The notes under the pieces are model-generated. The model had not been told where the DNA came from. It saw only the letters and a program-made list of their open reading frames with translations, and made no database searches. From Chloroflexota bacterium (lineage in GTDB: Bacteria; Chloroflexota; Anaerolineae; Promineifilales; Promineifilaceae): 64,000 nucleotides of DNA. Each line of letters starts with the position of its first letter. Positions within the stretch are counted from its first letter, which is position 1. Positions 1 to 64,000 of the stretch are shown here, piece by piece. The position numbers and the translations under genes are program-made. The stretch is from the NCBI GenBank assembly GCA_022616275.1, contig JAKEFB010000049.1:1-64000 (forward strand), read 5' to 3'.

Positions 1-105
1 AGGCTCCCAAATAATGGAGTCGCAGGTTCTTAAATTGACGCCGGTCAGGTTACAGATCATTCGCCTTTTCGGGCCGGCCATCCAAAATTGTTATTTAGTC
101 GTTTT

Positions 106-134
106 TTAAGGTGCGGAATGTGGGTACCTACAAT
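106..134 (+). promoter_or_regulatory. Weak candidate promoter for the beta-helix gene
   Basis: TACAAT at 129-134 is the same -10 hexamer seen in the four best promoters of this window. The -35 at 106-111 (TTAAGG) with a 17-nt spacer is poor. If real, transcription would start near 141, placing the hairpins at 167-216 in the leader. Confidence 0.3.
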
Positions 135-166
135 TTCTGTCACCTTCATGCTTCCCTGCCTGGTTC

Positions 167-216
167 GCCAGCCATGGCCGCTGGCTTAACAGACCATGTT
201 TGGTCTGTTCGCCAGC
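167..216 (+). promoter_or_regulatory. Two mutually exclusive leader hairpins (attenuator-like)
   Basis: The segment GCTGGC at 180-185 can pair either with GCCAGC at 167-172 or with GCCAGC at 211-216. The second pairing closes a long stem whose inner arms are AACAGACCA (188-196) and TGGTCTGTT (201-209) around a 4-nt loop, followed by a pyrimidine-rich stretch (TTCTCTTTTG). The competing arrangement resembles an attenuator, but no leader peptide or ligand-binding fold is evident. It could also be the terminator of a gene left of the window. Confidence 0.4.
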
Positions 217-290
217 TTCTCTTTTGTTTCCGTTTCCAGCGCGATGAACTCCACGCTATTCTGTAGTCCTACCGACGCACGGAGGTCACC

Positions 291-1739
291 ATGAAACTCA
301 CGAAATCCCTTTTGTTTCGTATTTGTTGTGCCTGCTCTTCCACACAGGGGATATTCAACGTTCGATGCTACGGCGCGAAGGGCGACGGGGAGACCGACGA
401 CCTAGTTGCGATCCTCGCTGCACGTGACGCTGTCAATGCCGCAGGCGGAGGCGTCCTCTTCTTTCCTCGGGGCATCTTCGTCATCAGCGATACCATCGAG
501 ATCGGCGCCAGTACGACCGTCCTCGGTTTGGGGGCAGCCTCGGTGCTCCAGGCGAAGCCCGGCGTCGCCTGCTTCAACATGCTGCTCGTGCGGGACTCCG
601 ACGACGTGCGCGTCCGGGATCTCGTGCTCGACGGAAACCGCGCCAAGACTAGTCCCCCGGCCGACCCGGACAACGAAAACATCGGCTGCGGGTTCCTCGG
701 CCAGCCGGTGGGCAAGGGCCAGACCGGCCTGTCCATCAAAAATGTCATAGCTCGCAACCACCACGGCTCCGGCATCTGGATCACCGGCCCACACAACAGT
801 GATGACCCCTATCAGCTCAACGCGAACGAGGTCGAGGTGATCGGTTGCCAGATCCTCGGCTGTGGCAGCCGCGGCGTCATCCTCACCCGCACCACGCGGG
901 CTCGTATCGCCGGCAACGTCATCACGTCCTGCACGCAAGCCGGCATCCAGTTGGTACTCAGCCGCGCCGCCGTCATCGACGGGAACGTGATCCAGAAGAC
1001 CGTCCAGAGGCCCGGTACTCACGGCGGTCACGGCATCGGCGCCGCCAACTCCTTCGACTACGTCATCGTCAACAACGTGGCCAGCGAGAACGAGCGTTGG
1101 GGCATCGCCGCCTCGTCGGGCCTCGGACTCTGGCCGAAGCAGTACCGCATGTCGCAGCGCTACGTTGTCGCCAATAATGTCTGCCGCGGCAACGCCGCGG
1201 GCGGGATCACCATCGATCCCACCCTCCCCGAGGACCACCCAGATCATGATCAGACCCAGGACTCCTACGCCACGGTAGCCTCCAACGTCTGCGTGGCCAA
1301 CCAGGGCCCCGGCATTCGCACCACCCACGCGGGGTATCTCGCCGTGTACGGTAATATCTGCGACGGCAACGACAACGCCGGCATCGGCATCGTCTCGTCG
1401 CGCTACGCGGTCGTCGCCGACAACGTGCTGACCGGCAACAGCAACGGCGTCGGCTTCTTTGCCGAAGCCGACGTGCAGGACGTGGGGCACCACCTTCTCG
1501 GCGGCAACGTGTACGACAGGAACACGCCCGGTGAGATCCAGTTCGGCCCGTACCATCCGGCCATCCGGCAGCTGCAGGATCGCTGGCCCAGGGAGGGAGA
1601 CGGCGGCATGAACCTTCCGGTGAAGCCCACGGGCGGTGATCCGGCGGCCCCCGTCGAGGGTCTGCTCTACCTCAACACCGTCGACAAGAAGTTAAGCGTG
1701 TACGCAGACGGGGCCTGGCGCACTCTCACATCCTGGTAG
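291..1739 (+). CDS. Right-handed beta-helix protein (pectate-lyase-3-like)
   Basis: The 482-residue product opens with the YGAKGDGETDD signature near residues 27-37, which marks the N-terminus of the pectate_lyase_3/GH28-like beta-helix superfamily. It continues as irregular parallel-helix rungs rich in G, N and V (residues about 60-430, e.g. NVITSCTQAGIQ, NNVASENERWGI). The last 40 residues (GLLYLNTVDKKLSVYADGAWRTL) look like the small C-terminal module often found on phage-tail or carbohydrate-binding beta-helix proteins. No clear signal peptide is present, although LLFRICCACSS near the N-terminus is hydrophobic. The ATG is preceded by a strong GGAGGT. Polysaccharide binding or cleavage is the family expectation; no substrate can be named. 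The gene has fewer GGCCGG words than its neighbours, a possible sign of transfer. Confidence 0.75.
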   Translation: MKLTKSLLFRICCACSSTQGIFNVRCYGAKGDGETDDLVAILAARDAVNAAGGGVLFFPRGIFVISDTIEIGASTTVLGLGAASVLQAKPGVACFNMLLVRDSDDVRVRDLVLDGNRAKTSPPADPDNENIGCGFLGQPVGKGQTGLSIKNVIARNHHGSGIWITGPHNSDDPYQLNANEVEVIGCQILGCGSRGVILTRTTRARIAGNVITSCTQAGIQLVLSRAAVIDGNVIQKTVQRPGTHGGHGIGAANSFDYVIVNNVASENERWGIAASSGLGLWPKQYRMSQRYVVANNVCRGNAAGGITIDPTLPEDHPDHDQTQDSYATVASNVCVANQGPGIRTTHAGYLAVYGNICDGNDNAGIGIVSSRYAVVADNVLTGNSNGVGFFAEADVQDVGHHLLGGNVYDRNTPGEIQFGPYHPAIRQLQDRWPREGDGGMNLPVKPTGGDPAAPVEGLLYLNTVDKKLSVYADGAWRTLTSW

Positions 1740-2038
1740 GGGCTCGACGAGGAAGCAAAGACCGGAGACACCATTTCTGACGCTGCCAGGGCTTCAGGTC
1801 GTTTTTTTAGCACCAGCCGGACCGCTGCCCTCGTAGCCTATCTTAAGGGACAGGAACCAGGGGCATCGGCTCACTTATATGCAACCAAGCCGAAAGCTTG
1901 CGGCCGGGGGGTGACGCGGGTGAAGCCAGCTTCCTGGAGGCGGCGGGCGGCGCCACGGGCCACGCCCCGGCCGGATTTGCTGTTGAGGTCGCCAATGTAG
2001 TGGAAGAGCCGGCCGTTACGCTACAACCACATACATCC
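1740..2038. other. Intergenic gap without recognised gene
   Basis: About 300 bases between the convergent beta-helix and M24 peptidase genes. A T-run (TCGTTTTTTT near 1799-1808) is present but no convincing stem precedes it. Short open frames here have no recognisable protein character. Confidence 0.5.
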
Positions 2039-3235
2039 CTACGGCCGGATGTACCAGAGTTGGGTTTGGGGATGGCTGAGGTAGTTTACGCCGTTCGCCG
2101 TGACGAGAACGTCTTCTTCCAGGCTCATGATGCCCCGGTTAGGAACGACGACGTGTAGCTCCAGGGTAAAGACGTTGTCCACCTCGACCGGCAGCTCACA
2201 GATGTCCCGGTAGCGCTCCCACTGCGGCCCCAGCACGGTGGCGCCATCGTGGGCCGTCCGGCCGAGCAGGTGGCCGAAGGCGTGCATGTACTCGGGGTAA
2301 CCGGCGTTGACAATGTGCTGGCGGGCGGAAGCGTCCACCTGCCAGCCGGGCACGCCGGGCTGTAGGGCGGCCTCGCCGGCTTTGATTGCTCCGTAGACAG
2401 TGTCAAAGGCCTGCTGCACGTCCGGCGGCGCACTCATTTCGCCGTTATCCAGAACGTACCACATGCGCTGTAGATCGGAGCAGTAGCCGTCTTGCCGGAC
2501 GCCTAAATCGAGGTGGAGGGTATGTCCTCTTTCCAGGGGCACGTCGCCGGGAGCCACGTGGCCAAGGGGCGAGTGGGGGCCGCAGGTGACAATGGGGTTG
2601 TATTCTTTTTCCCAGGCGTAGCCCAGGCCCATGCCGTCCACCCGGTCGCGGACAAATTGAGCTATCTGGCGTTGGGTCATGCCCGGCCGGGCGTAGTGGC
2701 TGACCTCTTCAAAGAGGGCCTCGGTCGTGGCAATGGCCTGGCGGACCCGGGCCACCTCGGTATTTGTCTTGCGGCCGCGCAGAGCGGCGATAATGCGCTC
2801 GGCGGAGACCAGACGATTGGCATAAGGTGTATTGGCCAAGTAGCCCTGCAACGTCCGGTAGTTACCCAGGGTCAGGCCGTCGGCGGCGACATCGCCCTGG
2901 GAGTAGTTGATGGCCACATGCCGGGGCTGGAATTGATCCAGCGCTTCTAGCAGCGGGCGGCCGATACCCTGGTGGTAGCCGACGACCTCGTCGTAGAGGC
3001 CCAACTGGCGGATACTCTCGGCGTCGAAATGGCCGACGATGGCCACCCGCCGGCCGGTACGGCTGATGAGAAAGGCTGAATGCCAGGTGACATGCAGGCC
3101 GAGGATTAGCTCCAAGGCCGGGTCAGGTAGCAGCACTGTTTCCCGGGCAAAGGTCAGCCACAAATCTACGTCAAATTCGTTCAGAATGTGCCTGGCCTGG
3201 TTTAATTTTTCCTCGATAATCTGGCGATCACTCAT
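2039..3235 (-). CDS. M24 family metallopeptidase (Xaa-Pro aminopeptidase-like)
   Basis: A creatinase-type N-terminal domain (about residues 1-130) is followed by a pita-bread M24 domain. The expected dinuclear metal ligands can be read in order: Asp in LHLDLG, Asp in GYCSDLQR, His in FGHLLGR, Glu in TLELHV and Glu in LEEDVLV. This supports an active aminopeptidase P or prolidase-like enzyme removing N-terminal residues before proline, probably in the cytoplasm since no signal peptide is seen. I chose the ATG at 3235 (MSDRQIIEEKL); the longer frame from 3310 adds 25 non-conserved residues and would cover the candidate promoter. It is the last gene of a minus-strand run but has its own promoter-like sequence. 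Substrate specificity cannot be assigned. Confidence 0.85.
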   Translation of the reverse strand: MSDRQIIEEKLNQARHILNEFDVDLWLTFARETVLLPDPALELILGLHVTWHSAFLISRTGRRVAIVGHFDAESIRQLGLYDEVVGYHQGIGRPLLEALDQFQPRHVAINYSQGDVAADGLTLGNYRTLQGYLANTPYANRLVSAERIIAALRGRKTNTEVARVRQAIATTEALFEEVSHYARPGMTQRQIAQFVRDRVDGMGLGYAWEKEYNPIVTCGPHSPLGHVAPGDVPLERGHTLHLDLGVRQDGYCSDLQRMWYVLDNGEMSAPPDVQQAFDTVYGAIKAGEAALQPGVPGWQVDASARQHIVNAGYPEYMHAFGHLLGRTAHDGATVLGPQWERYRDICELPVEVDNVFTLELHVVVPNRGIMSLEEDVLVTANGVNYLSHPQTQLWYIRP

Positions 3236-3291
3236 GACATGGTCTTCTCTTGGGGCTGGTGTGGGCCGCTGGTGCGGGCCGCTACCGCGGA

Positions 3292-3321
3292 ATGGTATAC
3301 CATCCGACACCAGAATGGCAA
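3292..3321 (-). promoter_or_regulatory. Candidate promoter with palindromic operator for the M24 gene
   Basis: On the minus strand TTGCCA (3316-3321) lies 16 nt before TATACC. The -10 is embedded in the perfect 12-bp palindrome ATGGTATACCAT (3292-3303). A palindrome over a -10 is a usual position for a repressor site. The binding protein is unknown. Confidence 0.45.
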
Positions 3322-3330
3322 ATAGTCTAT

Positions 3331-5574
3331 CTATTTTTGCATGGCCGGCAGGTAAACCCGTTCGGGTGGATCATTGTTTAGTTGCCAGTACTGCAGCAGG
3401 GCCAACAACGCCTGGGGTGGGTTCGTAGGAGCGGTGTCGCCGGCCTGGTCATATTCGTTCAGGCCATGACAGGAGGTACAGACCCGTATTTCTCCAGGCT
3501 GGAAAGTCACCCAGTAACGTTCTCGAATTACCCCGTCGCCATCAGCATCCGTTAGTTGCCAGGTCATGGCCCGTTGCGCCGGCACAAAGGCAGCCATCGA
3601 ACCATCTGGTGCGACGGTTACGCTGCCCTGCGGGCCAGTCGAGGGGGGATTGTTAACGGCCGGGTCGTGCATGGGTTGAGCCAGGACACGGCGTCCCGGG
3701 TATGGGTCATTATTGCAGCAACCAAACCAGCCACGCAACTGGTCAGCCTGGAAGAATTGCAAATAGGCCACGTCATAGATCGTTCCCGGCGCGCCAATGG
3801 TTTGCGCGCCGCCAGGGACGTGGAGGTTATACGGCTGCTGGAAGTCAAAATCATCACGGGTAGTTACGTTGCGGCTAACGACCAGGGCCAGGTTGTTAAC
3901 CGCAAGGTACAGTTGCATATCACCGATGCTCACGCCGGCCTGATAGAATATTTGCTTTTCTGGCCCAGGCAAGGAATGGGGAGGGCTGGGGGGGACGGGA
4001 CGCGGCCGGACCTCAACCGGATTCAGCTCCCACAACGGTCCCGAGTAGGTGACGTAGACGTCGGGGCTCCAATAGCTGATGTTTTCGACAATGCCGCCGG
4101 TCAAGGGCTGATCGGCTACCCAATAACCATTGCCGGACAGAACAAGGGTTTTCAGGCGGAAGTTGTAAGTGGAGTTGTGGGGAGGAGTACCATCTTCTTC
4201 GCCCTTGTAGGTTGTGTGGACGGCCAACAACGTGCCATCGGCCAGCAGCAGTGGGTCGCGATGGCGGCCGGAGTGGTCTGGCGTGTTTGTCGTCCCGTAG
4301 GTATCCCGGTGGGTCACGTATGTAACGCTAATGTGGTCGGCGTCCTGGCTGGGTGGGGCAGCCAGACTAATGATTTGTCCGGAAGCGTGGGTGCCAAATT
4401 CCGGCGAGTCTATGCCAAAATAAGTCCCAGGATTCAAGGGGTCTTCCTTGATCTGGAACATATTAACGATCTCGTTGGGATTGTAGCGGCTAAGCTGGCC
4501 ATAATATTCAAAGATATTGGGGTCATCGTTTATGGCGGCCGGGATGTAGCCGTGCAGCTCATGGCGGCCGAGATGGTTGAGCACTTCACTATCAGTCCCA
4601 TCCTGGTTAATGGTCCAGGGAAAAAAGTGGTTGAAACTGTGTCCATTCAGGTTCGTTCCAGCCAATAAATCCTGGCGACAGGAACGCGGCTCGGGATAAA
4701 CCTCGGTCCGGTCATCCAGAATCACGGCGTCGGCCGACTCGTCAGAGTAATTGAAGGTGCCATAGTACGAGCCGCTATCACAATTCTGACCGGTGCCATA
4801 ACCCGCGTCTGCGTCAGCCTGCTGGTCACGTTGCAGGTGGTCCCATTGGGTAAAGACCACCCGGCCGTAACTATCAACGATAGGCGTAAAATCGCCTGAA
4901 GGAGCGTGATTGAGCAACTGTAAATCGCCGGTTTGCGGATCAAGGCTCCACAGGCCACTGACGGTGGGGGCCAGCTCATACTCGTCACGTTGTGGATAAA
5001 GGTGGGGCGCGCCGTTCCGAGGGCGGTCAGAGGTAAAGATAATGCGGCCGTCTGTCCCATAGATGGGGCTGACGTTGTTGACGTCCGCCGGCTGGTTAGG
5101 AACTTTGGTGATGACTGGCGTGTCGTTGGGGTTGAGGCCGGTGATTTCGTACAGTTGCCAATAATAATCTTCGTAAACGTACTGGGCCGGTGGAGCGCCA
5201 ATGACCATGCTGAAAATCGCTTTGGAACCGCTCCAGTGAACGGCCGGATCGCGGACGGCAATGGCATTTGCGCCCTGGAAACCTTCCATGCCGTAGCCGG
5301 CCGCCAATGTCAGGTTCTTAAGTGTCCCGTCGGGGTAGCGAATCCATAAATCGCCTCCACGTGCCACCGAAGAGAGGTCACCCTGGTGGTTGCCAAAGGT
5401 GGAACCAATGGTCGTAAAGTCGGCTACTACCGGAATCTGAGTGACAAATAGAATGGGATACTGAACAGTGGGGCCGGCCGGCGGGATAGCCGAAGCGACG
5501 ATGTCATTATTGATGATGACGCCAAATAAAGCCAGCACAAGAAGAGCAAGCGCGGCCAATGTTTTGCTAGGCAT
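3331..5574 (-). CDS. Secreted HzsA-related beta-propeller protein with one CxxCH heme site
   Basis: The start at 5574 gives MPSKTLAALALLVLALFGV, a good signal peptide; the frame upstream lies inside parB. The body has propeller-like blades (GRIIFTSDRPRNG, SLDPQTGDLQLL, GRVVFTQWDHLQRD) that match what is known of HzsA-related proteins, a wide group named after a domain of hydrazine synthase subunit alpha. Near the C-terminus VCTSCHG is a single CxxCH covalent heme-binding motif, so a c-type cytochrome domain outside the membrane is likely. No other anammox gene is present, so hydrazine chemistry is not implied. The protein ends in VYLPAMQK, a tail shared with the SBBP protein ending at 26896. 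Its start overlaps parB by 8 nt, suggesting translational coupling although function looks unrelated. Confidence 0.7.
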   Translation of the reverse strand: MPSKTLAALALLVLALFGVIINNDIVASAIPPAGPTVQYPILFVTQIPVVADFTTIGSTFGNHQGDLSSVARGGDLWIRYPDGTLKNLTLAAGYGMEGFQGANAIAVRDPAVHWSGSKAIFSMVIGAPPAQYVYEDYYWQLYEITGLNPNDTPVITKVPNQPADVNNVSPIYGTDGRIIFTSDRPRNGAPHLYPQRDEYELAPTVSGLWSLDPQTGDLQLLNHAPSGDFTPIVDSYGRVVFTQWDHLQRDQQADADAGYGTGQNCDSGSYYGTFNYSDESADAVILDDRTEVYPEPRSCRQDLLAGTNLNGHSFNHFFPWTINQDGTDSEVLNHLGRHELHGYIPAAINDDPNIFEYYGQLSRYNPNEIVNMFQIKEDPLNPGTYFGIDSPEFGTHASGQIISLAAPPSQDADHISVTYVTHRDTYGTTNTPDHSGRHRDPLLLADGTLLAVHTTYKGEEDGTPPHNSTYNFRLKTLVLSGNGYWVADQPLTGGIVENISYWSPDVYVTYSGPLWELNPVEVRPRPVPPSPPHSLPGPEKQIFYQAGVSIGDMQLYLAVNNLALVVSRNVTTRDDFDFQQPYNLHVPGGAQTIGAPGTIYDVAYLQFFQADQLRGWFGCCNNDPYPGRRVLAQPMHDPAVNNPPSTGPQGSVTVAPDGSMAAFVPAQRAMTWQLTDADGDGVIRERYWVTFQPGEIRVCTSCHGLNEYDQAGDTAPTNPPQALLALLQYWQLNNDPPERVYLPAMQK

Positions 5575-6457
5575 GGTCTGAGCGGTTTGTCGCTTCGCCG
5601 ACAATAGCGTCGTAGATGGCCTGGAGTTCTTCGTCAGAGTAGAAGTAAATGATGACCCGGCCCCCCTGCGGTCCTTTGTGGACGTTGACCCGGGTGCCGA
5701 GGGACTGGCGGAACTGGGCTTCCAGGGCGGCGACTTCGACCGCCGGTTTATGAGCGGGGCGGGGGCGGGGTTTTTCGCCCTCGACCATCTTTTTAACGAT
5801 GGCCTCCACCTGGCGGACGCTCAGGCCCTGCTTGATGATGCTGTTCATGACGGCCGTCTGGGCTTCGGGGGTGGGCAGCGGCAGCAGGGAGCGAGCATGG
5901 GCGCCGCTGATTTCACCGTCGGTCAGTGCCTGCTGGATGTTGGGTGGCAGATCCAGCAATCGCACCTGGTTGGCAATGGTCGAGCGGCCTTTGCCGACCT
6001 GCCTGGCGACCTCTTCCTGGGTCAGGCCGAACTCGTCCAGCAGTTGGCGGTAGGCCAGGGCTTCTTCCAGGGGGTTCAAGTCGGCCCGCTGGATATTCTC
6101 GATCAGGGCCAGCTCTAGCATGGCCTGGGGCGTGGCTTCTTTGATCAGAACGGGCACTTCGGCCAGGCCGGCCTGTTGGGCCGCCCGCCAGCGCCGCTCG
6201 CCGGCAATGAGGGTGTAGCGCCCGCCGGCCGCCCGGTTGACGAGAAGAGGCTGGATTACGCCATGCTCGCGAATGGAGTCGGCCAGCTCGGCCAGGGCGG
6301 CCTGGTCCAGGTGGCTGCGCGGCTGGCGCGGGTTGGGGGAGATGGCCCCGACCGGCGCCATTTGCAGGCCAGAATCCCGACCGGCCGGGAGTTCGCTGTC
6401 GTCGCCGCCAGGGATGAGTGCGCCCAACCCCTTGCCTAAACCACGTTTCTTGCTCAT
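5567..6457 (-). CDS. parB: Chromosome partitioning protein ParB
   Basis: The 296-residue protein starts with the typical KRGLGKGLGALIPG. The CTP-binding ParB/Srx fold includes PNPRQPR and the GERRWRAA motif, followed by NPLEEALAYRQL and the helix-turn-helix TQEEVARQVGKGRSTIANQVRLL. A C-terminal dimerisation segment follows a proline/arginine linker. It binds parS sites and spreads to organise the origin region; no full parS consensus was found in this window. It overlaps parA by 4 nt (ATGA) in the usual parAB order and the next gene by 8 nt, so the three are probably one transcript. Confidence 0.95.
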   Translation of the reverse strand: MSKKRGLGKGLGALIPGGDDSELPAGRDSGLQMAPVGAISPNPRQPRSHLDQAALAELADSIREHGVIQPLLVNRAAGGRYTLIAGERRWRAAQQAGLAEVPVLIKEATPQAMLELALIENIQRADLNPLEEALAYRQLLDEFGLTQEEVARQVGKGRSTIANQVRLLDLPPNIQQALTDGEISGAHARSLLPLPTPEAQTAVMNSIIKQGLSVRQVEAIVKKMVEGEKPRPRPAHKPAVEVAALEAQFRQSLGTRVNVHKGPQGGRVIIYFYSDEELQAIYDAIVGEATNRSDHA

Positions 6458-7239
6458 TTCTTGCCCTCGGCAGCCTTATCGCCGCGCAGCAGTTCGGTAG
6501 TCAAGACCTGGTAGGCCACTGCGCCGGGCGAATCAGGAGCATAGAGGTTGATGGGCTGGCCAAAGCTGGGCGCTTCGCTCAGGCGCACGTTGCGGGGGAT
6601 GATGGTCCTAAAGACCTTACCGGGGAAGTGCTGGCGGACTTCCTCCACTACCTGCCGGCTGAGATTGGTGCGGCCGTCATACATGGTCATAATTAGGCCC
6701 CGTATCTGCAAGTCGGGGTTGAGGTGTTTCTGGACCAGGTGAATGGTATGCATGAGTTGGGTCAGCCCTTCCAGGGCCAGGTATTCGCACTGGACGGGAA
6801 TAATGACGCCATCACGGGCGGCCGTCAAGGCATTGATAGTCAGCAGGCCCAGGCTGGGGGGGCAATCAATGAAGATGTAATCGTAACGGCCGTTCAGGGT
6901 CTGGAGGGCGTTGCGCAGGCGAAATTCCCGGGCCATCAGGTTGACCAGCTCCACCTCGGCCCCGGCCAGGGCCGGGTTGGAAGGCAGCAGGGCCACCCTG
7001 GATTCGGCGTGTTCGACGACCGCCTGACCGGAGGCGGCTTCTTCCAGGAGCAGGTCATAAACGGAGGTGGTGATCTCGTGCTTATTAAAGCCAAAGTTCG
7101 AGGTGGCGTTGGACTGGGGGTCCATGTCTACCACCAGTACCCGATAACCATTGCCAGCCAGGAAGGCACTGACGTTGACGACGCTGGTCGTCTTGCCCAC
7201 CCCACCTTTTTGCATGGCCATGGCGTAGATTTTAGTCAT
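6454..7239 (-). CDS. parA: Chromosome partitioning ATPase ParA (Soj family)
   Basis: The deviant Walker A motif KGGVGKTTS appears at residues 11-19, Walker A' is VDMDPQSNAT and Walker B is FIDCPPSLG, all characteristic of the ParA/MinD class. At 261 residues it has the usual length of Soj-type ParA without an N-terminal DNA-binding domain. It works with ParB on the nucleoid to segregate origins. The genes overlap by 4 nt. Immediately upstream lies a tandem-repeat gap that overlaps the stop codon of the PfkB kinase gene. Confidence 0.95.
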   Translation of the reverse strand: MTKIYAMAMQKGGVGKTTSVVNVSAFLAGNGYRVLVVDMDPQSNATSNFGFNKHEITTSVYDLLLEEAASGQAVVEHAESRVALLPSNPALAGAEVELVNLMAREFRLRNALQTLNGRYDYIFIDCPPSLGLLTINALTAARDGVIIPVQCEYLALEGLTQLMHTIHLVQKHLNPDLQIRGLIMTMYDGRTNLSRQVVEEVRQHFPGKVFRTIIPRNVRLSEAPSFGQPINLYAPDSPGAVAYQVLTTELLRGDKAAEGKK

Positions 7240-7318
7240 AGATATTGGAGATTGGAGATTGGTAATTGAGTAATTGTGTAATTGGGTAATTACGAGTTAC
7301 CTAATTACCTAATTACTC
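7240..7318. repeat. Intergenic tandem 7-8-mer repeat with inverted half
   Basis: The unit starts as GGAGATT, changes to xxGTAATT (GAGTAATT, GTGTAATT, GGGTAATT), then continues as the inverted ACCTAATT / AATTACTC. GAGTAATT near 7268 can pair with AATTACTC at 7311-7318. It lies between same-strand genes and runs over the TAA of the kinase gene. Other gaps of the window have the same layout with different unit sequences. Confidence 0.6.
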
Positions 7319-8143
7319 CTTCAGTACCTCTTGAATAATCTGAAACTTGTCTGCCAGACTAACCTGGGTAATAGAGCTGGAGGCCACCCGGTTGGCGAAG
7401 GCGGCCGCTTCCCAGGGGTTGCCCCAGGTCTGCCAAAGCCGGAGCAGGAAGGCGGCGGCAAAGATGTCGCCGGCTCCGGTGGGATTGGCCTCAACGACGG
7501 TGGGGGCCGGAATCTGGCGTACCTTGCCCTGGCAGTAGACAGTACAGCCGGCCGGACCCTGGGTGAGAACCAGGAGCCTGGTCCACTGCCTGAATTGTTC
7601 CAGCGTTTCTCGATCCGGCAAATCTTCCTGGCTCAAGATGACGGCCGCGGCAAGGGGGAGCACTTCCCTGGCCGCCGGCCAGGACCGGGCCGACACCCGG
7701 CCGCTTTCGTCCCAGGTGCGCAGCCAGCCTTGTGGCGTCAGGCCGACCAGGCTATTGCTGAACAGGCCGGCCAGGGCCGGATCTACCTCGTCGGCGACAG
7801 GGGCGAGGTGAACAATGGGCGGCCGCCGCCAGCCGGAGGGGACATTCTGACTGGTGAGCGGAGTCGCCCGGCCGTAGAGCATTTGCTGCCGGCCGTTGGG
7901 CGTGTAGATGTTTTCAAAGGTTGTCGTCTGCCTGGCCGGCACACAGACCACGGGGATGCCCGGCAGGGCCTGGGCCAGGTCGAAATCAGGCGAGGCGCTG
8001 GTGAGGACCACCGGCCGGGCGCCTAAAGCCAGGGCCGTCCGTCCTGAGTAGGTGACCGTGCCGCCAGCCACAAAGCCGTCGGGCGTCACGTCGCGGCAGA
8101 TATGGCCCACTACCAAGTAATCAATTGAAGCAGAATGGTTCAC
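7313..8143 (-). CDS. PfkB-family carbohydrate/nucleoside kinase
   Basis: The product has 276 residues. The C-terminal PfkB signature NPTGAGDIFAAAF supplies the GAGD anion hole and catalytic Asp. The N-terminus DYLVVGHICRD and GGTVTYSGRTA fit the substrate-binding lid region of ribokinase-like enzymes. It is shorter than ribokinases of about 300 residues and lacks features that identify the sugar; the N-terminal VGHICRD type occurs in uncharacterised Chloroflexota kinases. It precedes parA on the same strand, separated by a repeat-filled gap of about 70 bases, so co-transcription is possible. Specificity unassigned. Confidence 0.8.
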   Translation of the reverse strand: MNHSASIDYLVVGHICRDVTPDGFVAGGTVTYSGRTALALGARPVVLTSASPDFDLAQALPGIPVVCVPARQTTTFENIYTPNGRQQMLYGRATPLTSQNVPSGWRRPPIVHLAPVADEVDPALAGLFSNSLVGLTPQGWLRTWDESGRVSARSWPAAREVLPLAAAVILSQEDLPDRETLEQFRQWTRLLVLTQGPAGCTVYCQGKVRQIPAPTVVEANPTGAGDIFAAAFLLRLWQTWGNPWEAAAFANRVASSSITQVSLADKFQIIQEVLKE

Positions 8144-8238
8144 AATGTGGCCTCTTTGCGCCTATAGCGGACTGGGCCAGATTCTACCTTATGGAGGCAA
8201 GAGGCGACAAGCGAGGCTGCACGAACCAGGACGAGACT

Positions 8239-8252
8239 AACCTCGCGGAGGT
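8239..8252. repeat. AACCTC-type palindrome, copy 1
   Basis: AACCTCGCGGAGGT, first of three related palindromes at 8239, 8290 and 9675 that bracket the lipoprotein gene at 8360-9640. Confidence 0.5.
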
Positions 8253-8289
8253 GGGCGATTGCGCCGGGCGGCCCGGCGACCATCGCTTA

Positions 8290-8304
8290 AACCTCCGGGA
8301 GGTT
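8290..8304. repeat. AACCTC-type palindrome, copy 2
   Basis: AACCTCCGGGAGGTT, exact reverse complement of the copy at 9675-9689, and likewise preceded by GCTTA. It lies about 55 bases upstream of the lipoprotein start. Confidence 0.5.
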
Positions 8305-8359
8305 CTATCAGGGATGGACAAACAGTTCGCCCGTGGGATAATAACGGCCGAGGGAAGAA

Positions 8360-9640
8360 GTGGTGAGGTTTCGTAATCGTCAGACCCTGCAGATAGGAGC
8401 GCGAACTATCGTGCTCCTGCTAGGACTTGGTCTGGCCAGCCTGCTGGCCGGTTGTGTGGGTGGGGGAGCGGCGGCCGGTACGGCCACAGCCACGGCCGGG
8501 CCGGTAGCCAGCCTGGCCACTGTCGAGAGTATTGAAATTATCGTTCAGGAGACGTTTCCAGTTCAGGTCAGCGTCGTGGCGCGAGGTATGTGGCCCAATA
8601 GTTGTACAACCATTGATCGGGTGGAACAGCGCCGGACCCAGGCCATTTTCCGGGTGACGCTGGCGACGCTGGAGCGCCACGACGTGGCTTGCCCGGAGAC
8701 GCCTGTTCCTTTTGAAGAAAGTGTGGCGCTGGACGTGCTGGGCCTGCCGGCCGGCATTTACATTGTCGAGGTGAATAACGTCGAAGATACTTTCACCCTG
8801 CAAAAAGATAACGTACCTGATGTGGGCAACGCCGTTATCAGCGGCCGGATCTGGCACGACCTGTGCGCTGTGAGTGGAGAAGGTGGCGTTGAGGCTTCAC
8901 CATCACCTGGCTGCCGGCCGGCCGATGGGGGCGGCTACCAGGCCAACGGCGTGTTGCAGCCGGGTGAGCCGGGCCTGGGTGGTATCATTGTTACCCTGGG
9001 TCCAGGAATGTGCCCGGCGTCCGGTCTGGCTGTTACAGTGACCGACGGCGACGGATTTTACCTGTTCGGCGGCTTGAAAGCAGGCGCTTACTGTGTAATG
9101 ATTGACCCGGCGCAGGAGCAAAACGCTTCACTGCTAGTGCCAGGCCAGTGGACTTATTCCCCTGACCCCGGCGGTTGGGCCAACCTGACGCTCATTCCCG
9201 GCGAAAACAAGGCCGACGTAAATTTTGGCTGGGATTACCAATTCCTGCCCGTCCCGGAGAGCGGCGAGCCTGGTTGTACTGACGCAGGTACCTTTGTGGC
9301 TGACCTGAGCGTGCCTGACGATACCGTCGTGGCTCCCGGCCAGGTATTTACCAAGACGTGGCAACTGCGTAACGACGGCGGCTGTACCTGGGGGCCAGGT
9401 TATAGCCTGGTTTTTATCGGCGGCGAGCCAATGGGCGGGTTGGAAACGCAACCGCTGGCCGGCGTGACTGCGCCGGGAGAAATCCTGGAACTGTCGGTGA
9501 CGCTGGTAGCTCCTCTCGAGCCGGGTAGTTATCGCAGCGAATGGAAACTGGGCAACGCGCGCGGCATTCTGTTTGGTCTGGGCCCGGAAGGCAATGAACC
9601 GTTTTGGGTACAAATTGTGGTGTCTAATCCAACCTCCTAA
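8360..9640 (+). CDS. Lipoprotein with SdrD_B-like and NBR1-type Ig domains
   Basis: The N-terminus has a hydrophobic stretch and a lipobox (LLAGC) near residue 32, so the mature protein should be a lipid-anchored surface protein. After an N-terminal beta domain, residues about 155-290 contain an SdrD_B/Cna_B-like fold (NGVLQPGEPGLGGIIVTL, DGDGFYLFGGLKAGAYCV). The C-terminal 110 residues (DDTVVAPGQVFTKTWQLRNDGGCTW) match the NBR1-type Ig-like domain known from Chloroflexota surface proteins. Start is GTG at 8360 or the adjacent GTG at 8363. No catalytic residues are visible; an adhesive or structural envelope role is inferred. Confidence 0.75.
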   Translation: MVRFRNRQTLQIGARTIVLLLGLGLASLLAGCVGGGAAAGTATATAGPVASLATVESIEIIVQETFPVQVSVVARGMWPNSCTTIDRVEQRRTQAIFRVTLATLERHDVACPETPVPFEESVALDVLGLPAGIYIVEVNNVEDTFTLQKDNVPDVGNAVISGRIWHDLCAVSGEGGVEASPSPGCRPADGGGYQANGVLQPGEPGLGGIIVTLGPGMCPASGLAVTVTDGDGFYLFGGLKAGAYCVMIDPAQEQNASLLVPGQWTYSPDPGGWANLTLIPGENKADVNFGWDYQFLPVPESGEPGCTDAGTFVADLSVPDDTVVAPGQVFTKTWQLRNDGGCTWGPGYSLVFIGGEPMGGLETQPLAGVTAPGEILELSVTLVAPLEPGSYRSEWKLGNARGILFGLGPEGNEPFWVQIVVSNPTS

Positions 9641-9674
9641 TCCATCCTCTCGGAGTTTGGCGGTTTCACCGCTT

Positions 9675-9689
9675 AACCTCCCGGAGGTT
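9675..9689. repeat. AACCTC-type palindrome, copy 3
   Basis: AACCTCCCGGAGGTT lies in the gap after the lipoprotein gene and before the FtsB-like gene. It is the reverse complement of copy 2, giving an inverted pair around one gene. Confidence 0.5.
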
Positions 9690-9716
9690 GCCGAGATAAC
9701 GAATCAGGGCTAAGAT

Positions 9717-10142
9717 TTGGAGACCATGCGTATGCGATTGTTCCGGCGGCGGCCGCTCCTCACGGTAACCCAGTTTATTGTCCTGGTGATTGTGATTGGT
9801 GGACTTATTATTGCCCTGGATTTGAACCGGCGAGCGCAAGCCGGCCGCCTGGTAGGTGTCAACGAGGAAGAGTTGCGCAACCAGTTGGACCTGGAAGCCA
9901 CACGCCAGGTAGAACTTCAGGCGACGTTGACGTACGTGCAAAGTGACGATTACGTGGCTTCTTACGCCCGCGATGAAGGGGGCTATGTCTTACCGGGTGA
10001 GAAGAGAATCGTGCCACTCTTTGCCGAAGCCACCCCAGGTCCGCCTCCGGCCGTGCCGCCAACACCGGACCCGGCGCTTTACGCCCGGCCCTGGCAGGCC
10101 TGGTGGCGGTTGCTGACCGACGCCCCGCTGCCAACACGCTAA
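9717..10142 (+). CDS. FtsB/DivIC-like septum-formation protein
   Basis: A short cytoplasmic arginine-rich N-terminus is followed by one transmembrane helix (TQFIVLVIVIGGLIIALDL, residues about 17-36). A predicted coiled coil comes next (EEELRNQLDLEATRQVELQATL), then the motif YVASYARDEGGYVLPGEKRIV. This is the standard layout of FtsB/DivIC proteins, bitopic members of the divisome FtsQLB complex. The C-terminal tail is proline-rich. The start is uncertain: TTG at 9717 gives this frame, while ATG at 9726 or 9732 are alternatives and the TTGGAG before 9726 could act as ribosome site. A terminator follows the stop. Confidence 0.8.
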   Translation: METMRMRLFRRRPLLTVTQFIVLVIVIGGLIIALDLNRRAQAGRLVGVNEEELRNQLDLEATRQVELQATLTYVQSDDYVASYARDEGGYVLPGEKRIVPLFAEATPGPPPAVPPTPDPALYARPWQAWWRLLTDAPLPTR

Positions 10143-10147
10143 TTTTT

Positions 10148-10174
10148 ACCTGCCAGACCAGGCAGGTTTTATTT
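10148..10174 (+). terminator. Rho-independent terminator after the FtsB-like gene
   Basis: ACCTGCC (10148-10154) and GGCAGGT form a 7-bp stem with a 6-nt loop followed by TTTATTT. Confidence 0.75.
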
Positions 10175-10207
10175 ACCATTTGTTGTAGTCGTTCAAATTA
10201 AGGGCTG

Positions 10208-11725
10208 GTGTTTTATCTTTTCTCGGCGGGTGTCGCCGCAGCATCGGTAGTCTGGCTCCGGCAAGAGGGTCGGGAGCGCAGCCGCCTTGCCCAGGCGCTG
10301 TTAGCCATCATCGTTTGGGATCTGCTCTGGCTTTTAATTACGCAATTCCTCGATTTCCTCGGCGAGTCCTGGCAGGCAACGCTCCATAGCCTGATCCAGG
10401 TGTTAGCCTGGGCGGTGTTGCTGTGGGGGCTGAATTTGAAGTGGCGAACCGTGGCTGCCGCCAGCCTAGTAGCGACCGTGTTGGCCGTGGCCTTGCCTGA
10501 GCCGGTGGGGAATATCCTGGATTGGGGCTTCCTGACGGCGTTGCCCTTCGCTGCCGCCGTAACGATTCGCCAGCGTACGGTCAACGTGCCATTTTTGCCA
10601 CCTTTGCGCCAGGTGGCGCCGTTGAAACGGGCCCGTACGGTGGGCAGCATGTCCCGTGAAATCATCGAGACCCAGCGGCCGATCCTGGAGTGCCTGGCCG
10701 AAGGCGTCATCGTCTCCAACCAGGACGGCGTCATAGATTTTGCCAACCAGGCGGCGGTGGCTTTGATTGGCGATGGCGCCGAAGGCATCGAGGGGCAGCA
10801 GAATACCGAGGTCCTGGCCCGCCTGTTTGTCCCGACCAGCACGGATGAATTCAACCGGGTGCAGTTTGAAATGAAGGGCCGGATTATCCAGGGGCAGTTG
10901 AACCTGGTCTATGACAAAAGCGGAGCCGTCCAGGGGACGGTGGCGGTACTGCGGGATATTACGGCGGAATACCAGGCCGAGCGGACCAAGACGGCTTTTG
11001 TAACCACCGTCTCACACGAGCTACGCACACCGCTAACGGCCATTAAAGGATACGTCGAGCTACTCCAAGGGGGCACGGCCGGGGAGATGAACCAGAATCA
11101 ACGCCTATTCCTGGGCACTATCCAGCGCAATGTCACCCGCATGGTCCAGTTGATCAACAGCCTGATCTTTGCCTCGGCCCTCAAGGGCGGCCGGCTGGAG
11201 TTTAAAGCCGGCCATGCCGACCTGCGCCAGTTGATCCAGCAGATTATCCGGGAGATGGCAGACGCGGCCCTCCAGAACGACCAGAAATTTGTCGTGGATA
11301 TTGACAGCCGCCTGCAGCCAATCCATGCCGACCCGATTCACATGTCCACTATTTTGCAGGAATTGGTGTCTAATAGTCTGAAATATAACCGGCCGGGTGG
11401 GGAGGTACGCATCAGTGTAGCCCTGGAATCGGAAATAGACCGGGAGCAGGAGTTTGCCCTGGTTAGCGTCAGCGATAACGGGATTGGCATTGATCCGGCC
11501 GACCAGGTACACATTTTCGAGGAGTTTTACCGGCCGGACCGGCACGAAACCCAGGTGCGGGCCGGCGGCATAGGAGTGGGGCTCTCCATTGTCCGTGCCC
11601 TGGTCGAGGCGTATAACGGCCGTATCTGGTTTGAAAGCACCCTGGGCCAGGGTAGCACGTTTACTTTTATTATCCCGACCAGGCAGCCGGTGACTGTTAC
11701 CCAATTATGGCCGGCCCAGGAGTAA
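10208..11725 (+). CDS. Membrane sensor histidine kinase with PAS domain
   Basis: The N-terminal 120 residues hold about four hydrophobic helices. A PAS domain spans about residues 155-260 (ILECLAEGVIVSNQDGVIDFAN), followed by the HisKA H-box FVTTVSHELRTPLTAIKGY with the phosphoacceptor His. The HATPase domain shows an N-box (LVSNSLKYN), G1 (VSDNGIGID), F-box-like (EEFYR) and G2 (GGIGVGLSIV). It is therefore expected to be an active autokinase. No response regulator lies next to it, so it is an orphan kinase. The GTG start at 10208 sits just behind AAGGG. The signal sensed is unknown. Confidence 0.9.
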   Translation: MFYLFSAGVAAASVVWLRQEGRERSRLAQALLAIIVWDLLWLLITQFLDFLGESWQATLHSLIQVLAWAVLLWGLNLKWRTVAAASLVATVLAVALPEPVGNILDWGFLTALPFAAAVTIRQRTVNVPFLPPLRQVAPLKRARTVGSMSREIIETQRPILECLAEGVIVSNQDGVIDFANQAAVALIGDGAEGIEGQQNTEVLARLFVPTSTDEFNRVQFEMKGRIIQGQLNLVYDKSGAVQGTVAVLRDITAEYQAERTKTAFVTTVSHELRTPLTAIKGYVELLQGGTAGEMNQNQRLFLGTIQRNVTRMVQLINSLIFASALKGGRLEFKAGHADLRQLIQQIIREMADAALQNDQKFVVDIDSRLQPIHADPIHMSTILQELVSNSLKYNRPGGEVRISVALESEIDREQEFALVSVSDNGIGIDPADQVHIFEEFYRPDRHETQVRAGGIGVGLSIVRALVEAYNGRIWFESTLGQGSTFTFIIPTRQPVTVTQLWPAQE

Positions 11726-11803
11726 AGAATAATGCCGGCAATGTCCTATGCAGGCTATGTTTGGGCACATGCGGGGTAATAAAACAAAACTTTTTGCATC
11801 TCG

Positions 11804-11833
11804 CCAACTATATGTTAACATATATACAGTTGG
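11804..11833. promoter_or_regulatory. Palindromic operator candidate upstream of the cpaB-like pair
   Basis: The perfect 14-bp palindrome ATATGTTAACATAT (11810-11823) is flanked by CCAACT and AGTTGG. It ends a few bases before the -35 of the promoter at 11836, the position of an upstream regulator site. Confidence 0.5.
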
Positions 11834-11835
11834 GG

Positions 11836-11864
11836 TTTACATATTGTTAAAACTGTTCTACAAT
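11836..11864 (+). promoter_or_regulatory. Sigma70-type promoter for the cpaB-like genes
   Basis: TTTACA (11836-11841), a 17-nt spacer and TACAAT (11859-11864) lie 82 bases upstream of the first CpaB-like start. Confidence 0.65.
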
Positions 11865-11945
11865 CCTAGCGTCTAACTTGACATAGTTGAAGGAAATGGT
11901 CAGACCCCAGCATCTCGTGACCAGTACGTTAAAGGAAAGAGAGCT

Positions 11946-13070
11946 ATGAGTGGCCGTCGTCTAGTCGCTGTTTTCTTGATCATTATTGCTGTCCTGATCA
12001 TTGTCGTCGTGGGAGTGGTTTTCCGTTTGCAGCAGCCAGGTAATGGCGGTGGGGGAGACGGAACCCCTGCGGCTGAAGGCACCGGCGTGCCGGCCGGTAC
12101 GCCAACTCCGACGATTGATCCTAACGTCCGGATGGTGGAGGTGGTCGTCTCGCAGCAGACGGTGCCGCGTGGCTGGCAAATAACGGAAGCTGAGCTGGCC
12201 ATAGACCTGCGCCTGGCTTCGGAAGTTGGCTCCAACGTGATTACCCGGATCGAGGACGCAGTAGGGTTGTATGCCCGCTCTGATATCTACCAGGGTGAAA
12301 CGTTAACCACGGACACCCTGGTGCGCGACCCCCGGTTAATTGGAATTGAGAATTATGGCCCCTCTTCTCTCATTCCGCCGGGCTGGGAAGCAATAGCTAT
12401 TCCTATGGACCGCCTGTCAAGTGTGGGATACGGCCTGGCTTCGGGCGACTCCATAGACATTATGCTTTCCTTCCATTTTCACCAGATAGACGAAGAGTTC
12501 AGGACCTACCTGCAGAATAGGGCTACTTTTGTCCTGGTCGTTGAGGCACAAGGTGAAGAAGGCGAGGAAGGGCAACCCCAACAAGTTATTTTCGTCATTG
12601 ACCCTTACGGCCGTTTTGAGGCTTTGCCCAATGGCGACATCGTCCACATTTCACCCCGAGAAGGCCAGCGGCCGGTCCCGGTTTCCATTGTGCTGCAGAG
12701 CGCCAGGGTTATCCAGGTTGGGCCGTGGACGCCGCCAGAACCAGCCCGACCGCCAACGCCGACGCCGGATCCCAACGCCCCCACACCCACCCCAGGCGCG
12801 GCAGCGCCTACACCCACGCCCCGGCCGCCGGATGTTTTGCTGGTGGCTCTGCCGCCGCAGCAATTGTTGTTCCTGAAATATGCCCTGGAAGGGAACTCCG
12901 ACATTGATTATGCGCTTCGTGGCGTAAACGACGGGCAGTTGTACGCCGTCCAGGAAGTGAACCTGAATTATCTCATCCAACAATTTGGCATTGAAGTGCC
13001 ACCAGACTTTGGCTACAGCACGGATACGCAGATAGTTCCCCTGGATATTACACCCACACCCGGACCGTGA
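11946..13070 (+). CDS. CpaB/RcpC-like SAF-domain pilus assembly protein, copy 1
   Basis: One N-terminal membrane helix (VAVFLIIIAVLIIVVVGVVF) is followed by a short linker and a SAF domain (VEVVVSQQTVPRGWQITEAEL ... YQGETLTTDTLV) typical of CpaB/RcpC, periplasmic parts of Flp/Tad pilus machines. After the middle domain comes a TPTPDPNAPTPTPG-type linker, then a C-terminal block (LLVALPPQQLLFLKYAL) also found in the next gene. The ATG follows AAAGGAAAGAG. No other Tad gene (secretin, CpaF ATPase, TadB/C) lies in the window, so the pilus link rests on the family only. Confidence 0.8.
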   Translation: MSGRRLVAVFLIIIAVLIIVVVGVVFRLQQPGNGGGGDGTPAAEGTGVPAGTPTPTIDPNVRMVEVVVSQQTVPRGWQITEAELAIDLRLASEVGSNVITRIEDAVGLYARSDIYQGETLTTDTLVRDPRLIGIENYGPSSLIPPGWEAIAIPMDRLSSVGYGLASGDSIDIMLSFHFHQIDEEFRTYLQNRATFVLVVEAQGEEGEEGQPQQVIFVIDPYGRFEALPNGDIVHISPREGQRPVPVSIVLQSARVIQVGPWTPPEPARPPTPTPDPNAPTPTPGAAAPTPTPRPPDVLLVALPPQQLLFLKYALEGNSDIDYALRGVNDGQLYAVQEVNLNYLIQQFGIEVPPDFGYSTDTQIVPLDITPTPGP

Positions 13071-13093
13071 TTTCGTAGGCTAAGGAGACCACT

Positions 13094-14308
13094 ATGCGTT
13101 CAAGAACGATTATTCTACTCATCCTGGTACTCCTGGTGATGGTAGCAGGGGTAGTGGCTGTCGTTTTCCTGGCTAGTGGAGGCGGGCCGCTGGCCGGCCT
13201 CTTGGGCGGGGAACAGCAACCGCCTGGCCAACAGGCTGGGCAGGAACCCGGCCGTCCGACGCCCACAGGAACCGCCCAGGTCCAATTCGTTAACGTTGTC
13301 GTCGCCCGTGTAGACCTACCCGTCGGCCAGCGTATCACCTCCGACCTGATAGTGATCGAAAGGCGGCCGGCAGACAACGTGGCCGTCCAGGCCCTGGTGA
13401 CCTTTGACAACCCTGAGCTGGTGATAGGCCAGATTGTCCGGACCAAGATTAGCCGGGGGCAGGAGATTCTGCGGCCGATGCTGGCCCTGAATCCCAGCGA
13501 CCTGGCCAGCATTGGCTCAGACCTGGCTTTGTATATCGAACAGGGGAGGGTGGCTGTGGCTTTCCCCATTAACCGTTTCACCGGCGCAGCTTACGCCCTC
13601 CGGCCCGGGGATCACGTGGACGTATTGATGAGTCTGGGCCTGGTAGACCTGGACCCGGAGTTTAACACTGCTTTGCCGAATAATGCCGAGCGCGTGGACC
13701 TGGTCGCCTTGCAAGAGGGCCGGTCGTTCCTTTTCCCAGTGGAAACCCAGGGCCGCCTGGAAGTAATACCGGTGATTAATTTAGTGGCCCAAATCAGCCC
13801 CGGCGGAGGCCAATTGCCGCTTCCCCAGCGGGTGACTCAGTTGACGTTACAGCAGCTTGAGGTGTTGTGGATGGGCACCTGGTTCGATCCTGGCCTGGAC
13901 CTCCAGGAGTTTAACGCCGACGCCGTCGTGGCCACGCCAATAGCGGCACCCCCAGCCCAGAACCAGACCGGCACAGAAGGCCAGCCCGCGCCTGTGGCGG
14001 CCGAGCCAACTAAAGAGCGGCCGGAGGACGAGCCAGACCTGGTAATTCTCAGTATGCCTGTCCAGGATGCGCTGGTGCTCAAGTGGGCTCTGGAAGTGGG
14101 AATTCAAATTCACCTGGCCTTACGTGCCCAAGGCGATACCAGCGTCTTTATTACTACCAGTGTGAGCCTGCCGCAATTGGTAGATCAGGGTGGCCTGGTT
14201 GTTCCCGAGCCGCTGGACGTTGGCCTGGAGCCAAGGGCTGACCAGGTACCTATTCCGGTGATTCCGCCCTTACCACCAACGCCAGTAGCACCACCAGCAG
14301 CACCATAG
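13094..14308 (+). CDS. CpaB/RcpC-like SAF-domain pilus assembly protein, copy 2
   Basis: This is a paralogue of the preceding gene, starting 24 bases after its stop with a strong AAGGAG site. It repeats the layout: N-terminal membrane helix, SAF domain (VNVVVARVDLPVGQRITSDLIV ... ISRGQEILRPMLA), middle domain (GRVAVAFPINRFTGAAYALRPGDHVDVLMSL) and a C-terminal block (LVILSMPVQDALVLKWAL). The tandem pair is probably one operon ending at the hairpin at 14336. The duplicates may form a hetero-oligomer in the envelope; this is inference. Confidence 0.8.
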   Translation: MRSRTIILLILVLLVMVAGVVAVVFLASGGGPLAGLLGGEQQPPGQQAGQEPGRPTPTGTAQVQFVNVVVARVDLPVGQRITSDLIVIERRPADNVAVQALVTFDNPELVIGQIVRTKISRGQEILRPMLALNPSDLASIGSDLALYIEQGRVAVAFPINRFTGAAYALRPGDHVDVLMSLGLVDLDPEFNTALPNNAERVDLVALQEGRSFLFPVETQGRLEVIPVINLVAQISPGGGQLPLPQRVTQLTLQQLEVLWMGTWFDPGLDLQEFNADAVVATPIAAPPAQNQTGTEGQPAPVAAEPTKERPEDEPDLVILSMPVQDALVLKWALEVGIQIHLALRAQGDTSVFITTSVSLPQLVDQGGLVVPEPLDVGLEPRADQVPIPVIPPLPPTPVAPPAAP

Positions 14309-14335
14309 GCGCTTTTTGGGAGCCGGATAAAAAGG

Positions 14336-14369
14336 AAAGTCCCTGGCTATTTGCTGCTAGGGACTTTTT
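14336..14369 (+). terminator. Rho-independent terminator after the cpaB-like pair
   Basis: AAAGTCCCT and AGGGACTTT form a 9-bp stem (loop 14 nt) followed by TT and then C. It lies directly in front of the NrtR-like start at 14378, which argues against the longer frame from 14351. Confidence 0.75.
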
Positions 14370-14377
14370 CGTTAACG

Positions 14378-15097
14378 ATGTCAGACAAAAACGCGACGAA
14401 CGATTGGCCTGCAGGCTATGACGCCAGTAAGTATGACCGGCCGTCGGTGACGGTGGATGTGGTCATTTTTTCGCTGATTGAAGAGGACCTGAAGGTGTTG
14501 CTGGTCCAGCGTAAAAACTCTCCCTTTGCCGGAATGTGGGCCATTCCGGGTGGTTTTGTTCACATAGATGAATCGTTGGAAGAGGCCGCCCTGCGGGAAT
14601 TGGCCGAGGAGACAGGGGTAACCGACGTTTATATTGAGCAGCTTTACACCTTTGGCGACCCGGACCGCGACCCGCGCACCCGGGTGATTACGGTCGCTTA
14701 CTTTGCCCTGGTGTCGTCAGACACTATCTGGCACCAGGCGGGCAGCGACGCGGAGGCGGCGGAATGGTTTTCCATGAAGGATCTGCCGCCGTTGGCTTTT
14801 GACCACGCCAAGATTTTGGAGTACGCTCTCACCCGCCTGCGTTACAAGCTGGAATACACGGCCGTCGGCTTCCAGTTGCTGCCGGACGAATTTACCCTCT
14901 CAGAGTTGCAGCAGGCTTACGAAATCGTCCTGGGGGAGGAGTTGGACAAGCGCAACTTCCGGCGCAAAATTCTTTCCTCTGAAATCCTGGAAGAAACAGG
15001 CAAGAAAAAGAAGGAAGCGGAAGGCCGGCCGGCGATGATCTACCGTTACCGGACGGATGCCGTGGCGGAGGTTAAGACGAGGCGGCTGTTTCCTTAG
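14378..15097 (+). CDS. Nudix hydrolase / NrtR-type regulator with winged helix
   Basis: The N-terminal Nudix domain has an apparently complete Nudix box (GGFVHIDESLEEAALRELAEE...G, residues about 59-83). The C-terminal 90 residues (FTLSELQQAYEIVLGEELDKRNFRRKIL ... GRPAMIYRYR) match the winged-helix domain of NrtR, the ADP-ribose-responsive repressor of NAD metabolism. NrtR proteins often have a degenerate Nudix box; the intact box here suggests ADP-ribose hydrolysis may be retained. ATG 14378 (MSDKNATN) was preferred because the longer frame begins inside the terminator hairpin. No NAD gene is adjacent, so targets are unknown. Confidence 0.8.
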   Translation: MSDKNATNDWPAGYDASKYDRPSVTVDVVIFSLIEEDLKVLLVQRKNSPFAGMWAIPGGFVHIDESLEEAALRELAEETGVTDVYIEQLYTFGDPDRDPRTRVITVAYFALVSSDTIWHQAGSDAEAAEWFSMKDLPPLAFDHAKILEYALTRLRYKLEYTAVGFQLLPDEFTLSELQQAYEIVLGEELDKRNFRRKILSSEILEETGKKKKEAEGRPAMIYRYRTDAVAEVKTRRLFP

Positions 15098-15168
15098 AGG
15101 ATTGGAGATTAGAGATTAGAGATTAGCAACAAGAGGTTGTTTAAAATCTCCAATCTCTAATCTCTTTA
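15098..15168. terminator. Bidirectional hairpin made of inverted tandem 7-mers
   Basis: Units GATTGGA/GATTAGA on the left arm and TCCAATC/TCTAATC on the right arm form an imperfect stem of about 20 bp between the convergent Nudix and DtxR genes. The right end reaches the DtxR stop codon. The placement fits a two-way terminator. Confidence 0.6.
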
Positions 15169-15816
15169 TGTTACCCACAACGACTGGGTCAGTTCAGCGC
15201 CGAGCACCACTTCTTCCCGGCCTACGCGTAGCCGCATGGGGCCGTTGAAAGGCGCCCGGCCGACAATTTCAACGGGTGCGCCAGGGATCAGGCCCAACGT
15301 GGCAAAGTAGCGCAGTTTCTCCAGCTCGTGGGTTCGCACCCGGCTCACCTCTCCTTTGTGGCCTATGCTCAGGTTGATGATGCAGATGTCGTTGACCTCC
15401 GGTAGCCTGCCCTCGGCGTCAGGAATCGGCTCGCCGTGTGGGCAACGGGTGGGGTAGCTGGTCATTTCGGCCATCCGCTCGGTCAGGGCGTCGTTCAATC
15501 CCTGGGACAGGTCGTCAGCGTGTTGGTGGGCCTCGTCCCAGGTAAAGCCCATAATCTTGACCAGGAACACTTCCAGAATGCGGTGGCGGCGGAGTTCACG
15601 CAGGGCCTCCTCCCGGCCGCGCTCGGTCAGTTCCACACCTTGATAGGGAATATGTTTCACGTAGCCAGCGCTTTTCAACCGCTTCAGCATGCGCGGCACG
15701 GCCGGGGCAGAGACGTTCAACCGCTCAGCCAGGCTGGTGGTGCTCACCGTCGGCTCGTACTCTTGCAGGCGGTAAATCTCGGCCAGATATTCGCGCATGG
15801 CCACACTTGGTCTCAT
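15166..15816 (-). CDS. DtxR/MntR-family metal-dependent regulator
   Basis: A DtxR winged helix-turn-helix at residues 1-70 (YLAEIYRLQEYEPTVSTTSLAERL ... SAPAVPRMLKRL) is followed by the metal-binding dimerisation domain (RRHRILEVFLVKIMGFTWDEAHQHAD) and a C-terminal FeoA/SH3-like domain. HRILEVF and the His/Glu helix supply ligands typical of Fe2+/Mn2+ sensing. The region ending CPHGEPIP is the usual boundary of the third domain. The start is ATG 15816, behind GAGGAG. It is divergent from a Fe3+-type ABC ATPase gene, with an AT-rich inverted repeat between them as likely operator. Confidence 0.9.
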   Translation of the reverse strand: MRPSVAMREYLAEIYRLQEYEPTVSTTSLAERLNVSAPAVPRMLKRLKSAGYVKHIPYQGVELTERGREEALRELRRHRILEVFLVKIMGFTWDEAHQHADDLSQGLNDALTERMAEMTSYPTRCPHGEPIPDAEGRLPEVNDICIINLSIGHKGEVSRVRTHELEKLRYFATLGLIPGAPVEIVGRAPFNGPMRLRVGREEVVLGAELTQSLWVT

Positions 15817-15901
15817 CAACCGATCTCCTCACAACTGGGGTGGCGCGGTCGGGAGACTGGTTTTCGCCAGCGAAAACACGCCACAGCCAAGGCAAGTTCA
15901 G

Positions 15902-15919
15902 AATTTTTATGACAAAATT
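15902..15919. promoter_or_regulatory. Candidate operator between dtxR-like and ABC ATPase genes
   Basis: AATTTT and AAAATT are separated by TATGAC, giving an inverted repeat in the divergent promoter region. AT-rich dyads of this length are usual for MntR/DtxR-type regulators; binding is inferred. Confidence 0.45.
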
Positions 15920-15979
15920 AATAATAACTCATTGCGACCTGATTCGCCAAACCACCTGGCGCACCATACAATGGGATCA

Positions 15980-17056
15980 ATGAGTGAAGTCAAGGTAGCC
16001 TGCTACAACCTGTGTAAAAAATTCGGAACTACGGTCGTGGTTGACGACCTGAGCTTTACGGTTGAGTCCGGCCAGGTGCTGGCTTTGCTTGGTCCCAGCG
16101 GCTGCGGCAAGACGACGACGTTGCGCCTGATTGCCGGCTTTGAAAAGCTGGACGGCGGCCGGATTGAGGTGGCCGGCCAGGTGGTCGCTGACGACCGGCT
16201 GCACTGGCCACCGGAAAGGCGGCGGGTGGGCATGGTTTTCCAGGATTATGCCATTTTTCCTCACCTGAACGTGGCCCAAAACGTGGCCTTTGGCCTGGGG
16301 CGCGGCAGCCAGGCGGAGGAACAGGTGGAGGCCATGCTGGCCATGGTTGGTTTAGAAGGGCTGGAAGACCAGATGCCCCATGAGTTGTCTGGGGGCCAGC
16401 AGCAGCGGGTGGCCCTGGCCCGGGCCCTGGCACCGGAACCGGCCGTTTTGCTATTGGACGAACCGTTTTCTAACCTGGATACCAGCCTGCGCAGCCAGGT
16501 GCGGGCCGAGGTGCGCGACCTGCTGAAGAAGAGCCGGGCGACTGCTATTTTTGTGACCCACGACCAGGAAGAAGCACTCTTTATTGGCGACCGGGTGGCG
16601 GTGATGCAGGCCGGGACACTGGAGCAAGTTGGCACGCCGGCCGAGATCTTTCACGAGCCGGCCACTCGCTTTGTAGCGGAATTTATGGGCCAGAGTGATT
16701 TCCTGCCTGGCCAGGTGACGGACGAGGGGATAATGACGCCGCTAGGGCCGTTGTCACAGCCGGTGGCCTTGCCGGCCGGTACGACGGTGGAGGTAGCCGT
16801 ACGGCCGGACGACGTGACGCTCCGGGCGGAGCCGGCCGGGGCTAATGGCCGGATCGTAGATCGGCGTTTTGTGGGTATTGCCACCATTTACACTGTCGCT
16901 CTGGATCGAGGCGGCCGGGTGCATAGCTGGCAACCACACACGGTGGAGCTGGCGTCCGGTATGGCCGTTCGGGCCTGGTTGCGGCCAGACCACCCAGTCG
17001 CTGTGTTTTACCAGGGGCGGGCGGTTCATCGGAAAATAAGCGTTCCAGGAACGTAA
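15980..17056 (+). CDS. ABC transporter ATP-binding protein (Fe3+/spermidine/sulfate type)
   Basis: Walker A GPSGCGKTTT, Q-loop region FQDYAIFPH, signature LSGGQQQRV, Walker B LLLDEPF and H-loop THDQEE are all intact. A C-terminal TOBE-type domain (about residues 250-355: VEVAVRPDDVTLRAE) places it with FbpC/PotA-like importers. ATG 15980 (MSEVKVACYNL) was chosen; the frame from 15797 runs back over the operator and the DtxR start. No permease or binding protein follows: the next sequence is a helicase remnant, so partners are elsewhere or were lost. The divergent DtxR gene suggests iron or manganese control. Confidence 0.85.
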   Translation: MSEVKVACYNLCKKFGTTVVVDDLSFTVESGQVLALLGPSGCGKTTTLRLIAGFEKLDGGRIEVAGQVVADDRLHWPPERRRVGMVFQDYAIFPHLNVAQNVAFGLGRGSQAEEQVEAMLAMVGLEGLEDQMPHELSGGQQQRVALARALAPEPAVLLLDEPFSNLDTSLRSQVRAEVRDLLKKSRATAIFVTHDQEEALFIGDRVAVMQAGTLEQVGTPAEIFHEPATRFVAEFMGQSDFLPGQVTDEGIMTPLGPLSQPVALPAGTTVEVAVRPDDVTLRAEPAGANGRIVDRRFVGIATIYTVALDRGGRVHSWQPHTVELASGMAVRAWLRPDHPVAVFYQGRAVHRKISVPGT

Positions 17057-17100
17057 ATCTTTTGGTAGAGCCAGGGTGCAGTGCAGGTCGCAGAGGCGTT

Positions 17101-17520
17101 TATTCCTATAGTAAATACCATCGCAGTTCTGTGCTGCCAGTGTATGGCGGCCAACCCATCGAATGCCAGCTTCGCGCGCTTAAACGGGGTGTGCAGATTG
17201 TGGTCGGCACACCGGGGCGACTGCTCGATCATATCCGGCGGGGGACGCTGAAATTGGAGCAGGTGCGAACTGTGTTGGTACGGATTCTCGACTACGAGAG
17301 GCCGACTTCGGCAATTATCCTCTGCCGAACCAAGCTGGAGGTAGATGCGTTAGGGCAGCGTCTGGCGGCGCGCGCCTATTCTGTGGAAATGCTGCACGGC
17401 GATCTCAATCAGACGCAGCGTGACCGGGTAATGGTCCGGTTTCGTAGTGGGCAGATGGAGCTATTCATTGCGACGGACGTTGCCGCGCGCGGATTGGATA
17501 TTGAACACGTACTTTTCCAG
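17101..17520 (+). pseudogene. DEAD-box RNA helicase remnant with internal deletion
   Basis: Reading frame +1 from about 17101 encodes VLPVYGGQPIECQLRAL and VVGTPGRLLDH (first RecA lobe, motif Ib region). It then jumps in frame, near 17280, to YERPTSAIILCRTKLEVDALGQRL, LHGDLNQTQRDRVM and IATDVAARGLDIEHV (second lobe, motifs IV and V). Walker A, the DEAD box and the SAT motif are absent, and the frame stops matching right after motif V. The family norm is more than 400 residues. The 3' end lies antisense to the last codons of the M3 peptidase gene. No function is expected. Confidence 0.8.
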
Positions 17521-19230
17521 AGCGGTTACGGTTTCCTCAACCAGGGCGACCAGATCGCTGAGCATGGCTTCGTCGAAACGGAATTTGGCCCCGGCCGTGG
17601 CGAATAGTTCCGGCAGCGTCTGGGTGCCCCCCCTGGCCAGCGCCCGGCGATAGGTGGCTACGGCCCCGGCCTGATCGTGCAGGCTGTTACGCCAGACTTG
17701 CAGCGCACCCACCTGGGCCAGGCCGTATTCGACGTAGTAGAAGGGGGCCTGGAAGATGTGGGGTTTGCGGTGCCAGCCGCTCATGCGTTCGGCCTCAAAA
17801 CCCTCCCAATTGATGACAGGCATGAAGCGGGCCCAGAGGGTGTCCCAGGTGGCGTCGCAGCGAGCAGCGTCGGCCGCCTCCTGGGGGTGGGTGTAGACCC
17901 AGTGTTGGAAAGCATCTACCACGGCCATATAGGGCAGAAAGAGGATAATCCCTTCCAGGTGCTCAATGCGGGCGCGGGCGGCCTCGGCCGACGTATAAAA
18001 GCCACCATACTCCTGGATGAGGTAGGGAGCGGCCAGCAACTCCATGCTCATCGAGGCCACCTCACAGAACTCGAGTGGCACATCCAGGTGCCAAACGAGC
18101 GGCAGAGCAGAGGCTTCAAAGTCGTGGAAGGCGTGACCGGCCTCGTGGAGCAACGTCTGTACATCTTCGTGGAGGCCCACGCCGTTCATGAAGATGAACG
18201 GCCGCTGCCGTAGCGGCAGGTTTTGACAATAGCCTCCCAAGGCCTTGCCCGGCCGGGTACTCAGGTCGAGCAATTGATCCTCGTCCATTGTGGCGAAAAA
18301 GCGCCCCAGTTCCGGGTCTACCTGCTGGAACATCTGGCGGCTGCGGCCGATGAGTTCAGCCTGGCTCTCGTACGGCTTGAGAGGCGGCTGGTCGCCTGGC
18401 TCCACGCCCACGTCCCACGGCCGGAGCCGTTCCAGTCCCAGGCGGTGGCGCCTTTTTTCCAGGATGCGCGCGGCGGCCGGAACGACGACCCTTTCAATAG
18501 CCCGGTGGAAGGCCAGGCAGTCCTCAGGTGTGTAATCGAAGCGGCCGGATTCGCGGAAAGAATAGGCGCGGTAATCGGGCAGGCCGGCGTTGCTGGCTAC
18601 CTGCTGCCGGACACGAAGCATCCGGCTATAGAGCTTGTTCAATTCCTGGCGCTGAGCGGCCCATAGGTCCATCATCGTTTTCCAGGCCCGCTCACGCACC
18701 GCTCTGTCTTTGCTGTACAAGAACTGGTTGAGCTGGCTCAGGTTGACGCTCTCGCCGTCCCACTGGGCGGCCATGCTGCCAGTCATTTTGTCGTACTCGT
18801 TAGACAGGCGCTCCAGCTCGGTGAGCAGCGGAACGTTCTCCTTGCGGAACAGATCGGCCTCGTTACGCATATTTCGCAACACCAGGGCCACGTCCTCGCC
18901 CAGCGACGGTGCCGCGCCCGCCGCGTCCAGGGCCAACAACCGCTCCTTAAGCGCCTGCTCAGCTATCTGGACCTGTGGCTCAACGTGGTTGATGAAATCG
19001 AGAAAAGCCCGTTCCCTGGCCTCGTCGGTGGTGTCCAGGGTTTTTTCAATGTACAACGAGGCATTGACTTCCCGGACGACCTTGGATAGCCTGGACCAAT
19101 CTTCGAGCCATTGGCGGGCATTGGCCGGGGCCAATTCCCGAGTCTGAAGTTCCTGGTAATATGGTTCAAACGTTTCCCAGCGGGAACTGTCTAATTCGGC
19201 AACGTTGCCGGGCAATGGTGGTAAAGTCAC
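17461..19230 (-). CDS. M3 family oligoendopeptidase (PepF-like)
   Basis: The zinc site TLLHEAGHAFHDFEA (HExxH) is followed by the third ligand region EFCEVASMSMELL, as in thimet/PepF peptidases. Length 589 and the N-terminal helical bundle fit PepF-type cytosolic oligopeptidases that trim peptides of about 7-20 residues. No signal peptide. The last residues (FNIQSARGNVRRNE) and the stop codon are read from the antisense strand of the helicase remnant, so the original C-terminus has been replaced or extended by about 14 residues. Upstream on the same strand lie two small genes and a radical SAM gene, separated by repeat-filled gaps. Confidence 0.9.
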   Translation of the reverse strand: MTLPPLPGNVAELDSSRWETFEPYYQELQTRELAPANARQWLEDWSRLSKVVREVNASLYIEKTLDTTDEARERAFLDFINHVEPQVQIAEQALKERLLALDAAGAAPSLGEDVALVLRNMRNEADLFRKENVPLLTELERLSNEYDKMTGSMAAQWDGESVNLSQLNQFLYSKDRAVRERAWKTMMDLWAAQRQELNKLYSRMLRVRQQVASNAGLPDYRAYSFRESGRFDYTPEDCLAFHRAIERVVVPAAARILEKRRHRLGLERLRPWDVGVEPGDQPPLKPYESQAELIGRSRQMFQQVDPELGRFFATMDEDQLLDLSTRPGKALGGYCQNLPLRQRPFIFMNGVGLHEDVQTLLHEAGHAFHDFEASALPLVWHLDVPLEFCEVASMSMELLAAPYLIQEYGGFYTSAEAARARIEHLEGIILFLPYMAVVDAFQHWVYTHPQEAADAARCDATWDTLWARFMPVINWEGFEAERMSGWHRKPHIFQAPFYYVEYGLAQVGALQVWRNSLHDQAGAVATYRRALARGGTQTLPELFATAGAKFRFDEAMLSDLVALVEETVTALEKYVFNIQSARGNVRRNE

Positions 19231-19239
19231 AAAGTCTCC

Positions 19240-19303
19240 TCTTTAAGTGTGGTTATGTGGTTGTGTAACTATGTGGATTACACACCTACACAGCCACACA
19301 GCT
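19240..19303. repeat. Intergenic inverted tandem repeat (GTGTGGTTAT type)
   Basis: Units such as TGTGGTTA and TGTGGTTG on the left arm face TACACAGC / CACACAGC on the right, forming an imperfect hairpin between the M3 gene and the small wHTH-like gene. A very similar unit recurs at 19556. Confidence 0.6.
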
Positions 19304-19547
19304 ACATATCAACAGTTGCTTTGCCTTTTTCAGTAAGCCAGTAGGTGGCGACCGGAAACTTTTTGTTGCTGTCTACCAACCCCTGAGTGTATAAGTACTC
19401 GACGACGGCCGGCTCGATAATTTCCGGCTCCCCATCCGGTGGATGCAAATTGAAAAACTTGCCCCCTTCAATGTCTCGGTGGGACTTGAGAAAATGGCCG
19501 TGGGCCATCGCCTGAAGGACTCGTTTATGGCTCCTGGACAGCCGCAT
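19302..19547 (-). CDS. Small winged-helix-like protein, unknown function
   Basis: The 81-residue product begins MRLSRSHKRVLQAMAHG and ends YWLTEKGKATVDM. The segment VVEYLYTQGLVDSN followed by ATYWLTEKGK resembles the recognition region and beta-wing of a small winged-helix domain. It is too short and divergent for a family name. It could be a small DNA-binding protein. It lies on the same strand as the 68-residue gene and the radical SAM gene, but repeat-containing gaps on both sides make co-transcription uncertain. Confidence 0.6.
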   Translation of the reverse strand: MRLSRSHKRVLQAMAHGHFLKSHRDIEGGKFFNLHPPDGEPEIIEPAVVEYLYTQGLVDSNKKFPVATYWLTEKGKATVDM

Positions 19548-19555
19548 CGTCTATT

Positions 19556-19625
19556 TCATGTGGTTATGTGGTTGTGTGGTTATGTAGCTGTGTAATTGAC
19601 ATAACCACACAACCATACAGCTACA
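19556..19625. repeat. Intergenic inverted tandem repeat (TGTGGTTA type), second copy
   Basis: TGTGGTTATGTGG and variants on the left, ACCACACAACC and variants on the right, around TGTAATTGACA. It has the same unit family as the gap at 19240, about 250 bases away, on the other side of the 81-residue gene. Confidence 0.6.
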
Positions 19626-19628
19626 CTG

Positions 19629-19835
19629 CTAGGCCAGGAGATGAACGTATTCCTGTAATTTTCTTTGCGAGATCTTGATGTAGCTGTCCTTAATTATCTG
19701 GTCCATTTCTTCGGGCGACAGCCGGTAGCTGAGGATTTCCAGGGCGTCTTCCGGCGACTGGCCGTAGGCCAGTTTCTTCTTACCATTTTTTAAGTCGAAC
19801 AGGTACATGTAGTGCGGGTTGCTGAAGCTGCTCAT
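19629..19835 (-). CDS. Small hypothetical protein
   Basis: The 68-residue product (YMYLFDLKNGKKKLAYGQ, then SPEDALEILSYRLSPEEM) is acidic-basic mixed with no membrane segment or cysteine motif. It ends three bases before the radical SAM stop region, so it starts just downstream of that gene on the same strand (gap 3 bases) and is likely translated from the same mRNA. Tight linkage hints at a role with the radical SAM enzyme, but no family is recognised. Confidence 0.6.
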   Translation of the reverse strand: MSSFSNPHYMYLFDLKNGKKKLAYGQSPEDALEILSYRLSPEEMDQIIKDSYIKISQRKLQEYVHLLA

Positions 19836-19838
19836 GGA

Positions 19839-21251
19839 TTAAGCCTTTGTCAGCGCGCCGGTGAAAACACCCTGGCGCCGGCGGGCGGCCGCGTCCAGTC
19901 CCTTGTTGATTTCGTCGTCGTACCGGCCGGCCAGCAAATCGCGGTAGAACTGGTAGTCCACCCCTTTCACCTTTTCGTCGTCGGGGAAACGGTGGTAGTT
20001 GTCCTTGGTCATCAGGCTCCGGCCCTCGGCGATGAGCTGGTGGCCCAGGGCCGAACCAGGGTAGGGGGCATAGAAAGCGATGGAAGGCATAACCCGGCGC
20101 ATATATTTGAGCATGCGCATGGTCTTAAAGGCGTCTTCGTGGGTCTCGCCGGGGATGCCGAGCATGATATTGGACCAAAAGACGGGGGGCTGTTTGCCCT
20201 CGGCTTCCATTTCGTCGCCGATGCGATGGAGCAGGTCAATGGCGAAGTAGTTGTCTTCCTCGGTGCATTCTTTGTTGAGAATGCGCAACACCCGGTCGCT
20301 GCCGGACTCGAAGCCAATGGAGACGGTATGCCAGTTGGTCTCGCGAACGAGGGCTGCGAACAATTCAGGCCATTGGCGGACCGTATCGGCCCGGGCGGCC
20401 GCCCAGTAAGGCCAGAGCTTGTTGGCTTTGCTCGGGTACTTTTCAATCCATTCCTCCAGCCAGCTTGGGTTCTGGAAGAACATGGAGTCGTGAATGACGA
20501 CCGAGCCCAGCGGGCCGTGGGTCCGGTCGAGGTAGTTTAACTCGTCAATGATCATTTCCACCGGCCGGCGGCCCATATTGCCGATGTAGGAGTTCTCGTT
20601 GCAGAAGACACACTGCCAGGGGCAGACCCGGCTGGTGAGGATGGTAGCCACGGCTGGCGGCCCCCAGCCGCACTCCGGCTCCAGGGGCCAATTGAAGGTT
20701 TTGGCCAGCCTGTCGCTGGCCGGCCGAGGCCAGAGGGTGCGGTCAATCATTGGCCACTCGGCCATAGATTTGGCGCCGACGCCCATAAAGAGCCGGGGGA
20801 AGGTCTGGGGGGCACGCACCAGGTCCACAATCGTTTTCTCGCCTGGTCCCTGGCAAATCTTGTCAAATTCGGCAACGGCCGTCATTTCATCTGGGGCTAC
20901 AGTGGCGTGCATGCCGCCGGTGAGGACCAGGCCGTTGGGGTTGACTTCCTTGAAAATTTTGGCCGAGCGGTAGGCGACGGGGAAGGTGTAGCTACGCACG
21001 TTCATGATCAGCATGTCGTAGCCTTCCAATTGCTTGCGCAACTGGTTCCAGGAGGTCACAGCCCGGGTGGAGAGCAGGTCGGTGAGAATGCCGTTCTGGT
21101 GGAGGATAGTCCGCAGCAGCCCCAGGCCGTGATCTTGCCATTGTTCGTGCGGCCCGTTGGGATGGACCAGGTCCCCCAGGTCGCCCAGGTCAAGCCAGAC
21201 AATGTTGGAGGCGTGGCTCTGTTTTGCTCTTGGCCAAAGTTTTCCTAACAC
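19839..21251 (-). CDS. B12-binding domain radical SAM protein
   Basis: The N-terminal 150 residues have a Rossmann-like B12-binding layout (GYDMLIMNVRSYTFPVAYRSAKIFKEVNPNGLVLTGGMHATV). The radical SAM core follows, with its 4Fe-4S motif CPWQCVFC near residue 210 and conserved strands such as VSIGFESGSDRVLRILNKE. It lacks the usual DxHxxG of methylcobalamin enzymes, which is common in this large class. Such proteins perform C-methylations or other radical changes on lipids, hopanoids, bacteriochlorophyll or natural products. The substrate cannot be inferred. A 68-residue gene follows immediately. Confidence 0.85.
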   Translation of the reverse strand: MLGKLWPRAKQSHASNIVWLDLGDLGDLVHPNGPHEQWQDHGLGLLRTILHQNGILTDLLSTRAVTSWNQLRKQLEGYDMLIMNVRSYTFPVAYRSAKIFKEVNPNGLVLTGGMHATVAPDEMTAVAEFDKICQGPGEKTIVDLVRAPQTFPRLFMGVGAKSMAEWPMIDRTLWPRPASDRLAKTFNWPLEPECGWGPPAVATILTSRVCPWQCVFCNENSYIGNMGRRPVEMIIDELNYLDRTHGPLGSVVIHDSMFFQNPSWLEEWIEKYPSKANKLWPYWAAARADTVRQWPELFAALVRETNWHTVSIGFESGSDRVLRILNKECTEEDNYFAIDLLHRIGDEMEAEGKQPPVFWSNIMLGIPGETHEDAFKTMRMLKYMRRVMPSIAFYAPYPGSALGHQLIAEGRSLMTKDNYHRFPDDEKVKGVDYQFYRDLLAGRYDDEINKGLDAAARRRQGVFTGALTKA

Positions 21252-21308
21252 TGACGGTTACTCCCGGTGGTTGGCATGGCCGGCTTAACCGGGAAGCCGG
21301 CGATATAA

Positions 21309-21686
21309 TTACAAACGCTCGCGGCCGGCAAAGCCGGTGTGAAGCTCGTGATAATATTCGATGCGTGGCTCGCCGTAACGCCAGCAGAGGTACACTTCCC
21401 GACCGTTACGCTCGGAGAGGAAATCCAGCAGGCCCACGTTCAGGTCCTTGACGACGCAGCCATAAGCCCTGACTTTCATCACCAAGCGTTCAATGGCGGC
21501 AAAGTCTTGAACCATGTCGGAAGCCGTCCGGCCGCCGACGTCGCTGAGGTCGCCGTTAAGGATGCCAGCCAGCTCATTTTGCATGGTAGCGACTTTGGCT
21601 CGCCGCTCCAGGAGCCGAGCCATAAGCGGCTTAATCTCCGGCAATAAGGCGTTGGCTTCTTCGACGGTAAAGTAGCGAGCAGGCAT
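21309..21686 (-). CDS. DUF2203 family protein
   Basis: The sequence YFTVEEANALLPEIKPLMARLLERRAKV and the end segment EVYLCWRYGEPRIEYYHELHTGFAGRERL are the signatures of DUF2203, a small family widespread in Chloroflexota, Deinococcota and Firmicutes. A helical N-terminal half precedes a conserved WxxGE...H region. Function is unknown. ATG 21686 (MPARYFTVEEA) fits the family start better than the longer frame at 21701. Confidence 0.8.
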   Translation of the reverse strand: MPARYFTVEEANALLPEIKPLMARLLERRAKVATMQNELAGILNGDLSDVGGRTASDMVQDFAAIERLVMKVRAYGCVVKDLNVGLLDFLSERNGREVYLCWRYGEPRIEYYHELHTGFAGRERL

Positions 21687-21757
21687 TGGTGAGACAGACA
21701 AAGCGGGACGTCTGATGCGCTAGACGCCCCGCCGAAAAAGCAAAACGAAGAGGAAAT

Positions 21758-22153
21758 TTAACCGCAGCCGCAGCCGTCGCCCTGGGCAGCGCTGCCGGCC
21801 TGGCCGGTCGTTTTGAAGGAGTGGCCACAGCCGCAGGTGGAAACGGCGTTGGGGTTCTCAATCCGAAAACCGCCGCCCATCAGGCTATCTTCGTAATCTA
21901 CCACGGAGCCGCCCAGGTACATCATGCTGGTCGGGTCCACGAACAGCCGGACGCCTTCGCTCTCAACGACGTGGTCGTAGGGCCGGGGCTCAGCTTCCAG
22001 GGCCATGCCGTACTGCATGCCGGAGCAGCCGCCGCCGGAGACGAAGACCCGCAGCCCGTGGTTGGGGACGTTCTTCTGAGCGAGCAAATTGCGGACCATG
22101 TCGGCCGCTGACTCGGTTAGTTGGATGGTGTCGGTTTGCTCTACCACATTCAT
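21758..22153 (-). CDS. A-type Fe-S carrier (HesB/IscA/ErpA family)
   Basis: The three ligand cysteines occur in the standard places: GGGCSGMQYG (first) and STCGCGHSF (pair). The fold residues NVPNHGLRVFVSGG and VDPTSMMYLGGSVVDYE are typical. A-type proteins carry Fe-S clusters from the scaffold to apo-enzymes. The C-terminus extends with a GCGCG tail adding two cysteines after the canonical motif, which is unusual. It has a consensus promoter and is divergent from aspS. Confidence 0.92.
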   Translation of the reverse strand: MNVVEQTDTIQLTESAADMVRNLLAQKNVPNHGLRVFVSGGGCSGMQYGMALEAEPRPYDHVVESEGVRLFVDPTSMMYLGGSVVDYEDSLMGGGFRIENPNAVSTCGCGHSFKTTGQAGSAAQGDGCGCG

Positions 22154-22209
22154 TGCTTCAAATCCTTTTTTCTTTCAATCGCTTCCCAATGATACTTTCA
22201 TCTACAGGA

Positions 22210-22238
22210 ATTGTAGCAAGTAAGTAAAGGGGTGTCAA
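22210..22238 (-). promoter_or_regulatory. Consensus promoter of the A-type Fe-S carrier gene
   Basis: On the minus strand TTGACA (22233-22238), 17 nt, TACAAT (22210-22215), 57 bases before the start codon. Confidence 0.75.
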
Positions 22239-22269
22239 TTTTTATCAAATTTTTCTTAGAAACCCTGGT

Positions 22270-22298
22270 TTGTCGGAGTCCTGGCCGCAAGATACAAT
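22270..22298 (+). promoter_or_regulatory. Promoter of aspS
   Basis: TTGTCG (22270-22275), 17 nt, TACAAT (22293-22298). The expected transcript start near 22305 leaves a leader of about 33 nt before ATG 22338. Confidence 0.65.
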
Positions 22299-22337
22299 TT
22301 CCGCCTGATCTCCAAGCGACAAGGAATGAGGATTGAG

Positions 22338-24149
22338 ATGCTGAAGACGCATAACTGCGGTGAATTGCGCGTGGAAAACGTGGGACAACAGGTGACACTG
22401 GCCGGGTGGGTGCATCGCCGCCGGGACATGGGCGGCATTATTTTTATTGACGTGCGCGACCGGGATGGGAAAACACAGGTGGTGGTGGATGCCGGCCGCT
22501 CCCAGGCGGCTTTTAGCGCGGCCGAGCAGATCCGGCCGGAGTACGTGGTCCAGGTGAGAGGCCAGGTCTCCCGGCGGCCGGCTGGGCAGGAGAACCCCGA
22601 TTTGCCGACCGGCGAGATTGAGGTGCTGAGCGACGAATTGGTAGTGTTGAACCCGGCCAAAACGCCGCCGTTTCTCATTGACCGGGAGGAGGCAGTGGAC
22701 GAGGCGCTGCGGCTGAAGTACCGTTACCTGGACCTACGCCGGGAACGGATGCAACGCAATATGATGATTCGCCATCAGGCGGTCAAGTTTATTCGCGATT
22801 TCCTGGATAGACGTGGCTTTATCGAGGTCGAGACCCCCATTCTCTTCAAGAGTACGCCAGAAGGGGCGCGGGACTACCTCGTTCCCAGCCGGGTACACCC
22901 GGGCAAGTTCTACGCCCTACCGCAAAGCCCACAGCAGTTAAAGCAGTTGTTGATGGTCGCCGGTTACGAGCGTTATTTCCAGATTGCCCGCTGTTTTCGC
23001 GACGAGGACCAGCGCGCCGACCGCCAGCCGGAGTTTACTCAACTGGACGTGGAGATGAGCTTTGTCGAGCGGGACGACGTACTCAACCTGGTGGAAGCGT
23101 TGATTGTTGGCATGGTCAAAACGGCCAGCGCCGTTCCCCTGGCCTACGAGCAATTTCCCCGGTTGAGCTACGCCGAGGCGATGGAGCGCTTTGGCACGGA
23201 CCGGCCGGACCTGCGCTTTGGACTGGAGTTGGTGGATATTTCGGACATTGCCGGCAAGAGCGCCTTTCACGTTTTTGCCGAGAACGTAGCGGCCGGCAAG
23301 CCGGTCAAGGCCATCCGCGTGCCCGGCTGCGGCACGTATAGCCGCAAGCAGTTGACAGAGCTGGAAGAGATGGCCAAAGAGGCCGGGGCCAAGGGGCTGG
23401 CCTGGATGGCCATTGACCCGGAAACGGAGGAGATTCGCGGCTTCATTACCAAGTTCTTCAGTGTGGAGCAGTTGGTGGCCGTGATGGAGCGCCTGTCGGC
23501 CGAGCCGGGCGACCTGCTCCTGATTGCCAGCGACGAGCGGCGCATCGTTCACGCCGTGCTGGGAGCAATGCGCGAGGAGATGGGGCAGCGGCTGGGTTAC
23601 AAGGATAGGAAGGAGCTGGCTTTTGCCTGGGTGGTTGACTTCCCGTTGTTCGAGGAGATGTTGGAAGACGGCCATTACGCACCCAGCCATCACATGTTCA
23701 CCGCGCCCAAGCGGGAGCACATCTCCTGGCTGGACAGCGACCCGCGGGCCGTGTTGAGCGAGCAGTACGACCTGATCTGCAACGGCTACGAGGTCGGCGG
23801 CGGCAGCATCCGGATCCACGAGCGGTGGCTGCAGCAGAAGATTATGAACCTGATCGGCTTTTCGATGGAGGAGGCGCGAGAGCAGTTTGGCCACCTGCTA
23901 GATGCTTTTGAGTACGGCACGCCGCCGCACGGAGGCATTGCCCCGGGGATTGACCGGCTGGTGATGTTGATGGCCGGCGAGCCGAATATTCGGGAGGTGA
24001 TTGCCTTTCCCAAAAGCCAGCAGGCGGCCGACCTGATGGCCGACGCACCCTCCACAGTGGCCCCGCGCCAACTGGAGGAATTGAGCATTGCAGTAAAGGA
24101 GGGCTTGGGAGAGAAAAGCAAGCAAGGAATGACGCAAAAGTTGCGTTGA
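22338..24149 (+). CDS. aspS: Aspartyl-tRNA synthetase, bacterial type
   Basis: An N-terminal OB-fold anticodon-binding domain (QQVTLAGWVHRRRDMGGIIFIDVRDRDG) precedes the class II core with motif 2 (YFQIARCFRDEDQRADRQPEFTQ) and motif 3 (GGIAPGIDRLVML). The insertion of about 120 residues (KAIRVPGCGTYSRKQLTELEE ... DLLLIASDE) is the GAD domain of bacterial-type AspRS. Length about 603 is normal. ATG 22338 (MLKTHNCGELR) is best, with GAGGA six bases upstream; ATG 22326 has AAGGA immediately adjacent, too close. Whether it is discriminating or non-discriminating cannot be settled from this reading. Confidence 0.96.
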   Translation: MLKTHNCGELRVENVGQQVTLAGWVHRRRDMGGIIFIDVRDRDGKTQVVVDAGRSQAAFSAAEQIRPEYVVQVRGQVSRRPAGQENPDLPTGEIEVLSDELVVLNPAKTPPFLIDREEAVDEALRLKYRYLDLRRERMQRNMMIRHQAVKFIRDFLDRRGFIEVETPILFKSTPEGARDYLVPSRVHPGKFYALPQSPQQLKQLLMVAGYERYFQIARCFRDEDQRADRQPEFTQLDVEMSFVERDDVLNLVEALIVGMVKTASAVPLAYEQFPRLSYAEAMERFGTDRPDLRFGLELVDISDIAGKSAFHVFAENVAAGKPVKAIRVPGCGTYSRKQLTELEEMAKEAGAKGLAWMAIDPETEEIRGFITKFFSVEQLVAVMERLSAEPGDLLLIASDERRIVHAVLGAMREEMGQRLGYKDRKELAFAWVVDFPLFEEMLEDGHYAPSHHMFTAPKREHISWLDSDPRAVLSEQYDLICNGYEVGGGSIRIHERWLQQKIMNLIGFSMEEAREQFGHLLDAFEYGTPPHGGIAPGIDRLVMLMAGEPNIREVIAFPKSQQAADLMADAPSTVAPRQLEELSIAVKEGLGEKSKQGMTQKLR

Positions 24150-24172
24150 CGCGAATTAACGCGAATTTTTTG
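24150..24172. repeat. Short CGCGAATT tandem in intergenic gap
   Basis: ACGCGAATTA is repeated as ACGCGAATTT just after the aspS stop, followed by a T-run. A related CGCGAATnnn series recurs at 26934-26968. Confidence 0.4.
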
Positions 24173-24190
24173 GTCTTAAGACGAGGAAGA

Positions 24191-25330
24191 ATGATGGGAC
24201 GGTCAATGCGATGGATGGGAGTGTTGCTGTTGTTCTTGGGGCTGGCCAGCCTGGCCTGCCAGACGTTGCTGGGTGGGGGCGAGGAGGCAAACGAGAATAC
24301 CAATGTGGCCAGCCCCACGGAGGAGGCCGTGCAGGTGATCCCGCCGACCAAGACCGTTCAACCGCCGGCCGAAGCGACCCAGCCCCCGGCTACGGCGGCC
24401 GGCCCGGCGCAGAGCCTTAACCTGTCTGATCCTGGCCTGTACGACGCGCCGCCAGCTCTAACGGCTAATCAGATTGATTTGCTGTTCCAGTACGAGCGGC
24501 AAAACGACGACGGCTCGACGACCAGCGGCCAGGTGACCGGAACAGGCGGCCGGGTGGTCCAGCCGCCGGCCTTAAGTCTGGTCTTCAATGCCGAGGGCAG
24601 CGCCAACTTTGTCTCCGGCAACACCTTTACTATTGTCCAGTCGGAGGGCGTGGAATATTTCGTCCTGCCAACGGGCAACTGCGTGGCCGACGAGAGCCAG
24701 CAGCGGCTGCAGGGCTTTGGCGTACTGCTGGATACCGGCGGCATCCTGAGCGGGGAAGCGCCGCTGTTGGAGGCCGGGGTGCTGGTCAACGGCGTGTTGG
24801 CCGACCGCTACGCCCTCAGCACCGCCAACGTCAACTTCTCCCACCCGACGGCCGGCGACATCACCGAGATTGAGCAAGGCTCCATTGCCGTGGCCCGAGA
24901 CGGCGGCTACGTCGTCCAGGTGGTGCTAGATGGCCGGGGCACCAGCGCGCTGCTGGCCGGGGATGCTGTGACCGAAGGGGATATTTATTACGAGCTGAAT
25001 TTCACGCCCACTGCGGAAAGCCTGGCCATCGCTATCCCGGCCGGGTGTCCAGGGGCGTCGGAAATAGAGTCAGAATTTCCTGTTCTAGAAGACGCTTCCC
25101 AGGTTACTGCTGTATCAGGCATCCTGACCTATCAAAGCAACCGGCCGTTTGACGAGATTGTAGCCTTCTACCAGGAGGAAATGGCTGCTGCCGGGTGGGC
25201 TACAGCGAACGAATTTATTGACGAGCCGATAGCCTCTTTCCTCTTCACCAAGGACGGCCGGCAGGTCCAGATTAGCGTGGTCGAAGATGCGGCCAGCGAT
25301 GCCTTTATTGTGGCTATTGTGGAGCAGTAG
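24191..25330 (+). CDS. Lipoprotein of unknown function
   Basis: ATG 24191 (MMGRSMRWMG) follows GAGGAAG and starts a signal peptide ending in the lipobox SLAC near residue 22. The earlier frame from 24146 overlaps aspS. A P/T/A-rich linker (about residues 35-75) leads to a beta-rich domain resembling LppX/LprG-like lipoproteins (LTANQIDLLFQYERQNDDGS ... GVEYFVLPTGNCV). Near the C-terminus ILTYQSNRPFDEIVAFYQEEMAAAGW starts a small alpha/beta domain common in Chloroflexota lipoproteins. The LppX resemblance is by shape only. Lipid or glycan handling outside the membrane is possible. Confidence 0.65.
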   Translation: MMGRSMRWMGVLLLFLGLASLACQTLLGGGEEANENTNVASPTEEAVQVIPPTKTVQPPAEATQPPATAAGPAQSLNLSDPGLYDAPPALTANQIDLLFQYERQNDDGSTTSGQVTGTGGRVVQPPALSLVFNAEGSANFVSGNTFTIVQSEGVEYFVLPTGNCVADESQQRLQGFGVLLDTGGILSGEAPLLEAGVLVNGVLADRYALSTANVNFSHPTAGDITEIEQGSIAVARDGGYVVQVVLDGRGTSALLAGDAVTEGDIYYELNFTPTAESLAIAIPAGCPGASEIESEFPVLEDASQVTAVSGILTYQSNRPFDEIVAFYQEEMAAAGWATANEFIDEPIASFLFTKDGRQVQISVVEDAASDAFIVAIVEQ

Positions 25331-25345
25331 CCGGGCAAGGAAGAA

Positions 25346-26896
25346 ATGAAACGACCATTGTTTGCCCCAGCCCTTTTTCTGGCCATTATGACGTTGCTGC
25401 TTTTGCTAGCTACGCTGCCAGCCTCACCCTCTATGGCCGAGAGTGATATTTTAGCTCCCTTCAGCGTGGCCCCGCCTGGCCATGCTGCGGGTACCGGCCA
25501 GAACCGGCCGCTCCAAAGCCTGCACGGCTCCGATTTGGTCTATATCACCGTTCTGGGTGGCATTAATACGGAGAACGGTTGGGACATCGCCGTTGATAGC
25601 GCCGGCAACAGTTACGTGACGGGTATGACCGACTCGACTGACTTTCCAACGACCCCTGGCGCCTACGATACCACGCTCAATGACAGCTTCGACGCTTTCG
25701 TGGTTAAGTTGAGTCCCGACGGCAGCGAGCTGGTCTACGCCACTTTTATCGGCGGCAGCGCCCTGGATCAGGGCTCGAAAATTACCGTTGACGAGGACGG
25801 CAACGCCTATATTGCCGGTTACACCTACTCTACTGATTTCCCGACCACACCTGGGGCCTACGATACCGACTACAATGGCGGCGATATTGATGCTTTTGTC
25901 GCCAAAGTGAGCCCGGATGGCAGCGATCTGGTCTACGCTACCTATCTGGGCGGGGATAGTGATGATTACGGCGGGGGCATTACGGTAGATGGAGCGGGTA
26001 ATGCCTTCGTTACCGGTTACACGGAGTCCGGTAATTTCCCGACGACGCCTGGGGCCTACGATACCGACTATAATAGCGGCGGCGACGTCATGGCCGTTAA
26101 GATCAACGCGGCCGGGGACGACCTGGTCTACAGCACCTTCGTCGGGGCGGGCGCTTTTGAGGCGGCTTATGGGATCGTCTTAGACGGGACGAACAGCGCC
26201 TACCTGACCGGCCACACCTACTCGGCCGGTTTCCCCACCACGCCTGGCGCTTTTGATACCGATTACAACGGCGGTCTGACCGATGCCTTTGTGATCAAGC
26301 TCTTGCCGGATGGCAGCGACCTGGCCTACGCCTCTTTCCTGGGCGGCGCCGATTTCGACGACGGCAAAGGCATCGCTGTCACCACGGCCGGAGAGGCCAC
26401 TATTGCCGGCCGTACGAATTCCACGGACTTCCCGACCACCCCTGGGTCTTACGACATCGATTACAATGGCGGCCGGGACGTCTTTACCATCCAGATGAAC
26501 CCCGCCGGCAGCGCTCTAGTCTATGGGACATTCCTGGGTGGCGGCGGGGAGGATGAAGCTGGCGGCGTTGATCTCGATGGGAGTGGCCAGGCCATGGTGA
26601 CCGGATGGACTTTCTCCAGTGATTTCCCCACTACCTCTGGAGTGTATGATACGAGCCACAACGGTGACTATGACGGCTTTTTGGTGAAACTCCTCCCGGC
26701 CGGGGATGATCTGGATTACGGGACCTTCCTGGGTATGGATAGCACCAACTATGGCCGGGGAATTGCCGTGGATGCGGCCGGCAGCGCCTACATCGCCGGC
26801 TATGCCGGGGCTTTCCCGCCTGATGCCTTTGCGCTCAAGCTGGCGCCCGGTGGGCTCGTATACAGGCTTTACCTGCCGGCCGTTTGGGCCGATTGA
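25346..26896 (+). CDS. Secreted SBBP-repeat beta-propeller protein
   Basis: A signal peptide (PLFAPALFLAIMTLLLLLATLPASPSMA) is followed by seven repeats of about 63 residues. Each has a core such as LVYATYLGG, ITVDGAGNAFVTGYT and DFPTTPGAYD: the SBBP (beta-propeller) repeat. The repeats are visible at DNA level, with GACTTTCCGACGACCCCTGG-like segments recurring. One closed propeller is likely. The protein ends in YRLYLPAVWAD, resembling the C-terminal tail of the HzsA-related protein (VYLPAMQK). It follows the lipoprotein gene by 15 bases, so the two are probably co-expressed. An adhesion or scaffolding role is inferred. Confidence 0.8.
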   Translation: MKRPLFAPALFLAIMTLLLLLATLPASPSMAESDILAPFSVAPPGHAAGTGQNRPLQSLHGSDLVYITVLGGINTENGWDIAVDSAGNSYVTGMTDSTDFPTTPGAYDTTLNDSFDAFVVKLSPDGSELVYATFIGGSALDQGSKITVDEDGNAYIAGYTYSTDFPTTPGAYDTDYNGGDIDAFVAKVSPDGSDLVYATYLGGDSDDYGGGITVDGAGNAFVTGYTESGNFPTTPGAYDTDYNSGGDVMAVKINAAGDDLVYSTFVGAGAFEAAYGIVLDGTNSAYLTGHTYSAGFPTTPGAFDTDYNGGLTDAFVIKLLPDGSDLAYASFLGGADFDDGKGIAVTTAGEATIAGRTNSTDFPTTPGSYDIDYNGGRDVFTIQMNPAGSALVYGTFLGGGGEDEAGGVDLDGSGQAMVTGWTFSSDFPTTSGVYDTSHNGDYDGFLVKLLPAGDDLDYGTFLGMDSTNYGRGIAVDAAGSAYIAGYAGAFPPDAFALKLAPGGLVYRLYLPAVWAD

Positions 26897-26933
26897 TCGC
26901 TGTTGAACGTGTCGCGGTAGGGCGAGGGTTAAT

Positions 26934-26968
26934 CGCGAATGGGACGAATAGGCGAATTTCGCGAATGA
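26934..26968. repeat. CGCGAAT-type short repeats in convergent gap
   Basis: TCGCGAATGG, ACGAATAGG, CGAATTTCGCGAATGA lie between the convergent SBBP and MFS genes. The unit is related to the one at 24150. Confidence 0.4.
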
Positions 26969-26994
26969 ATGGTAGAGCCTGGCTGGTGAAACTG

Positions 26995-28560
26995 TCAATG
27001 ATCGGCGGTGAACGTGTCGCGGCGGAGGGCCAGGGCGACCAGCAGGGCCAGCAGGGCGAGGCCAGCGGAGACGAGGAAGGTCTCGGCCAGGACGGCGACG
27101 GTGGTGTTGGTTAGCCCCTCGATGAGGGCCGTTTGAAAGCCTGGGTCGTCCAGAGGGGGTAGCTCGATGAGGGTGCGCAGAACGTTGAAGCGGTGCAGGC
27201 CCCAGGCGGTGAGGCCGGAGAGGCCGACGCTCATGCCGATGAGGCGCAGGACGATGACCAGGCCGGAGGCAATGCCGCGTTGGTCTTCCGGGGCGGCGTT
27301 GATGACGGCCGCGCCAATGGGGGCAATGACCAGGCCGAAACCCAGCCCCAGGATGGCCAGGTGCCAGGCCATTTGCTGGTAAGGGGTGGCGGCCGTCCAG
27401 GAACTCCCCATCAGGCTGAAGCCAACGGCGCAGGCCAGGAGGCCGGCCAGGGCCACGGGCCGGTAGCCCCAACGCTCGGTCAGGCGGCCGCCGGCGTAGG
27501 CGGCGACGGCCATGGAGGCGGTCATAGCGCTGAGCAGCCAGCCGCTGGTGACGGCCGCCTGTTCCACGTCAAACTCGATCACGTTAATGAGCAGGGGAAC
27601 GTTGACAACGGCGATGATGAGCGTTGAGCCAATCAGGAAGTTGACTAGGACGGCCGGGGTGAAGTTGCGGCGGGTGAAGAGGCGGAAATCAATGAGGGGG
27701 GGAGGGGATGTAGGGGTGTGGGGGTGTGGGGGTGTGGTGTCCAGGGCAAAACCTGGACCAGTGTGATGGCGGGTGAGGGTGCGCTCGATGGCGATGAAGA
27801 GGACGAGGCAGACGGCGGAGAGGATGTAGAGGGGGAGGGTGTTGGGGGATTGCTGGCCGGAAAGATCGGCCAGGCTGCCGACGCTCTGGATGTCGCTGCT
27901 GTTGAGGAGGGCGACGTTGAGGGCCAATAGGGCAGCGGTGAGGGCGGCGGTGCCCAGCCAGTCTATCCGTTCGCGGCGGGCCGGCCGGGGCAGGCCGCCC
28001 AGCGCCCACCAGGCGGCGGCAATGCCCACCAGGCTGAGGGGGATGTTTAAATAGAATTGCCAGCGCCAGGTCAGGTAGCGAATGAGGAGCGCGCCGTAAA
28101 GCGGCCCCCAGACCCAGCCGGCCGTGTCCACTGCGCCCAGTGCCCCCAGGGCCGAGGCGCGGCGGCGCGGCTCATAAATGTCGCCTAGGATGGCCATGCC
28201 CACCGGGACCATGGCCCCGCCGCCCAGGGCGGTCAGCACCCGGCCAACGATGAAGGTGGGCAGGTTGGGGGCAAAGGGGACCCAAATGGAGCCGGCCAGG
28301 AACAAAAACAGCGCGCCAACGTACACAGCCCGCCGCCCCAGGATGTCGCTCAGCCGGCCGACGAAGGGCATGACGACGACGTAGGCAATGAGGTAAGCGT
28401 TGACGATCCAGGCGGCGTCGTCCAGACCATCGGGTAGGGGAATTTCCAGGTCAAAAATGATCTGCCGCAGCATGGTGGAGACGACGGTCAAATCGTCGGC
28501 AGCGACAAAAACGCCAAAGGCCACGACGGCGAGGATGAGGGAGGGCGGGGGGCGGCGCAT
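26995..28560 (-). CDS. MFS drug-resistance-type transporter (DHA2/EmrB-like)
   Basis: The 521-residue protein has about 14 hydrophobic helices. Motif A is visible as GRLSDILGRRAVYVG after the second helix, and motif C-like sequence occurs near WGPLYGALL. These fit the 14-TMS DHA2 family of proton-driven exporters. A hydrophilic central loop rich in P, T and H (TTPPHPHTPTSPPP) joins the halves and is encoded by a low-complexity G/T stretch on the plus strand (about 27700-27745). Substrate unknown. The nearest minus-strand upstream gene is Nfu_N, separated by a repeat gap. Confidence 0.85.
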   Translation of the reverse strand: MRRPPPSLILAVVAFGVFVAADDLTVVSTMLRQIIFDLEIPLPDGLDDAAWIVNAYLIAYVVVMPFVGRLSDILGRRAVYVGALFLFLAGSIWVPFAPNLPTFIVGRVLTALGGGAMVPVGMAILGDIYEPRRRASALGALGAVDTAGWVWGPLYGALLIRYLTWRWQFYLNIPLSLVGIAAAWWALGGLPRPARRERIDWLGTAALTAALLALNVALLNSSDIQSVGSLADLSGQQSPNTLPLYILSAVCLVLFIAIERTLTRHHTGPGFALDTTPPHPHTPTSPPPLIDFRLFTRRNFTPAVLVNFLIGSTLIIAVVNVPLLINVIEFDVEQAAVTSGWLLSAMTASMAVAAYAGGRLTERWGYRPVALAGLLACAVGFSLMGSSWTAATPYQQMAWHLAILGLGFGLVIAPIGAAVINAAPEDQRGIASGLVIVLRLIGMSVGLSGLTAWGLHRFNVLRTLIELPPLDDPGFQTALIEGLTNTTVAVLAETFLVSAGLALLALLVALALRRDTFTADH

Positions 28561-28561
28561 A

Positions 28562-28661
28562 AGGGGGAGATTGGAGATTGGTTATTGGTTATTGGTTATT
28601 GGTAAATTGGTTATTGGCCGTTTTAACTTGACATAATAACTAATAACAAATAACCAATAAC
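28562..28661. repeat. Intergenic inverted tandem repeat (GGTTATT type)
   Basis: Four or more TTGGTTATTGG-type units on the left and AATAACCAATAACC on the right, around a short AT-rich centre. It lies between the MFS and Nfu_N genes on the same strand. Confidence 0.6.
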
Positions 28662-28940
28662 CTACAAAAAGAAATCCTTAATCGCGGCCGTTACGTCGGC
28701 AATGATGGCGTGCCAGGGGACGGCCGGGTCGCGGGTGATGAGCAGGTCGTGGGTTTCGAGGCGCAGGTGGGCGAGGCCCTCGACGGCGGCCAGGGCCTGG
28801 GCGACGGGCGAGCCTTCTTCCATCGCTGCGGCCGAATCATACTCCTCTACCCCCGCTTCGACCAGCAGGAGGTTGGTGTGAAAACGAAATACGTCTGGGT
28901 CGTCGGTAGGATCGGTTTGGATCTCAATGTACTCGGACAT
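28662..28940 (-). CDS. Stand-alone Nfu N-terminal domain protein
   Basis: The 92 residues match the Nfu_N fold: EIQTDPTDDPDVFRFHTN at the N-terminus, the SPVAQALAAVEGLAHLRLETHDLLITRD core and the terminal helix IIADVTAAIKDFF. Classical Nfu proteins join this domain to a NifU-like CxxC cluster domain, which is absent, and there is no cysteine. It may act as a protein-interaction module in Fe-S delivery. A role with the A-type carrier at 21758 is possible but not shown. Confidence 0.75.
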   Translation of the reverse strand: MSEYIEIQTDPTDDPDVFRFHTNLLLVEAGVEEYDSAAAMEEGSPVAQALAAVEGLAHLRLETHDLLITRDPAVPWHAIIADVTAAIKDFFL

Positions 28941-28947
28941 GGCCGGC

Positions 28948-29012
28948 AGTCAAAAAGTTATTGGTTATTAGTTATTATGCCCGATCCAATAACCAATAAC
29001 CAATAACCGGCC
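28948..29012. repeat. Intergenic inverted tandem repeat (GTTATT type), second copy
   Basis: GTTATTGGTTATTAGTTATT on the left and CAATAACCAATAACC on the right form a hairpin upstream of the Nfu_N start, with the same unit as the gap at 28562. Confidence 0.6.
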
Positions 29013-29031
29013 AGGCTGACTCCCTCGCAGG

Positions 29032-29490
29032 TTAACCGGTAAGCGTGTCTAAAAGTTCTTGTTCTGGAATCGGCCGGTTGCCCAGCCAGCGGCGCGAGGT
29101 GTCCCCCCCGCGACTGTCCCAGTAGATTTCCAGGCCGTTGCCGTCGGGGTCGCTGAAGTACATGGCCCAACTGATGCCCACGTGGTCCACTGTAGCCACT
29201 TCCACGCCCATCTGGCGCAGGTGTTGCACGGCCAGGGCAAAGGCGCGTTTGTCGGGTACTTCAAAGGCGACGTGGTAGAGGCCCACACCGTGCGGTGGCG
29301 GATCGGGCGCTTCCGGCCCAACTCGTTGCAAGGCGATTTCGTGGTGCATTTCCGTACCGGTGAGGAAAACGTACTGTTCCTCCCAGCGGTCATTGACCCG
29401 CAGGTTCAGGGCGTGGGTGTAAAACTCCACGGCCCGCTCAAGGTCACGTACTTTCAGGTGGGCATGCCCGATTTTGGCCGGGAAAGTCAC
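29032..29490 (-). CDS. VOC family (glyoxalase/extradiol dioxygenase-like) protein
   Basis: Two beta-alpha-beta-beta-beta modules are visible. Candidate metal ligands are His in IGHAHLKV, His in GLYHVAFEV and Glu in GNGLEIYWD, the pattern of CatE-type VOC proteins. SDPDGNGLEI is the family hallmark. With 152 residues it is a single two-module chain. It may be a dioxygenase, an isomerase or a resistance protein; the substrate is unknown. Its start overlaps the stop of the pentapeptide-repeat gene by 4 nt, so the two are translationally coupled. Confidence 0.85.
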   Translation of the reverse strand: MTFPAKIGHAHLKVRDLERAVEFYTHALNLRVNDRWEEQYVFLTGTEMHHEIALQRVGPEAPDPPPHGVGLYHVAFEVPDKRAFALAVQHLRQMGVEVATVDHVGISWAMYFSDPDGNGLEIYWDSRGGDTSRRWLGNRPIPEQELLDTLTG

Positions 29491-30857
29491 GGTTTGCCGT
29501 TGGGTTCGACCGGCGGAATAGAACCACCGGGCATGATGGCGCCGGCCCGGGTATGGACCTGGGACAATTGGGCATCGGTGACGATGGCTCCGGTCAGGTT
29601 AGCGTTAACCAGCCAGGTGTCTGTCAGGTCGGCGTAGGCCAGGTTGGCGTGGCTGAGATCAGAGCCGCTGAGGTTGTTGCCCCGCAAATTAGCGCCGTTG
29701 AGGTTGGCTTCGGTCAGGTCGGCGTTGACCAGCCAGGTGTTGGTCAGGTTGGCGCCGGTCAGGTCGGCCGACTTCAAATTGGCGTGGAGCAGCGTGGCTT
29801 CGCTGAGATTGGCACCCGTCAAGTTAGCCCCACCCAGGTCGGCCCCGGTCAGGCTGGCCCCGCTCAGCGTCGCATTGGCCATTTTGGCCTCGGCCAGCCG
29901 CGTGCCATAAAGGTTAGCGTGGCTGAGGTCGGCCCCGCTGAGATTGGCCTCGCTCAGGTTAGCCCCGCTGAGGTCGGCCCCGACCAGGCGCGCCCCGGTC
30001 AGATCGGTCCCACTGAGATCCGCCCCGGTCAGGTCGGCGCCGGTCAGGTCCACGACGCCGCTAAGGTTGGCCCCGCTCAAATTGGTGCTTGACAGGTAGG
30101 CTTCGCTCAAATTAGCCCCACTCAGGTTGGCCCCGGTCAGGTCGGCGCCGGTCAGGTCGGCGGCGCTGCGCAGGTTAGCAATGCCGCTGAGGTTGGCTTT
30201 GCTCAACCGGGTGCTGGTGAGGTAAGCCCCAGTTAAGTTAGCCCCGCACAGGTTGGCCCCGGTCAAATCGGCGGCGTAGAGGTTGGCGTCGGACAGGTTG
30301 GCGTTGGCCAGGTTGGCGTTGCGCAAATCGGCCCGGCCGAGGTTGGCGTTGCTCAGGTTGGTGTGGACCAGGTGGGCGTTTTCCAAGCGGGCGTTGAAGA
30401 GGTGGGCATAGCTCAAGTTGGCCCGGCTCAAATAGGCGTTCATCAGGCTGGCTTCGCTCAGGTTGGCCTCACTCAGGTCGGCGGCAATGAGGTTGGCATT
30501 GATGAGCCGGGCGTCGGCCATGTCGCAGCCGGAGAGATTGCATTCGCTCAACATGGCGTCAGTCAGATCGGCGTTGCTCAACAGGGCGCGGTGAAAATCC
30601 ACGCCCCGCAGGTAGGTCCGGGCCAGTTGGGCGCTAATCAGGTCCGGCCGGTGGCCCTTGCGCCACCAAAATATTCCCCAGGTGCGGGTACTTTTGTCAA
30701 TAATGGCTACCACGTCCGGTTTACGGGGTTGGGAGCCGTAAATGGCGTTCAGGTGATTCAGTTGGTAATTACTGGCTTGGGTGCGGGCCAGGATGTGACC
30801 AATCAGAGTCCCCAGGACAGCACTGAGGGCAACGAGAATAATGACTATTTCTTCCAT
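29487..30857 (-). CDS. Membrane-anchored pentapeptide-repeat protein
   Basis: One N-terminal membrane helix (IVIILVALSAVLGTLIGHIL) is followed by a short linker and about 65-70 consecutive A(D/N)LxX pentapeptides from residue about 85 to the end (ADLSGANLSEANLSGADL). They should build a right-handed quadrilateral helix about 16-17 coils long. No DNA-gyrase-protecting family features can be assigned. The periodic DNA gives long antisense open frames, which are shadows. It is coupled to the VOC gene by a 4-nt overlap. Confidence 0.88.
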   Translation of the reverse strand: MEEIVIILVALSAVLGTLIGHILARTQASNYQLNHLNAIYGSQPRKPDVVAIIDKSTRTWGIFWWRKGHRPDLISAQLARTYLRGVDFHRALLSNADLTDAMLSECNLSGCDMADARLINANLIAADLSEANLSEASLMNAYLSRANLSYAHLFNARLENAHLVHTNLSNANLGRADLRNANLANANLSDANLYAADLTGANLCGANLTGAYLTSTRLSKANLSGIANLRSAADLTGADLTGANLSGANLSEAYLSSTNLSGANLSGVVDLTGADLTGADLSGTDLTGARLVGADLSGANLSEANLSGADLSHANLYGTRLAEAKMANATLSGASLTGADLGGANLTGANLSEATLLHANLKSADLTGANLTNTWLVNADLTEANLNGANLRGNNLSGSDLSHANLAYADLTDTWLVNANLTGAIVTDAQLSQVHTRAGAIMPGGSIPPVEPNGKP

Positions 30858-30971
30858 GGCGCACTACCTTTGGCTGTGGCAACTGCTATGGTAACCTCTG
30901 CTGTCACTGCTTGCAGGTGTTAACGTACTAGCAACAGTTTAACACGGCCCCGGCCGGTTGTAAACTATTTC

Positions 30972-30980
30972 GGGGGCAGG
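30972..30980. repeat. Left target-site duplication of the IS
   Basis: GGGGGCAGG directly outside the left terminal repeat; identical to 32648-32656. Confidence 0.7.
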
Positions 30981-31001
30981 GGGTGGGCGTCAGATTTTTG
31001 C
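30981..31001 (+). repeat. Left terminal inverted repeat of the IS
   Basis: It begins GGGTGGGCGTCAG and ends TTTTTGC, overlapping the stop codon of the transposase frame. Confidence 0.75.
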
Positions 31002-32234
31002 AACGGTTTTAGGGGAGGATGAGCGGAACCTGGCGCGGCCAATGGGGGAACGGCGCCAAGGATGGTCGGCGGCTGGGCGGGATGACTTTTTCTCCGGTGA
31101 AGGTGGAAGGGCAGGCTCAGCCGGAGCCACTTTGACGGAGGAGAAGGTGAGCGGCGGGGGCGGCGCAGCGGAGGCCGGCGCTTTAGCCGCGCGACGTTGG
31201 TACTGTTTGAGGCGGCGGCGTTGGCGGTCGTCATGGCGGAGGCGGTCAGCAATGTGCGGCCAGGCTTCGTCCCAACGGTGGTGACAGACAATGTTGCGCA
31301 AGGCCAGCATGGGGTTGACCTGGTCGCGCTGCCAGTGCATGCCCGCGCCCTTGAGACGAGCTTCGACGACGAGCTTATTGGCACTTTCGCCGCTGCCGCT
31401 GCCAATGGGCCAGCCAGCCTGTTGAAAAGCGGGGTAGTCCATCAGCTTTGCTCGTTTCTCCAGGTAGTTAAACGGCTCCTCTAGGGGCAAGTCAGGGTGG
31501 GTCTGCCGCCACTGCCGCAGTTGGTCTAGCAGGGTGGCTGGCCCCTCGTGTTTGAGGCGGTGGCGTTCGTCAGTTAACCAGCCCTCGCTCAGGGGAACGT
31601 TGGCGTCGCTCAGGAGTTGTCCTACCTGGCCTACTTTTTCGGCCGCATGGGGGAAGTCCAGCACTCGCAGGGCATCGGGCCGGTGAAAGTCCACCAGACC
31701 TTGAATCCACTCCGCGCCGTCGCCCACGGCTGCCACCGCCCCAGCCGTACTCAAGCCGCGCCGCTCCGTCTCCACCAGGGCGTCACGGATGAACTGCTCC
31801 GCCTCGGCCAGTCGGGAGAAGTAAGACAATTCTTGAGTGTGAACCACCGTTTCCCCACTCGCTGTCACCGCCACTTCTGGCACGCCAATGGTCAGCGTCT
31901 TGACTTCGGCCCACTCCCCACCCACCAGCGGCACCATCGCCCCATCAGCCGTGATCACCAACCGAGCCGGCCCCAGATTCGCCTCCGCCCGCCCCCCTTC
32001 CAACGCCTCGACCGCTTCCTTCTGTAACTGAACATACACCGCCCCGGCGGCCTCCGTTTTCCGCCGGGCGCCTGCTTCACTCACCTGCGTCCGGCTGAAA
32101 CTGGCCACTATCTCCGCCGCCTGCTCAAATGGCATCCACGCCCCCAGCCGGACTAACCACTCCTGCAAGGTGGGCGTCAAGGACCCAGGTAGCAGGGCTA
32201 GTTCTTCATCCAGGGGGAAAAAGACCCACCCCAC
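30990..32234 (-). CDS. IS transposase, catalytic part (second frame)
   Basis: The frame begins with VFFPLDEELALLPG, the continuation of the zinc-ribbon region of the first frame. It holds the probable DDE/RNase H-like core (LVITADGAMVPL, AAVGDGAEWIQGL, IGSGSGESANKLVVEARLKGAGMHW). A basic/proline-rich C-terminal tail follows. The listed start is only the first ATG of the frame. Real production probably needs a frameshift from the upstream frame near 32210-32220, where the coding strand reads CTTTTTCCCCC. Alternatively a single-base change has broken a once continuous gene. Confidence 0.75.
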   Translation of the reverse strand: MGWVFFPLDEELALLPGSLTPTLQEWLVRLGAWMPFEQAAEIVASFSRTQVSEAGARRKTEAAGAVYVQLQKEAVEALEGGRAEANLGPARLVITADGAMVPLVGGEWAEVKTLTIGVPEVAVTASGETVVHTQELSYFSRLAEAEQFIRDALVETERRGLSTAGAVAAVGDGAEWIQGLVDFHRPDALRVLDFPHAAEKVGQVGQLLSDANVPLSEGWLTDERHRLKHEGPATLLDQLRQWRQTHPDLPLEEPFNYLEKRAKLMDYPAFQQAGWPIGSGSGESANKLVVEARLKGAGMHWQRDQVNPMLALRNIVCHHRWDEAWPHIADRLRHDDRQRRRLKQYQRRAAKAPASAAPPPPLTFSSVKVAPAEPALPPSPEKKSSRPAADHPWRRSPIGRARFRSSSPKTVAKI

Positions 32235-32568
32235 ACTCCGGGCAAACCCCGTATTGCCGTTTGAGGCTGATAGTTTGGCCTCCCTGGGTCTGCAATCCCC
32301 GTTCCTGTTCCCCTCGCCGTTGCAGCGGTTGCTGACACTGGGGGCAGACCGGCTTTTCCCCTTCGGCTGCTTCCCGCCAATCTGCTGTCTGGCTGGCCTC
32401 AGCCATATTTTCTAGCATCCGCCGTCGTAATCCGGCCAGCCGTTCATCCAGCGCCGCCTCCATCTCCCCCAACGTTGCCCGCGGATGTTGCAGCCGCCAC
32501 TCCTTCATCCCACTCAACACCTCTTCACTCAGTTCCTGCCACTGCCCGTCAAAATCCGGCCGTCGCAT
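32206..32568 (-). CDS. IS transposase, N-terminal part (first frame)
   Basis: The 120-residue product starts MRRPDFDGQWQELSEEVL, has a helical region (GEMEAALDERLAGLRRRM) and a zinc-ribbon with CPQCQQPL and CPECG. It stops just after GLFPPG, where the other frame continues as VFFPLD. A shift of +1 on the run of T and C residues would join both into one transposase of about 530 residues. A decayed copy of this region lies at 49784-50011. Confidence 0.75.
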   Translation of the reverse strand: MRRPDFDGQWQELSEEVLSGMKEWRLQHPRATLGEMEAALDERLAGLRRRMLENMAEASQTADWREAAEGEKPVCPQCQQPLQRRGEQERGLQTQGGQTISLKRQYGVCPECGVGLFPPG

Positions 32569-32626
32569 CGTTCTTTCTCCTTTTCTGTGCCTTTTGCCCT
32601 CTATTTTCCCTTTACTCCTCCCCCGT

Positions 32627-32647
32627 GCAAAACTTTGACGGACACCC
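32627..32647 (-). repeat. Right terminal inverted repeat of the IS
   Basis: Plus-strand GCAAAACTTTGACGGACACCC pairs with the left end at 17 of 21 positions. Confidence 0.75.
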
Positions 32648-32656
32648 GGGGGCAGG
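32648..32656. repeat. Right target-site duplication of the IS
   Basis: GGGGGCAGG, identical to 30972-30980. Confidence 0.7.
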
Positions 32657-32673
32657 GACCCGCTACGGAGTGA

Positions 32674-32702
32674 TTGACAGAGAGCCGGAGGGCCGGTACA
32701 AT
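32674..32702 (+). promoter_or_regulatory. Consensus promoter of the peptidoglycan-salvage cluster
   Basis: TTGACA (32674-32679), 17 nt, TACAAT (32697-32702). It lies between the IS end and the GntR gene. Confidence 0.8.
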
Positions 32703-32712
32703 GTGGACTAGG

Positions 32713-32726
32713 TTGGTCTATACCAA
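32713..32726. promoter_or_regulatory. DasR/NagR (dre)-like operator
   Basis: TTGGTCTATACCAA is palindromic in its arms and differs at one position from the core TGGTCTAGACCA of the dre site known for the GlcNAc-responsive GntR/HutC regulator DasR. It starts 10 bases after the -10, over the expected transcript start, the place for a repressor. Autoregulation by the adjacent GntR protein is inferred. Confidence 0.65.
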
Positions 32727-32780
32727 TCCTCTTTTCTCCACCTGTTAGTTGTTGCCACGAGCGGCCTGGACCTTACCTCT

Positions 32781-33623
32781 ATGCGATTGAATCCCTCAGA
32801 CATCGCTAAACAGAGCGCGGTGCCACTTTATCTCCAGATTCGCAACCTGCTGTTGCAAGCGGTCAAGCAGGGTGAATTGCAGCCCCACCAGCAAGCGCCC
32901 TCCGAGCGCGAGATGAGCGAGCTGACTGGCGTCAGCCGTATGACAGTGCGCCAGGCATTGCAGACCCTCATCGCCGAAGGCTGGTTGTATACGGTGCCGG
33001 GCAAGGGGACGTTTGTCGCCGACGGTCCTAAAATTGTCCAAAATCTACAGCGCCTTTCCGGTCTGACGCAGCTCCTGCAGTCGCAGGGGTTCATCCCCAG
33101 CTCGCGGGTCATCAAGCTGGCCGTCATCCCGGCCGGCGCGCGCGAGGCGGAGGTCTTTGGCGTCCTGCCGGGCACACCCCTGATCTCTTTTACCCGCCTG
33201 CGGCTGGCGAATGGCGCTCCTGTTGCCCTGGAGTCAACCCATCTGGTCCAGGCCCGCTTTCCCGGCCTGGAGGAATTGGACCTGGGTAGCGGCTCGCTTT
33301 ACGAGATTCTACAAAGGGTCTACGGCGTTTACCCAAGGCGGGCCATCCAGATGATTGAGGCCGATAAAGCCGACGAAATGACGGCCGGCCTGCTGGATAT
33401 CGCGCCCCACGAGCCTGTTTTAGCCATGGAGCGCATCACCTATGCCAAGGAAAACCAGCCGGTGGAATATGTGCTGTCGTGGTATCGCGCCGATCGCTCC
33501 CGGCTAAGGGTCGAGTTGACGGCCGGCGAGGGGCCGCGAACCAGCTCAGTGGCCGACGTGCTGGTGGCGCCCGGCGAAAAAGCGCCGCCAAAATCGGACG
33601 AGCCTGTGATCGTCCCGCTTTAG
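32781..33623 (+). CDS. GntR/HutC-family regulator with UTRA domain
   Basis: An N-terminal GntR winged helix (PLYLQIRNLLLQAVKQGEL ... SEREMSELTGVSRMTVRQAL ... GKGTFVAD) is joined to a UTRA ligand-binding domain (LTQLLQSQGFIPSSRVIKL ... LYEILQRVYGVYPRRAIQMIE). This is the architecture of NagR/DasR, which respond to GlcNAc-6-P or GlcN-6-P. It heads a cluster of peptidoglycan-sugar genes and lies below a dre-like operator. The inducer could therefore be GlcNAc-6-P or MurNAc-6-P, as inference. A ribosome site before the ATG is not obvious. Confidence 0.88.
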   Translation: MRLNPSDIAKQSAVPLYLQIRNLLLQAVKQGELQPHQQAPSEREMSELTGVSRMTVRQALQTLIAEGWLYTVPGKGTFVADGPKIVQNLQRLSGLTQLLQSQGFIPSSRVIKLAVIPAGAREAEVFGVLPGTPLISFTRLRLANGAPVALESTHLVQARFPGLEELDLGSGSLYEILQRVYGVYPRRAIQMIEADKADEMTAGLLDIAPHEPVLAMERITYAKENQPVEYVLSWYRADRSRLRVELTAGEGPRTSSVADVLVAPGEKAPPKSDEPVIVPL

Positions 33624-33628
33624 CTTTT

Positions 33629-34771
33629 ATGCCTGTGTCGCCGGGCATTGATGTTTTGCTGGAGCAACAGATAGAGCTGGTTGCCGGCCGGCCGGCCGGC
33701 CTGGTCAGCAATGCTGCTGCGGTGAATGGCAACATGACCACGACGGTCGAAGCGCTTAGACAGGCGGAAAAGGTACACTTGGCAGCGCTCTTTGGGCCGG
33801 AGCACGGCTTTTACGGCCGGGCCGAAGCCGGCGAGAGGGTTGAATCGGCCCCAGAGTCGCCGCTGGGCCTGCCCATCTACAGCCTGTACGGCGAGAGCCG
33901 CCGGCCGACCTCGGCCATGTTGGCCGGGCTTGAGCTACTTATTTTTGACGTCCAGTGTGTTGGCGTGCGTTTCTACACCTATACGACGACGCTGCTATAC
34001 GTCCTGCAGGCGGCAGCCGAGCACGATATACCGGTGATTGTATGCGACCGGCCGAACCCGATCGACGGAACGATTATCGAAGGGCCGCTGTTGAAGCCGG
34101 AATTTGAAAGCTTCACCGGCTGCGGGCCAATGCCCATTCGTCACGGGTTGACCATGGGCGAGCTGGCCCGGCTGTTTAGCGAGTTCTGGGGCATTTCGGT
34201 TCGGCTGCGGGTAGTGCCCTGCGCCGGCTGGCGGCGCGCGATGTGGTTTGACGAGACGGGTCTGGCGTGGACACCGCCTTCACCGGCGCTGCCCCGGCTA
34301 GAGAATGCACTGCTTTACCCGGGGACGTGCCTCATCGAAGGAACCAATCTGAGTGAGGGCCGGGGCACAGCAACGCCGTTTGAGGTGGTTGGCGCGCCCT
34401 GGGTGGACGGCGAGAGGCTTAGCCAGGCAATGGACGAGGTGGATCTGCCGGGCATCTCTTTTCGCCCGGCCCGCTTTAAGCCGGCGAGCAGCAAATGGGC
34501 CGGCCAATGGTGCGGCGGGGTACAGCTTCAGGTAACGGACCGCCATCGTTTGCGGCCGGTCACCGTGGCGCTGCACCTGATTGACGTTATCCGCCGCCTT
34601 TACCCGGCCGAGTTCGCCTGGCGATTGCCCCATTTTGACCAGTTGATGGGAACGGACCAGCCACGCCAGCAGCTTGAAGCCGGGGCAGCGGCCGGCGAGG
34701 TGATTGCCGGTTGGGCGCCGGACCTGGCGACTTTCGCCGGGCAGCGGCACGGCGTGCTGCTCTATGCCTGA
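33629..34771 (+). CDS. namZ: Exo-beta-N-acetylmuramidase NamZ-like (DUF1343)
   Basis: The sequence LFGPEHGFYG, LPIYSLYGESRRPT, LIFDVQCVGVRFYTYTTTL, CDRPNPIDG and GTNLSEGRGTATPFE are hallmarks of DUF1343. Members from Bacillus subtilis and Tannerella (NamZ) release MurNAc from the non-reducing end of peptidoglycan glycans. The GPEHG acid residues are kept. ATG 33629 starts 5 bases after the GntR stop; the longer frame is inside the GntR gene. Unlike secreted NamZ, no signal peptide is visible at this start, so a cytoplasmic role on imported fragments is inferred. Length 380 is normal for the core domain. Confidence 0.88.
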   Translation: MPVSPGIDVLLEQQIELVAGRPAGLVSNAAAVNGNMTTTVEALRQAEKVHLAALFGPEHGFYGRAEAGERVESAPESPLGLPIYSLYGESRRPTSAMLAGLELLIFDVQCVGVRFYTYTTTLLYVLQAAAEHDIPVIVCDRPNPIDGTIIEGPLLKPEFESFTGCGPMPIRHGLTMGELARLFSEFWGISVRLRVVPCAGWRRAMWFDETGLAWTPPSPALPRLENALLYPGTCLIEGTNLSEGRGTATPFEVVGAPWVDGERLSQAMDEVDLPGISFRPARFKPASSKWAGQWCGGVQLQVTDRHRLRPVTVALHLIDVIRRLYPAEFAWRLPHFDQLMGTDQPRQQLEAGAAAGEVIAGWAPDLATFAGQRHGVLLYA

Positions 34772-34801
34772 CCGGGCCACGTCGTAAGCGTGCAGAAATA
34801 C

Positions 34802-34835
34802 GTTCGGAGTGGCGACTCCAGTCGCCACTGCGAAC
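34802..34835. promoter_or_regulatory. Strong hairpin between namZ and the permease gene
   Basis: AGTGGCGA pairs with TCGCCACT and the outer GTTCG with CGAAC across one mismatch. There is no T-run, so it may be an mRNA-processing or stability element, or a dispersed repeat. It rules against the permease start at 34809. Confidence 0.55.
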
Positions 34836-34880
34836 CAAAACGAGAAGTTGTTTTTGGACATTTACGTAAGGAAGGATGAC

Positions 34881-35966
34881 GTGAGTACAACGGCACTGCC
34901 TCAAGGCACACTCGTACGCGCGCCGGATACGGCGCTTAAATGGCTGCGCCGACTGGCCGCCAACTACCTGGTGCGCCGGCTGCTGAAAGCGCTACTGACG
35001 GCCTTTACCGTCATCACCCTGACCTTCTTTTTAATTCGCCTCCTACCCGGCAACCCGGTGGAGATTTACATCAACCAGTTAATCGTCGAGTATTCGATCC
35101 CCTACCACCAGGCCCAGGACCAGGCGGCCGCACTCTTTTCGATTGACCTGGACCAACCGCTGCTCCTGCAATACTTTGACTATATGGGCAACCTGTTTCA
35201 GGGAGACCTGGGCACCTCGATTCTTTCGCCTGGCACGACGGTGAGCAGCATCATCGCCCGTTTCCTTCCCTGGACCATCTTCAGCGTCGGCACCTCTTTG
35301 ATGATCAGTTTTATGCTCGGGATTTTGCTGGGCCTGCTGATGGCCTACCGGCGCAACGGCCTGATTGACCAGGCGCTGACGGTGCTGGCCTCGATCTCGG
35401 CCTCTGTCCCCAATTACCTGGTCGCCATTTTACTGGTCGTATGGTTGGGCGTGCAGTGGAAGCTGGTGCCCATCGCCGACATGCGCGGGTCGCTCTCACC
35501 GGGCGTGGAACCGGAGCTGTCCTGGGCTTTTGTCAAAGATGTTTTCTTCCACGCCTCGCTGCCAATGCTGACCTATGTTCTGACCACGTTGGGCGGCTGG
35601 ATGCTGACGATGAAGAGCAGCACGATTGGCGTCTTGGGCGAAGATTACGTGATGGTGGCCCGGGCCAAAGGGCTGAAGGACGGCCGCATTGTGACGGGGT
35701 ATGTAGGCCGCAATGCCGCTCTGCCCCTTTTTACCCAATTGACGATTGCCATCGGCTTTGTCGTCGGCGGCTCGCTGCTGATTGAAGGCATCTTTCGCTA
35801 CCAGGGTATCGGCAGCACGCTCCTCCAGAGCGTGCAGCGGCGCGACTACAGCGTGATGCAGGCGGTCTTCCTGATCCTGACCCTATCGGTCATCTTTGCC
35901 AACCTCTTCGCCGACATCCTCTATAGCTGGATCGATCCGCGCATCAAGCTGGGTGATAAGGAGTAG
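34881..35966 (+). CDS. ABC transporter permease, DppB/OppB type
   Basis: The first helix is LTAFTVITLTFFLIRLLPGNP, the conserved N-terminal segment of DppB. The periplasmic region and five further helices follow, with the EAA-type loop YVMVARAKGLKDGRIVTGYVGRNAALP contacting the ATPase. GTG 34881 (MSTTALPQ) with AGGAAGGA upstream was chosen because the ATG at 34809 lies in a hairpin. It forms the channel with the next gene for a dipeptide/oligopeptide-type importer. In this cluster the cargo is more likely muropeptides or amino sugars. Confidence 0.88.
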   Translation: MSTTALPQGTLVRAPDTALKWLRRLAANYLVRRLLKALLTAFTVITLTFFLIRLLPGNPVEIYINQLIVEYSIPYHQAQDQAAALFSIDLDQPLLLQYFDYMGNLFQGDLGTSILSPGTTVSSIIARFLPWTIFSVGTSLMISFMLGILLGLLMAYRRNGLIDQALTVLASISASVPNYLVAILLVVWLGVQWKLVPIADMRGSLSPGVEPELSWAFVKDVFFHASLPMLTYVLTTLGGWMLTMKSSTIGVLGEDYVMVARAKGLKDGRIVTGYVGRNAALPLFTQLTIAIGFVVGGSLLIEGIFRYQGIGSTLLQSVQRRDYSVMQAVFLILTLSVIFANLFADILYSWIDPRIKLGDKE

Positions 35967-35970
35967 CGGC

Positions 35971-36888
35971 ATGACCAGGCAACCTCCGCCAACCTCTTTC
36001 CTGGCCCGCATCCGGTCAGGGATCAGACATTTCGCCGGCTCGCTGCTGATTACGCTGCGCATCCTGACTTATAACAAGGTCGGATTTGCCGGCTTTCTGA
36101 TGGTCCTGACCATCTTGCTCGTCTCGTATATCGGTCCCCGTTACGTGCCGCTGGACACGCAAACGAAAATTGACCAGATTTACCAGCCGCCTTCCCGAGA
36201 ATTCTGGCTGGGCACCGACCACCAGGGCCGCGATATTTTCTCGCAGGTGGTGAACGGCGGCCGGGAGGTCATCCAGGTGGCCCTGATTGCCGCCGTCCTC
36301 TCGACCTCGCTCGCCGTGACCTTCGGCACGTTGGCCGGCTTCGCCGGCGGGGCGGTGGACGGCGGGATCATGACCGTGACCGACATTGTCCTGACCATCC
36401 CCCAATTTCCGCTGCTGGCGGTGCTGGCGGCCCTCATCCAGTTCGACAGTCTGCTCTTTCTAGGGATCTTGCTGGGCCTATTAAGTTGGCCGGCCCTGCT
36501 GCGGGCGGTGCGAGCGCAGGCGCTTTCGCTAAAGGAGCGGGACTTTGTCGAAGCAGCCCGGTCGTTGGGCCTGGGCACCTGGTACATCGTCTTCCGCGAG
36601 ATTGTGCCCAACATGATGGCCTATATCATCATCAGCTTCACCCTGGCCCTGACCGGGGCGATTTACCAGCAGGTGGGGTTAGTCCTCTTAGGGCTGGTGC
36701 CCATCTCCGGCAGCAATTGGGGCGTTATGATCAACCTGGCCTGGATACGCGGGGCCATCTTTTTTGAAGACAGCGTCTGGTACATCATGAGCCCGGTCGT
36801 GGCGATCGCCCTCTTTCAACTGTCGGTAGTGACAATGGGGCGCTCGCTGGAGCTGGTCTTCAACCCGCGCCTGCGCACGGAATTGTGA
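35971..36888 (+). CDS. ABC transporter permease, DppC/OppC type
   Basis: ATG 35971 follows AAGGAG and lies 4 bases after the previous stop; the longer frame is internal to that gene. Typical DppC landmarks are the early helix (GFLMVLTILLVSYIGP), the WLGTDHQGRDIFSQVVNGGR motif and the coupling loop RDFVEAARSLGLGTWYIVFREIVPN. Six helices are expected. It pairs with the DppB-type subunit. Confidence 0.88.
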   Translation: MTRQPPPTSFLARIRSGIRHFAGSLLITLRILTYNKVGFAGFLMVLTILLVSYIGPRYVPLDTQTKIDQIYQPPSREFWLGTDHQGRDIFSQVVNGGREVIQVALIAAVLSTSLAVTFGTLAGFAGGAVDGGIMTVTDIVLTIPQFPLLAVLAALIQFDSLLFLGILLGLLSWPALLRAVRAQALSLKERDFVEAARSLGLGTWYIVFREIVPNMMAYIIISFTLALTGAIYQQVGLVLLGLVPISGSNWGVMINLAWIRGAIFFEDSVWYIMSPVVAIALFQLSVVTMGRSLELVFNPRLRTEL

Positions 36889-36892
36889 GGCG

Positions 36893-38002
36893 ATGAGGCA
36901 AGAACGGAGCGCCCGCCACCAATCAACCGCAAATGGTCTGGCTCCCCTCAGCCTGGCCGATATTCACGTCGCCTACGCCACCAAAGGCGGCATGGTCCAG
37001 GCCGTCCGCGGCGTTACGCTGGACCTGTTAGGCGGCGAGAGCCTGGCCTTAATCGGCGAGAGTGGCTCGGGCAAGACGACGTTGGGGCTGAGTATCGTGC
37101 GCTTGCTGGCCAGTACGGCCCGAATTACCAGGGGTACGATTACCTATCGCCGCGGCGAGCAGCAAATTGATGTGCTCCGTCTAAAGCCGCCGGCGCTGCG
37201 GCGCTTCCGCTGGAGCGAGTGCGCCATTGTCTTCCAATCGGCCTTAAACAGCTTTAACCCCGTGGTGCGTATTTGGGAGCAAGTGTGGGACACGGCGGCG
37301 GCGCACGGCTGGAAAGATCGGCCGGCAGTGCGCCGACGCGCCCTGGAGCTGCTGCGCTTTGTCCAACTCGACCCGGACCGGGTCATCAACGCCTATGCCC
37401 ATGAGCTGAGCGGTGGCATGCGCCAGCGGGTGCTGATTGCCTTGGCGCTGCTATTGAACCCACAGATTTTGATCCTCGACGAGCCGACGACGGCGCTCGA
37501 TATTTTGACCCAACGGTCAATTATCATCATGCTGCGCCGGCTCAAAGAGGAACAGAAGTTCACGATGATGTTTATCTCCCACGATTTGGCCGTCGCCGCC
37601 GAGCTGGCGGACCGGGTGGCGACGATGTATGCCGGCAAGGTGGTCGAGCTTGGTCCGGTTAACGATATCTTCTACCAGCCGCGCCACCCCTATACCCTGG
37701 GCCTGATCCGGGCGGTGCCGACGGTCACCGGCGGCTTTGAAGAGCTGGCTTCGATTCGCGGCAACCCGCCCAACCTGGTCCATTTGCCGAGCGGCTGCAA
37801 ATTCCATCCCCGCTGCCCCTTCGCCACCAGCCGCTGCAAGACCGAGGAGCCGGAACTGGAAGCGGTGGGGCCTGACCATTTTGCCGCCTGCTGGAACTGG
37901 CGTGACGTGGCAGCCGAGGTTGAGGCCCGGCCGGTGCATGCGGCCGCAACCCTGCAGACAGCGGTTGAGATGCCTGCCGATCAGGTGGAGAGGGCGATGT
38001 GA
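36893..38002 (+). CDS. ABC transporter ATP-binding protein, DppD/OppD type
   Basis: Walker A GESGSGKTT, signature LSGGMRQRV and Walker B LILDEPTTALD are intact. The C-terminal oligopeptide-transporter extension has the cysteine pattern CKFHPRCPFATSRCKTEEPE, known in Dpp/Opp ATPases to hold a 4Fe-4S cluster. It starts 4 bases after the permease and overlaps the next ATPase by 4 nt. Confidence 0.9.
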   Translation: MRQERSARHQSTANGLAPLSLADIHVAYATKGGMVQAVRGVTLDLLGGESLALIGESGSGKTTLGLSIVRLLASTARITRGTITYRRGEQQIDVLRLKPPALRRFRWSECAIVFQSALNSFNPVVRIWEQVWDTAAAHGWKDRPAVRRRALELLRFVQLDPDRVINAYAHELSGGMRQRVLIALALLLNPQILILDEPTTALDILTQRSIIIMLRRLKEEQKFTMMFISHDLAVAAELADRVATMYAGKVVELGPVNDIFYQPRHPYTLGLIRAVPTVTGGFEELASIRGNPPNLVHLPSGCKFHPRCPFATSRCKTEEPELEAVGPDHFAACWNWRDVAAEVEARPVHAAATLQTAVEMPADQVERAM

Positions 38003-38991
38003 TCCCGCTCATCGAGCTACGCAACGTGACGCGGGCATTCGGCAAAGATGCCGAAAGGGTCGTCGCCGTTGATGCCATCTCTCTGGCGATTGAGCCGGGT
38101 GAGATTGTCTGCCTGGTGGGCGAGAGCGGCTGCGGCAAGAGCACAACCGGCCGGATCGTCGCCGGGCTCTTGCCGCCGACCTCGGGCCAGATCTTTTACC
38201 AGGGCCAGGATATCGCCCAGATGGACCGGACCAGCCGCCGCAAATACCGCCAGGCGGTCCAGATTGTCCACCAGGACCCGTACGCCTCGCTGAATCCCAC
38301 CCAGACGGTGCGCCAGATCCTCACCGCGCCCTTGCTCCACCATGGCTTTGCCGCCAACCGGAGGGCCGCCAATAAGCGCGCGCTGGAGTTGCTGGAAGTG
38401 GTGGACTTGACGCCGGCCGCGGAAATTCTGGACAAATACCCCCACCAACTGAGCGGGGGCCAGCGGCAGCGCGTGTCGGTCGCCCGGGCCTTGACGGTGC
38501 TGCCTTCGTTTATCGTGGCCGATGAAGCGGTATCCATGGTGGACGTTTCGATCAGGGTCAGCCTGCTCAACATGCTGGCCCGGCTGCGAAACGAGCTGGA
38601 GGTAACTTTCCTTTTTATCACCCACGACCTGGCCCTGGCCAAATATTTCGCCTGGAACGGCCGGATTGTGGTCATGTACCTGGGCCGGCTGATCGAAGAA
38701 GGGCCAACGCCGCGCATCATCGAAAACCCGCGCCACCCGTACACCCAGGCGCTGCTTTCGGCCGTGCCGGAGGCCGACCCGGCCCTGGCCCGGCGCAAGC
38801 AGCCGATCGAGCTGCGCAGCGCCAACATTCCCAGCCTGCTCAATCTACCGCCCGGCTGCACCTTTCATCCCCGTTGCCCCTTTGCCGTCGAGGGCTGGTG
38901 CGATACGGCCGTTCCGCCGCTGGCGACGCTCCCCGACGACGGGGGAAGGGTGGCCTGCCCGGTTATCAACGAGGCGGCGCCGGTACGATGA
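37999..38991 (+). CDS. ABC transporter ATP-binding protein, DppF/OppF type
   Basis: GTG start overlapping the previous stop. Walker A GESGCGKST and signature LSGGQRQRV are standard; Walker B reads FIVADEAVSMVD where DEPVSALD is usual, an odd replacement of the proline, with the catalytic Glu kept. The C-terminal CTFHPRCPFAVEGWCD element is present. With the preceding ATPase it powers the importer. Confidence 0.9.
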   Translation: MIPLIELRNVTRAFGKDAERVVAVDAISLAIEPGEIVCLVGESGCGKSTTGRIVAGLLPPTSGQIFYQGQDIAQMDRTSRRKYRQAVQIVHQDPYASLNPTQTVRQILTAPLLHHGFAANRRAANKRALELLEVVDLTPAAEILDKYPHQLSGGQRQRVSVARALTVLPSFIVADEAVSMVDVSIRVSLLNMLARLRNELEVTFLFITHDLALAKYFAWNGRIVVMYLGRLIEEGPTPRIIENPRHPYTQALLSAVPEADPALARRKQPIELRSANIPSLLNLPPGCTFHPRCPFAVEGWCDTAVPPLATLPDDGGRVACPVINEAAPVR

Positions 38992-39176
38992 TTGACAGCA
39001 GCCTGGGCCGGGCCGCCTTCCGGATCGGCTTTTACGTCACATTTATGGCCGGGCTGTTGAGCCTGGTGACTACGCCGGGCAGCGCCGAACGGGCCATTTC
39101 TATTCTCACCTTAATCATCGGTTTAATCTTCCTCGTCGTTATTACGATTCTGGTTCGCTTCGGCTCGCGACGGTAA
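38988..39176 (+). CDS. Small two-helix membrane protein
   Basis: The ATG overlaps the DppF-type stop by 4 nt (ATGA), which sets the start. The 62-residue product has two hydrophobic helices (IGFYVTFMAGLLSLV and AISILTLIIGLIFLVVITILV) and a basic end (RFGSRR). No family recognised. Translational coupling to the transporter ATPase suggests an accessory subunit of the importer, as inference. Confidence 0.65.
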   Translation: MIDSSLGRAAFRIGFYVTFMAGLLSLVTTPGSAERAISILTLIIGLIFLVVITILVRFGSRR

Positions 39177-39258
39177 AGGGTTTGCGTCGCCGCCGGAAAG
39201 GAGGTGGTCGTTGGCAGCGTAATGTAAGCAAATGTCACTATCAGCAGGCTTACAGAGA

Positions 39259-39273
39259 TGGTTGGCAAAACCA
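39259..39273. promoter_or_regulatory. Weak inverted repeat upstream of the binding-protein gene
   Basis: TGGTTGGCAAAACCA has arms TGGTT/AACCA. It shares only the outer arms with the dre-like site at 32713. A second regulatory input is possible but unproven. Confidence 0.25.
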
Positions 39274-39340
39274 GCAGTTTAAGCCCGTAGCTCGGTTTTT
39301 TACCCGAGGAGATTCAACAAATAATAAGTAGGAGAAAAAG

Positions 39341-41245
39341 ATGAAAAAGCGCCTTTGGATACTATTCACATTGATTTTGGCCCTGAGCCTGGTTGCCTGC
39401 CAGGGGGCCCAAGAGACGGCGCCGACCGACGCGGCCCCCCAGCCGACGGAAGAAGAAGAAGCGCCGCCGGCCGAACCCACCGAAGAAGAAGCGCCGCCGG
39501 CCGAACCCACCGAAGAAGAAGCGCCGGCCGAGCCGACAGATGAGCCGGCTGAGCCGACCGAGGAACCGGAAGCCGGCGAGCCCAGTGAAATGCACGTCGC
39601 CTGGCCCTACCAGGCGCCGCCGGCCGGCCACTTCAACAGCTTCGTCTCCGACGCCATTAACCTGGGCATCTACTTCCACACCATGCAGCCACCCCTTTTC
39701 TTCTATATGTGGGCCGAAGACGACTGGATGCCCCTCGCCGGCGAATCGTGGGAATGGGTTGACGACACGACCCTGAGAGTTCACCTGGTCCAGGGTGCAG
39801 TCTGGAGCGACGGCAGTCCCTTCACCTCGCAGGACGTGGTGGACACCTTTGACATTGCCCGGCTGCTGAGCCTGGCCGTATGGCGCTTCATTGACGGCGT
39901 CGAGGCGGTAGACGAGAGCACGGTTGATTTCAGTCTCATCGAGCCTTCGACCGTGGTGCCGCGCCGGGTGCTACGCGAAACCAACATCCGGCCGTCCTCA
40001 ACCTACGGCGAATTTGCCCAACGCGTACGCGATCTGGTTGCAGCCGGTCAGGACTCCGAGTCGGAGGAGTGGACGGCGCTGGTGCAGGAGTTCAACGCCT
40101 TCCGGCCGGAGGACATGGTCGTCCTGGGTCCTTACAAGATTGACCAGTCCAGCATCACCGAGTCCCAACTGATACTCAACCGGAACGAAACTTCCTTTAT
40201 GGCCGATTGGGTACACTTCGACCGGTTGGTTAACTTCAACGGCGAGACGCCCGACATTACCCCCCTGGTCCTGGCTCAGGAAGTGGACTACGCTACGCAC
40301 GGCTTTCCGCCGGCGACCGAAAGCCAGTTTATCGCCGACGGCATCCGGATCATTCGGGCTCCTCTCTACACTGGTCCGGCGCTCTACTTCAACATGGATA
40401 TCCATCCCTTTGAGCTGCCCGAGTTTCGCCAGGCGGTGGCCTACGCCATTGACCGTGATGAAAACGGCTTCATCTCCCTGGCCGACTCCGGCCGGCGCCA
40501 GCTCTTGATGAGTGGCTTCTCCGACAACCTGGCTCCCGGCTGGCTGACCGAAGAGACGACGGCCGCGTTGAACCACTACGACTTCGACACCGCCGCCGCC
40601 GAAGAACTCCTGACGGGGCTGGGCTTCACCCGCGACAGCGACGGAGTCTGGCTCGATGACACCGGCGCCCGGCTGGAGTTTGAGCTGACTGCCCCGGCCG
40701 AGTTCGCCGACTGGTCGGCCGCGGCCGAGAATGTCGCCGAGCAGTTGACCGAGTTTGGCATCGCCACCACCTTCCGTGGGGTCAACTTCCAGCAGCACCC
40801 GGTTGACGTTCGCGCCGGCGACTTCCAGATGGCCATTCGCGATTGGGGCGCGGGCAATCCCCACCCCCACTTTGCCTACGACATTGACTTTAACAGCTAC
40901 AACTTCACCGGCGGCACGGCGGCCGCCACCACCGGCCCAGGCATGAACTTCCCCCTCGTTCAAGAGACCTCGCTGGGCGAATTAGACCTGGGCACCCTGA
41001 CCGACCAGGCCGGGCAGGGTAGCGACATCGAGCAACAGCGCGAGCTGGTGAACCAGTTGGCGCTGGCCTACAACGAATTGCTGCCGCAAATTCCGTTGTG
41101 GGAACGGTACGGCAACAACCCGGTGCCCGACGTGCGGGTAACGGGTTGGCCGGACGACGGCGACCCGGTCTATCTCAACGGTCCGGGCGCCGATCCGTTT
41201 ACGATCGTCCTGCTTCTGAGCGGCGTGCTACAGCCGGCCGAATAA
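39341..41245 (+). CDS. Family 5 extracellular solute-binding lipoprotein (DppA/OppA type)
   Basis: A signal peptide ends in the lipobox SLVAC at residue 20. It is followed by an acidic, proline-rich linker of near-identical EEEAPPAEPT units encoded by 24-30-bp DNA repeats, then the SBP_bac_5 fold (WEWVDDTTLRVHLVQGAVWSDGSPFTSQDVVDTF). It captures the substrate for the importer. Binding proteins of this family also carry sugars and muropeptides (for example E. coli MppA binds murein tripeptide), so a muropeptide ligand is plausible here. It starts 164 bases after the small membrane gene, with its own ribosome site (AGGAGAAAAAG). Confidence 0.9.
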   Translation: MKKRLWILFTLILALSLVACQGAQETAPTDAAPQPTEEEEAPPAEPTEEEAPPAEPTEEEAPAEPTDEPAEPTEEPEAGEPSEMHVAWPYQAPPAGHFNSFVSDAINLGIYFHTMQPPLFFYMWAEDDWMPLAGESWEWVDDTTLRVHLVQGAVWSDGSPFTSQDVVDTFDIARLLSLAVWRFIDGVEAVDESTVDFSLIEPSTVVPRRVLRETNIRPSSTYGEFAQRVRDLVAAGQDSESEEWTALVQEFNAFRPEDMVVLGPYKIDQSSITESQLILNRNETSFMADWVHFDRLVNFNGETPDITPLVLAQEVDYATHGFPPATESQFIADGIRIIRAPLYTGPALYFNMDIHPFELPEFRQAVAYAIDRDENGFISLADSGRRQLLMSGFSDNLAPGWLTEETTAALNHYDFDTAAAEELLTGLGFTRDSDGVWLDDTGARLEFELTAPAEFADWSAAAENVAEQLTEFGIATTFRGVNFQQHPVDVRAGDFQMAIRDWGAGNPHPHFAYDIDFNSYNFTGGTAAATTGPGMNFPLVQETSLGELDLGTLTDQAGQGSDIEQQRELVNQLALAYNELLPQIPLWERYGNNPVPDVRVTGWPDDGDPVYLNGPGADPFTIVLLLSGVLQPAE

Positions 41246-41275
41246 CGGCCGCACCCTTTACCAATCTTAGTGGCG

Positions 41276-41328
41276 AGACGGCGGCGAGGAGGAGTGGAAG
41301 GCGAAGCCATCTTCTCTCGCCGCCGTCT
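41276..41328. promoter_or_regulatory. Long-range hairpin after the binding-protein gene
   Basis: GACGGCGGCGAG (41277-41288) pairs perfectly with CTCGCCGCCGTC (41316-41327). A partial terminator or mRNA stabiliser here would raise binding-protein output relative to downstream enzymes, a usual pattern in ABC operons. Confidence 0.5.
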
Positions 41329-41360
41329 TAGCCTGACAGGCCAGTAAGCGTGAAGCGTGA

Positions 41361-43244
41361 ATGATCAGGCAAGGTGAAGGCGACACCAAAGTGTCGCACA
41401 CGTTTGTGATCGGCGTTGACGGCGGCGGCAGCAAGGCGGCGGCTGTGGTACTCGACGGCCGCGGCCAGGTGCGGGGGCGGGGCCTGAGCGGCTCGGCCAA
41501 CTACCATAACGTCGGGCTGGCCCAGGCCCAGGCCAACCTGGCGGCCGCCATGCGCCAAGCAACGACCGCCGCCGGGGTTGACTTCGGCCGAGTAGCGGCC
41601 GTGACGTGGGCCCTGTCCGGGGTAGACCGGCCGGCCGAACGCCGCCTCTTTGCCGAGCTGGCGGCCGAAATGTTGCCCGGAATTCCCGTCCGGGTGGAAA
41701 ATGATGCCCTGGCGGCCCTGGTGGGTGGCCTGGGCGGCCGCTGCGGCGTGGCGCTTATTGCCGGCACGGGCATGATCGCCTACGGCCAAAACGAACGAGG
41801 CGACGCGGCGCGCGCCGGCGGCTGGGGCCATCTCGTAGACCCCGGTAGCGGCTATGCTCTGGCCCGTGAAGCCGTGCGGGCGGTCGGCGAGGCCGAAGAT
41901 GGGCAAGGGCTGCCGACAGAGCTGGCTCAAAGCGTGCTCAGGCAATTGGGGTTGGCCCAGGTGACCGACCTGGTCGGCTGGCTGTACGACCCGAGCCGGC
42001 AGGTGGCCGACCTGGCGGCTTTAGCTCCATTGGTGCTGGCGGCGGCCGAGGCCGGCGACCTGGCGGCGCTTGACATTGTTGTCCGTGGAGCCGATAGCCT
42101 GGCCGAGGCGGTGGCGGCCGTCGCCCGGCGGCTGGCGCTGTGGGACAGCCCCTTCGCCGTCGTCATGGCCGGCGGAGTGCTAGAGCAAAGCGCGTTCTAC
42201 CGCCAGGTGGTCAGCCAGGCGATTCGTACCGCCTGCCCCTTCGCCCGGCCAGCGCTGCCGCCGGCCGGCGCTGCCTTCGGGGCGGCCTTGCTGGCGCTGG
42301 AAACCCTGGGCCTCCCTATCCATGCCGGTCGCCCTAAGCCGGCCGGGGACGGCGCTGTCCGGGCCTCGGAGGAAGCCAACGTGCTGACCGGCGACCTCGA
42401 CAGGCGGCCTCCGCCGGCGCTGGTGGGACTGCTGCACTTGCTGGACCGGCAGGCCGTTGCCGCCGTTCGGCCGGCCCTGCCGGCAATCGCCGGCGCGGTC
42501 GAGGCGATTGCCGGCCGTATGGCCCAGGGAGGCCGGCTGATCTACGCCGGGGCGGGCACGTCGGGCCGGTTGGGTGTGCTCGACGCCTCGGAGTGCCCGC
42601 CGACTTTTGGCATAGACCGGGGGCGCATTGTGGCCGTGATGGCCGGCGGCGCGGCCGCTTTCGGCGACTCGGTCGAAGGGGCCGAAGATGACCCGCAGGC
42701 CGGCGTGGCGGCGCTGGCGGCGCTGGCGGTGGGGCCACTTGACAGTGTGGTCGGCATTGCCGCCAGCGGCCAGACACCCTACGTGCAGGGCGCACTGGCC
42801 GAGGCCCGCCGGCGTGGCGCTCTGGCGATCGCCCTGGTCTGTAATTTACCAACCCCTTTCGCCGGCAGCGCCGAGCACGTCATTGCGCCGTTGGTGGGGC
42901 CGGAAGCGCTGACCGGCTCGACCCGGCTCAAAGCAGGCACTGCCCAGAAGCTGGTGCTGAATATGCTCAGCACGGCGGTGATGGTCCGCCTGGGCAAGAG
43001 CTACGGTAACCTGATGGTTGACCTGCGGGCGGAAAACGCGAAATTAAGAGAGCGGGCGCGTCGCATCGTGGCCCAGGCGTGCCGGATCGGCGATGAAGAG
43101 GCGGGCCGTGCCCTGCTGGCGAGCGACGGCGACGTCAAGGTGGCCGTTGTGGCCACCCTGGCCGGCTGTAGCCCGGCTGATGCCCGGCAACGGCTGGCCC
43201 AGGCCGGCGGCCGCGTGCGCCAGGCGCTGGCGCAGCTAACTTAA
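41361..43244 (+). CDS. Fused BadF/NagK-MurK-type amino-sugar kinase and MurQ etherase
   Basis: Residues about 14-320 form a BadF/BcrA-type ASKHA kinase (VIGVDGGGSKAAAVVLDGRG, GTGMIAYGQN, GGWGHLVDPGSGYAL, AGGVLEQSAF), the group containing GlcNAc kinases and clostridial MurK. Residues about 345-627 are a SIS-domain MurQ (GAGTSGRLGVLDASECPPTFG, GIAASGQTPYVQGALAEARR, NMLSTAVMVRLGKSYGNLMVDL). MurQ splits the lactyl ether of MurNAc-6-P to GlcNAc-6-P and D-lactate. The fusion would make MurNAc-6-P and consume it on one chain. ATG 41361 has no strong ribosome site; GTG 41391 is an alternative. Confidence 0.9.
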   Translation: MIRQGEGDTKVSHTFVIGVDGGGSKAAAVVLDGRGQVRGRGLSGSANYHNVGLAQAQANLAAAMRQATTAAGVDFGRVAAVTWALSGVDRPAERRLFAELAAEMLPGIPVRVENDALAALVGGLGGRCGVALIAGTGMIAYGQNERGDAARAGGWGHLVDPGSGYALAREAVRAVGEAEDGQGLPTELAQSVLRQLGLAQVTDLVGWLYDPSRQVADLAALAPLVLAAAEAGDLAALDIVVRGADSLAEAVAAVARRLALWDSPFAVVMAGGVLEQSAFYRQVVSQAIRTACPFARPALPPAGAAFGAALLALETLGLPIHAGRPKPAGDGAVRASEEANVLTGDLDRRPPPALVGLLHLLDRQAVAAVRPALPAIAGAVEAIAGRMAQGGRLIYAGAGTSGRLGVLDASECPPTFGIDRGRIVAVMAGGAAAFGDSVEGAEDDPQAGVAALAALAVGPLDSVVGIAASGQTPYVQGALAEARRRGALAIALVCNLPTPFAGSAEHVIAPLVGPEALTGSTRLKAGTAQKLVLNMLSTAVMVRLGKSYGNLMVDLRAENAKLRERARRIVAQACRIGDEEAGRALLASDGDVKVAVVATLAGCSPADARQRLAQAGGRVRQALAQLT

Positions 43245-43254
43245 AGGAGGCCTA

Positions 43255-45129
43255 TTGTCTGAAGCACCTTTCCTTTTACCCATGCCCCGCCAAGTCCAGC
43301 TACAGCCGGGCATGTTTGCTGCCAGCAACGGCAAGCTAATCGCCCTGGAAGGCGGCGATGCGGCGGCGCTCTATTTTACGGCCGGCCGGCTGCAAGCGGC
43401 GCTGCGCGATTTTGCCGGCGCGAGCTGGGAGGTTGTCGCCGGCACGGGCGCGCCGCAGGAACAGCTCGGCGCCGTGCTGAACGTCGTGCCTGGGGCGATG
43501 AAACAGCCTGACGGCTATGAATTAACGATCACGCCGCGGGCCATTCACGCCGTCGCCGGCAGTCCGGCCGGCGCTTTTTACGCCGTCTTGACCCTGATCC
43601 AGCTTTTGCGGCAGTACGGCGACCAATTGCCGGCGCTGCGCATCACCGACTGGCCCGACTTTCCCAATCGGGGGCTGATGCTCGACATTAGCCGGGACAA
43701 GGTCCCCACGATGGCAACGCTGTTCCACCTGGTTGACCTGCTGGCTTCCTGGAAGATAAACCAGCTCCAACTGTACACCGAGCATACCTTTGCCTACCGC
43801 CGCCACCCGGTGGTCTGGGCCACTGCCTCGCCCATGACCGGGGCCGAAATTCTGGCCCTCGACGCCTACTGCCGCGACCGTTTTATCGAGCTGGTGCCTA
43901 ACCAGAACTGCTTTGGTCACATGAGCCGTTGGCTCGACCACCAGGAATACACCCACCTGGCCGAAGCGCCGGAAGGCGCGCAGACGCCCTGGGGCTTCTA
44001 TCGCCAGGGGCCGAACAGCCTGAACCCCACCGATCCGCGCAGCCTCGAGCTGGTGCGCACCCTCTTTGACGAGCTGCTGCCCCATTTCAGCAGCTGCCAG
44101 CTTAACGTCGGTTGTGACGAGACCTATGACGTCGGCCAGGGACGCAGCAAAGAGGCCGTCGAACGGCTTGGCGGCGGCCGGGTCTACCTGGACTTTTTGG
44201 GCAAGATTTATCTCGAGGTCAAGGCACGCGGCCGGACGATGCAATTTTGGGGCGACATTATCGTCCACCACCCGGACCTGGTCGCCGAGCTACCGCGCGA
44301 CATGATTGCCCTGGAGTGGGGCTATGAGGCCGACCATCCTTTCGACGAACACGGGGCCATCTTTGCCCAATCAGGCGTGCCCTTTTACGTCTGTCCGGGC
44401 ACCTCTTCCTGGAACAGCATCGCCGGCCGGACGGAAAACGCCCTGGCCAACTTGCGCAGCGCGGCCGAGAACGGCCTGCGCCGCGGAGCCATCGGCTATC
44501 TCAACACCGATTGGGGCGACAACGGCCATTGGCAGCCGCTGCCGGTCAGCTACCTGGGCTTTGCTTATGGCGCAGCCGTCGCCTGGGCCACCGAGGCCAA
44601 TCGCGACCTCGATATGGCCCGGGCGCTCGATCGCTTTGCCTTTCAAGACGAGGCCGGCCGGATGGGCCGCCTGGCTTACGACCTGGGCAACGCCTACCGC
44701 GAAATGGGGATCATGCCCCACAACAGCAGCGCCCTCTTCTGGCTCTTACGCTACTTGCCGGAGGAACTGCGGGAGGTAGAAGGCCGGATGTTTAAGGGCG
44801 AGCGGCTGCGCGCCGAGCCGCTGCGCCGGACGAGCGCCTACCTGGACGAGGTCATGGCGGGGCTGCCGCAGAGCGACATGAAGAGACAGGACGCCGAACT
44901 GGTGCGCCAGGAGTTCACCCTCGTCGCCGATATGCTGGGCCATGCCTGCCGGCGCGGCTTATGGATGGTGGGCGATGGCGAGGCCGCGGCCGGCAGGCAA
45001 TTGTCCCAGGAGGCGGACGAGCTGATCGGCCGCTACCGGGCAACGTGGCTGGCGCGCAACCGCCCCGGCGGCCTGGGCGACAGCGTGGCCCGCCTGGAGA
45101 AGATGCGGCAGTCCTACGTTTCTGAATAA
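43255..45129 (+). CDS. GH20 beta-N-acetylhexosaminidase
   Basis: An N-terminal GH20b-like domain (FAASNGKLIALEGG ... VNVVPGAMKQPDGYEL, then AFYAVLTLIQLLRQYG) precedes the catalytic barrel beginning DWPDFPNRGLMLDISRDKVP. The catalytic Asp-Glu pair is in LNVGCDETYD. The product, 624 residues, has no signal peptide, so it should act in the cytoplasm, probably removing GlcNAc from imported fragments. Start is TTG 43255, supported by a perfect AAAGGAGG five to twelve bases before it. It follows the kinase-etherase gene by 10 bases. Confidence 0.9.
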   Translation: MSEAPFLLPMPRQVQLQPGMFAASNGKLIALEGGDAAALYFTAGRLQAALRDFAGASWEVVAGTGAPQEQLGAVLNVVPGAMKQPDGYELTITPRAIHAVAGSPAGAFYAVLTLIQLLRQYGDQLPALRITDWPDFPNRGLMLDISRDKVPTMATLFHLVDLLASWKINQLQLYTEHTFAYRRHPVVWATASPMTGAEILALDAYCRDRFIELVPNQNCFGHMSRWLDHQEYTHLAEAPEGAQTPWGFYRQGPNSLNPTDPRSLELVRTLFDELLPHFSSCQLNVGCDETYDVGQGRSKEAVERLGGGRVYLDFLGKIYLEVKARGRTMQFWGDIIVHHPDLVAELPRDMIALEWGYEADHPFDEHGAIFAQSGVPFYVCPGTSSWNSIAGRTENALANLRSAAENGLRRGAIGYLNTDWGDNGHWQPLPVSYLGFAYGAAVAWATEANRDLDMARALDRFAFQDEAGRMGRLAYDLGNAYREMGIMPHNSSALFWLLRYLPEELREVEGRMFKGERLRAEPLRRTSAYLDEVMAGLPQSDMKRQDAELVRQEFTLVADMLGHACRRGLWMVGDGEAAAGRQLSQEADELIGRYRATWLARNRPGGLGDSVARLEKMRQSYVSE

Positions 45130-45145
45130 TCATTGAGGAGGGCCA

Positions 45146-46429
45146 ATGCCCAGACCGATTACAGCAGTGATGGCCGGCGCCGGCGTGCGCGGAACATTCG
45201 CTTACAGCCCCTATGCCCTGGAGCGTCCTGACGAGCTGCGCTTTGTGGCTGTGGCCGAGCCGAACGGGGTCCGGCGCGAACGCTTCGCCCAAGCGCACGC
45301 CATTCCCCCCGAACGGCGCTTCTCGTCCTGGGAGGAGCTTGTGGCCGCCGGCCGGCTGGCCGATGTCCTGTTTAATATGACCCAGGACCGGACCCATTAT
45401 CCGTCTACCCTGGCGGCACTGGAGGCCGGTTATGACGTGCTGTTGGAGAAGCCGATGACCACGCGCCTGGCGGACACCGTCCACCTGGTGCAGACGGCCG
45501 AGCGCAGCGGTCGCCTGCTCCAGGTATGCCACGTCCTGCGCTACACGCCCTTTTTTGCCACTCTGCACGATATTCTTCGTTCCGGCCGCCTGGGCGACAT
45601 CGTTCTCGTCGAGCACCGGGAGAACGTGATCTACTGGCACATGGCCCACAGCTTTGTCCGCGGCAGTTGGGGCAATACGGCCGCCTCCAGCCCGATGATC
45701 CTGGCCAAGTGTTGCCACGACCTCGACATTCTCTACTGGAACCTCGGCCGGCCGGTCGAGCGGCTGCAATCCTTTGGCTCGCTGATCCACTTCCGGCCCG
45801 AAAACGCGCCGCCAGGGGCGACCGCCCGCTGCACCGACGGCTGCCCGGCCGGCCCGGCATGCCCATTTGACGCCCGCCGCCATTACCTGGACCCGGACAA
45901 CAACGGCTTTTCGGTAGTGGCCCTGAGCGACGATACCAGTATGGCCGGGCGGCGACAGGCCCTGGAAACCGGGCCGTACGGCCGCTGCGTGTACCGCTGC
46001 GACAACGATGCGGTGGACCACCAAACGGTCAACATGGAATTTGCGGGCGGCGCCTCGGTGGTCCTCTTTATGCATGGCCACTCGCACGAAGAGGGCCGCA
46101 CCATGCGCTATGACGGAACACGAGCCACGCTGCGAGCCAGGTTTGTCTCCGGCGACAGCCGCATCGAAATTAATGACCACCTGACCAACCGGCGGGAGGA
46201 AATTGCTATTCCCCCGGCGACGAGCGGCCACGGCGGCGGCGATCGGGCCATCGTCGAGAGCTTTGTCCGGGCGGCGCGCGGCGAGACGGAAGCCCTGACC
46301 AGCGCGCGCGAGTCGTTGGAGAGCCACCTGCTGGCCTTTGCCGCCGAGGAGTCACGGCTGCAGGGCGTAGTGGTGGATATGAATGACTTTCGCCGGCAGG
46401 CCGAGGCTGGCCTCATTGAGCAAGGATAA
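45146..46429 (+). CDS. Gfo/Idh/MocA family NAD(P)-dependent oxidoreductase
   Basis: An N-terminal dinucleotide-binding fold (ITAVMAGAGVRGTFAY) is followed by the family motif DVLLEKPMTT with the EKP lysine and a C-terminal beta-sheet domain (HRENVIYWHMAHSFVRGSW). An insert with cysteines (RCTDGCPAGPACPFDAR) may bind metal, as in a Gfo/Idh subgroup. The family includes sugar dehydrogenases and NAD-dependent glycosidases (GH109). Known MurNAc pathways have no step for such an enzyme, so its job here is open. It lies 16 bases after the GH20 gene and overlaps the next gene. Confidence 0.85.
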   Translation: MPRPITAVMAGAGVRGTFAYSPYALERPDELRFVAVAEPNGVRRERFAQAHAIPPERRFSSWEELVAAGRLADVLFNMTQDRTHYPSTLAALEAGYDVLLEKPMTTRLADTVHLVQTAERSGRLLQVCHVLRYTPFFATLHDILRSGRLGDIVLVEHRENVIYWHMAHSFVRGSWGNTAASSPMILAKCCHDLDILYWNLGRPVERLQSFGSLIHFRPENAPPGATARCTDGCPAGPACPFDARRHYLDPDNNGFSVVALSDDTSMAGRRQALETGPYGRCVYRCDNDAVDHQTVNMEFAGGASVVLFMHGHSHEEGRTMRYDGTRATLRARFVSGDSRIEINDHLTNRREEIAIPPATSGHGGGDRAIVESFVRAARGETEALTSARESLESHLLAFAAEESRLQGVVVDMNDFRRQAEAGLIEQG

Positions 46430-47570
46430 GCACGCGAACAGTAGAATCGCCCTGGCCCTCGATCCCTTCTTGAATGAGGCGGCCGGCCGAATCTTTCCCG
46501 CCGCCGTCGTGCATATCTCTCAGGATGGCCAAATCCTCTACCACCGCGCCGTCGGCCGCCTGGACCCGGCCGTGGAGCAACCGGCAACCGCCGGCCCCAA
46601 ACCTTCAGACCTTTCTCTCTTCGACCTGGCCTCGCTGACCAAGTTGTTCACGACTACCGCTTTTCTTCGCCTGGTGGCCGAGGGAGAGGTCACACTGAAT
46701 AGCCCCGTAGGCGGCATCTTGCCCGACTTTGGCGGGCTGCGGCCGATACAGCCCTATGAAGACCCGTTGCAGCCGGGCCACTTCATCAACGCCAGCCAGG
46801 AGACGGGTCTGGTTGATGCCAGCCAGGTCACCTTTCGCCATCTGCTGGCCCATAACAGCGGTTTGCCTGCCTGGCGGCCGCTATTCCGCCAGCCACCCGA
46901 GGCCATCCCCGCCGTCGTGCTGGAGACGTTCTTTGCCTACCGGCCGGGCAGCCGGGTCGTCTATAGTGACCTGGGCTTTATCCTGCTTGGCTGGGCGATT
47001 GAGCGAATGAGCCGCCGGCGGCTGGACGAGGCGGTTGCCGGGTTAGTCCTGGCCCCGCTTGATTGGCCGGCGATCCGCTTTGGGCCGGCGGCGCCGGCCG
47101 AGAGTGCGCCGACCGAGCTATGCGCCTGGCGCGAGCGGCGGATGCAGGGCGAGGTCCACGACGAAAATAGCTGGGCTATGGGCGGCATCGCCGGCCATGC
47201 CGGCCTGTTCGGCTCGGCCGCGGGGCTGGCGGCGCTCGGCCAGGCATGGCTGGATAGCCTTTACGGCGGGCCAGTTACCCTGTTACCCCAGCCGCTGGCC
47301 CAGGAGGCGGTCCGCTGCCAGGCGAAAGAGGGACAGGTACGGCGTGGCCTCGGCTGGCTGCTCTGGTCGCCCGAGGCGGAGACGGTCGGCCATCCGCTGG
47401 GGCCTGATTCGTTCGGCCATACTGGCTTTACCGGCACTTCACTGTTCGTCGATCCAAAACGCCGGCTCGTTATCGCCTGCCTGACCAATTATCTCTATTA
47501 CGGCCGCCGGCCGCAGGCTATCCAGGCCTTTCGCCGGGCGCTCCACGAGCTGGTCGTTAAAGCGATATGA
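46416..47570 (+). CDS. Serine hydrolase of the beta-lactamase/S12 family (AmiE-like)
   Basis: The S12 nucleophile motif is SLTK in FDLASLTKLFTTTAFLRL, the second motif is YSDLGF, and HTGFTG stands for the third, so the fold should be active. B. subtilis AmiE, an N-acetylmuramoyl-L-alanine amidase encoded with namZ and murQ, belongs to this family as I recall it; an amidase removing peptides from MurNAc is the best guess, a beta-lactamase or esterase being alternatives. No signal peptide is present. TTG 46416 (MSKDKHANS) is preferred; ATG 46383 extends further into the preceding gene. It overlaps anmK by 4 nt. Confidence 0.78.
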   Translation: MSKDKHANSRIALALDPFLNEAAGRIFPAAVVHISQDGQILYHRAVGRLDPAVEQPATAGPKPSDLSLFDLASLTKLFTTTAFLRLVAEGEVTLNSPVGGILPDFGGLRPIQPYEDPLQPGHFINASQETGLVDASQVTFRHLLAHNSGLPAWRPLFRQPPEAIPAVVLETFFAYRPGSRVVYSDLGFILLGWAIERMSRRRLDEAVAGLVLAPLDWPAIRFGPAAPAESAPTELCAWRERRMQGEVHDENSWAMGGIAGHAGLFGSAAGLAALGQAWLDSLYGGPVTLLPQPLAQEAVRCQAKEGQVRRGLGWLLWSPEAETVGHPLGPDSFGHTGFTGTSLFVDPKRRLVIACLTNYLYYGRRPQAIQAFRRALHELVVKAI

Positions 47571-48709
47571 TTGTTGCCGGCCTCATGTCAGGCACGTCGG
47601 CCGACGGGACCGATGTGGCCATTGTCGAAATTGACGGCGCGCCGCCGGCACTGCACTGGCGACTGTTTCATTATGGGACGGTGCCCCACCCGCCTGGCTT
47701 ACGGGCGGCCATTCTGGCAGCTACCCAAGCGGAAACGGGCAGTGTGGCGGCGCTCTCCACCCTGAACGTGGCCCTGGGCGAGCAGCTCGCACAGGCGGCC
47801 CTGGCCGAAATGGCCCGGGCTGGCCTTACTCCAGCCCAGGTGCAGCTTGTTGGCTCTCATGGCCAGACGGTCTGGCACGCGCCCGAAGGCACGCCGCCTT
47901 CGACGCTCCAGGTGGGCGAGGCAACCGTCATAGCCGAGCGGCTGGGCGTGCCGGTGGTGAGCAACTTTCGCCTGCGGGACATGGCCGCCGGCGGCCAGGG
48001 CGCGCCGCTGGTGGCCTACGTGGATACCCTCTTACTGACCCACCCCAGCGAAGTGCGGGCGGCGCAAAACATTGGCGGCATTGCCAACGTCACCTTCCTG
48101 CCGCCGCTCAACCGGCCAGAGCTGGCCCTACTCGCCTTTGACACCGGGCCGGGCAATGTCCTGCTTGACCATGCCGCCGCCCGCATCACCCAGGGCCGTC
48201 TGCAATATGACCGGCATGGGGCGCTGGCCGATCAGGGCCGAGTTGACGGTGTTCTCCTTGGCTGGCTATTGGAGCAGCCGTACTTCGCCCGCCGCCCGCC
48301 GAAGTCCACCGGCCGGGAACTCTTTACCAATGCCTTTGCCGAAGCGGTATGGCAGCGCGCCGAGGCGATGGGCCTGGCGCTGCTCGACACCATCGCCACC
48401 CTGACGGCTTTCACCGCCCAAACTATCAGCCGCGCTTACCGCGATTTTTTGCCATGCCTGCCGGAGGTAGTGATCATCAGCGGCGGCGGCGCGCGCAACC
48501 TGGCGCTGCTGCGTATGCTGGCCGATGCGGTCCATCCGGCGACGGTACTGCCGTCTGACGCGATGGGTATCCCCGGCCAGGCCAAGGAGGCGCTGGCCTT
48601 TGCCATTCTGGCTTATGAGAGCTGGCATGGCCGGCCGGGCAACTTGCCGGCGGCAACCGGTGCCAGCCGCCCGGTCGTCCTTGGCCAGATTACGGCCGAC
48701 CGGTTATAG
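47567..48709 (+). CDS. anmK: Anhydro-N-acetylmuramic acid kinase
   Basis: Diagnostic AnmK motifs are present: GLMSGTSADGTDVAI at the N-terminus, GSHGQTVWH, NIGGIANVTFLP, FDTGPGNVLLDH and the ATP-site SGGGARNLAL. Length 380 is typical. AnmK hydrolyses and phosphorylates 1,6-anhydroMurNAc, a product of lytic transglycosylases, to MurNAc-6-P, the MurQ substrate. It ends the cluster, coupled to the AmiE-like gene by a 4-nt overlap. Confidence 0.95.
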   Translation: MIVAGLMSGTSADGTDVAIVEIDGAPPALHWRLFHYGTVPHPPGLRAAILAATQAETGSVAALSTLNVALGEQLAQAALAEMARAGLTPAQVQLVGSHGQTVWHAPEGTPPSTLQVGEATVIAERLGVPVVSNFRLRDMAAGGQGAPLVAYVDTLLLTHPSEVRAAQNIGGIANVTFLPPLNRPELALLAFDTGPGNVLLDHAAARITQGRLQYDRHGALADQGRVDGVLLGWLLEQPYFARRPPKSTGRELFTNAFAEAVWQRAEAMGLALLDTIATLTAFTAQTISRAYRDFLPCLPEVVIISGGGARNLALLRMLADAVHPATVLPSDAMGIPGQAKEALAFAILAYESWHGRPGNLPAATGASRPVVLGQITADRL

Positions 48710-48742
48710 ATTGGCGGACGAGAGAGGGGTCGAGTGACGTAC

Positions 48743-48764
48743 TCCAACGATTAAAGCCGTTGGA
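48743..48764. promoter_or_regulatory. Small hairpin after anmK
   Basis: TCCAACG and CGTTGGA form a 7-bp stem with an 8-nt loop in the convergent gap; the following tract is TTCTTGGGG, so termination is uncertain. Confidence 0.35.
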
Positions 48765-48792
48765 TTCTTGGGGTCAAGCGGAAATTTATCGC

Positions 48793-49746
48793 TCAAGGAG
48801 CAGTGGGCACGAGTTCAATTTCAAACAAGGTGGGCCACCGTTTGCCGGTGACGAAGAGACGATCCCCGGCCGGATTATAAGCAATCCCATTTAAAACGGC
48901 GTCGGCATCGTTTAAGGTTTCCGGGGGCCGTAGCCCGGTCAAGTCTACCCAGGCCGTTACCCGCCCCGTTTGGGGATCAATGCGGGCGATGCGCTCGGTC
49001 ATCCAAATGTTGGCCCATATTTCACCAGTGATGTATTCCAGTTCGTTGAGTTGTGTTACTGGTACGTCGCCATCAAACACTTGAATCTGTCTTAATTCGG
49101 CAAATGTTTCCGGATCACGGAAAGTAAGCGTGTTGGTGCCATCGCTCATCAGCAATTGACGGCCGTCATGCGTAATCCCCCACCCTTCGGTGGCATACGA
49201 AAACTCGCCTATCTGTTCAAACGTCTCCCGGTCATAGACAAAGGCTGTCTGCTCTTTCCAGGTAATCTGGATGATTCGCTCCTCCCAGACCACGATGCCC
49301 TCACCAAAGAATTGTTCGGGAAGATCGATCATCTGTTGCACCTCGCCCGTTTCTGGATTAACACGCCGCAAGGAAGAACGGCCGTACAACCCCGTTCCCT
49401 CGTAAAACACACCATCCAACCAGACCAAGCCCTGAGTAAACGCTGTTGCATCATGTGGGTACTGGTTAATGATGCGATAGCCGTACACCGGTGCGTTGGC
49501 CGCCGTTTCCGGGGCAGGGTAAGCGGTGGAAGCAGGCGGGGGTTGAACAGTAGCTGTGTAAGTCTCAGCCGGGTAGGTCGGCACGGCCGTGGGCCTGGCC
49601 AGCGTTTGGACTGGCGAAGGGGCAGCCGTTGGTTGGACAGTCATTGGTTGCGGGGTTGAGGTGGGTGTTGACTCGGCACAGGCCATCAACCCGACGGCTG
49701 TTACGATAAGCCACCCCACCACGATCATTTTCAGGTAGCGATGCAT
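48793..49746 (-). CDS. Glutaminyl-peptide cyclotransferase, plant/bacterial type
   Basis: The five-bladed propeller enzyme family is recognisable from YPHDATAFTQGLVW, FYEGTGLYGRSSLR, FGEGIVVWEERIIQITWKE, DGTNTLTFRDPETF, LNELEYITGEIWANIW and DADAVLNGIAYNP. It converts N-terminal Gln to pyroglutamate. The start at 49746 (MHRYLKMIVVG) gives a signal peptide with lipobox LMAC, so it is a lipoprotein with a P/T-rich linker. The longer frame to 49866 is false: its first 35 residues come from a transposase remnant. Confidence 0.9.
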   Translation of the reverse strand: MHRYLKMIVVGWLIVTAVGLMACAESTPTSTPQPMTVQPTAAPSPVQTLARPTAVPTYPAETYTATVQPPPASTAYPAPETAANAPVYGYRIINQYPHDATAFTQGLVWLDGVFYEGTGLYGRSSLRRVNPETGEVQQMIDLPEQFFGEGIVVWEERIIQITWKEQTAFVYDRETFEQIGEFSYATEGWGITHDGRQLLMSDGTNTLTFRDPETFAELRQIQVFDGDVPVTQLNELEYITGEIWANIWMTERIARIDPQTGRVTAWVDLTGLRPPETLNDADAVLNGIAYNPAGDRLFVTGKRWPTLFEIELVPTAP

Positions 49747-49783
49747 GACATTAATTCCCTTTTGTTTGAGTATAGCCTTCCAA

Positions 49784-50011
49784 ATCCGTCGGCGTAGCCC
49801 CGCCAGCCGTTCATCCAGCGCGGCTTCCATCTCCCCAACGTCGCCCGCGGGTGCTGCACTCGCCATCCCTTCATCCTACTCAACACCTCTTCACTCAGTT
49901 CCTGTCATTGCGCGCCAAAATCCTGCCCTCGCATCGCTCTCTCCTTTTCTTTGCCACCTGCCCACTATTTTCCCCCGGCTCTTCCCTTGTGCAAAACTTT
50001 GACGGACATCC
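49784..50011 (-). mobile_element. Truncated 5' end of a second ISKra4-like copy
   Basis: The right terminal repeat (49991-50011, GCAAAACTTTGACGGACATCC) and the first about 140 bases of the transposase gene match the IS at 30981. The fourth conserved Trp codon is TGA, and one G is missing from a five-G run near GEMEAALDERL, so it is dead. The element breaks off at about 49784, just upstream of the cyclotransferase start. It is again followed by GGGGGCAGG (50012-50020). Confidence 0.85.
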
Positions 50012-50141
50012 GGGGGCAGGGGAGCAGAGGAGCAGGGGGCAAGTTTGCGAGTTTGCGAGTGGCGACCAAAGGTCGCAGCGGGTTTGCAAGTGGGCGAGGG
50101 GACGGCAGGTGGGGAGCGGATTCATTGCCAGGTCGGGCAAC
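50012..50141. other. Low-complexity intergenic stretch
   Basis: Contains AGCAGAGGAGCAGGGGGC-type G/A repeats and GCGAGTTTGCGAGTGG segments, plus a small dyad GCGACC AAA GGTCGC. No gene is seen. Confidence 0.4.
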
Positions 50142-50170
50142 TTTAAGGAACATCGGGATTAGGTTATAAT
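50142..50170 (+). promoter_or_regulatory. Candidate promoter of the YtxH gene
   Basis: TTTAAG, 17 nt, TATAAT (50165-50170). The -35 is weak; the leader would be about 100 nt. Confidence 0.4.
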
Positions 50171-50274
50171 CTGGGTAGGACTGTGGGCCTGAGCACGGGG
50201 CGTTTCGCAGGGCGCCGGGTGCGGGCATTGTAGATTCTTGGAACGAGTCCAGACCTTATGCGGAGAAAACAGAG

Positions 50275-50484
50275 ATGAATCGAATATTTAGTTTTTTAGC
50301 CGGTGCGATGTGTGGCGCGATTGTTGGGGCGACGGCCGCCTTGCTGCTGACCCCTACCTCTGGCCAGCAACTGAGGGCCGACGCCGTATCCCGTTGGGAG
50401 GAAGCACTGGCGGAAGCGCGCCAGGCTATGGAAGAAACGCGCAAAGAGATGCGCGCCCAGTACGAACAAATGCAAAAGAGTTAG
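50275..50484 (+). CDS. YtxH-domain small membrane protein
   Basis: The 69-residue protein has one N-terminal helix (FLAGAMCGAIVGATAALLLTPTSG) ending in the LLxPxSG motif of YtxH proteins and a charged helical tail (EEALAEARQAMEETRKEM) likely to form a coiled coil. YtxH proteins are small envelope-stress-associated proteins of unclear function. It is monocistronic, convergent to the metalloprotease gene. Confidence 0.8.
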   Translation: MNRIFSFLAGAMCGAIVGATAALLLTPTSGQQLRADAVSRWEEALAEARQAMEETRKEMRAQYEQMQKS

Positions 50485-50490
50485 CGTAGG

Positions 50491-50530
50491 GAGTCAGGGT
50501 GAGCGTAAGACCTTACGCTCACCCTGACTC
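50491..50530. terminator. Perfect 19-bp inverted repeat between convergent genes
   Basis: The arm from GAGTCAGGGT (50491) to GCGTAAG is exactly complementary to CTTACGC ... CCTGACTC ending at 50530, with 2 bases between. It includes the stop codon of the minus-strand protease. No T-run is present, so it may end transcripts by another route or protect 3' ends. Confidence 0.55.
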
Positions 50531-52666
50531 GACGACCAGCCAGTAAGATGCCGGGTCAACAGTAAAGGGGGTCAGGGGGGTGATGACCAACACGCCGCCC
50601 CCCGGCCCCAGGGTTACGTGCCATTGGCCCTGGTTGAGTTCGTTAAGCGGGAGGGGAGTAACCTGGGGTGGGGCGCCAAATTGGATCAGGTGCAGGCCCC
50701 ACTGCTGTGGCAGCAGCCAGCCGGCCTGGACAAAACCGTCTGCCTGCCAACCATCACTGCCGGATTCCACATCAGTGGCGTAACTGAGTTCGGCGATCGT
50801 AATGTCGTCTAGGGCAAAGCCACGGCCGGTGATCCCCCCGTCAGTCAGGACCTCAAAGCGAACCAGGATTTCCTGGCCAATGTAACTGTTGAGTGAAATC
50901 ACTTCCCGGACCCAGCCGTCTTTGTTGCCAAACTGTTCCTGACTGTCGCCGCTGAAAGCCGGGCCATAAGCGCCTGGGCTGGCATGGTCAGGCGTCAACA
51001 AGCGCCAGGTAACGCCGCGATTGGTAGAGACGCTGACGTAAGCAAAGTCGAAGTCCTCTTCCAGGTCATACCAGGCCCAAAACTCAAGCGTGGCCCGATT
51101 GACGCCGCGCAGATCGAAGGCGGCCGTAAGTTGGGCATCCAGGTTGTCCAGGCCCGGGGCCAGCCACATTTGCTGGCCGCTAGGGGGCGGCGCCGTAATC
51201 AACTCACTCCGGGTGTCGCCGGCAAAGGAGATGGTCGTTTCGCCGCGCATCTCCAGCTCGGCATAGTGGACACCGAACTGGTTGACCTGGTTAACGGTGG
51301 AAAAGGGCGGCACCTTGACCTCAATGGCGTGGGCCGGCCGGCTGAGGTCCAGGTTTTGGTAGTGATAGATGGGGCCGGCCGCCTGGTCATCGAGATAATT
51401 GGCAACGGTCCAGTTGGCTATAAACTGTTCCAGCGTTAACTGCGGCTGGTAGCGGGCCAACAGATCGTTGACCCCGTAGAGCCCGTCGCCCGGGTGGCGA
51501 GCCAGTTCCCGGATCGCTTCGTCGCCCAATTGCTCCCAAATGTAGACCGAAAAGAGGTAGGCCGCACCGTAATGAGCAAATACGGCATCTTCATCGTCGT
51601 ATTCCCAGGTATTTAACTGGGTGTTGGGGTTAGACAGGTAATCGTAAACGGTATCTACCGTGTCCAGGCCGGCGTATAACTCGGCCAGTTGAGAGAGACC
51701 TTCGTTGAGCCAGGCAGTTTCGTTACTATCGTTGCGCCACTGGATCAGATGTTGGACCTCGTGGACCAGCGTACCGAAATAGAGTTCCTCCCCCAGGCGC
51801 AGGTTATCCATGTTCAGGTAGATCAATTCCTGTTCGTTAGAGGCGTTGTTGATCGCCTGAGGATACTCATCCCCACTGTCGAAGAAACCCAGCTCGCCAC
51901 CATCGGCCAGGCCGTCCAGGTGCAGGATGCTGAAGTGGGGGTCGTTGTCCACACCCGGCCGCCACTCTTCGCCAAACAAGCCAACCAGGAGGGGATAATA
52001 CTCTGTCTCAAACTGCTCGGCGGCCTCGGCCGCGGTGGCCTGGTTGGCGTTTAGCCCCAGCTCGAACCAGAAATAGGTGTGTTCGGTCACAACAAGTAGC
52101 TCGGCCTCGATCTCGTCCTGGCCCACGGTGAAGGCACGGCGGTTGCCGGCCACATAGGGGTCGCCGGTGATGGTGCGTTCGATGTCGTCCACCGCTCCCA
52201 GGCGCACGGCGCTCTCGTAATAATCGTGGGCCGGGTAAGCGGCCATGACCAGGGCCGCCAGGTGCTCAGAAGCATTTTCCTGACTGGGTTCCTGCTCAAT
52301 TTCCGGTGGCGGGTTCAAGTTAAAAACGGCGCCCGGCTTGGGCGTTTCGGTAGGGGTGGGGGAGCCGGCCGCAGGTGTGACCGGCGGTGGTGTAGGCAAG
52401 ACCGTACTGGTCGGTGGGATAGTAGGTGTGGCTGTGGGGCTGGGGGCCAGGATGGTGGCCAGGGCAATGGCTTCGGCCGTCTGAGTAGCCCCGATACTGC
52501 CCGCCACCTGCTGGCCGAGAAGGATACCGCCGGAGATGCTGACCACACCAAAGCAGGCGGCGCAAAGGAAAAGCGCCAGGCAGCCGGCCAGGAGCCAGGT
52601 CCAGGTGCAACCGCCTGATTTTTGCCGGGGTGCGGGGTGGGGGTAGTTAGATGTGTTTGACCGCAT
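50519..52666 (-). CDS. Membrane-anchored zinc metalloprotease, immune-inhibitor-A-like, copy 1
   Basis: An N-terminal membrane helix (WLLAGCLALFLCAACFGVVSI) and a P/T-rich linker lead to a catalytic domain with TLVHEVQHLIQW (HExxH) and the helper segment WLNEGLSQLAELY. The C-terminal half has the immune-inhibitor-A-type lectin-like module (ATLEFWAWYDLEEDFDFAYVSVS) and FALDDITIAEL. The protein should be exposed outside the cell and degrade proteins. It is a paralogue of the next minus-strand gene with the same architecture. Confidence 0.8.
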   Translation of the reverse strand: MRSNTSNYPHPAPRQKSGGCTWTWLLAGCLALFLCAACFGVVSISGGILLGQQVAGSIGATQTAEAIALATILAPSPTATPTIPPTSTVLPTPPPVTPAAGSPTPTETPKPGAVFNLNPPPEIEQEPSQENASEHLAALVMAAYPAHDYYESAVRLGAVDDIERTITGDPYVAGNRRAFTVGQDEIEAELLVVTEHTYFWFELGLNANQATAAEAAEQFETEYYPLLVGLFGEEWRPGVDNDPHFSILHLDGLADGGELGFFDSGDEYPQAINNASNEQELIYLNMDNLRLGEELYFGTLVHEVQHLIQWRNDSNETAWLNEGLSQLAELYAGLDTVDTVYDYLSNPNTQLNTWEYDDEDAVFAHYGAAYLFSVYIWEQLGDEAIRELARHPGDGLYGVNDLLARYQPQLTLEQFIANWTVANYLDDQAAGPIYHYQNLDLSRPAHAIEVKVPPFSTVNQVNQFGVHYAELEMRGETTISFAGDTRSELITAPPPSGQQMWLAPGLDNLDAQLTAAFDLRGVNRATLEFWAWYDLEEDFDFAYVSVSTNRGVTWRLLTPDHASPGAYGPAFSGDSQEQFGNKDGWVREVISLNSYIGQEILVRFEVLTDGGITGRGFALDDITIAELSYATDVESGSDGWQADGFVQAGWLLPQQWGLHLIQFGAPPQVTPLPLNELNQGQWHVTLGPGGGVLVITPLTPFTVDPASYWLVVESG

Positions 52667-52682
52667 GAGGTAACACCCGCGC

Positions 52683-52714
52683 TAAGGTAATTGATAATTG
52701 AGTAATTGGTAATT
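52683..52714. repeat. Short TAATTG tandem in intergenic gap
   Basis: GGTAATTGATAATTGAGTAATTGGTAATTC: four units, no inverted half, between the two protease genes. The unit resembles that at 7261. Confidence 0.5.
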
Positions 52715-52826
52715 CTTTCCTGTGTTTCATGAGTTGGCCAGCATCCGGCCGGTTAAGCCGGTATAGTTTACACTGGCCTGGTCCAGTTTGGTATAAAAGT
52801 AGCTAACTTTTAATGAATTTGGGCAA

Positions 52827-54755
52827 CTAATTGATTACCTGGTAGGTGTAGGCGGCTGGCTGCCGGGTGACGGGTGTATTGCCGGAGATGATGATGATTG
52901 CTTCCTGGAATTCGTCGCTGAGGGGAACTGTCCAGCGGCCGGTCTGGTCTTCGTCGAGTTGCCAGCGCTCCACCGGGGCCGCGCCGTCGCCCAGGAGGAG
53001 TAGCTGCACGGTAAAACGCTGGGGCAGCACGTTGGCGTGGTGGACGAAGCCGGCCGCCTGCCACCCTTCAGCGCTGCTTTCGGCGTCGTCCAGGTAAGCC
53101 AGCTCTGGTACGGCGATGTCGTCCAGGACAAAGCCCTGGTAGTGAACTGCTTCGTCGGTAATAACCTCAAAACGGACCAGGATCGGCCGGCCGGCGTAGA
53201 GACTGAGGTCGGCTGTCTCCTGGGTCCAGGCTGGCGAGAGACCGCCGCCGCTAACGCCGGTGTAACCGGGACCGTAGCTATTGCCTTGCGGGTTGACGGC
53301 CGTCGTCGAGGCAGTTTCCAGCAATTGCCAGTTCAGGCCGCTGTCGCCGGAGACGGCCAGATAAGCATAATCCCAGCCTTCTTCCAGGTCGTACCAGGTC
53401 CAGAAGGTGAGCGTAGCCCGAGCCAAACTGGTCAAATCAAATTCACGGGTCAGGGTAACGTCCGAATTGTCGGCCGGGTAACTGCTCCAAAAATAATTAC
53501 CGCTGTGAGGGCTGGCGTCGAGCAGGCTCACCTGCCGGGTCCCGGTAAAGACAAAAGTCACAGGCTCGCCGCTGCGCAGGCGGATGAAATCGGCCCCGTA
53601 CTGGTAAACGGCCGCCGTTTGGCCGGCCGGCGAGCGGCCCGGCCGGGTTTCGCCCTCCAGGTGGGGCACGTCCAGGTCGTCGTATTGGTATAGACCCTGG
53701 CCCAGGCCACGGCCGTCCAGGTAGCTGGCCACCAACCAATCGGCGAAGAGGTCGTCAAAGGTCAAACCACTCTGGAGATCGGCCAGGAGCTGTTCAAAAC
53801 TGGCAATGCCATTTTCCGGGTGGCGGACCAGAGCCCGGCTGGCTTCTTCGCCAAAACGGTCGAGGAAGTAGGCCGTCAGGAGAAAGGCCGCGCCGTAATG
53901 GGCGCTGCTGGCTTCGCCCTGGTAGAGGAAGTCGTTAAGCTGCACATCCGGTTGGGCGGCGTAGGCGGCCATAAAGCCGGCCGACTCGTAGCCGTTTAAG
54001 TAAATGGCCAGTTCGGATAGTCCTTCATTGAGCCACGGTTCTTCGTTAGCGTCGGTGTACCAGTGAATTAAGTGTTGCATCTCGTGGGCAATCACCGCAT
54101 AATACGCATCGCTGCCGAGAGGCGCATGTTTGAGACTGACGTACAGGACTTCGCGTTGGTTTGAATAAGGATTGACGTCGGCGACAAATTCGTCGGCCTG
54201 GGAGAAATAACCGGCCACGCTGCCACCGATGTCGGCCAGGTGGAGAATATTCAAGCGGTTATCGCCATCAATACCGGGTTGCCATTCCCGGCCGAAGAAG
54301 GCCCGGTTGGTGGGTAAGATCTGCTGCTCTACAACGGCCGCCGCCTCGCGCAGCCTGGCTTCACTCACTTTCTCATCTGACTCCAGCCAGAGATTTAACT
54401 CAGCCGAACAGTAAACGAGGACGGCTTCGACCTGGACGTTTTCGTTCACCGCCCGGTCTTTGTACCAGAAGAGCTGGCGGTCATCAGGGCGGCAGGCGGC
54501 CGGCGTGTTGCCGGCGACGGCTGGGACAGGGTCCAGGCCCTTGAGGCGGCGGGTCAGGTCAGCCAGGTCACGCGGCGGCACAGTGGCCGAGGTCAGCGCA
54601 GCCAGGGTTTCAAAAGCGGCTGGCGGCGGTGGGTCGGTGATAAGCGTCGGGATTGGCCTGGTTGGCGGCCGCCAGAGAGCGCAGGCGGCCAACATGAGCG
54701 CCAGGAGACCATAAAGGCTGAGGCCGTAAGAGCGCGGTGCTTGACAACGGCGCAT
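52827..54755 (-). CDS. Secreted lipoprotein zinc metalloprotease, immune-inhibitor-A-like, copy 2
   Basis: ATG 54755 (MRRCQAPRSYG) starts a signal peptide with lipobox LAAC near residue 26; the longer frame starts inside the promoter. The zinc site is VIAHEMQHLIHW with WLNEGLSELA downstream. The C-terminal module has ATLTFWTWYDLEEGWDYAYLAVS and FVLDDIAVPELAYLDDAES, as in immune inhibitor A. It parallels the neighbouring gene domain by domain, so a tandem duplication followed by divergence is likely: one copy lipid-anchored, the other anchored by a membrane helix. Confidence 0.8.
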   Translation of the reverse strand: MRRCQAPRSYGLSLYGLLALMLAACALWRPPTRPIPTLITDPPPPAAFETLAALTSATVPPRDLADLTRRLKGLDPVPAVAGNTPAACRPDDRQLFWYKDRAVNENVQVEAVLVYCSAELNLWLESDEKVSEARLREAAAVVEQQILPTNRAFFGREWQPGIDGDNRLNILHLADIGGSVAGYFSQADEFVADVNPYSNQREVLYVSLKHAPLGSDAYYAVIAHEMQHLIHWYTDANEEPWLNEGLSELAIYLNGYESAGFMAAYAAQPDVQLNDFLYQGEASSAHYGAAFLLTAYFLDRFGEEASRALVRHPENGIASFEQLLADLQSGLTFDDLFADWLVASYLDGRGLGQGLYQYDDLDVPHLEGETRPGRSPAGQTAAVYQYGADFIRLRSGEPVTFVFTGTRQVSLLDASPHSGNYFWSSYPADNSDVTLTREFDLTSLARATLTFWTWYDLEEGWDYAYLAVSGDSGLNWQLLETASTTAVNPQGNSYGPGYTGVSGGGLSPAWTQETADLSLYAGRPILVRFEVITDEAVHYQGFVLDDIAVPELAYLDDAESSAEGWQAAGFVHHANVLPQRFTVQLLLLGDGAAPVERWQLDEDQTGRWTVPLSDEFQEAIIIISGNTPVTRQPAAYTYQVIN

Positions 54756-54765
54756 AAGCCGGCTG

Positions 54766-54793
54766 ATTATACGTTTCGGAAACAAAGCCGCAA
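54766..54793 (-). promoter_or_regulatory. Candidate promoter of the second metalloprotease gene
   Basis: On the minus strand TTGCGG (54788-54793), 16 nt, TATAAT (54766-54771). The distance of 10 bases from -10 to ATG 54755 would make the mRNA leaderless or nearly so. Confidence 0.5.
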
Positions 54794-54835
54794 CTGATTC
54801 AAGTGCTCCGGGTTTTGCTATAGGGAAGAAAAGGC

Positions 54836-54982
54836 AGTGTCAGGTGTCAGGTATCAGGTGTCAAGTGTCAGGTGTCAAGTGTGAGGGGCAGGGGGTAAGG
54901 GGTAGGGGCAGCGGAGTTGGCCCGGCCAACTCAGGCCACTTGACACATGACACGGAAGCACATGACACTCACCAGGTGACAC
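54836..54982. repeat. Inverted tandem repeat (GTGTCAGG type) with nested dyad
   Basis: About six GTGTCA(A/G)G units at 54836-54884 face TGACAC units at 54938-54982. Between them lie a G-rich stretch and the dyad GAGTTGG CCCGG CCAACTC (54914-54932). It occupies the divergent region between the protease and fabH. Confidence 0.6.
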
Positions 54983-55000
54983 GGTAACGGGAGAAAGGTT

Positions 55001-56161
55001 ATGAAATATGCACATATCGTCGGCTGGGGGAGTTATTTGCCCACCCGCGTTCTAACTAATGACGAAATTGCCAGGACGGTGGATACGTCAGACGAGTGGA
55101 TCTACTCACGCACGGGCATTCGCGAACGGCGGATTGCCGGGTCCAGGGAGACGACGGCCACGCTGGCCTTTGAAGCGGCGGCGCGAGCCCTGGCCGTGGC
55201 CGACATGCACCCTTCCCAGGTTGAGCTGATCATCGTAGCCACATCCACGCCAGAGTACATTTTCCCCTCCACGGCCTGCCGGGTCCAGGATTACCTGGGC
55301 GCGTCGCGGGCCGGCGCTTTTGACCTGAGCGCGGCCTGCTCCGGCTTTGTCTATGCCCTGAGCATGGCGGCCCAGGCCCTGGCCACCGAATCGGTCCGCA
55401 ACGCCGTCGTCATTGGCGCAGAGACGATGTCCCGGGTCCTGGACTGGAACGACCGGGGGACCTGTATCCTCTTTGGCGACGGAGCAGGGGCGGTGGTGCT
55501 CAAAGGCTCCAGCATCCCCGGCGGCGTCCTGGCTTCGACGCTCCGTTCGGATGGCTCCGGTGGGGAATTGTTGAGCCTGCCGGCCGTATACCACAATCCT
55601 ATTCCCGTCCTGGGGCCGGAATACCTGTACCCCAACGGCCACAAGAAAAACACGATTGCCATGGACGGCCGGCAGATCTTCCGCTTTGCCACGCACGTGC
55701 TCGCCGACGTGGTGGAGGACGCGTTGGGCAAGGCCGGCCTGACGATTGACGACGTGGCCCTGATTGTGCCGCACCAGGCCAACAGCCGGATTATCGAGGC
55801 GTCAGCCAAGAAGTTAAAGGTATCGTCTGACCTGTTTTACATGAATGTGGACAGGGCCGGCAATACCTCGGCCGCTTCTATTCCTATCGCTCTGTGCGAC
55901 GCCGTACAGGAAGGCCGGCTGAAGCCGGATGACAACGTGGTCTTTGTCGGCTTTGGCGGTGGGTTGACCTGGGCAGCCTCGGTGGTCAAGTGGGACGTGA
56001 CACCACCCCACGTCCCCCTGCTGGACCGGGAATGGAAGCGGGCGCGCTACATTGCGGCCCGCGGCCGCTCCAAGCTGCGCCGGATCGGGCGGCGGGTCAG
56101 TTCCCGGCTGCTGGGCTCGCCCACCCCGGACGCTCCGCTGCGGGAGGCTCCCAGGAAATAG
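55001..56161 (+). CDS. fabH: 3-oxoacyl-ACP synthase III (FabH)
   Basis: Thiolase-fold landmarks: SDEWIYSRTGIRERRI, the nucleophile in DLSAACSGFVYAL, GDGAGAVVL, the catalytic His in VPHQAN and the Asn in VDRAGNTSAASIPIAL. It starts fatty-acid synthesis by condensing acyl-CoA with malonyl-ACP; some paralogues make other polyketide-like products. At 386 residues it carries an unusual basic C-terminal tail of about 50 residues after the normal end (RARYIAARGRSKLRRIGRRV). No other fab gene is adjacent. Confidence 0.9.
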   Translation: MKYAHIVGWGSYLPTRVLTNDEIARTVDTSDEWIYSRTGIRERRIAGSRETTATLAFEAAARALAVADMHPSQVELIIVATSTPEYIFPSTACRVQDYLGASRAGAFDLSAACSGFVYALSMAAQALATESVRNAVVIGAETMSRVLDWNDRGTCILFGDGAGAVVLKGSSIPGGVLASTLRSDGSGGELLSLPAVYHNPIPVLGPEYLYPNGHKKNTIAMDGRQIFRFATHVLADVVEDALGKAGLTIDDVALIVPHQANSRIIEASAKKLKVSSDLFYMNVDRAGNTSAASIPIALCDAVQEGRLKPDDNVVFVGFGGGLTWAASVVKWDVTPPHVPLLDREWKRARYIAARGRSKLRRIGRRVSSRLLGSPTPDAPLREAPRK

Positions 56162-56162
56162 A

Positions 56163-56191
56163 AAAGGGCTGCTGGTCCAGCAGCCCTTTTT
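56163..56191. terminator. Bidirectional rho-independent terminator
   Basis: AAAAGGGCTGCTG and CAGCAGCCCTTTT form a 13-bp stem around GTC, with A-run and T-run on the two sides. It serves both fabH and the convergent surface-protein gene. Confidence 0.85.
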
Positions 56192-56213
56192 CTCTAGGCT
56201 TCCCTCTTACCGC

Positions 56214-59200
56214 TCAAGCAATTCGCCGGCGTTTGAAGATGTAGATGCTGGTGGCCAGCAGCCCCACGATGGTGAGGAGTGGCGTCCAGCGTTGCGCGGC
56301 GTCCTGGGGGCCGGCTGTGGCGGTGCGGAGGGTGACGGCCGTGGGGGCGAACTGCCACAGGTAGTCTTCCACTTCGCCGTTGCCGACGATGCCGGTTGGG
56401 CTGGTAAAAGTGGGCGTGCCGCCGCTGGCATCGTATAGTCGGAAGCGGGCAAACAGGTTCTGGCCAGTGGTGTAGTAGTTGGGGATGGTCAGGCTACGCG
56501 TTTGCGTTCCACTGCCGATGCTGCCAAAGATCACTCTCTCGTCCGGCCGACTGAAGTCGCCGTCGCCATCCCAGTCGAACCAGCCAACCAGGTAGCCATT
56601 GCTGCCCGTTACTACTACGCTGAGATTGACTGTCGAACCTGGGGTCCAGGGGGTTCCACTGGCGCGAGTTATGCCGTTTTCATCACTGCCGTCGCCACCA
56701 CTGACGGTGCCGGCGTCTGTGTCTGGCTGGCCATCGCTTTCGGCGTCAATCGTCGCGCCCAGGCGGAGAGCGCCAATCTGGTGGCAAGCCCCGTTGTCAA
56801 TCTTCAGCGTCGAGAAGTAAGCGGCGCTCAGGGTGTCATTGTCCGGTAGGTCGCCGCAGTCCAACGTGCCGTAGAAGCCGTAGTCGTTACCGGTCGAGTC
56901 AGCCCCGCCGCTTAGCGTGACCTGGTTGTTGTTGTTGCAGTTGGACGGGCTGGCGCTGCACGGGTCCTGGTTCGGTTCGCGGGTCTGGCCCAGGCCCAAT
57001 AACTGGCTATTGTTCTGGTCTACAGCAACGAGGTAGGTGCCGTTCGGCAGCGTGGTAAAGCTGTAGCTGCCGTTGGCGGCCGTCGTCGTGCTGCTAACCA
57101 GGGTTTCGTCGCCGTCGTTACACGTTCCGGTTTCACAGTTGTAGAGGTAAACGGGGACGCCCTGGAACGGGGTGTCGTTGATCCCGCTGTCGTAGAGGCC
57201 GCCGTTGTTCAGACCGTCGTAGAAGACGGTGCCGCTGAGACTATTGGTCCCGTTGTAGCGGTAGCCGAAGTCGGCCGTCAGCTCGCAGTTGGGGCAGTTG
57301 TTGTTGCCGACCGAGGTGACCGCGCCGCCGCTGACTACCACCCGCGTCTGGTTATTATTGATGCCGTCAGGGTCGTAGTTTTGGACCGTGCCGGACGGGA
57401 AGTCGAGGTCGGTGTTGTCTACGACGATGCAGTACCCGTCGTCGGTGAAGGTCGTCGTGCTGCCGGCAAAGGCGTAGTGGCCCTGGCTGTCTGTTTCGGT
57501 GGTGGCTACCAGAACGTCGTCGCCGGCGCCGCCATCACATTGATTATTGGGACCATCGCGGTAGACACGGACGGTGACGTAGGGGATACCAGGCTCACCG
57601 GGGTCCTGGACGCTGTCACCATCGGGGTTGATCCAGACGGTATCGCCCATGAAGATCGGCGGCCGGTAGCCGAAGTCGTTGCTCAGGTCTACCTGGCCGA
57701 CGTTGAGGCGGATCTCGGTGGATTCATTGTCGCAACCGGTCCCGGCGCCGGCCGGGCCATCGGCCCCGGTGCAGGGCGGGGAGGGGGTGTAGGCGTCGGG
57801 GTCGCCGGTCTGAGTGTAGCCGGCTGGCACGCCGCTGGTGACCCGGACCTCGTAGTAGCCGGCTTCCAGGCCGGTGAATTGGTAGTAGCCAGGGTTACCC
57901 AGGCCATCGTTAGCTGTGGTCGTCGTATCCAACAGCACATCGTCGGCGTCGCCGCAGACGTTATCGTCGCTGTTTGTATCGGCCCCACAGTCATAAAGCT
58001 GCAAAGTTACGCCGTTGATGCCGGTCTCATTTTCGCCCTGTTCGCCGTCGCCGTTATCGTCCTGCCAGACGTAGTCGCCGATGATGCCGGCCGGGTAGAA
58101 GCCGAAGTCGGCCAGCAGGTACGTCTGGCCGCTGGCCAGGTCTACCTGATGGGGATCGTTGTTGGTGCTCAAGCCGTAGGGCTGGCCACCCAGGGTGGGC
58201 AGGTCGGCGTCGTTGGTGTCCACGTCTAGCAGGTAGTTATCGGCCGGCAGACCGGTGAACAGGTAGTAGCCGACGGGGTTGCCGTCGGTACCGTCCGAGG
58301 TGGTCGTGGTGGCGATGAGCGCATCCACGCCAGCGTCGTAGACGTTGTTGTTGTTCAGGTCGTGATAGAGGTTGACGGTGATGTTGGCCAGGCCAGACTC
58401 GCCGCTGTCCTGGATGGCGTCGCCGTCTTCGTCTTGCCAGACCCGGTCGCCAATCGAGCCGGTGCCTGTTGGCTGGTAGCCGAAGTCCTCGTCCAGTTCG
58501 TCGGGGTTGCCGGCGTTGACTGTCGCCGTGCCCTGGCCGTCGCAGGTAGCGCAAACGCCGCCTTCGTCCGGATCCTGGGTTTGGGCGTGGGAAGCGGGGA
58601 TGTCGCCGCTGTCTACGATCACGCGATAGTTGCCGGCCGGCAGGTTGGTGAACAAATAGTGGCCGCTGAGGTCGGTAGTGTCGCCGGCGATAGGGCTACT
58701 GCTGAGTGTCTCGTCGCCGTCGGTGCAGGTGCCCGCGCCGCAGTTGGTGATCTCGTACAGCCGGACATCTACGCCGCTAATCCCTTCCTCGGCGCTATCC
58801 TGGTCGCCATCGCCGTTCCAGTCCACGTAGATGGTGTTGCCAATGGTGTAGCTGCCGTGGTAGCCGTAGTCCACCGAGCCATAAATCTGGCCGGCGGCCA
58901 GAGGGACGCCAGTTGTCCACTCGTTGTCGCATAGCGGCGAGCAGTTCGTCCCTGTTTGATCGGGATCGCCACTCTGGGTCCAGGTGGTCCCGGCCGGCAG
59001 ACTGCCACTATTGACAGCGGTGTAGTACGTGCCAGCCAGCAGGTTGTCAAACAGGTAATGACCGCTGGCGTCGGTCGTATCACTGGTTATCGCGCTGCCG
59101 CCATTACACGGTGTGGTTGAACACAGGTAAACCGTCACCCCCGAAATTGGTTGTTCGCCGGCGTCTTTCACACCGTCGGTGTCCAGGTCTTCCCAAGTAG

Positions 59201-62200
59201 AGCCGTAAATAACACCCCGGGTTAGGCGATAGCCGAAATCCACGGTGGTGACATCGTTGGCGGCGGCGATAGTGGCCGCGCCAGAGTTGTCGCAGACGGT
59301 GCAGGCTACGCCCGGCTGATCGGGGTCGCCGGTCTGGGTGGTGCTGGCGCCAAAACCCGGGACAGTAGTCGTGTCTACGTTGACCCGGTAGTTGCCGTCG
59401 CGGAGGGCGTCAAAGAGATAGTAGCCAATAGGGTTGCCGTCGCTGCCGTCGGACGTGGTTGTTGAAGCCAGGTAGTCCGGGCTGGCCGTCGTGCAGGGAT
59501 TGCTGGGCGTGGCCGCCGGGCCGCACAGGTGTAAAGTGACGTAGGGGATGCCGGTTTCACCGGCGTCCTGGATGCCATCGCCATCGGCGTCGTTCCAGAC
59601 GCGGTCGCCAATGGAGCCGGTGGGGTTGACGTTGTTGGTGACGCACGACTGGGCCGGGTCGTTGGTCGCTTCGCCGTTGGCAAAGATGCCGCCACTACTG
59701 TCAGCGCAGTTCTGGTGGGTAGTCGGGTTGTTGCCCGGTGGCTCGAGGACGCGGAAGACGACGGTCACCGTCCGGCTCTGGCCGGGGTTGATCGGCCCGA
59801 CGTTGTTCCAGGTGATCGTCCCGCCGGAAACGCTGCTTTCGGGCGGGCTGGCCGAGACGAATTGGAATTTGGTGTTGTCGAAGATATCGGTCAGCGGGAC
59901 CGGGTTCATCACGTCGTCGGGCACGTTGCAGGTCAGCCCGCTGGAGACGCGGAAGCCGACAGAGTCCACGTTCAGGTCGCGGGCGCCGTTGGTATTGTCC
60001 TTGTTGGTGATCATCTGGATGGTGATCCGGTTGCCGGTAAAGTCGGACCAGCTCCAGGCCCGGTCGGCGCTCACGTCAATGACCAGCGTGCCGCTGGTCC
60101 CCGGCAGATCCGTGGCAACGTTAAACGTTCGCAGCAAGCCTACAAGAGTGTCGTCGCCGCCGGGGGCGCCAGTCTCGTTACCACCTGGCTCACAGGCGGG
60201 AGTGGTCGTCCCGCAGTCAATTAGCCGGACCTGGAACTGGTCATTGGCGCCAAAGGTACCAACCTTTTGGTAAGGGATGCGCACCAGGACCGAGGTGGGA
60301 GTGCCGGTCTGCGCGCTGAGGCCCCAGCCGTAACCGCCGAGGTTTTCGGACGCAGCAGCGTATGGTGCAGTAGCATAAGTACTGTCGGGGGCATTAAGGC
60401 TATTTGCCGGGTTGAGCCAGGCTTTCTGGCCCGTCCCGCTGTAAGGGGACTGGAGGCTGGCCCAGGTGTCGTAAGTGCAGACCTGAGGCGTGCCGCTGCT
60501 ATCGCCCGGCCGGTTATTAGTAACGTTAATCGTATAAGTGACCAGGTCGCCCTCGTAGAGCGGGTCCGTGCCGGAGAGCTGCTTGCTCAACGACAGGGAG
60601 GGGCCAAAGCCAAAGTCGGCCGTCTCGTTGGTAACCGCTGCTGGGTTTGTGCTGGTTGGGTCCAGGGGAATGGCGTAGGTCTCTCGTGTCGTCAGCCGGT
60701 AGCCGGTGGGTATATCCGTGTCGTCGCTGTCTACCTGGACCAGGTAGTTGCCGTCAGGCAGGCTGCTGAAGCCATAAATACCGCTGCCATTGCTGGTCGT
60801 CGTAGCGATCAACGGGTCGGCGCTGTCCAACACACCGTCGTCGTCCAGGTCCCAGTAGAGCCAGACGGTGACGCCGCTGATGCCGGTCTCGCTGCCGCCG
60901 TCCTGGACGGCGTCATTGTCCAGGTCGCGCCAGACAAAGTTACCCAGGCTGTTATTGCCCTGGACCAGGTTGGTGGCGCAATCCTCGGCAAAGGCCAGGC
61001 CGCCGCCAAAGCGAGCGTCGGCGCAGTTCGTAATCAGCGGGTTGCCGTTGTTGGCGATGTAGGTGGCCGGCACGGTGGCGTCGTAGTGGACGGCGCCGGA
61101 ACCCAGCGGCGGGACCGGGCTGTTCAGCCACCACTGGATGACGACCAGGTTGTTGGGGCCGGAACTAAGGACCGTGCCGGGGTCGGTAGTCTGCCAGGAC
61201 TGGCCGCTGTCGAGGGAAAAACGGACGGTGACGCAGTTGGAGGCGCAATAGCTGAAAGTGTTGGCGCTGGCGGCGCTGTTGGCCACGTACTGCAAGCCGG
61301 TGGGCACGGTATCGCTGAGAACCAGCGGAACGTTGACCCCGCCGCTGCTCAGGCTCAGGCCGGCGGCCGTGGTGGCGCTGGTGTTGGCAAAGGCGATGTC
61401 GTAGTCAATCGTCCCGCCGGTCGCGGGAATGGTGGCCGGGGCGCTGCTCTTGTCCAGGGTGACGGCCGGGTTGCTGCTACCAACCGGGGGAATGCCGGCG
61501 CCGTAATCGCCGTTGAACTTTTCGTTATCACGGCCGGAGGCCACTTCCTGGTAGGGGGTGAGGGTGGTAGAGCAGGGGCCGTCCAGGGCCAGGAAGGTAT
61601 AGAAGACCTTGCCAATCACGCCGGTATTGCTGGTGGGCAGGTTGGTAAAGTACAGTGGGCCACCGTACAATGGGTCGCTGACGCTGTCGTCAAAGGGGAT
61701 ATACAGGTCAGGCAGGCCGCTGCTCCGCGAGACGGTCAGGACGCCGCTGGTGCGGATCAGCCGGAAGCAACTGGGATCATAGCTGGGATCGCCAATGGGC
61801 TGCAGCCAGGCGTTGTAATCGGGCACGTAGTCGCCGTCGTTGTCGAAGCCCTGGTTAATATTGCCCAGCTCGTAGAGAATGCCGTTGGACGTGATGACCT
61901 GGCCAGGCAGGACGCTGTCGCCATCAGTGTTAAACCAGTGACCGTTGGGGTTAGGCTCGATCTTGTTGGCCATGGCCGAGATCTCGTTACGCATGGTCAT
62001 CGTCCAGATCTCGTCGTCGCTGGTGGAGCCGGCGTTGTCGTCAGCCCAAATGTCAAATTGCAGCCACAGGTCGTCGCCGGGCTTGACCGAATCACCCCAG
62101 GTGGGAACTGACCCCAGGTTGTCGTTGTCGGCCGCCAGGTTGCTACGCCGGGGGTAGGCGAAGTGCCAGTATTGGTTGGCGCACTGGCCCGCGGCCAGGG

Positions 62201-62669
62201 TGCCGATAAAGCGGGTGGCGTCGTTCAGGCCAATCCGGCCGCCGACGTGCTCGAAATAGTAAGCCGTGCCGTTGGCCGTGGCCGCGTGCAGGGCCGGGTG
62301 GTCCGCCATGATGGCGGCCTTCGTGCGTTGGGGATACTGGCCCGGCGTGCTGTTGGCGGGGGTGACAGTGTCGTAGTTGCCGATGTAGATCTGGACGCCC
62401 GTCAGGCTGGCGTCGCCGGTGTTGCAGACCCGGCCCAGCACCGTAGCCACTGAGGGGGCATAGGTCGAGGGAGAGAGGACGTTGGAGTCCACCACCAGGT
62501 TGTAGGCGGCAACGATTTCTACGTCGAGCACACCAGCCGCCTGGGCTTCATAAAGCTGGAAAAAGAATAAGGCCATAATGCCGGAAAAGAGAATAGTCAG
62601 GAGCAGGGTAGCGGACAAAACCCTGGCCCGGCGATGGAGTTGGCCATCGTGGTACGAGACTGTCTTCAT
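56214..62669 (-). CDS. Giant SdrD-repeat surface protein with GEVED domain
   Basis: The start is ATG 62669 (or 62672), behind AAGGAGG. A signal/anchor helix (VLSATLLLTILFSGIMALFFF) is followed by a large N-terminal beta region and a DUF11-like domain (TLDKSSAPATIPATGGTIDYDIAF). At least eight SdrD_B/Cna_B repeats come next, each opening like IGDRVWNDADGDGIQDAGE and with DGDG-type calcium-binding loops. A GEVED domain (DENGITRASGTPW ... GIVGNGEVEDYLW) precedes the C-terminal helix LLTIVGLLATSIYIF and KRRRIA. There is no LPXTG; the end resembles a sorting or retention tail. It is probably a calcium-stiffened adhesin stalk at the cell surface. Confidence 0.88.
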   Translation of the reverse strand: MKTVSYHDGQLHRRARVLSATLLLTILFSGIMALFFFQLYEAQAAGVLDVEIVAAYNLVVDSNVLSPSTYAPSVATVLGRVCNTGDASLTGVQIYIGNYDTVTPANSTPGQYPQRTKAAIMADHPALHAATANGTAYYFEHVGGRIGLNDATRFIGTLAAGQCANQYWHFAYPRRSNLAADNDNLGSVPTWGDSVKPGDDLWLQFDIWADDNAGSTSDDEIWTMTMRNEISAMANKIEPNPNGHWFNTDGDSVLPGQVITSNGILYELGNINQGFDNDGDYVPDYNAWLQPIGDPSYDPSCFRLIRTSGVLTVSRSSGLPDLYIPFDDSVSDPLYGGPLYFTNLPTSNTGVIGKVFYTFLALDGPCSTTLTPYQEVASGRDNEKFNGDYGAGIPPVGSSNPAVTLDKSSAPATIPATGGTIDYDIAFANTSATTAAGLSLSSGGVNVPLVLSDTVPTGLQYVANSAASANTFSYCASNCVTVRFSLDSGQSWQTTDPGTVLSSGPNNLVVIQWWLNSPVPPLGSGAVHYDATVPATYIANNGNPLITNCADARFGGGLAFAEDCATNLVQGNNSLGNFVWRDLDNDAVQDGGSETGISGVTVWLYWDLDDDGVLDSADPLIATTTSNGSGIYGFSSLPDGNYLVQVDSDDTDIPTGYRLTTRETYAIPLDPTSTNPAAVTNETADFGFGPSLSLSKQLSGTDPLYEGDLVTYTINVTNNRPGDSSGTPQVCTYDTWASLQSPYSGTGQKAWLNPANSLNAPDSTYATAPYAAASENLGGYGWGLSAQTGTPTSVLVRIPYQKVGTFGANDQFQVRLIDCGTTTPACEPGGNETGAPGGDDTLVGLLRTFNVATDLPGTSGTLVIDVSADRAWSWSDFTGNRITIQMITNKDNTNGARDLNVDSVGFRVSSGLTCNVPDDVMNPVPLTDIFDNTKFQFVSASPPESSVSGGTITWNNVGPINPGQSRTVTVVFRVLEPPGNNPTTHQNCADSSGGIFANGEATNDPAQSCVTNNVNPTGSIGDRVWNDADGDGIQDAGETGIPYVTLHLCGPAATPSNPCTTASPDYLASTTTSDGSDGNPIGYYLFDALRDGNYRVNVDTTTVPGFGASTTQTGDPDQPGVACTVCDNSGAATIAAANDVTTVDFGYRLTRGVIYGSTWEDLDTDGVKDAGEQPISGVTVYLCSTTPCNGGSAITSDTTDASGHYLFDNLLAGTYYTAVNSGSLPAGTTWTQSGDPDQTGTNCSPLCDNEWTTGVPLAAGQIYGSVDYGYHGSYTIGNTIYVDWNGDGDQDSAEEGISGVDVRLYEITNCGAGTCTDGDETLSSSPIAGDTTDLSGHYLFTNLPAGNYRVIVDSGDIPASHAQTQDPDEGGVCATCDGQGTATVNAGNPDELDEDFGYQPTGTGSIGDRVWQDEDGDAIQDSGESGLANITVNLYHDLNNNNVYDAGVDALIATTTTSDGTDGNPVGYYLFTGLPADNYLLDVDTNDADLPTLGGQPYGLSTNNDPHQVDLASGQTYLLADFGFYPAGIIGDYVWQDDNGDGEQGENETGINGVTLQLYDCGADTNSDDNVCGDADDVLLDTTTTANDGLGNPGYYQFTGLEAGYYEVRVTSGVPAGYTQTGDPDAYTPSPPCTGADGPAGAGTGCDNESTEIRLNVGQVDLSNDFGYRPPIFMGDTVWINPDGDSVQDPGEPGIPYVTVRVYRDGPNNQCDGGAGDDVLVATTETDSQGHYAFAGSTTTFTDDGYCIVVDNTDLDFPSGTVQNYDPDGINNNQTRVVVSGGAVTSVGNNNCPNCELTADFGYRYNGTNSLSGTVFYDGLNNGGLYDSGINDTPFQGVPVYLYNCETGTCNDGDETLVSSTTTAANGSYSFTTLPNGTYLVAVDQNNSQLLGLGQTREPNQDPCSASPSNCNNNNQVTLSGGADSTGNDYGFYGTLDCGDLPDNDTLSAAYFSTLKIDNGACHQIGALRLGATIDAESDGQPDTDAGTVSGGDGSDENGITRASGTPWTPGSTVNLSVVVTGSNGYLVGWFDWDGDGDFSRPDERVIFGSIGSGTQTRSLTIPNYYTTGQNLFARFRLYDASGGTPTFTSPTGIVGNGEVEDYLWQFAPTAVTLRTATAGPQDAAQRWTPLLTIVGLLATSIYIFKRRRIA

Positions 62670-62708
62670 CATTGCCTCCTTGCTACTCGTTACAATGACG
62701 CCAATCAC

Positions 62709-63137
62709 GCTTATTTGTTCATAAACAGGCGCTTGTCAGGGCTGTATAAAAACATAAATGGACATAACCCACCTATGAGGCAGGCTACAACATCAACCAC
62801 CGGCCTGGCGTCTGGATGTACCGGTACTCAATTTCCAGAACTACTTTGGGGCAAATGACCACCTGCAGCGATGGAAGGTCATTTGCCGCAGGCAAAGTAA
62901 GTTATCTTTTACCAGAAGGGCAACCGGAGTGTTGAAACTACTTTATCGCAAACCTTTCCCAGTGTTGGCGCAATCGTTACGCCCTATTATATAGGACAAA
63001 GATTACGACAAATATTACAGCGGCCCTACAAGGGAGGATGACTTTAGTCCTGGAAAGGTATAGCCAAAGCCCTGATATGCCTGACAAGGTGATGGGGAAA
63101 GTGAATGGGGATAGAGAATTTTCTGCCCCGGCCATTG
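62709..63137. other. Intergenic region upstream of the giant surface protein
   Basis: A gap of about 430 bases between the surface-protein gene and the thioredoxin-fold gene, both on the minus strand. It contains the hairpin at 62843 and AT-rich stretches (CCCTATTATATAGGAC near 62981) but no convincing gene. Confidence 0.5.
62843..62898. promoter_or_regulatory. Long interrupted palindrome upstream of the surface-protein gene
   Basis: GGCAAATGACC and GGTCATTTGCC are exactly complementary around 16 nt, extended by ACTTTG and CAAAGT after a short bulge. It could be an operator or a leader structure. Confidence 0.5.
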
Positions 63138-63788
63138 TCAGTTTTGCTTGACGGCCGTGGTCATGTGGCGCAGGAGCGTTTCTTCGTCCACCACGCCGCT
63201 CAGGTGGACCCGGCCGTTGATGATCAGGTGGGGGAGTTCCCGAATGGAGTAACGGACGAACGCCTCCGGGAAGGCGTCGCCCATAATCAGGTAGCTGCGC
63301 ACCAGCGGGCTGGCTACGGCCATGTTAAAGGCGCGCTGGGCCATGAGCGCCCCGGTTTCATTGTCGGCCGTGGTGATAATTTCCAGCTTTACTTCGTGGC
63401 GCAGCCGGCTCAGGTGGATGCGGGTGCGGGCTTCAGAAGTCATGCCTCTAAAGGAGACACATTGGATGGCAGCCACCAGGGAAGTCATCTGGACACCGGC
63501 CGGCAAGCCAATCAGCCGGACGCCGTAATCTACCGGCTCCCCTTCCTGGAGGCCCATCACGCCAATAACCGGGTAAAAGCTGTAATTGGCGCGGCGAGGA
63601 AAGAGCTGAAATTGGATGGCGGGAAAGTGCATGGCCAGGGTTTGGACGAGGCGGGCGGCTTGGGCCTCGGCCGGGGTGGCCGTTTCATCCCCCCAAATGT
63701 GCAGCCGCACCGGCTCCGGCAGCCGCTCAAAAAAAGCAGGCAGGCTGGTCCAGGTTTCCTCGTCAAAATACGGCCGGTCAGCGTTCAT
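63138..63788 (-). CDS. Thioredoxin/glutaredoxin-fold protein lacking the CxxC site
   Basis: The architecture resembles protein disulfide oxidoreductase (two thioredoxin folds): an N-terminal unit (VRLHIWGDETATPAEAQAARLVQTLA ... YPVIGVMGL) and a C-terminal unit (VKLEIITTADNETGALMAQRAFNMA ... YSIRELPHLIINGRVHLSGVVDEETLL) with the cis-Pro loop ELPHLIING. Where CPYC would stand the sequence reads ADNETG; the chain has only one cysteine, elsewhere. Redox activity is therefore not expected. It may bind peptides or act as a scaffold. Confidence 0.6.
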   Translation of the reverse strand: MNADRPYFDEETWTSLPAFFERLPEPVRLHIWGDETATPAEAQAARLVQTLAMHFPAIQFQLFPRRANYSFYPVIGVMGLQEGEPVDYGVRLIGLPAGVQMTSLVAAIQCVSFRGMTSEARTRIHLSRLRHEVKLEIITTADNETGALMAQRAFNMAVASPLVRSYLIMGDAFPEAFVRYSIRELPHLIINGRVHLSGVVDEETLLRHMTTAVKQN

Positions 63789-63855
63789 TGGCCAATCCTC
63801 TGGCCGCGTTTTATAATCGCTTCAGCTTGAATTGGCAAAGCCTCTTTTGGAAATC

Positions 63856-63899
63856 GGAGATTAGAGATTGGAGATTCCATCTCCAATCTCTGATCTCTT
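63856..63899. repeat. Inverted tandem repeat (GGAGATT type) in a divergent gap
   Basis: GGAGATTAGAGATTGGAGAT faces ATCTCCAATCTCTGATCTC with a 3-nt loop. The unit is the same as at 15098, but here it lies between divergent starts, so it is not simply a terminator. Confidence 0.6.
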
Positions 63900-63925
63900 C
63901 TTCAGTAGTTGGAGGAAAATGAACC

Positions 63926-64000
63926 TTGGGCGAGACGATTGATTTTCTGCGAAACCTGGCCGTGACCTACGGCCTGCGGGTGTTGGGGTCGGTCACCATG
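63926..64000 (+). CDS. Probable MscS-type mechanosensitive channel, N-terminal fragment
   Basis: Only 25 codons are inside the window. From TTG 63926, preceded by GGAGG, the frame reads MGETIDFLRNLAVTYGLRVLGSVTM, like the start of short MscS-family channels, where the first helix follows at once. The ATG at 63919 is out of frame and stops after seven codons. The call depends on the sequence beyond the window. Confidence 0.4.
   Translation, partial: MGETIDFLRNLAVTYGLRVLGSVTM

Follow-up and report, generated by a model that had tools for sequence, protein, structure and literature searches.

A probable operon for importing murein sugars and degrading them inside the cell in a Chloroflexota bacterium

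Layout of the cluster and its control region

The window analysed is a stretch of 64,000 nucleotides from a Chloroflexota bacterium (contig JAKEFB010000049.1). Pfam searches and an open reading frame check of the window place twelve listed genes on the + strand between 32781 and 48709 (Table 1), and every gene named in a preliminary description of this DNA, from the regulator through AnmK, is present in the order given there. A thirteenth gene, absent from that list, encodes a conserved 62-aa protein, for which 46 of the 80 relative loci give tblastn matches at E <= 1e-3, in 42 cases directly after ATPase F. The many 4-nt overlaps mentioned in the same description were overstated: they occur at 2 of the 11 junctions between listed genes (ATPase D/F and S12/AnmK), and one other junction overlaps by 47 nt. 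Gaps of 349 nt separate ATPase F from the binding-protein gene and 115 nt the latter from the kinase gene, and the cluster may therefore give more than one transcript. For NamZ, the most probable start codon is ATG 33629 rather than 33479, where the longest ORF begins. The set had been called complete-looking; NagA and NagB, however, lie outside the cluster, elsewhere in the same genome (C207 and C183; C174).

Table 1. Features of the cluster and its control region, in window coordinates
Feature	Position	Strand	Evidence
sigma-70-like promoter, TTGACA-17-TACAAT	32674..32702	+	11/12 matches
palindromic operator candidate containing TGGTCTATACCA	32711..32728		just 3' of promoter; exact match 32714-32725
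GntR/UTRA repressor	32781..33623	+	Pfam UTRA 142 bits, GntR 67 bits
NamZ, exo-beta-N-acetylmuramidase	33629..34771	+	Pfam NamZ_N 257, NamZ_C 187 bits; PDB 4k05, 4jja; no signal peptide by hydropathy
ABC permease B	34809..35966	+	BPD_transp_1
ABC permease C	35971..36888	+	BPD_transp_1; start ATG 35971
ABC ATPase D	36893..38002	+	ABC_tran + oligo_HPY
ABC ATPase F	37999..38991	+	ABC_tran + oligo_HPY
62-aa protein, two hydrophobic stretches (by eye)	38988..39176	+	ATG overlaps ATPase F stop, 4 nt
substrate-binding lipoprotein, oligosaccharide type	39341..41245	+	SBP_bac_5; predicted fold and profile
bifunctional: BadF-type sugar kinase (MurNAc/GlcNAc) fused to MurQ etherase	41361..43244	+	BcrAD_BadFG 127.6 bits; TIGR00274 329.7 bits
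GH20 beta-N-acetylhexosaminidase, divergent	43255..45129	+	Glyco_hydro_20b 67, Glyco_hydro_20 61 bits; no signal peptide by hydropathy
Gfo/Idh-type protein, conserved cysteines	45146..46429	+	Pfam; 19-member alignment
S12 serine hydrolase, AmiE/PBP4B-like, start uncertain	46383..47570	+	Beta-lactamase Pfam 165 bits; SLTK in sequence
AnmK, anhydro-MurNAc kinase	47567..48709	+	Pfam 364 bits; NCBIfam equivalog 472 bits

The region as first described began exactly at the first base of the promoter-like site. A scan of the region found 2 such sites where 2.9 were expected, so the match by itself is weak evidence for a promoter. The adjoining palindrome resembles, we presume, the operators of NagR and DasR. 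Its 12 identical bases recur near the GntR gene of L152, a related locus described below, and with at most one mismatch the candidate is found in 13 of 32 GntR rows examined, a count that has no chance control, with 5 of the 13 in one genus and three regions occurring twice among the 32; the exact pattern occurs at 3 of the 201 loci. The site falls 26 nt (L152) and 20 nt (L125) inside the longest ORF, and a later GntR start is therefore assumed in both. A wider regulon was sought in the genome itself, where 5 exact matches stood against 8 for the reversed control, so none is claimed.

Enzymes and importer

The MurQ half of the fusion protein passes the TIGR00274 equivalog cut-off (302 bits), aligns with PDB 4s12 over 335-623 and is, by family, a MurNAc-6-P etherase. 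AnmK likewise passes its NCBIfam equivalog (472.1 bits, cut-off 387), and in NamZ both NamZ_N and NamZ_C are matched over nearly their full profiles. The kinase half matches PDB 2e2n and 8zo3, the latter titled as a MurNAc/GlcNAc kinase; at the catalytic Asp, END in our protein aligns with VND of 8zo3. The residue directly before this Asp, examined for its bearing on MurNAc specificity (room for the lactyl group), is Asn both here and in 8zo3, forming an N-D pair, and GlcNAc kinases also have Asn, while Tannerella MurK has Thr at this place (PMC10465942, in excerpt). Against NagK_SO3507 the kinase half scores 104 bits, with a cut-off of 370. The GH20 catalytic domain is matched over 260 of 348 profile positions and keeps the Asp-Glu pair in VGCDET, with a lacto-N-biosidase (E 3e-15) as nearest PDB entry. 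The S12 hydrolase reaches 110.8 bits with the PBP4B equivalog, under its cut-off of 385. In predicted fold, the Gfo/Idh-type protein comes closest to 1,5-anhydrofructose reductase and to NAD-dependent glycosidases. We discarded its assignment as an ordinary dehydrogenase, as the Asp normally preceding the conserved His, which we take to be the usual Gfo/Idh dehydrogenase motif, is not kept (KCCHDLD in the 19-member alignment). A search for an M81 (MlrC-like) peptidase gave no match in this genome and none in the controls either.

A hydropathy heuristic detected no signal peptide on NamZ, GH20, Gfo, S12, kinase-MurQ or AnmK, whose peaks lie at 0.88-1.40; the lipoprotein reaches 2.94 and two NagZ controls 2.35 and 2.29. 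For this comparison kinase-MurQ was read from 41391 and S12 from 46431, a position without a start codon. The result agrees with the earlier observation that no hydrolase of the cluster has a signal peptide, and predicted cytoplasmic degradation fits it.

The importer has the Dpp/Opp domain set (SBP_bac_5, two permeases and two ATPases with oligo_HPY), and the N-terminus of the binding protein reads by eye as a lipoprotein signal, LSLVAC. Scored with NCBIfam models, the two permeases, ATPase D and the binding protein all stay below the cut-offs of the Opp/Dpp models listed. Permeases B and C stay under the cut-offs of all 15 and all 17 matching models, with 205.9 and 196.4 of 350 bits for the best Dpp/Opp/Nik models, while the best such equivalogs give 284.1 of 575 for ATPase D (among 25 of 189 families listed) and 46.3 of 650 bits for the binding protein. 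In a comparison of the predicted binding-protein fold, the first 13 of 50 entries listed are sugar binders, and the best matches bind (GlcNAc)n. NikZ (31.2) is level with the weakest of the leading sugar binders and is followed by the peptide binders AppA (30.4) and, lower, MppA (28.0) and DppA (27.9); two sugar binders are also placed low, 2o7i at 29.4 and the form 1zty at 28.6. By profile, the first 14 solved sequences score 110-155 bits, 12 of them sugar binders by title and two, 4jsd and 8i5j, with names silent on the ligand, and the next match is NikA at 81 bits. By fold and profile, the protein is thus nearer to oligosaccharide-type family-5 binders (cluster C-IV) than to peptide or nickel binders. 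The label of a Dpp-type importer, given earlier, holds only as a family name, and because both comparisons place it with oligosaccharide binders, sugar-containing fragments are the more likely predicted ligand, rather than peptides alone. In the Vibrio chito-oligosaccharide binder VhCBP, Asp365 makes the largest contribution to binding (PMC8449061, in excerpt). It aligns with Asp457, invariant in 58 sequences. Two chitobiose contacts, Asn409 and Phe411, are lost: by our reading of the alignment, Asp501 and Gly503 stand in their places.

Related loci

A comparative search for this gene order, proposed earlier as a check, recovered the set in one run in L152 (GntR, NamZ, kinase-MurQ, importer, binding protein, GH20, Gfo, S12, AnmK and NagA) and part of it on the 9.4-kb contig of L129 (binding protein, kinase-MurQ, GH20, Gfo and S12), but not every related importer locus shows the association. 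Among 80 importer loci, drawn from 203 relatives and including some short contigs, NamZ, MurQ or AnmK is found in 17, an amino-sugar marker apart from Gfo in 30, any marker in 36 and none in 44, and the idea that the importer always accompanies MurNAc genes was accordingly dropped. Loci L096, L095, L097 and L099, whose binding proteins are the nearest after L129 (69-73% identical), have other neighbours in the ~5-10 kb read downstream. When 58 binding proteins were placed on a tree, 28 rows bore the label "mur", given for any marker except Gfo, and their distribution implies 11 changes against a shuffled mean of 19.7, with three long branches flagged; the label is clustered, but has been gained or lost many times. 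The link between importer and MurNAc genes is frequent, not fixed.

Gene fusions in relatives join kinase and MurQ at 6 loci (window excluded), AnmK and MurQ at 3, AnmK and S12 at 2, and NamZ-MurQ, AnmK-kinase and GH3-MurQ at 1 each. AnmK is present in 53 and NamZ in 22 of 301 genomes. AnmK occurs in 18 of the 19 genomes with the binding-protein clade, which fall in 10 families, against 35 of 282 others (Fisher p 2.8e-14, uncorrected for kinship); in the survey for the clade up to four candidates were scored per genome, and the figures refer to the best matches listed. Genes for a CUT1 sugar importer occupy the same place in 6 of the 22 NamZ genomes, importers near NamZ having been sought by BLAST with a few importer queries.

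A smaller set of this kind occurs in two archaeal MAGs, L164 (titled archaeon) and L171 (titled Thermofilaceae). In both, a kinase-like gene stands in one run with MurQ, NamZ, diaminopimelate decarboxylase and the importer; AnmK, an S12 hydrolase and another kinase-like gene are also present on the L164 contig. Neither showed GH20, Gfo or GntR.

Proposed route, alternatives and known systems

The analysis establishes the gene identities and order, the fusions in relatives, the co-occurrence and the predicted binding-protein fold; from these we infer the substrate, each reaction, the inducer and the roles of the Gfo/Idh-type and 62-aa proteins. We consider it likely that the cluster is an inducible operon through which murein sugars, whether from foreign or own wall, are imported and then degraded inside the cell. 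The lipoprotein with the two-permease, two-ATPase importer would take in short oligosaccharides of GlcNAc and MurNAc, both normal and 1,6-anhydro; these are probably disaccharides, either bare or carrying a stem peptide. Inside the cell, the S12 hydrolase would strip the peptide, and non-reducing ends would be removed by GH20 where they are GlcNAc and by NamZ where they are MurNAc. The kinase half may phosphorylate MurNAc, and perhaps also GlcNAc, while AnmK would open and phosphorylate anhydroMurNAc, both giving MurNAc-6-P, which the MurQ half would convert to GlcNAc-6-P and lactate; NagA and NagB would complete the route. The GntR/UTRA protein would repress at the palindrome beside the promoter and may be released by an amino-sugar phosphate, e.g. 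GlcNAc-6-P. MurNAc salvage with an ABC importer, as first described, is retained on the basis of the L152 and L129 sets, the fusions and AnmK in 18 of 19 genomes, but the type of ligand now predicted is different. A filament feeding on the debris of other bacteria, as suggested there, would be one possible setting for the route.

The same route could serve turnover fragments shed in growth, as in B. subtilis and A. tumefaciens, a reading compatible with the operon and, in our estimate, a substantial minority possibility. The known relatives are recycling systems, murQRP-amiE-nagZ-ybbC of B. subtilis (PMC5061867, in excerpt) and YejBEF-YepA (PMC9790009, in excerpt); however, the route ends at GlcNAc-6-P with no AmgK/MurU or Mpl within the cluster, a related set is found in two archaeal MAGs, which should lack murein, and the patchy distribution of AnmK and NamZ would fit nutrition rather better than housekeeping.

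The importer might instead take chitin or other GlcNAc oligosaccharides, with the MurNAc genes as a partly independent neighbour. The ligands of the best fold matches suggest this, GH20 and NagA would serve a chitin route too, and in five genomes of family f58, where the stretch read contains no MurNAc gene, the importer stands with a NagZ-type GH3 (secretion examined in two of these genomes). We nevertheless find it unlikely, as MurQ, NamZ and AnmK, with no known use in chitin breakdown, share the gene run, AnmK accompanies the clade in nearly all its genomes among the matches listed, and the two chitobiose contacts are lost. Still less probable is an ordinary dipeptide/oligopeptide importer, or one for the peptide part of murein only, like MppA. 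The family names SBP_bac_5 and oligo_HPY, the S12 hydrolase in the cluster and the diaminopimelate decarboxylase adjoining related clusters L037, L164 and L171 would agree with it, but peptide binders rank lower in fold and profile, the four importer proteins compared fall under the listed Opp/Dpp cut-offs, and cytoplasmic NamZ and GH20 would have no substrate.

We take ybbC of B. subtilis to be NamZ. As in the murQ-murR-murP-amiE-nagZ-ybbC cluster of that species (PMC5061867, in excerpt), MurQ, NamZ and a candidate MurNAc-L-alanine amidase are clustered here, and MurNAc-6-P would lead to GlcNAc-6-P. In B. subtilis, however, NagZ and AmiE act outside and MurNAc enters via the PTS protein MurP, according to the same excerpt, whereas our cluster has an ABC importer and no PTS gene, GH20 in place of NagZ, no signal peptides by the hydropathy heuristic, the BadF kinase-MurQ fusion, AnmK, and GntR/UTRA instead of MurR; neither MurP nor MurR is among the twelve genes. 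The preliminary description, which named MurP for Firmicutes and AmpG for Gram-negatives, omitted YejBEF-YepA, an ABC importer that takes over muropeptide import in Agrobacterium (PMC9790009, in excerpt). ABC import of muropeptides is thus already known from that excerpt; the present system differs in its oligosaccharide-type binding protein (the YejA chain, last among 60 profile rows listed, scores 44 bits, the mannoside binder 4pft 155), in permease sequence, which stays under the YejB subfamily cut-off (124.8 of 445 bits), in two separate ATPase genes and in being encoded with catabolic enzymes. It differs from Vibrio VhCBP (PMC8449061, in excerpt) in the lost Asn409 and Phe411 contacts and in having MurNAc enzymes as neighbours. 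The kinase and etherase families are those of T. forsythia MurK (PMC10465942, in excerpt), 8zo3 and MurQ/AnmK of E. coli (PMC5061867, in excerpt), but here kinase and etherase form one polypeptide. The titles and abstract openings listed in literature searches mention no ABC-linked NamZ/MurQ cluster in Chloroflexota or Thermofilaceae.

The fusion protein combines a sugar kinase with a MurQ domain in a single chain. The MurQ half was also matched by GKRP (glucokinase regulatory protein), and since GKRP is a MurQ relative, the fusion may, speculatively, bear on the origin of the kinase-GKRP pairing. We tentatively suggest, at somewhat less than even confidence, that this importer lineage forms, together with cytoplasmic NamZ and MurQ, a portable module for eating murein which has also entered archaea; such archaea should lack murein and would therefore feed on bacterial walls, using both the sugar and the diaminopimelate. 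Should GlcNAc-MurNAc fragments be what the binding protein takes, this would be another import principle beside MurP, AmpG and YejBEF-YepA, in which an oligosaccharide-type ABC importer brings the fragments in and exo-muramidase and hexosaminidase digest them entirely within the cell. Chloroflexota are common in sludge and sediments, and the finding, if true, would give them a testable role in the turnover of bacterial walls.

Gene content and candidate operator

The window (C235:1–64000, in a draft genome of 8.53 Mb) contains all the genes listed in the preliminary description of this putative MurNAc salvage cluster, at 32781–48709 on the + strand, while the many 4-nt overlaps claimed there reduce to two of the 11 junctions. 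MurQ and AnmK exceed their equivalog thresholds (329.7 bits against a cut-off of 302 and 472.1 against 387), and NamZ has both of its domains and most likely starts at 33629. In the PDB, the kinase domain matches the hexokinase 2e2n at 123.9 bits and 8zo3, named a MurNAc/GlcNAc kinase, at 115.3 bits over residues 5–302 of 320. A long pentapeptide-repeat protein adjoins the cluster (29487–30857, − strand).

The 62-residue protein encoded within the importer genes has a tblastn match (E ≤ 1e-3) in 46 of the 80 relative loci and lies immediately behind ATPase F in 42, ATPase F itself being present at more than 250 bits in 69. Judged by sequence, it is a conserved companion of the importer lineage.

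The promoter-like site is followed by a palindrome at 32711–32728, TTGGTCTATACCAA, a candidate operator which we take to resemble the operators of NagR and DasR, regulators with amino-sugar phosphates as inducers. TGGTCTANACCA has a single exact match in the window and, with one mismatch allowed, eight matches against 0.55 expected. Six of these eight lie outside the cluster (25536, 25731, 26124, 30359, 53686 and 57016), and such matches are above chance in the window. The relative locus L152 has the identical 12 bases near its GntR gene, and since they fall 26 nt inside the longest open reading frame, a later GntR start is assumed there.

Fused enzymes and their probable location

Kinase and MurQ share a single open frame in the window and in six relative loci. 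Among the fetched loci, AnmK is joined to MurQ in three and to S12 in two, and NamZ–MurQ, AnmK–kinase and GH3–MurQ fusions occur once each. This recurrent joining of enzymes of the same route, read from draft assemblies, is good evidence that the fused enzymes belong to one pathway.

Features of the cluster and of related loci
Feature	Position	Strand	Remarks
Promoter-like TTGACA-17-TACAAT	32674–32702	+	consensus-like match
62-aa protein, conserved	38988–39176	+	between ATPase F and binding protein; start inside ATPase F stop; absent from the preliminary description
Gfo/Idh protein	45146–46429	+	six invariant cysteines
AnmK–MurQ, NamZ–MurQ, AnmK–S12, AnmK–kinase and GH3–MurQ fusions			loci L003, L008, L009, L027, L063, L064, L182, L185

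That no hydrolase of the cluster carries a signal peptide, as initially proposed, is supported by a hydropathy heuristic (rather than a signal-peptide predictor): none of the six enzyme products has a hydrophobic N-terminus, that of S12 being read from 46431, where there is no start codon. Peak N-terminal hydropathy is 0.88–1.40 for the six enzymes, 2.94 for the lipoprotein and 2.35 and 2.29 for two NagZ controls, and nine NamZ, GH20 and S12 orthologues (L121, L129, L132, L152) give 0.76–1.64. In B. subtilis, MurNAc catabolic clusters contain MurQ, AmiE, NagZ and YbbC, with NagZ and AmiE acting extracellularly (PMC5061867). YejBEF–YepA is an established ABC importer of muropeptides (PMC9790009), and OppBCDF–MppA is established for the import of short murein peptides (PMC13204101). 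The window system is set apart by its importer type, its regulator, the kinase–MurQ fusion, and a NamZ and GH20 that lack a signal peptide by the same heuristic.

Orthologues of the Gfo/Idh protein (52–72% identical) are found in 16 of the 80 loci, with another marker gene alongside in 10 of the 16. Cysteines 189, 190, 229, 233, 239 and 281 are invariant across 19 aligned rows and 285 nearly so; the motifs are CxxxCxxxxxC, CC ahead of a conserved histidine, and GRC, and the cysteines perhaps form a metal site. Of the 50 fold matches listed, none exceeds 19% identity, and the closest are 1,5-anhydrofructose reductase and NAD-dependent glycosidases. Our guess is a redox-assisted step at an anhydro or glycosidic bond.

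Spread of the importer lineage and its partners

Across 301 Chloroflexota genomes, AnmK is above cut-off in 53 and NamZ in 22. Binding-protein scores (at most four candidates scored per genome) are at least 277 bits in 19 genomes, 203 in one and no more than 108 in the rest, a distribution by which the binding protein is a discrete sequence clade, spread over 10 families. AnmK occurs in 18 of the 19 clade genomes against 35 of the 282 others (p = 2.8e-14), and NamZ in 9 against 13 (p = 6.1e-7), both values ignoring kinship.

From the 203 relatives in named genomes 80 loci were kept, and NamZ, MurQ or AnmK is found in 17 of these, an amino-sugar marker (Gfo excluded) in 30 and any marker in 36. 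The other 44 are markerless. L152 holds the whole set together with NagA, and L129, whose binding protein is 75–79% identical to that of the window, has kinase–MurQ, GH20, Gfo and S12 within 9.4 kb. The loci of the next tree neighbours of the binding protein (L096, L095, L097, L099) contain no marker, and in 14 of 16 Caldilineaceae importer loci a CUT1 permease is present in place of MurNAc genes, which may mean another cargo or a split cluster. It is chiefly the markerless next-nearest copies and the Caldilineaceae loci that speak against a constant association of importer and MurNAc genes. A PhyH dioxygenase gene adjoins the importer in the 16 Caldilineaceae loci (L107–L119, L133, L134, L174).

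An M81 (MlrC-like) metallopeptidase, assigned by Pfam in L132 only, is near the importer in nine of the 80 loci (L127, L132, L146, L149, L157, L163, L166, L167, L170). MlrC cleaves peptides containing D-amino acids, and it is conceivable that the M81 peptidase acts on the stem peptide.

Within the stretches read in the 22 NamZ genomes, Dpp-type importer genes are found in five (G000, G123, G026, G035 and G190, the last with the binding protein only, both it and NamZ being fragments), CUT1 genes in six (G283, G037, G150, G288, G209 and G053, the last with a permease only) and importer genes of neither kind in 11, a group that includes several short contigs. Typing was by Pfam on L032, L033, L038 and L051 and by BLAST to these for the remainder. 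Outside the 22, Dpp-type genes stand beside MurQ or AnmK in G174, G243 and a second G016 contig, and CUT1 genes in G124 and G191. In L032, L033, L034, L038 and L051, CUT1 (SBP_bac_1) sugar importers replace the Dpp-type beside NamZ, AnmK or MurQ; a sugar importer from another family can fill this position.

Copies in archaeal MAGs

Two loci from archaeal MAGs, L164 (G301:C10) and L171 (G302:C140), have a MurQ–NamZ–kinase–importer run with diaminopimelate decarboxylase. Another kinase-like gene, AnmK and S12 are further present on the L164 contig (L190). In L171 the contig end truncates the run, and the kinase-like gene scores weakly, at 54 bits. Neither stretch showed GH20, Gfo or GntR. The decarboxylase is above its cut-off of 297.9 in L164 (391), in L171 (330) and beside the L037 cluster (379), and its presence there suggests that such clusters may take up the peptide besides the sugar.

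It is possible that these copies reflect misbinning, or gene transfer in the assembly. Both genomes (~1.4 and ~1.3 Mb) contain ribosomal protein L31e, and bacterial L21p was found in neither; in 14 control genomes L31e matched in the four archaea and L21p in the 10 bacteria. L31e lies, however, on contigs other than the cluster's, so these markers vouch for the genome and not for the contig. The L164 contig itself carries an ARMT1-like phosphatase (Pfam 191 bits, under two NCBIfam cut-offs, one of an archaeal model) and a HisRS; among solved structures, the latter matches cytoplasmic (eukaryotic) chains best. Tetranucleotide use in its cluster half correlates with four contigs of its own genome at r = 0.57–0.68, against 0.40 with the window and 0.50 with L129; in the L171 comparison three of the four pieces are N and little sequence is left. 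We hold it possible, if somewhat short of probable, that the importer lineage with cytoplasmic NamZ and MurQ would be a portable 'eat murein' module, which entered archaea too.
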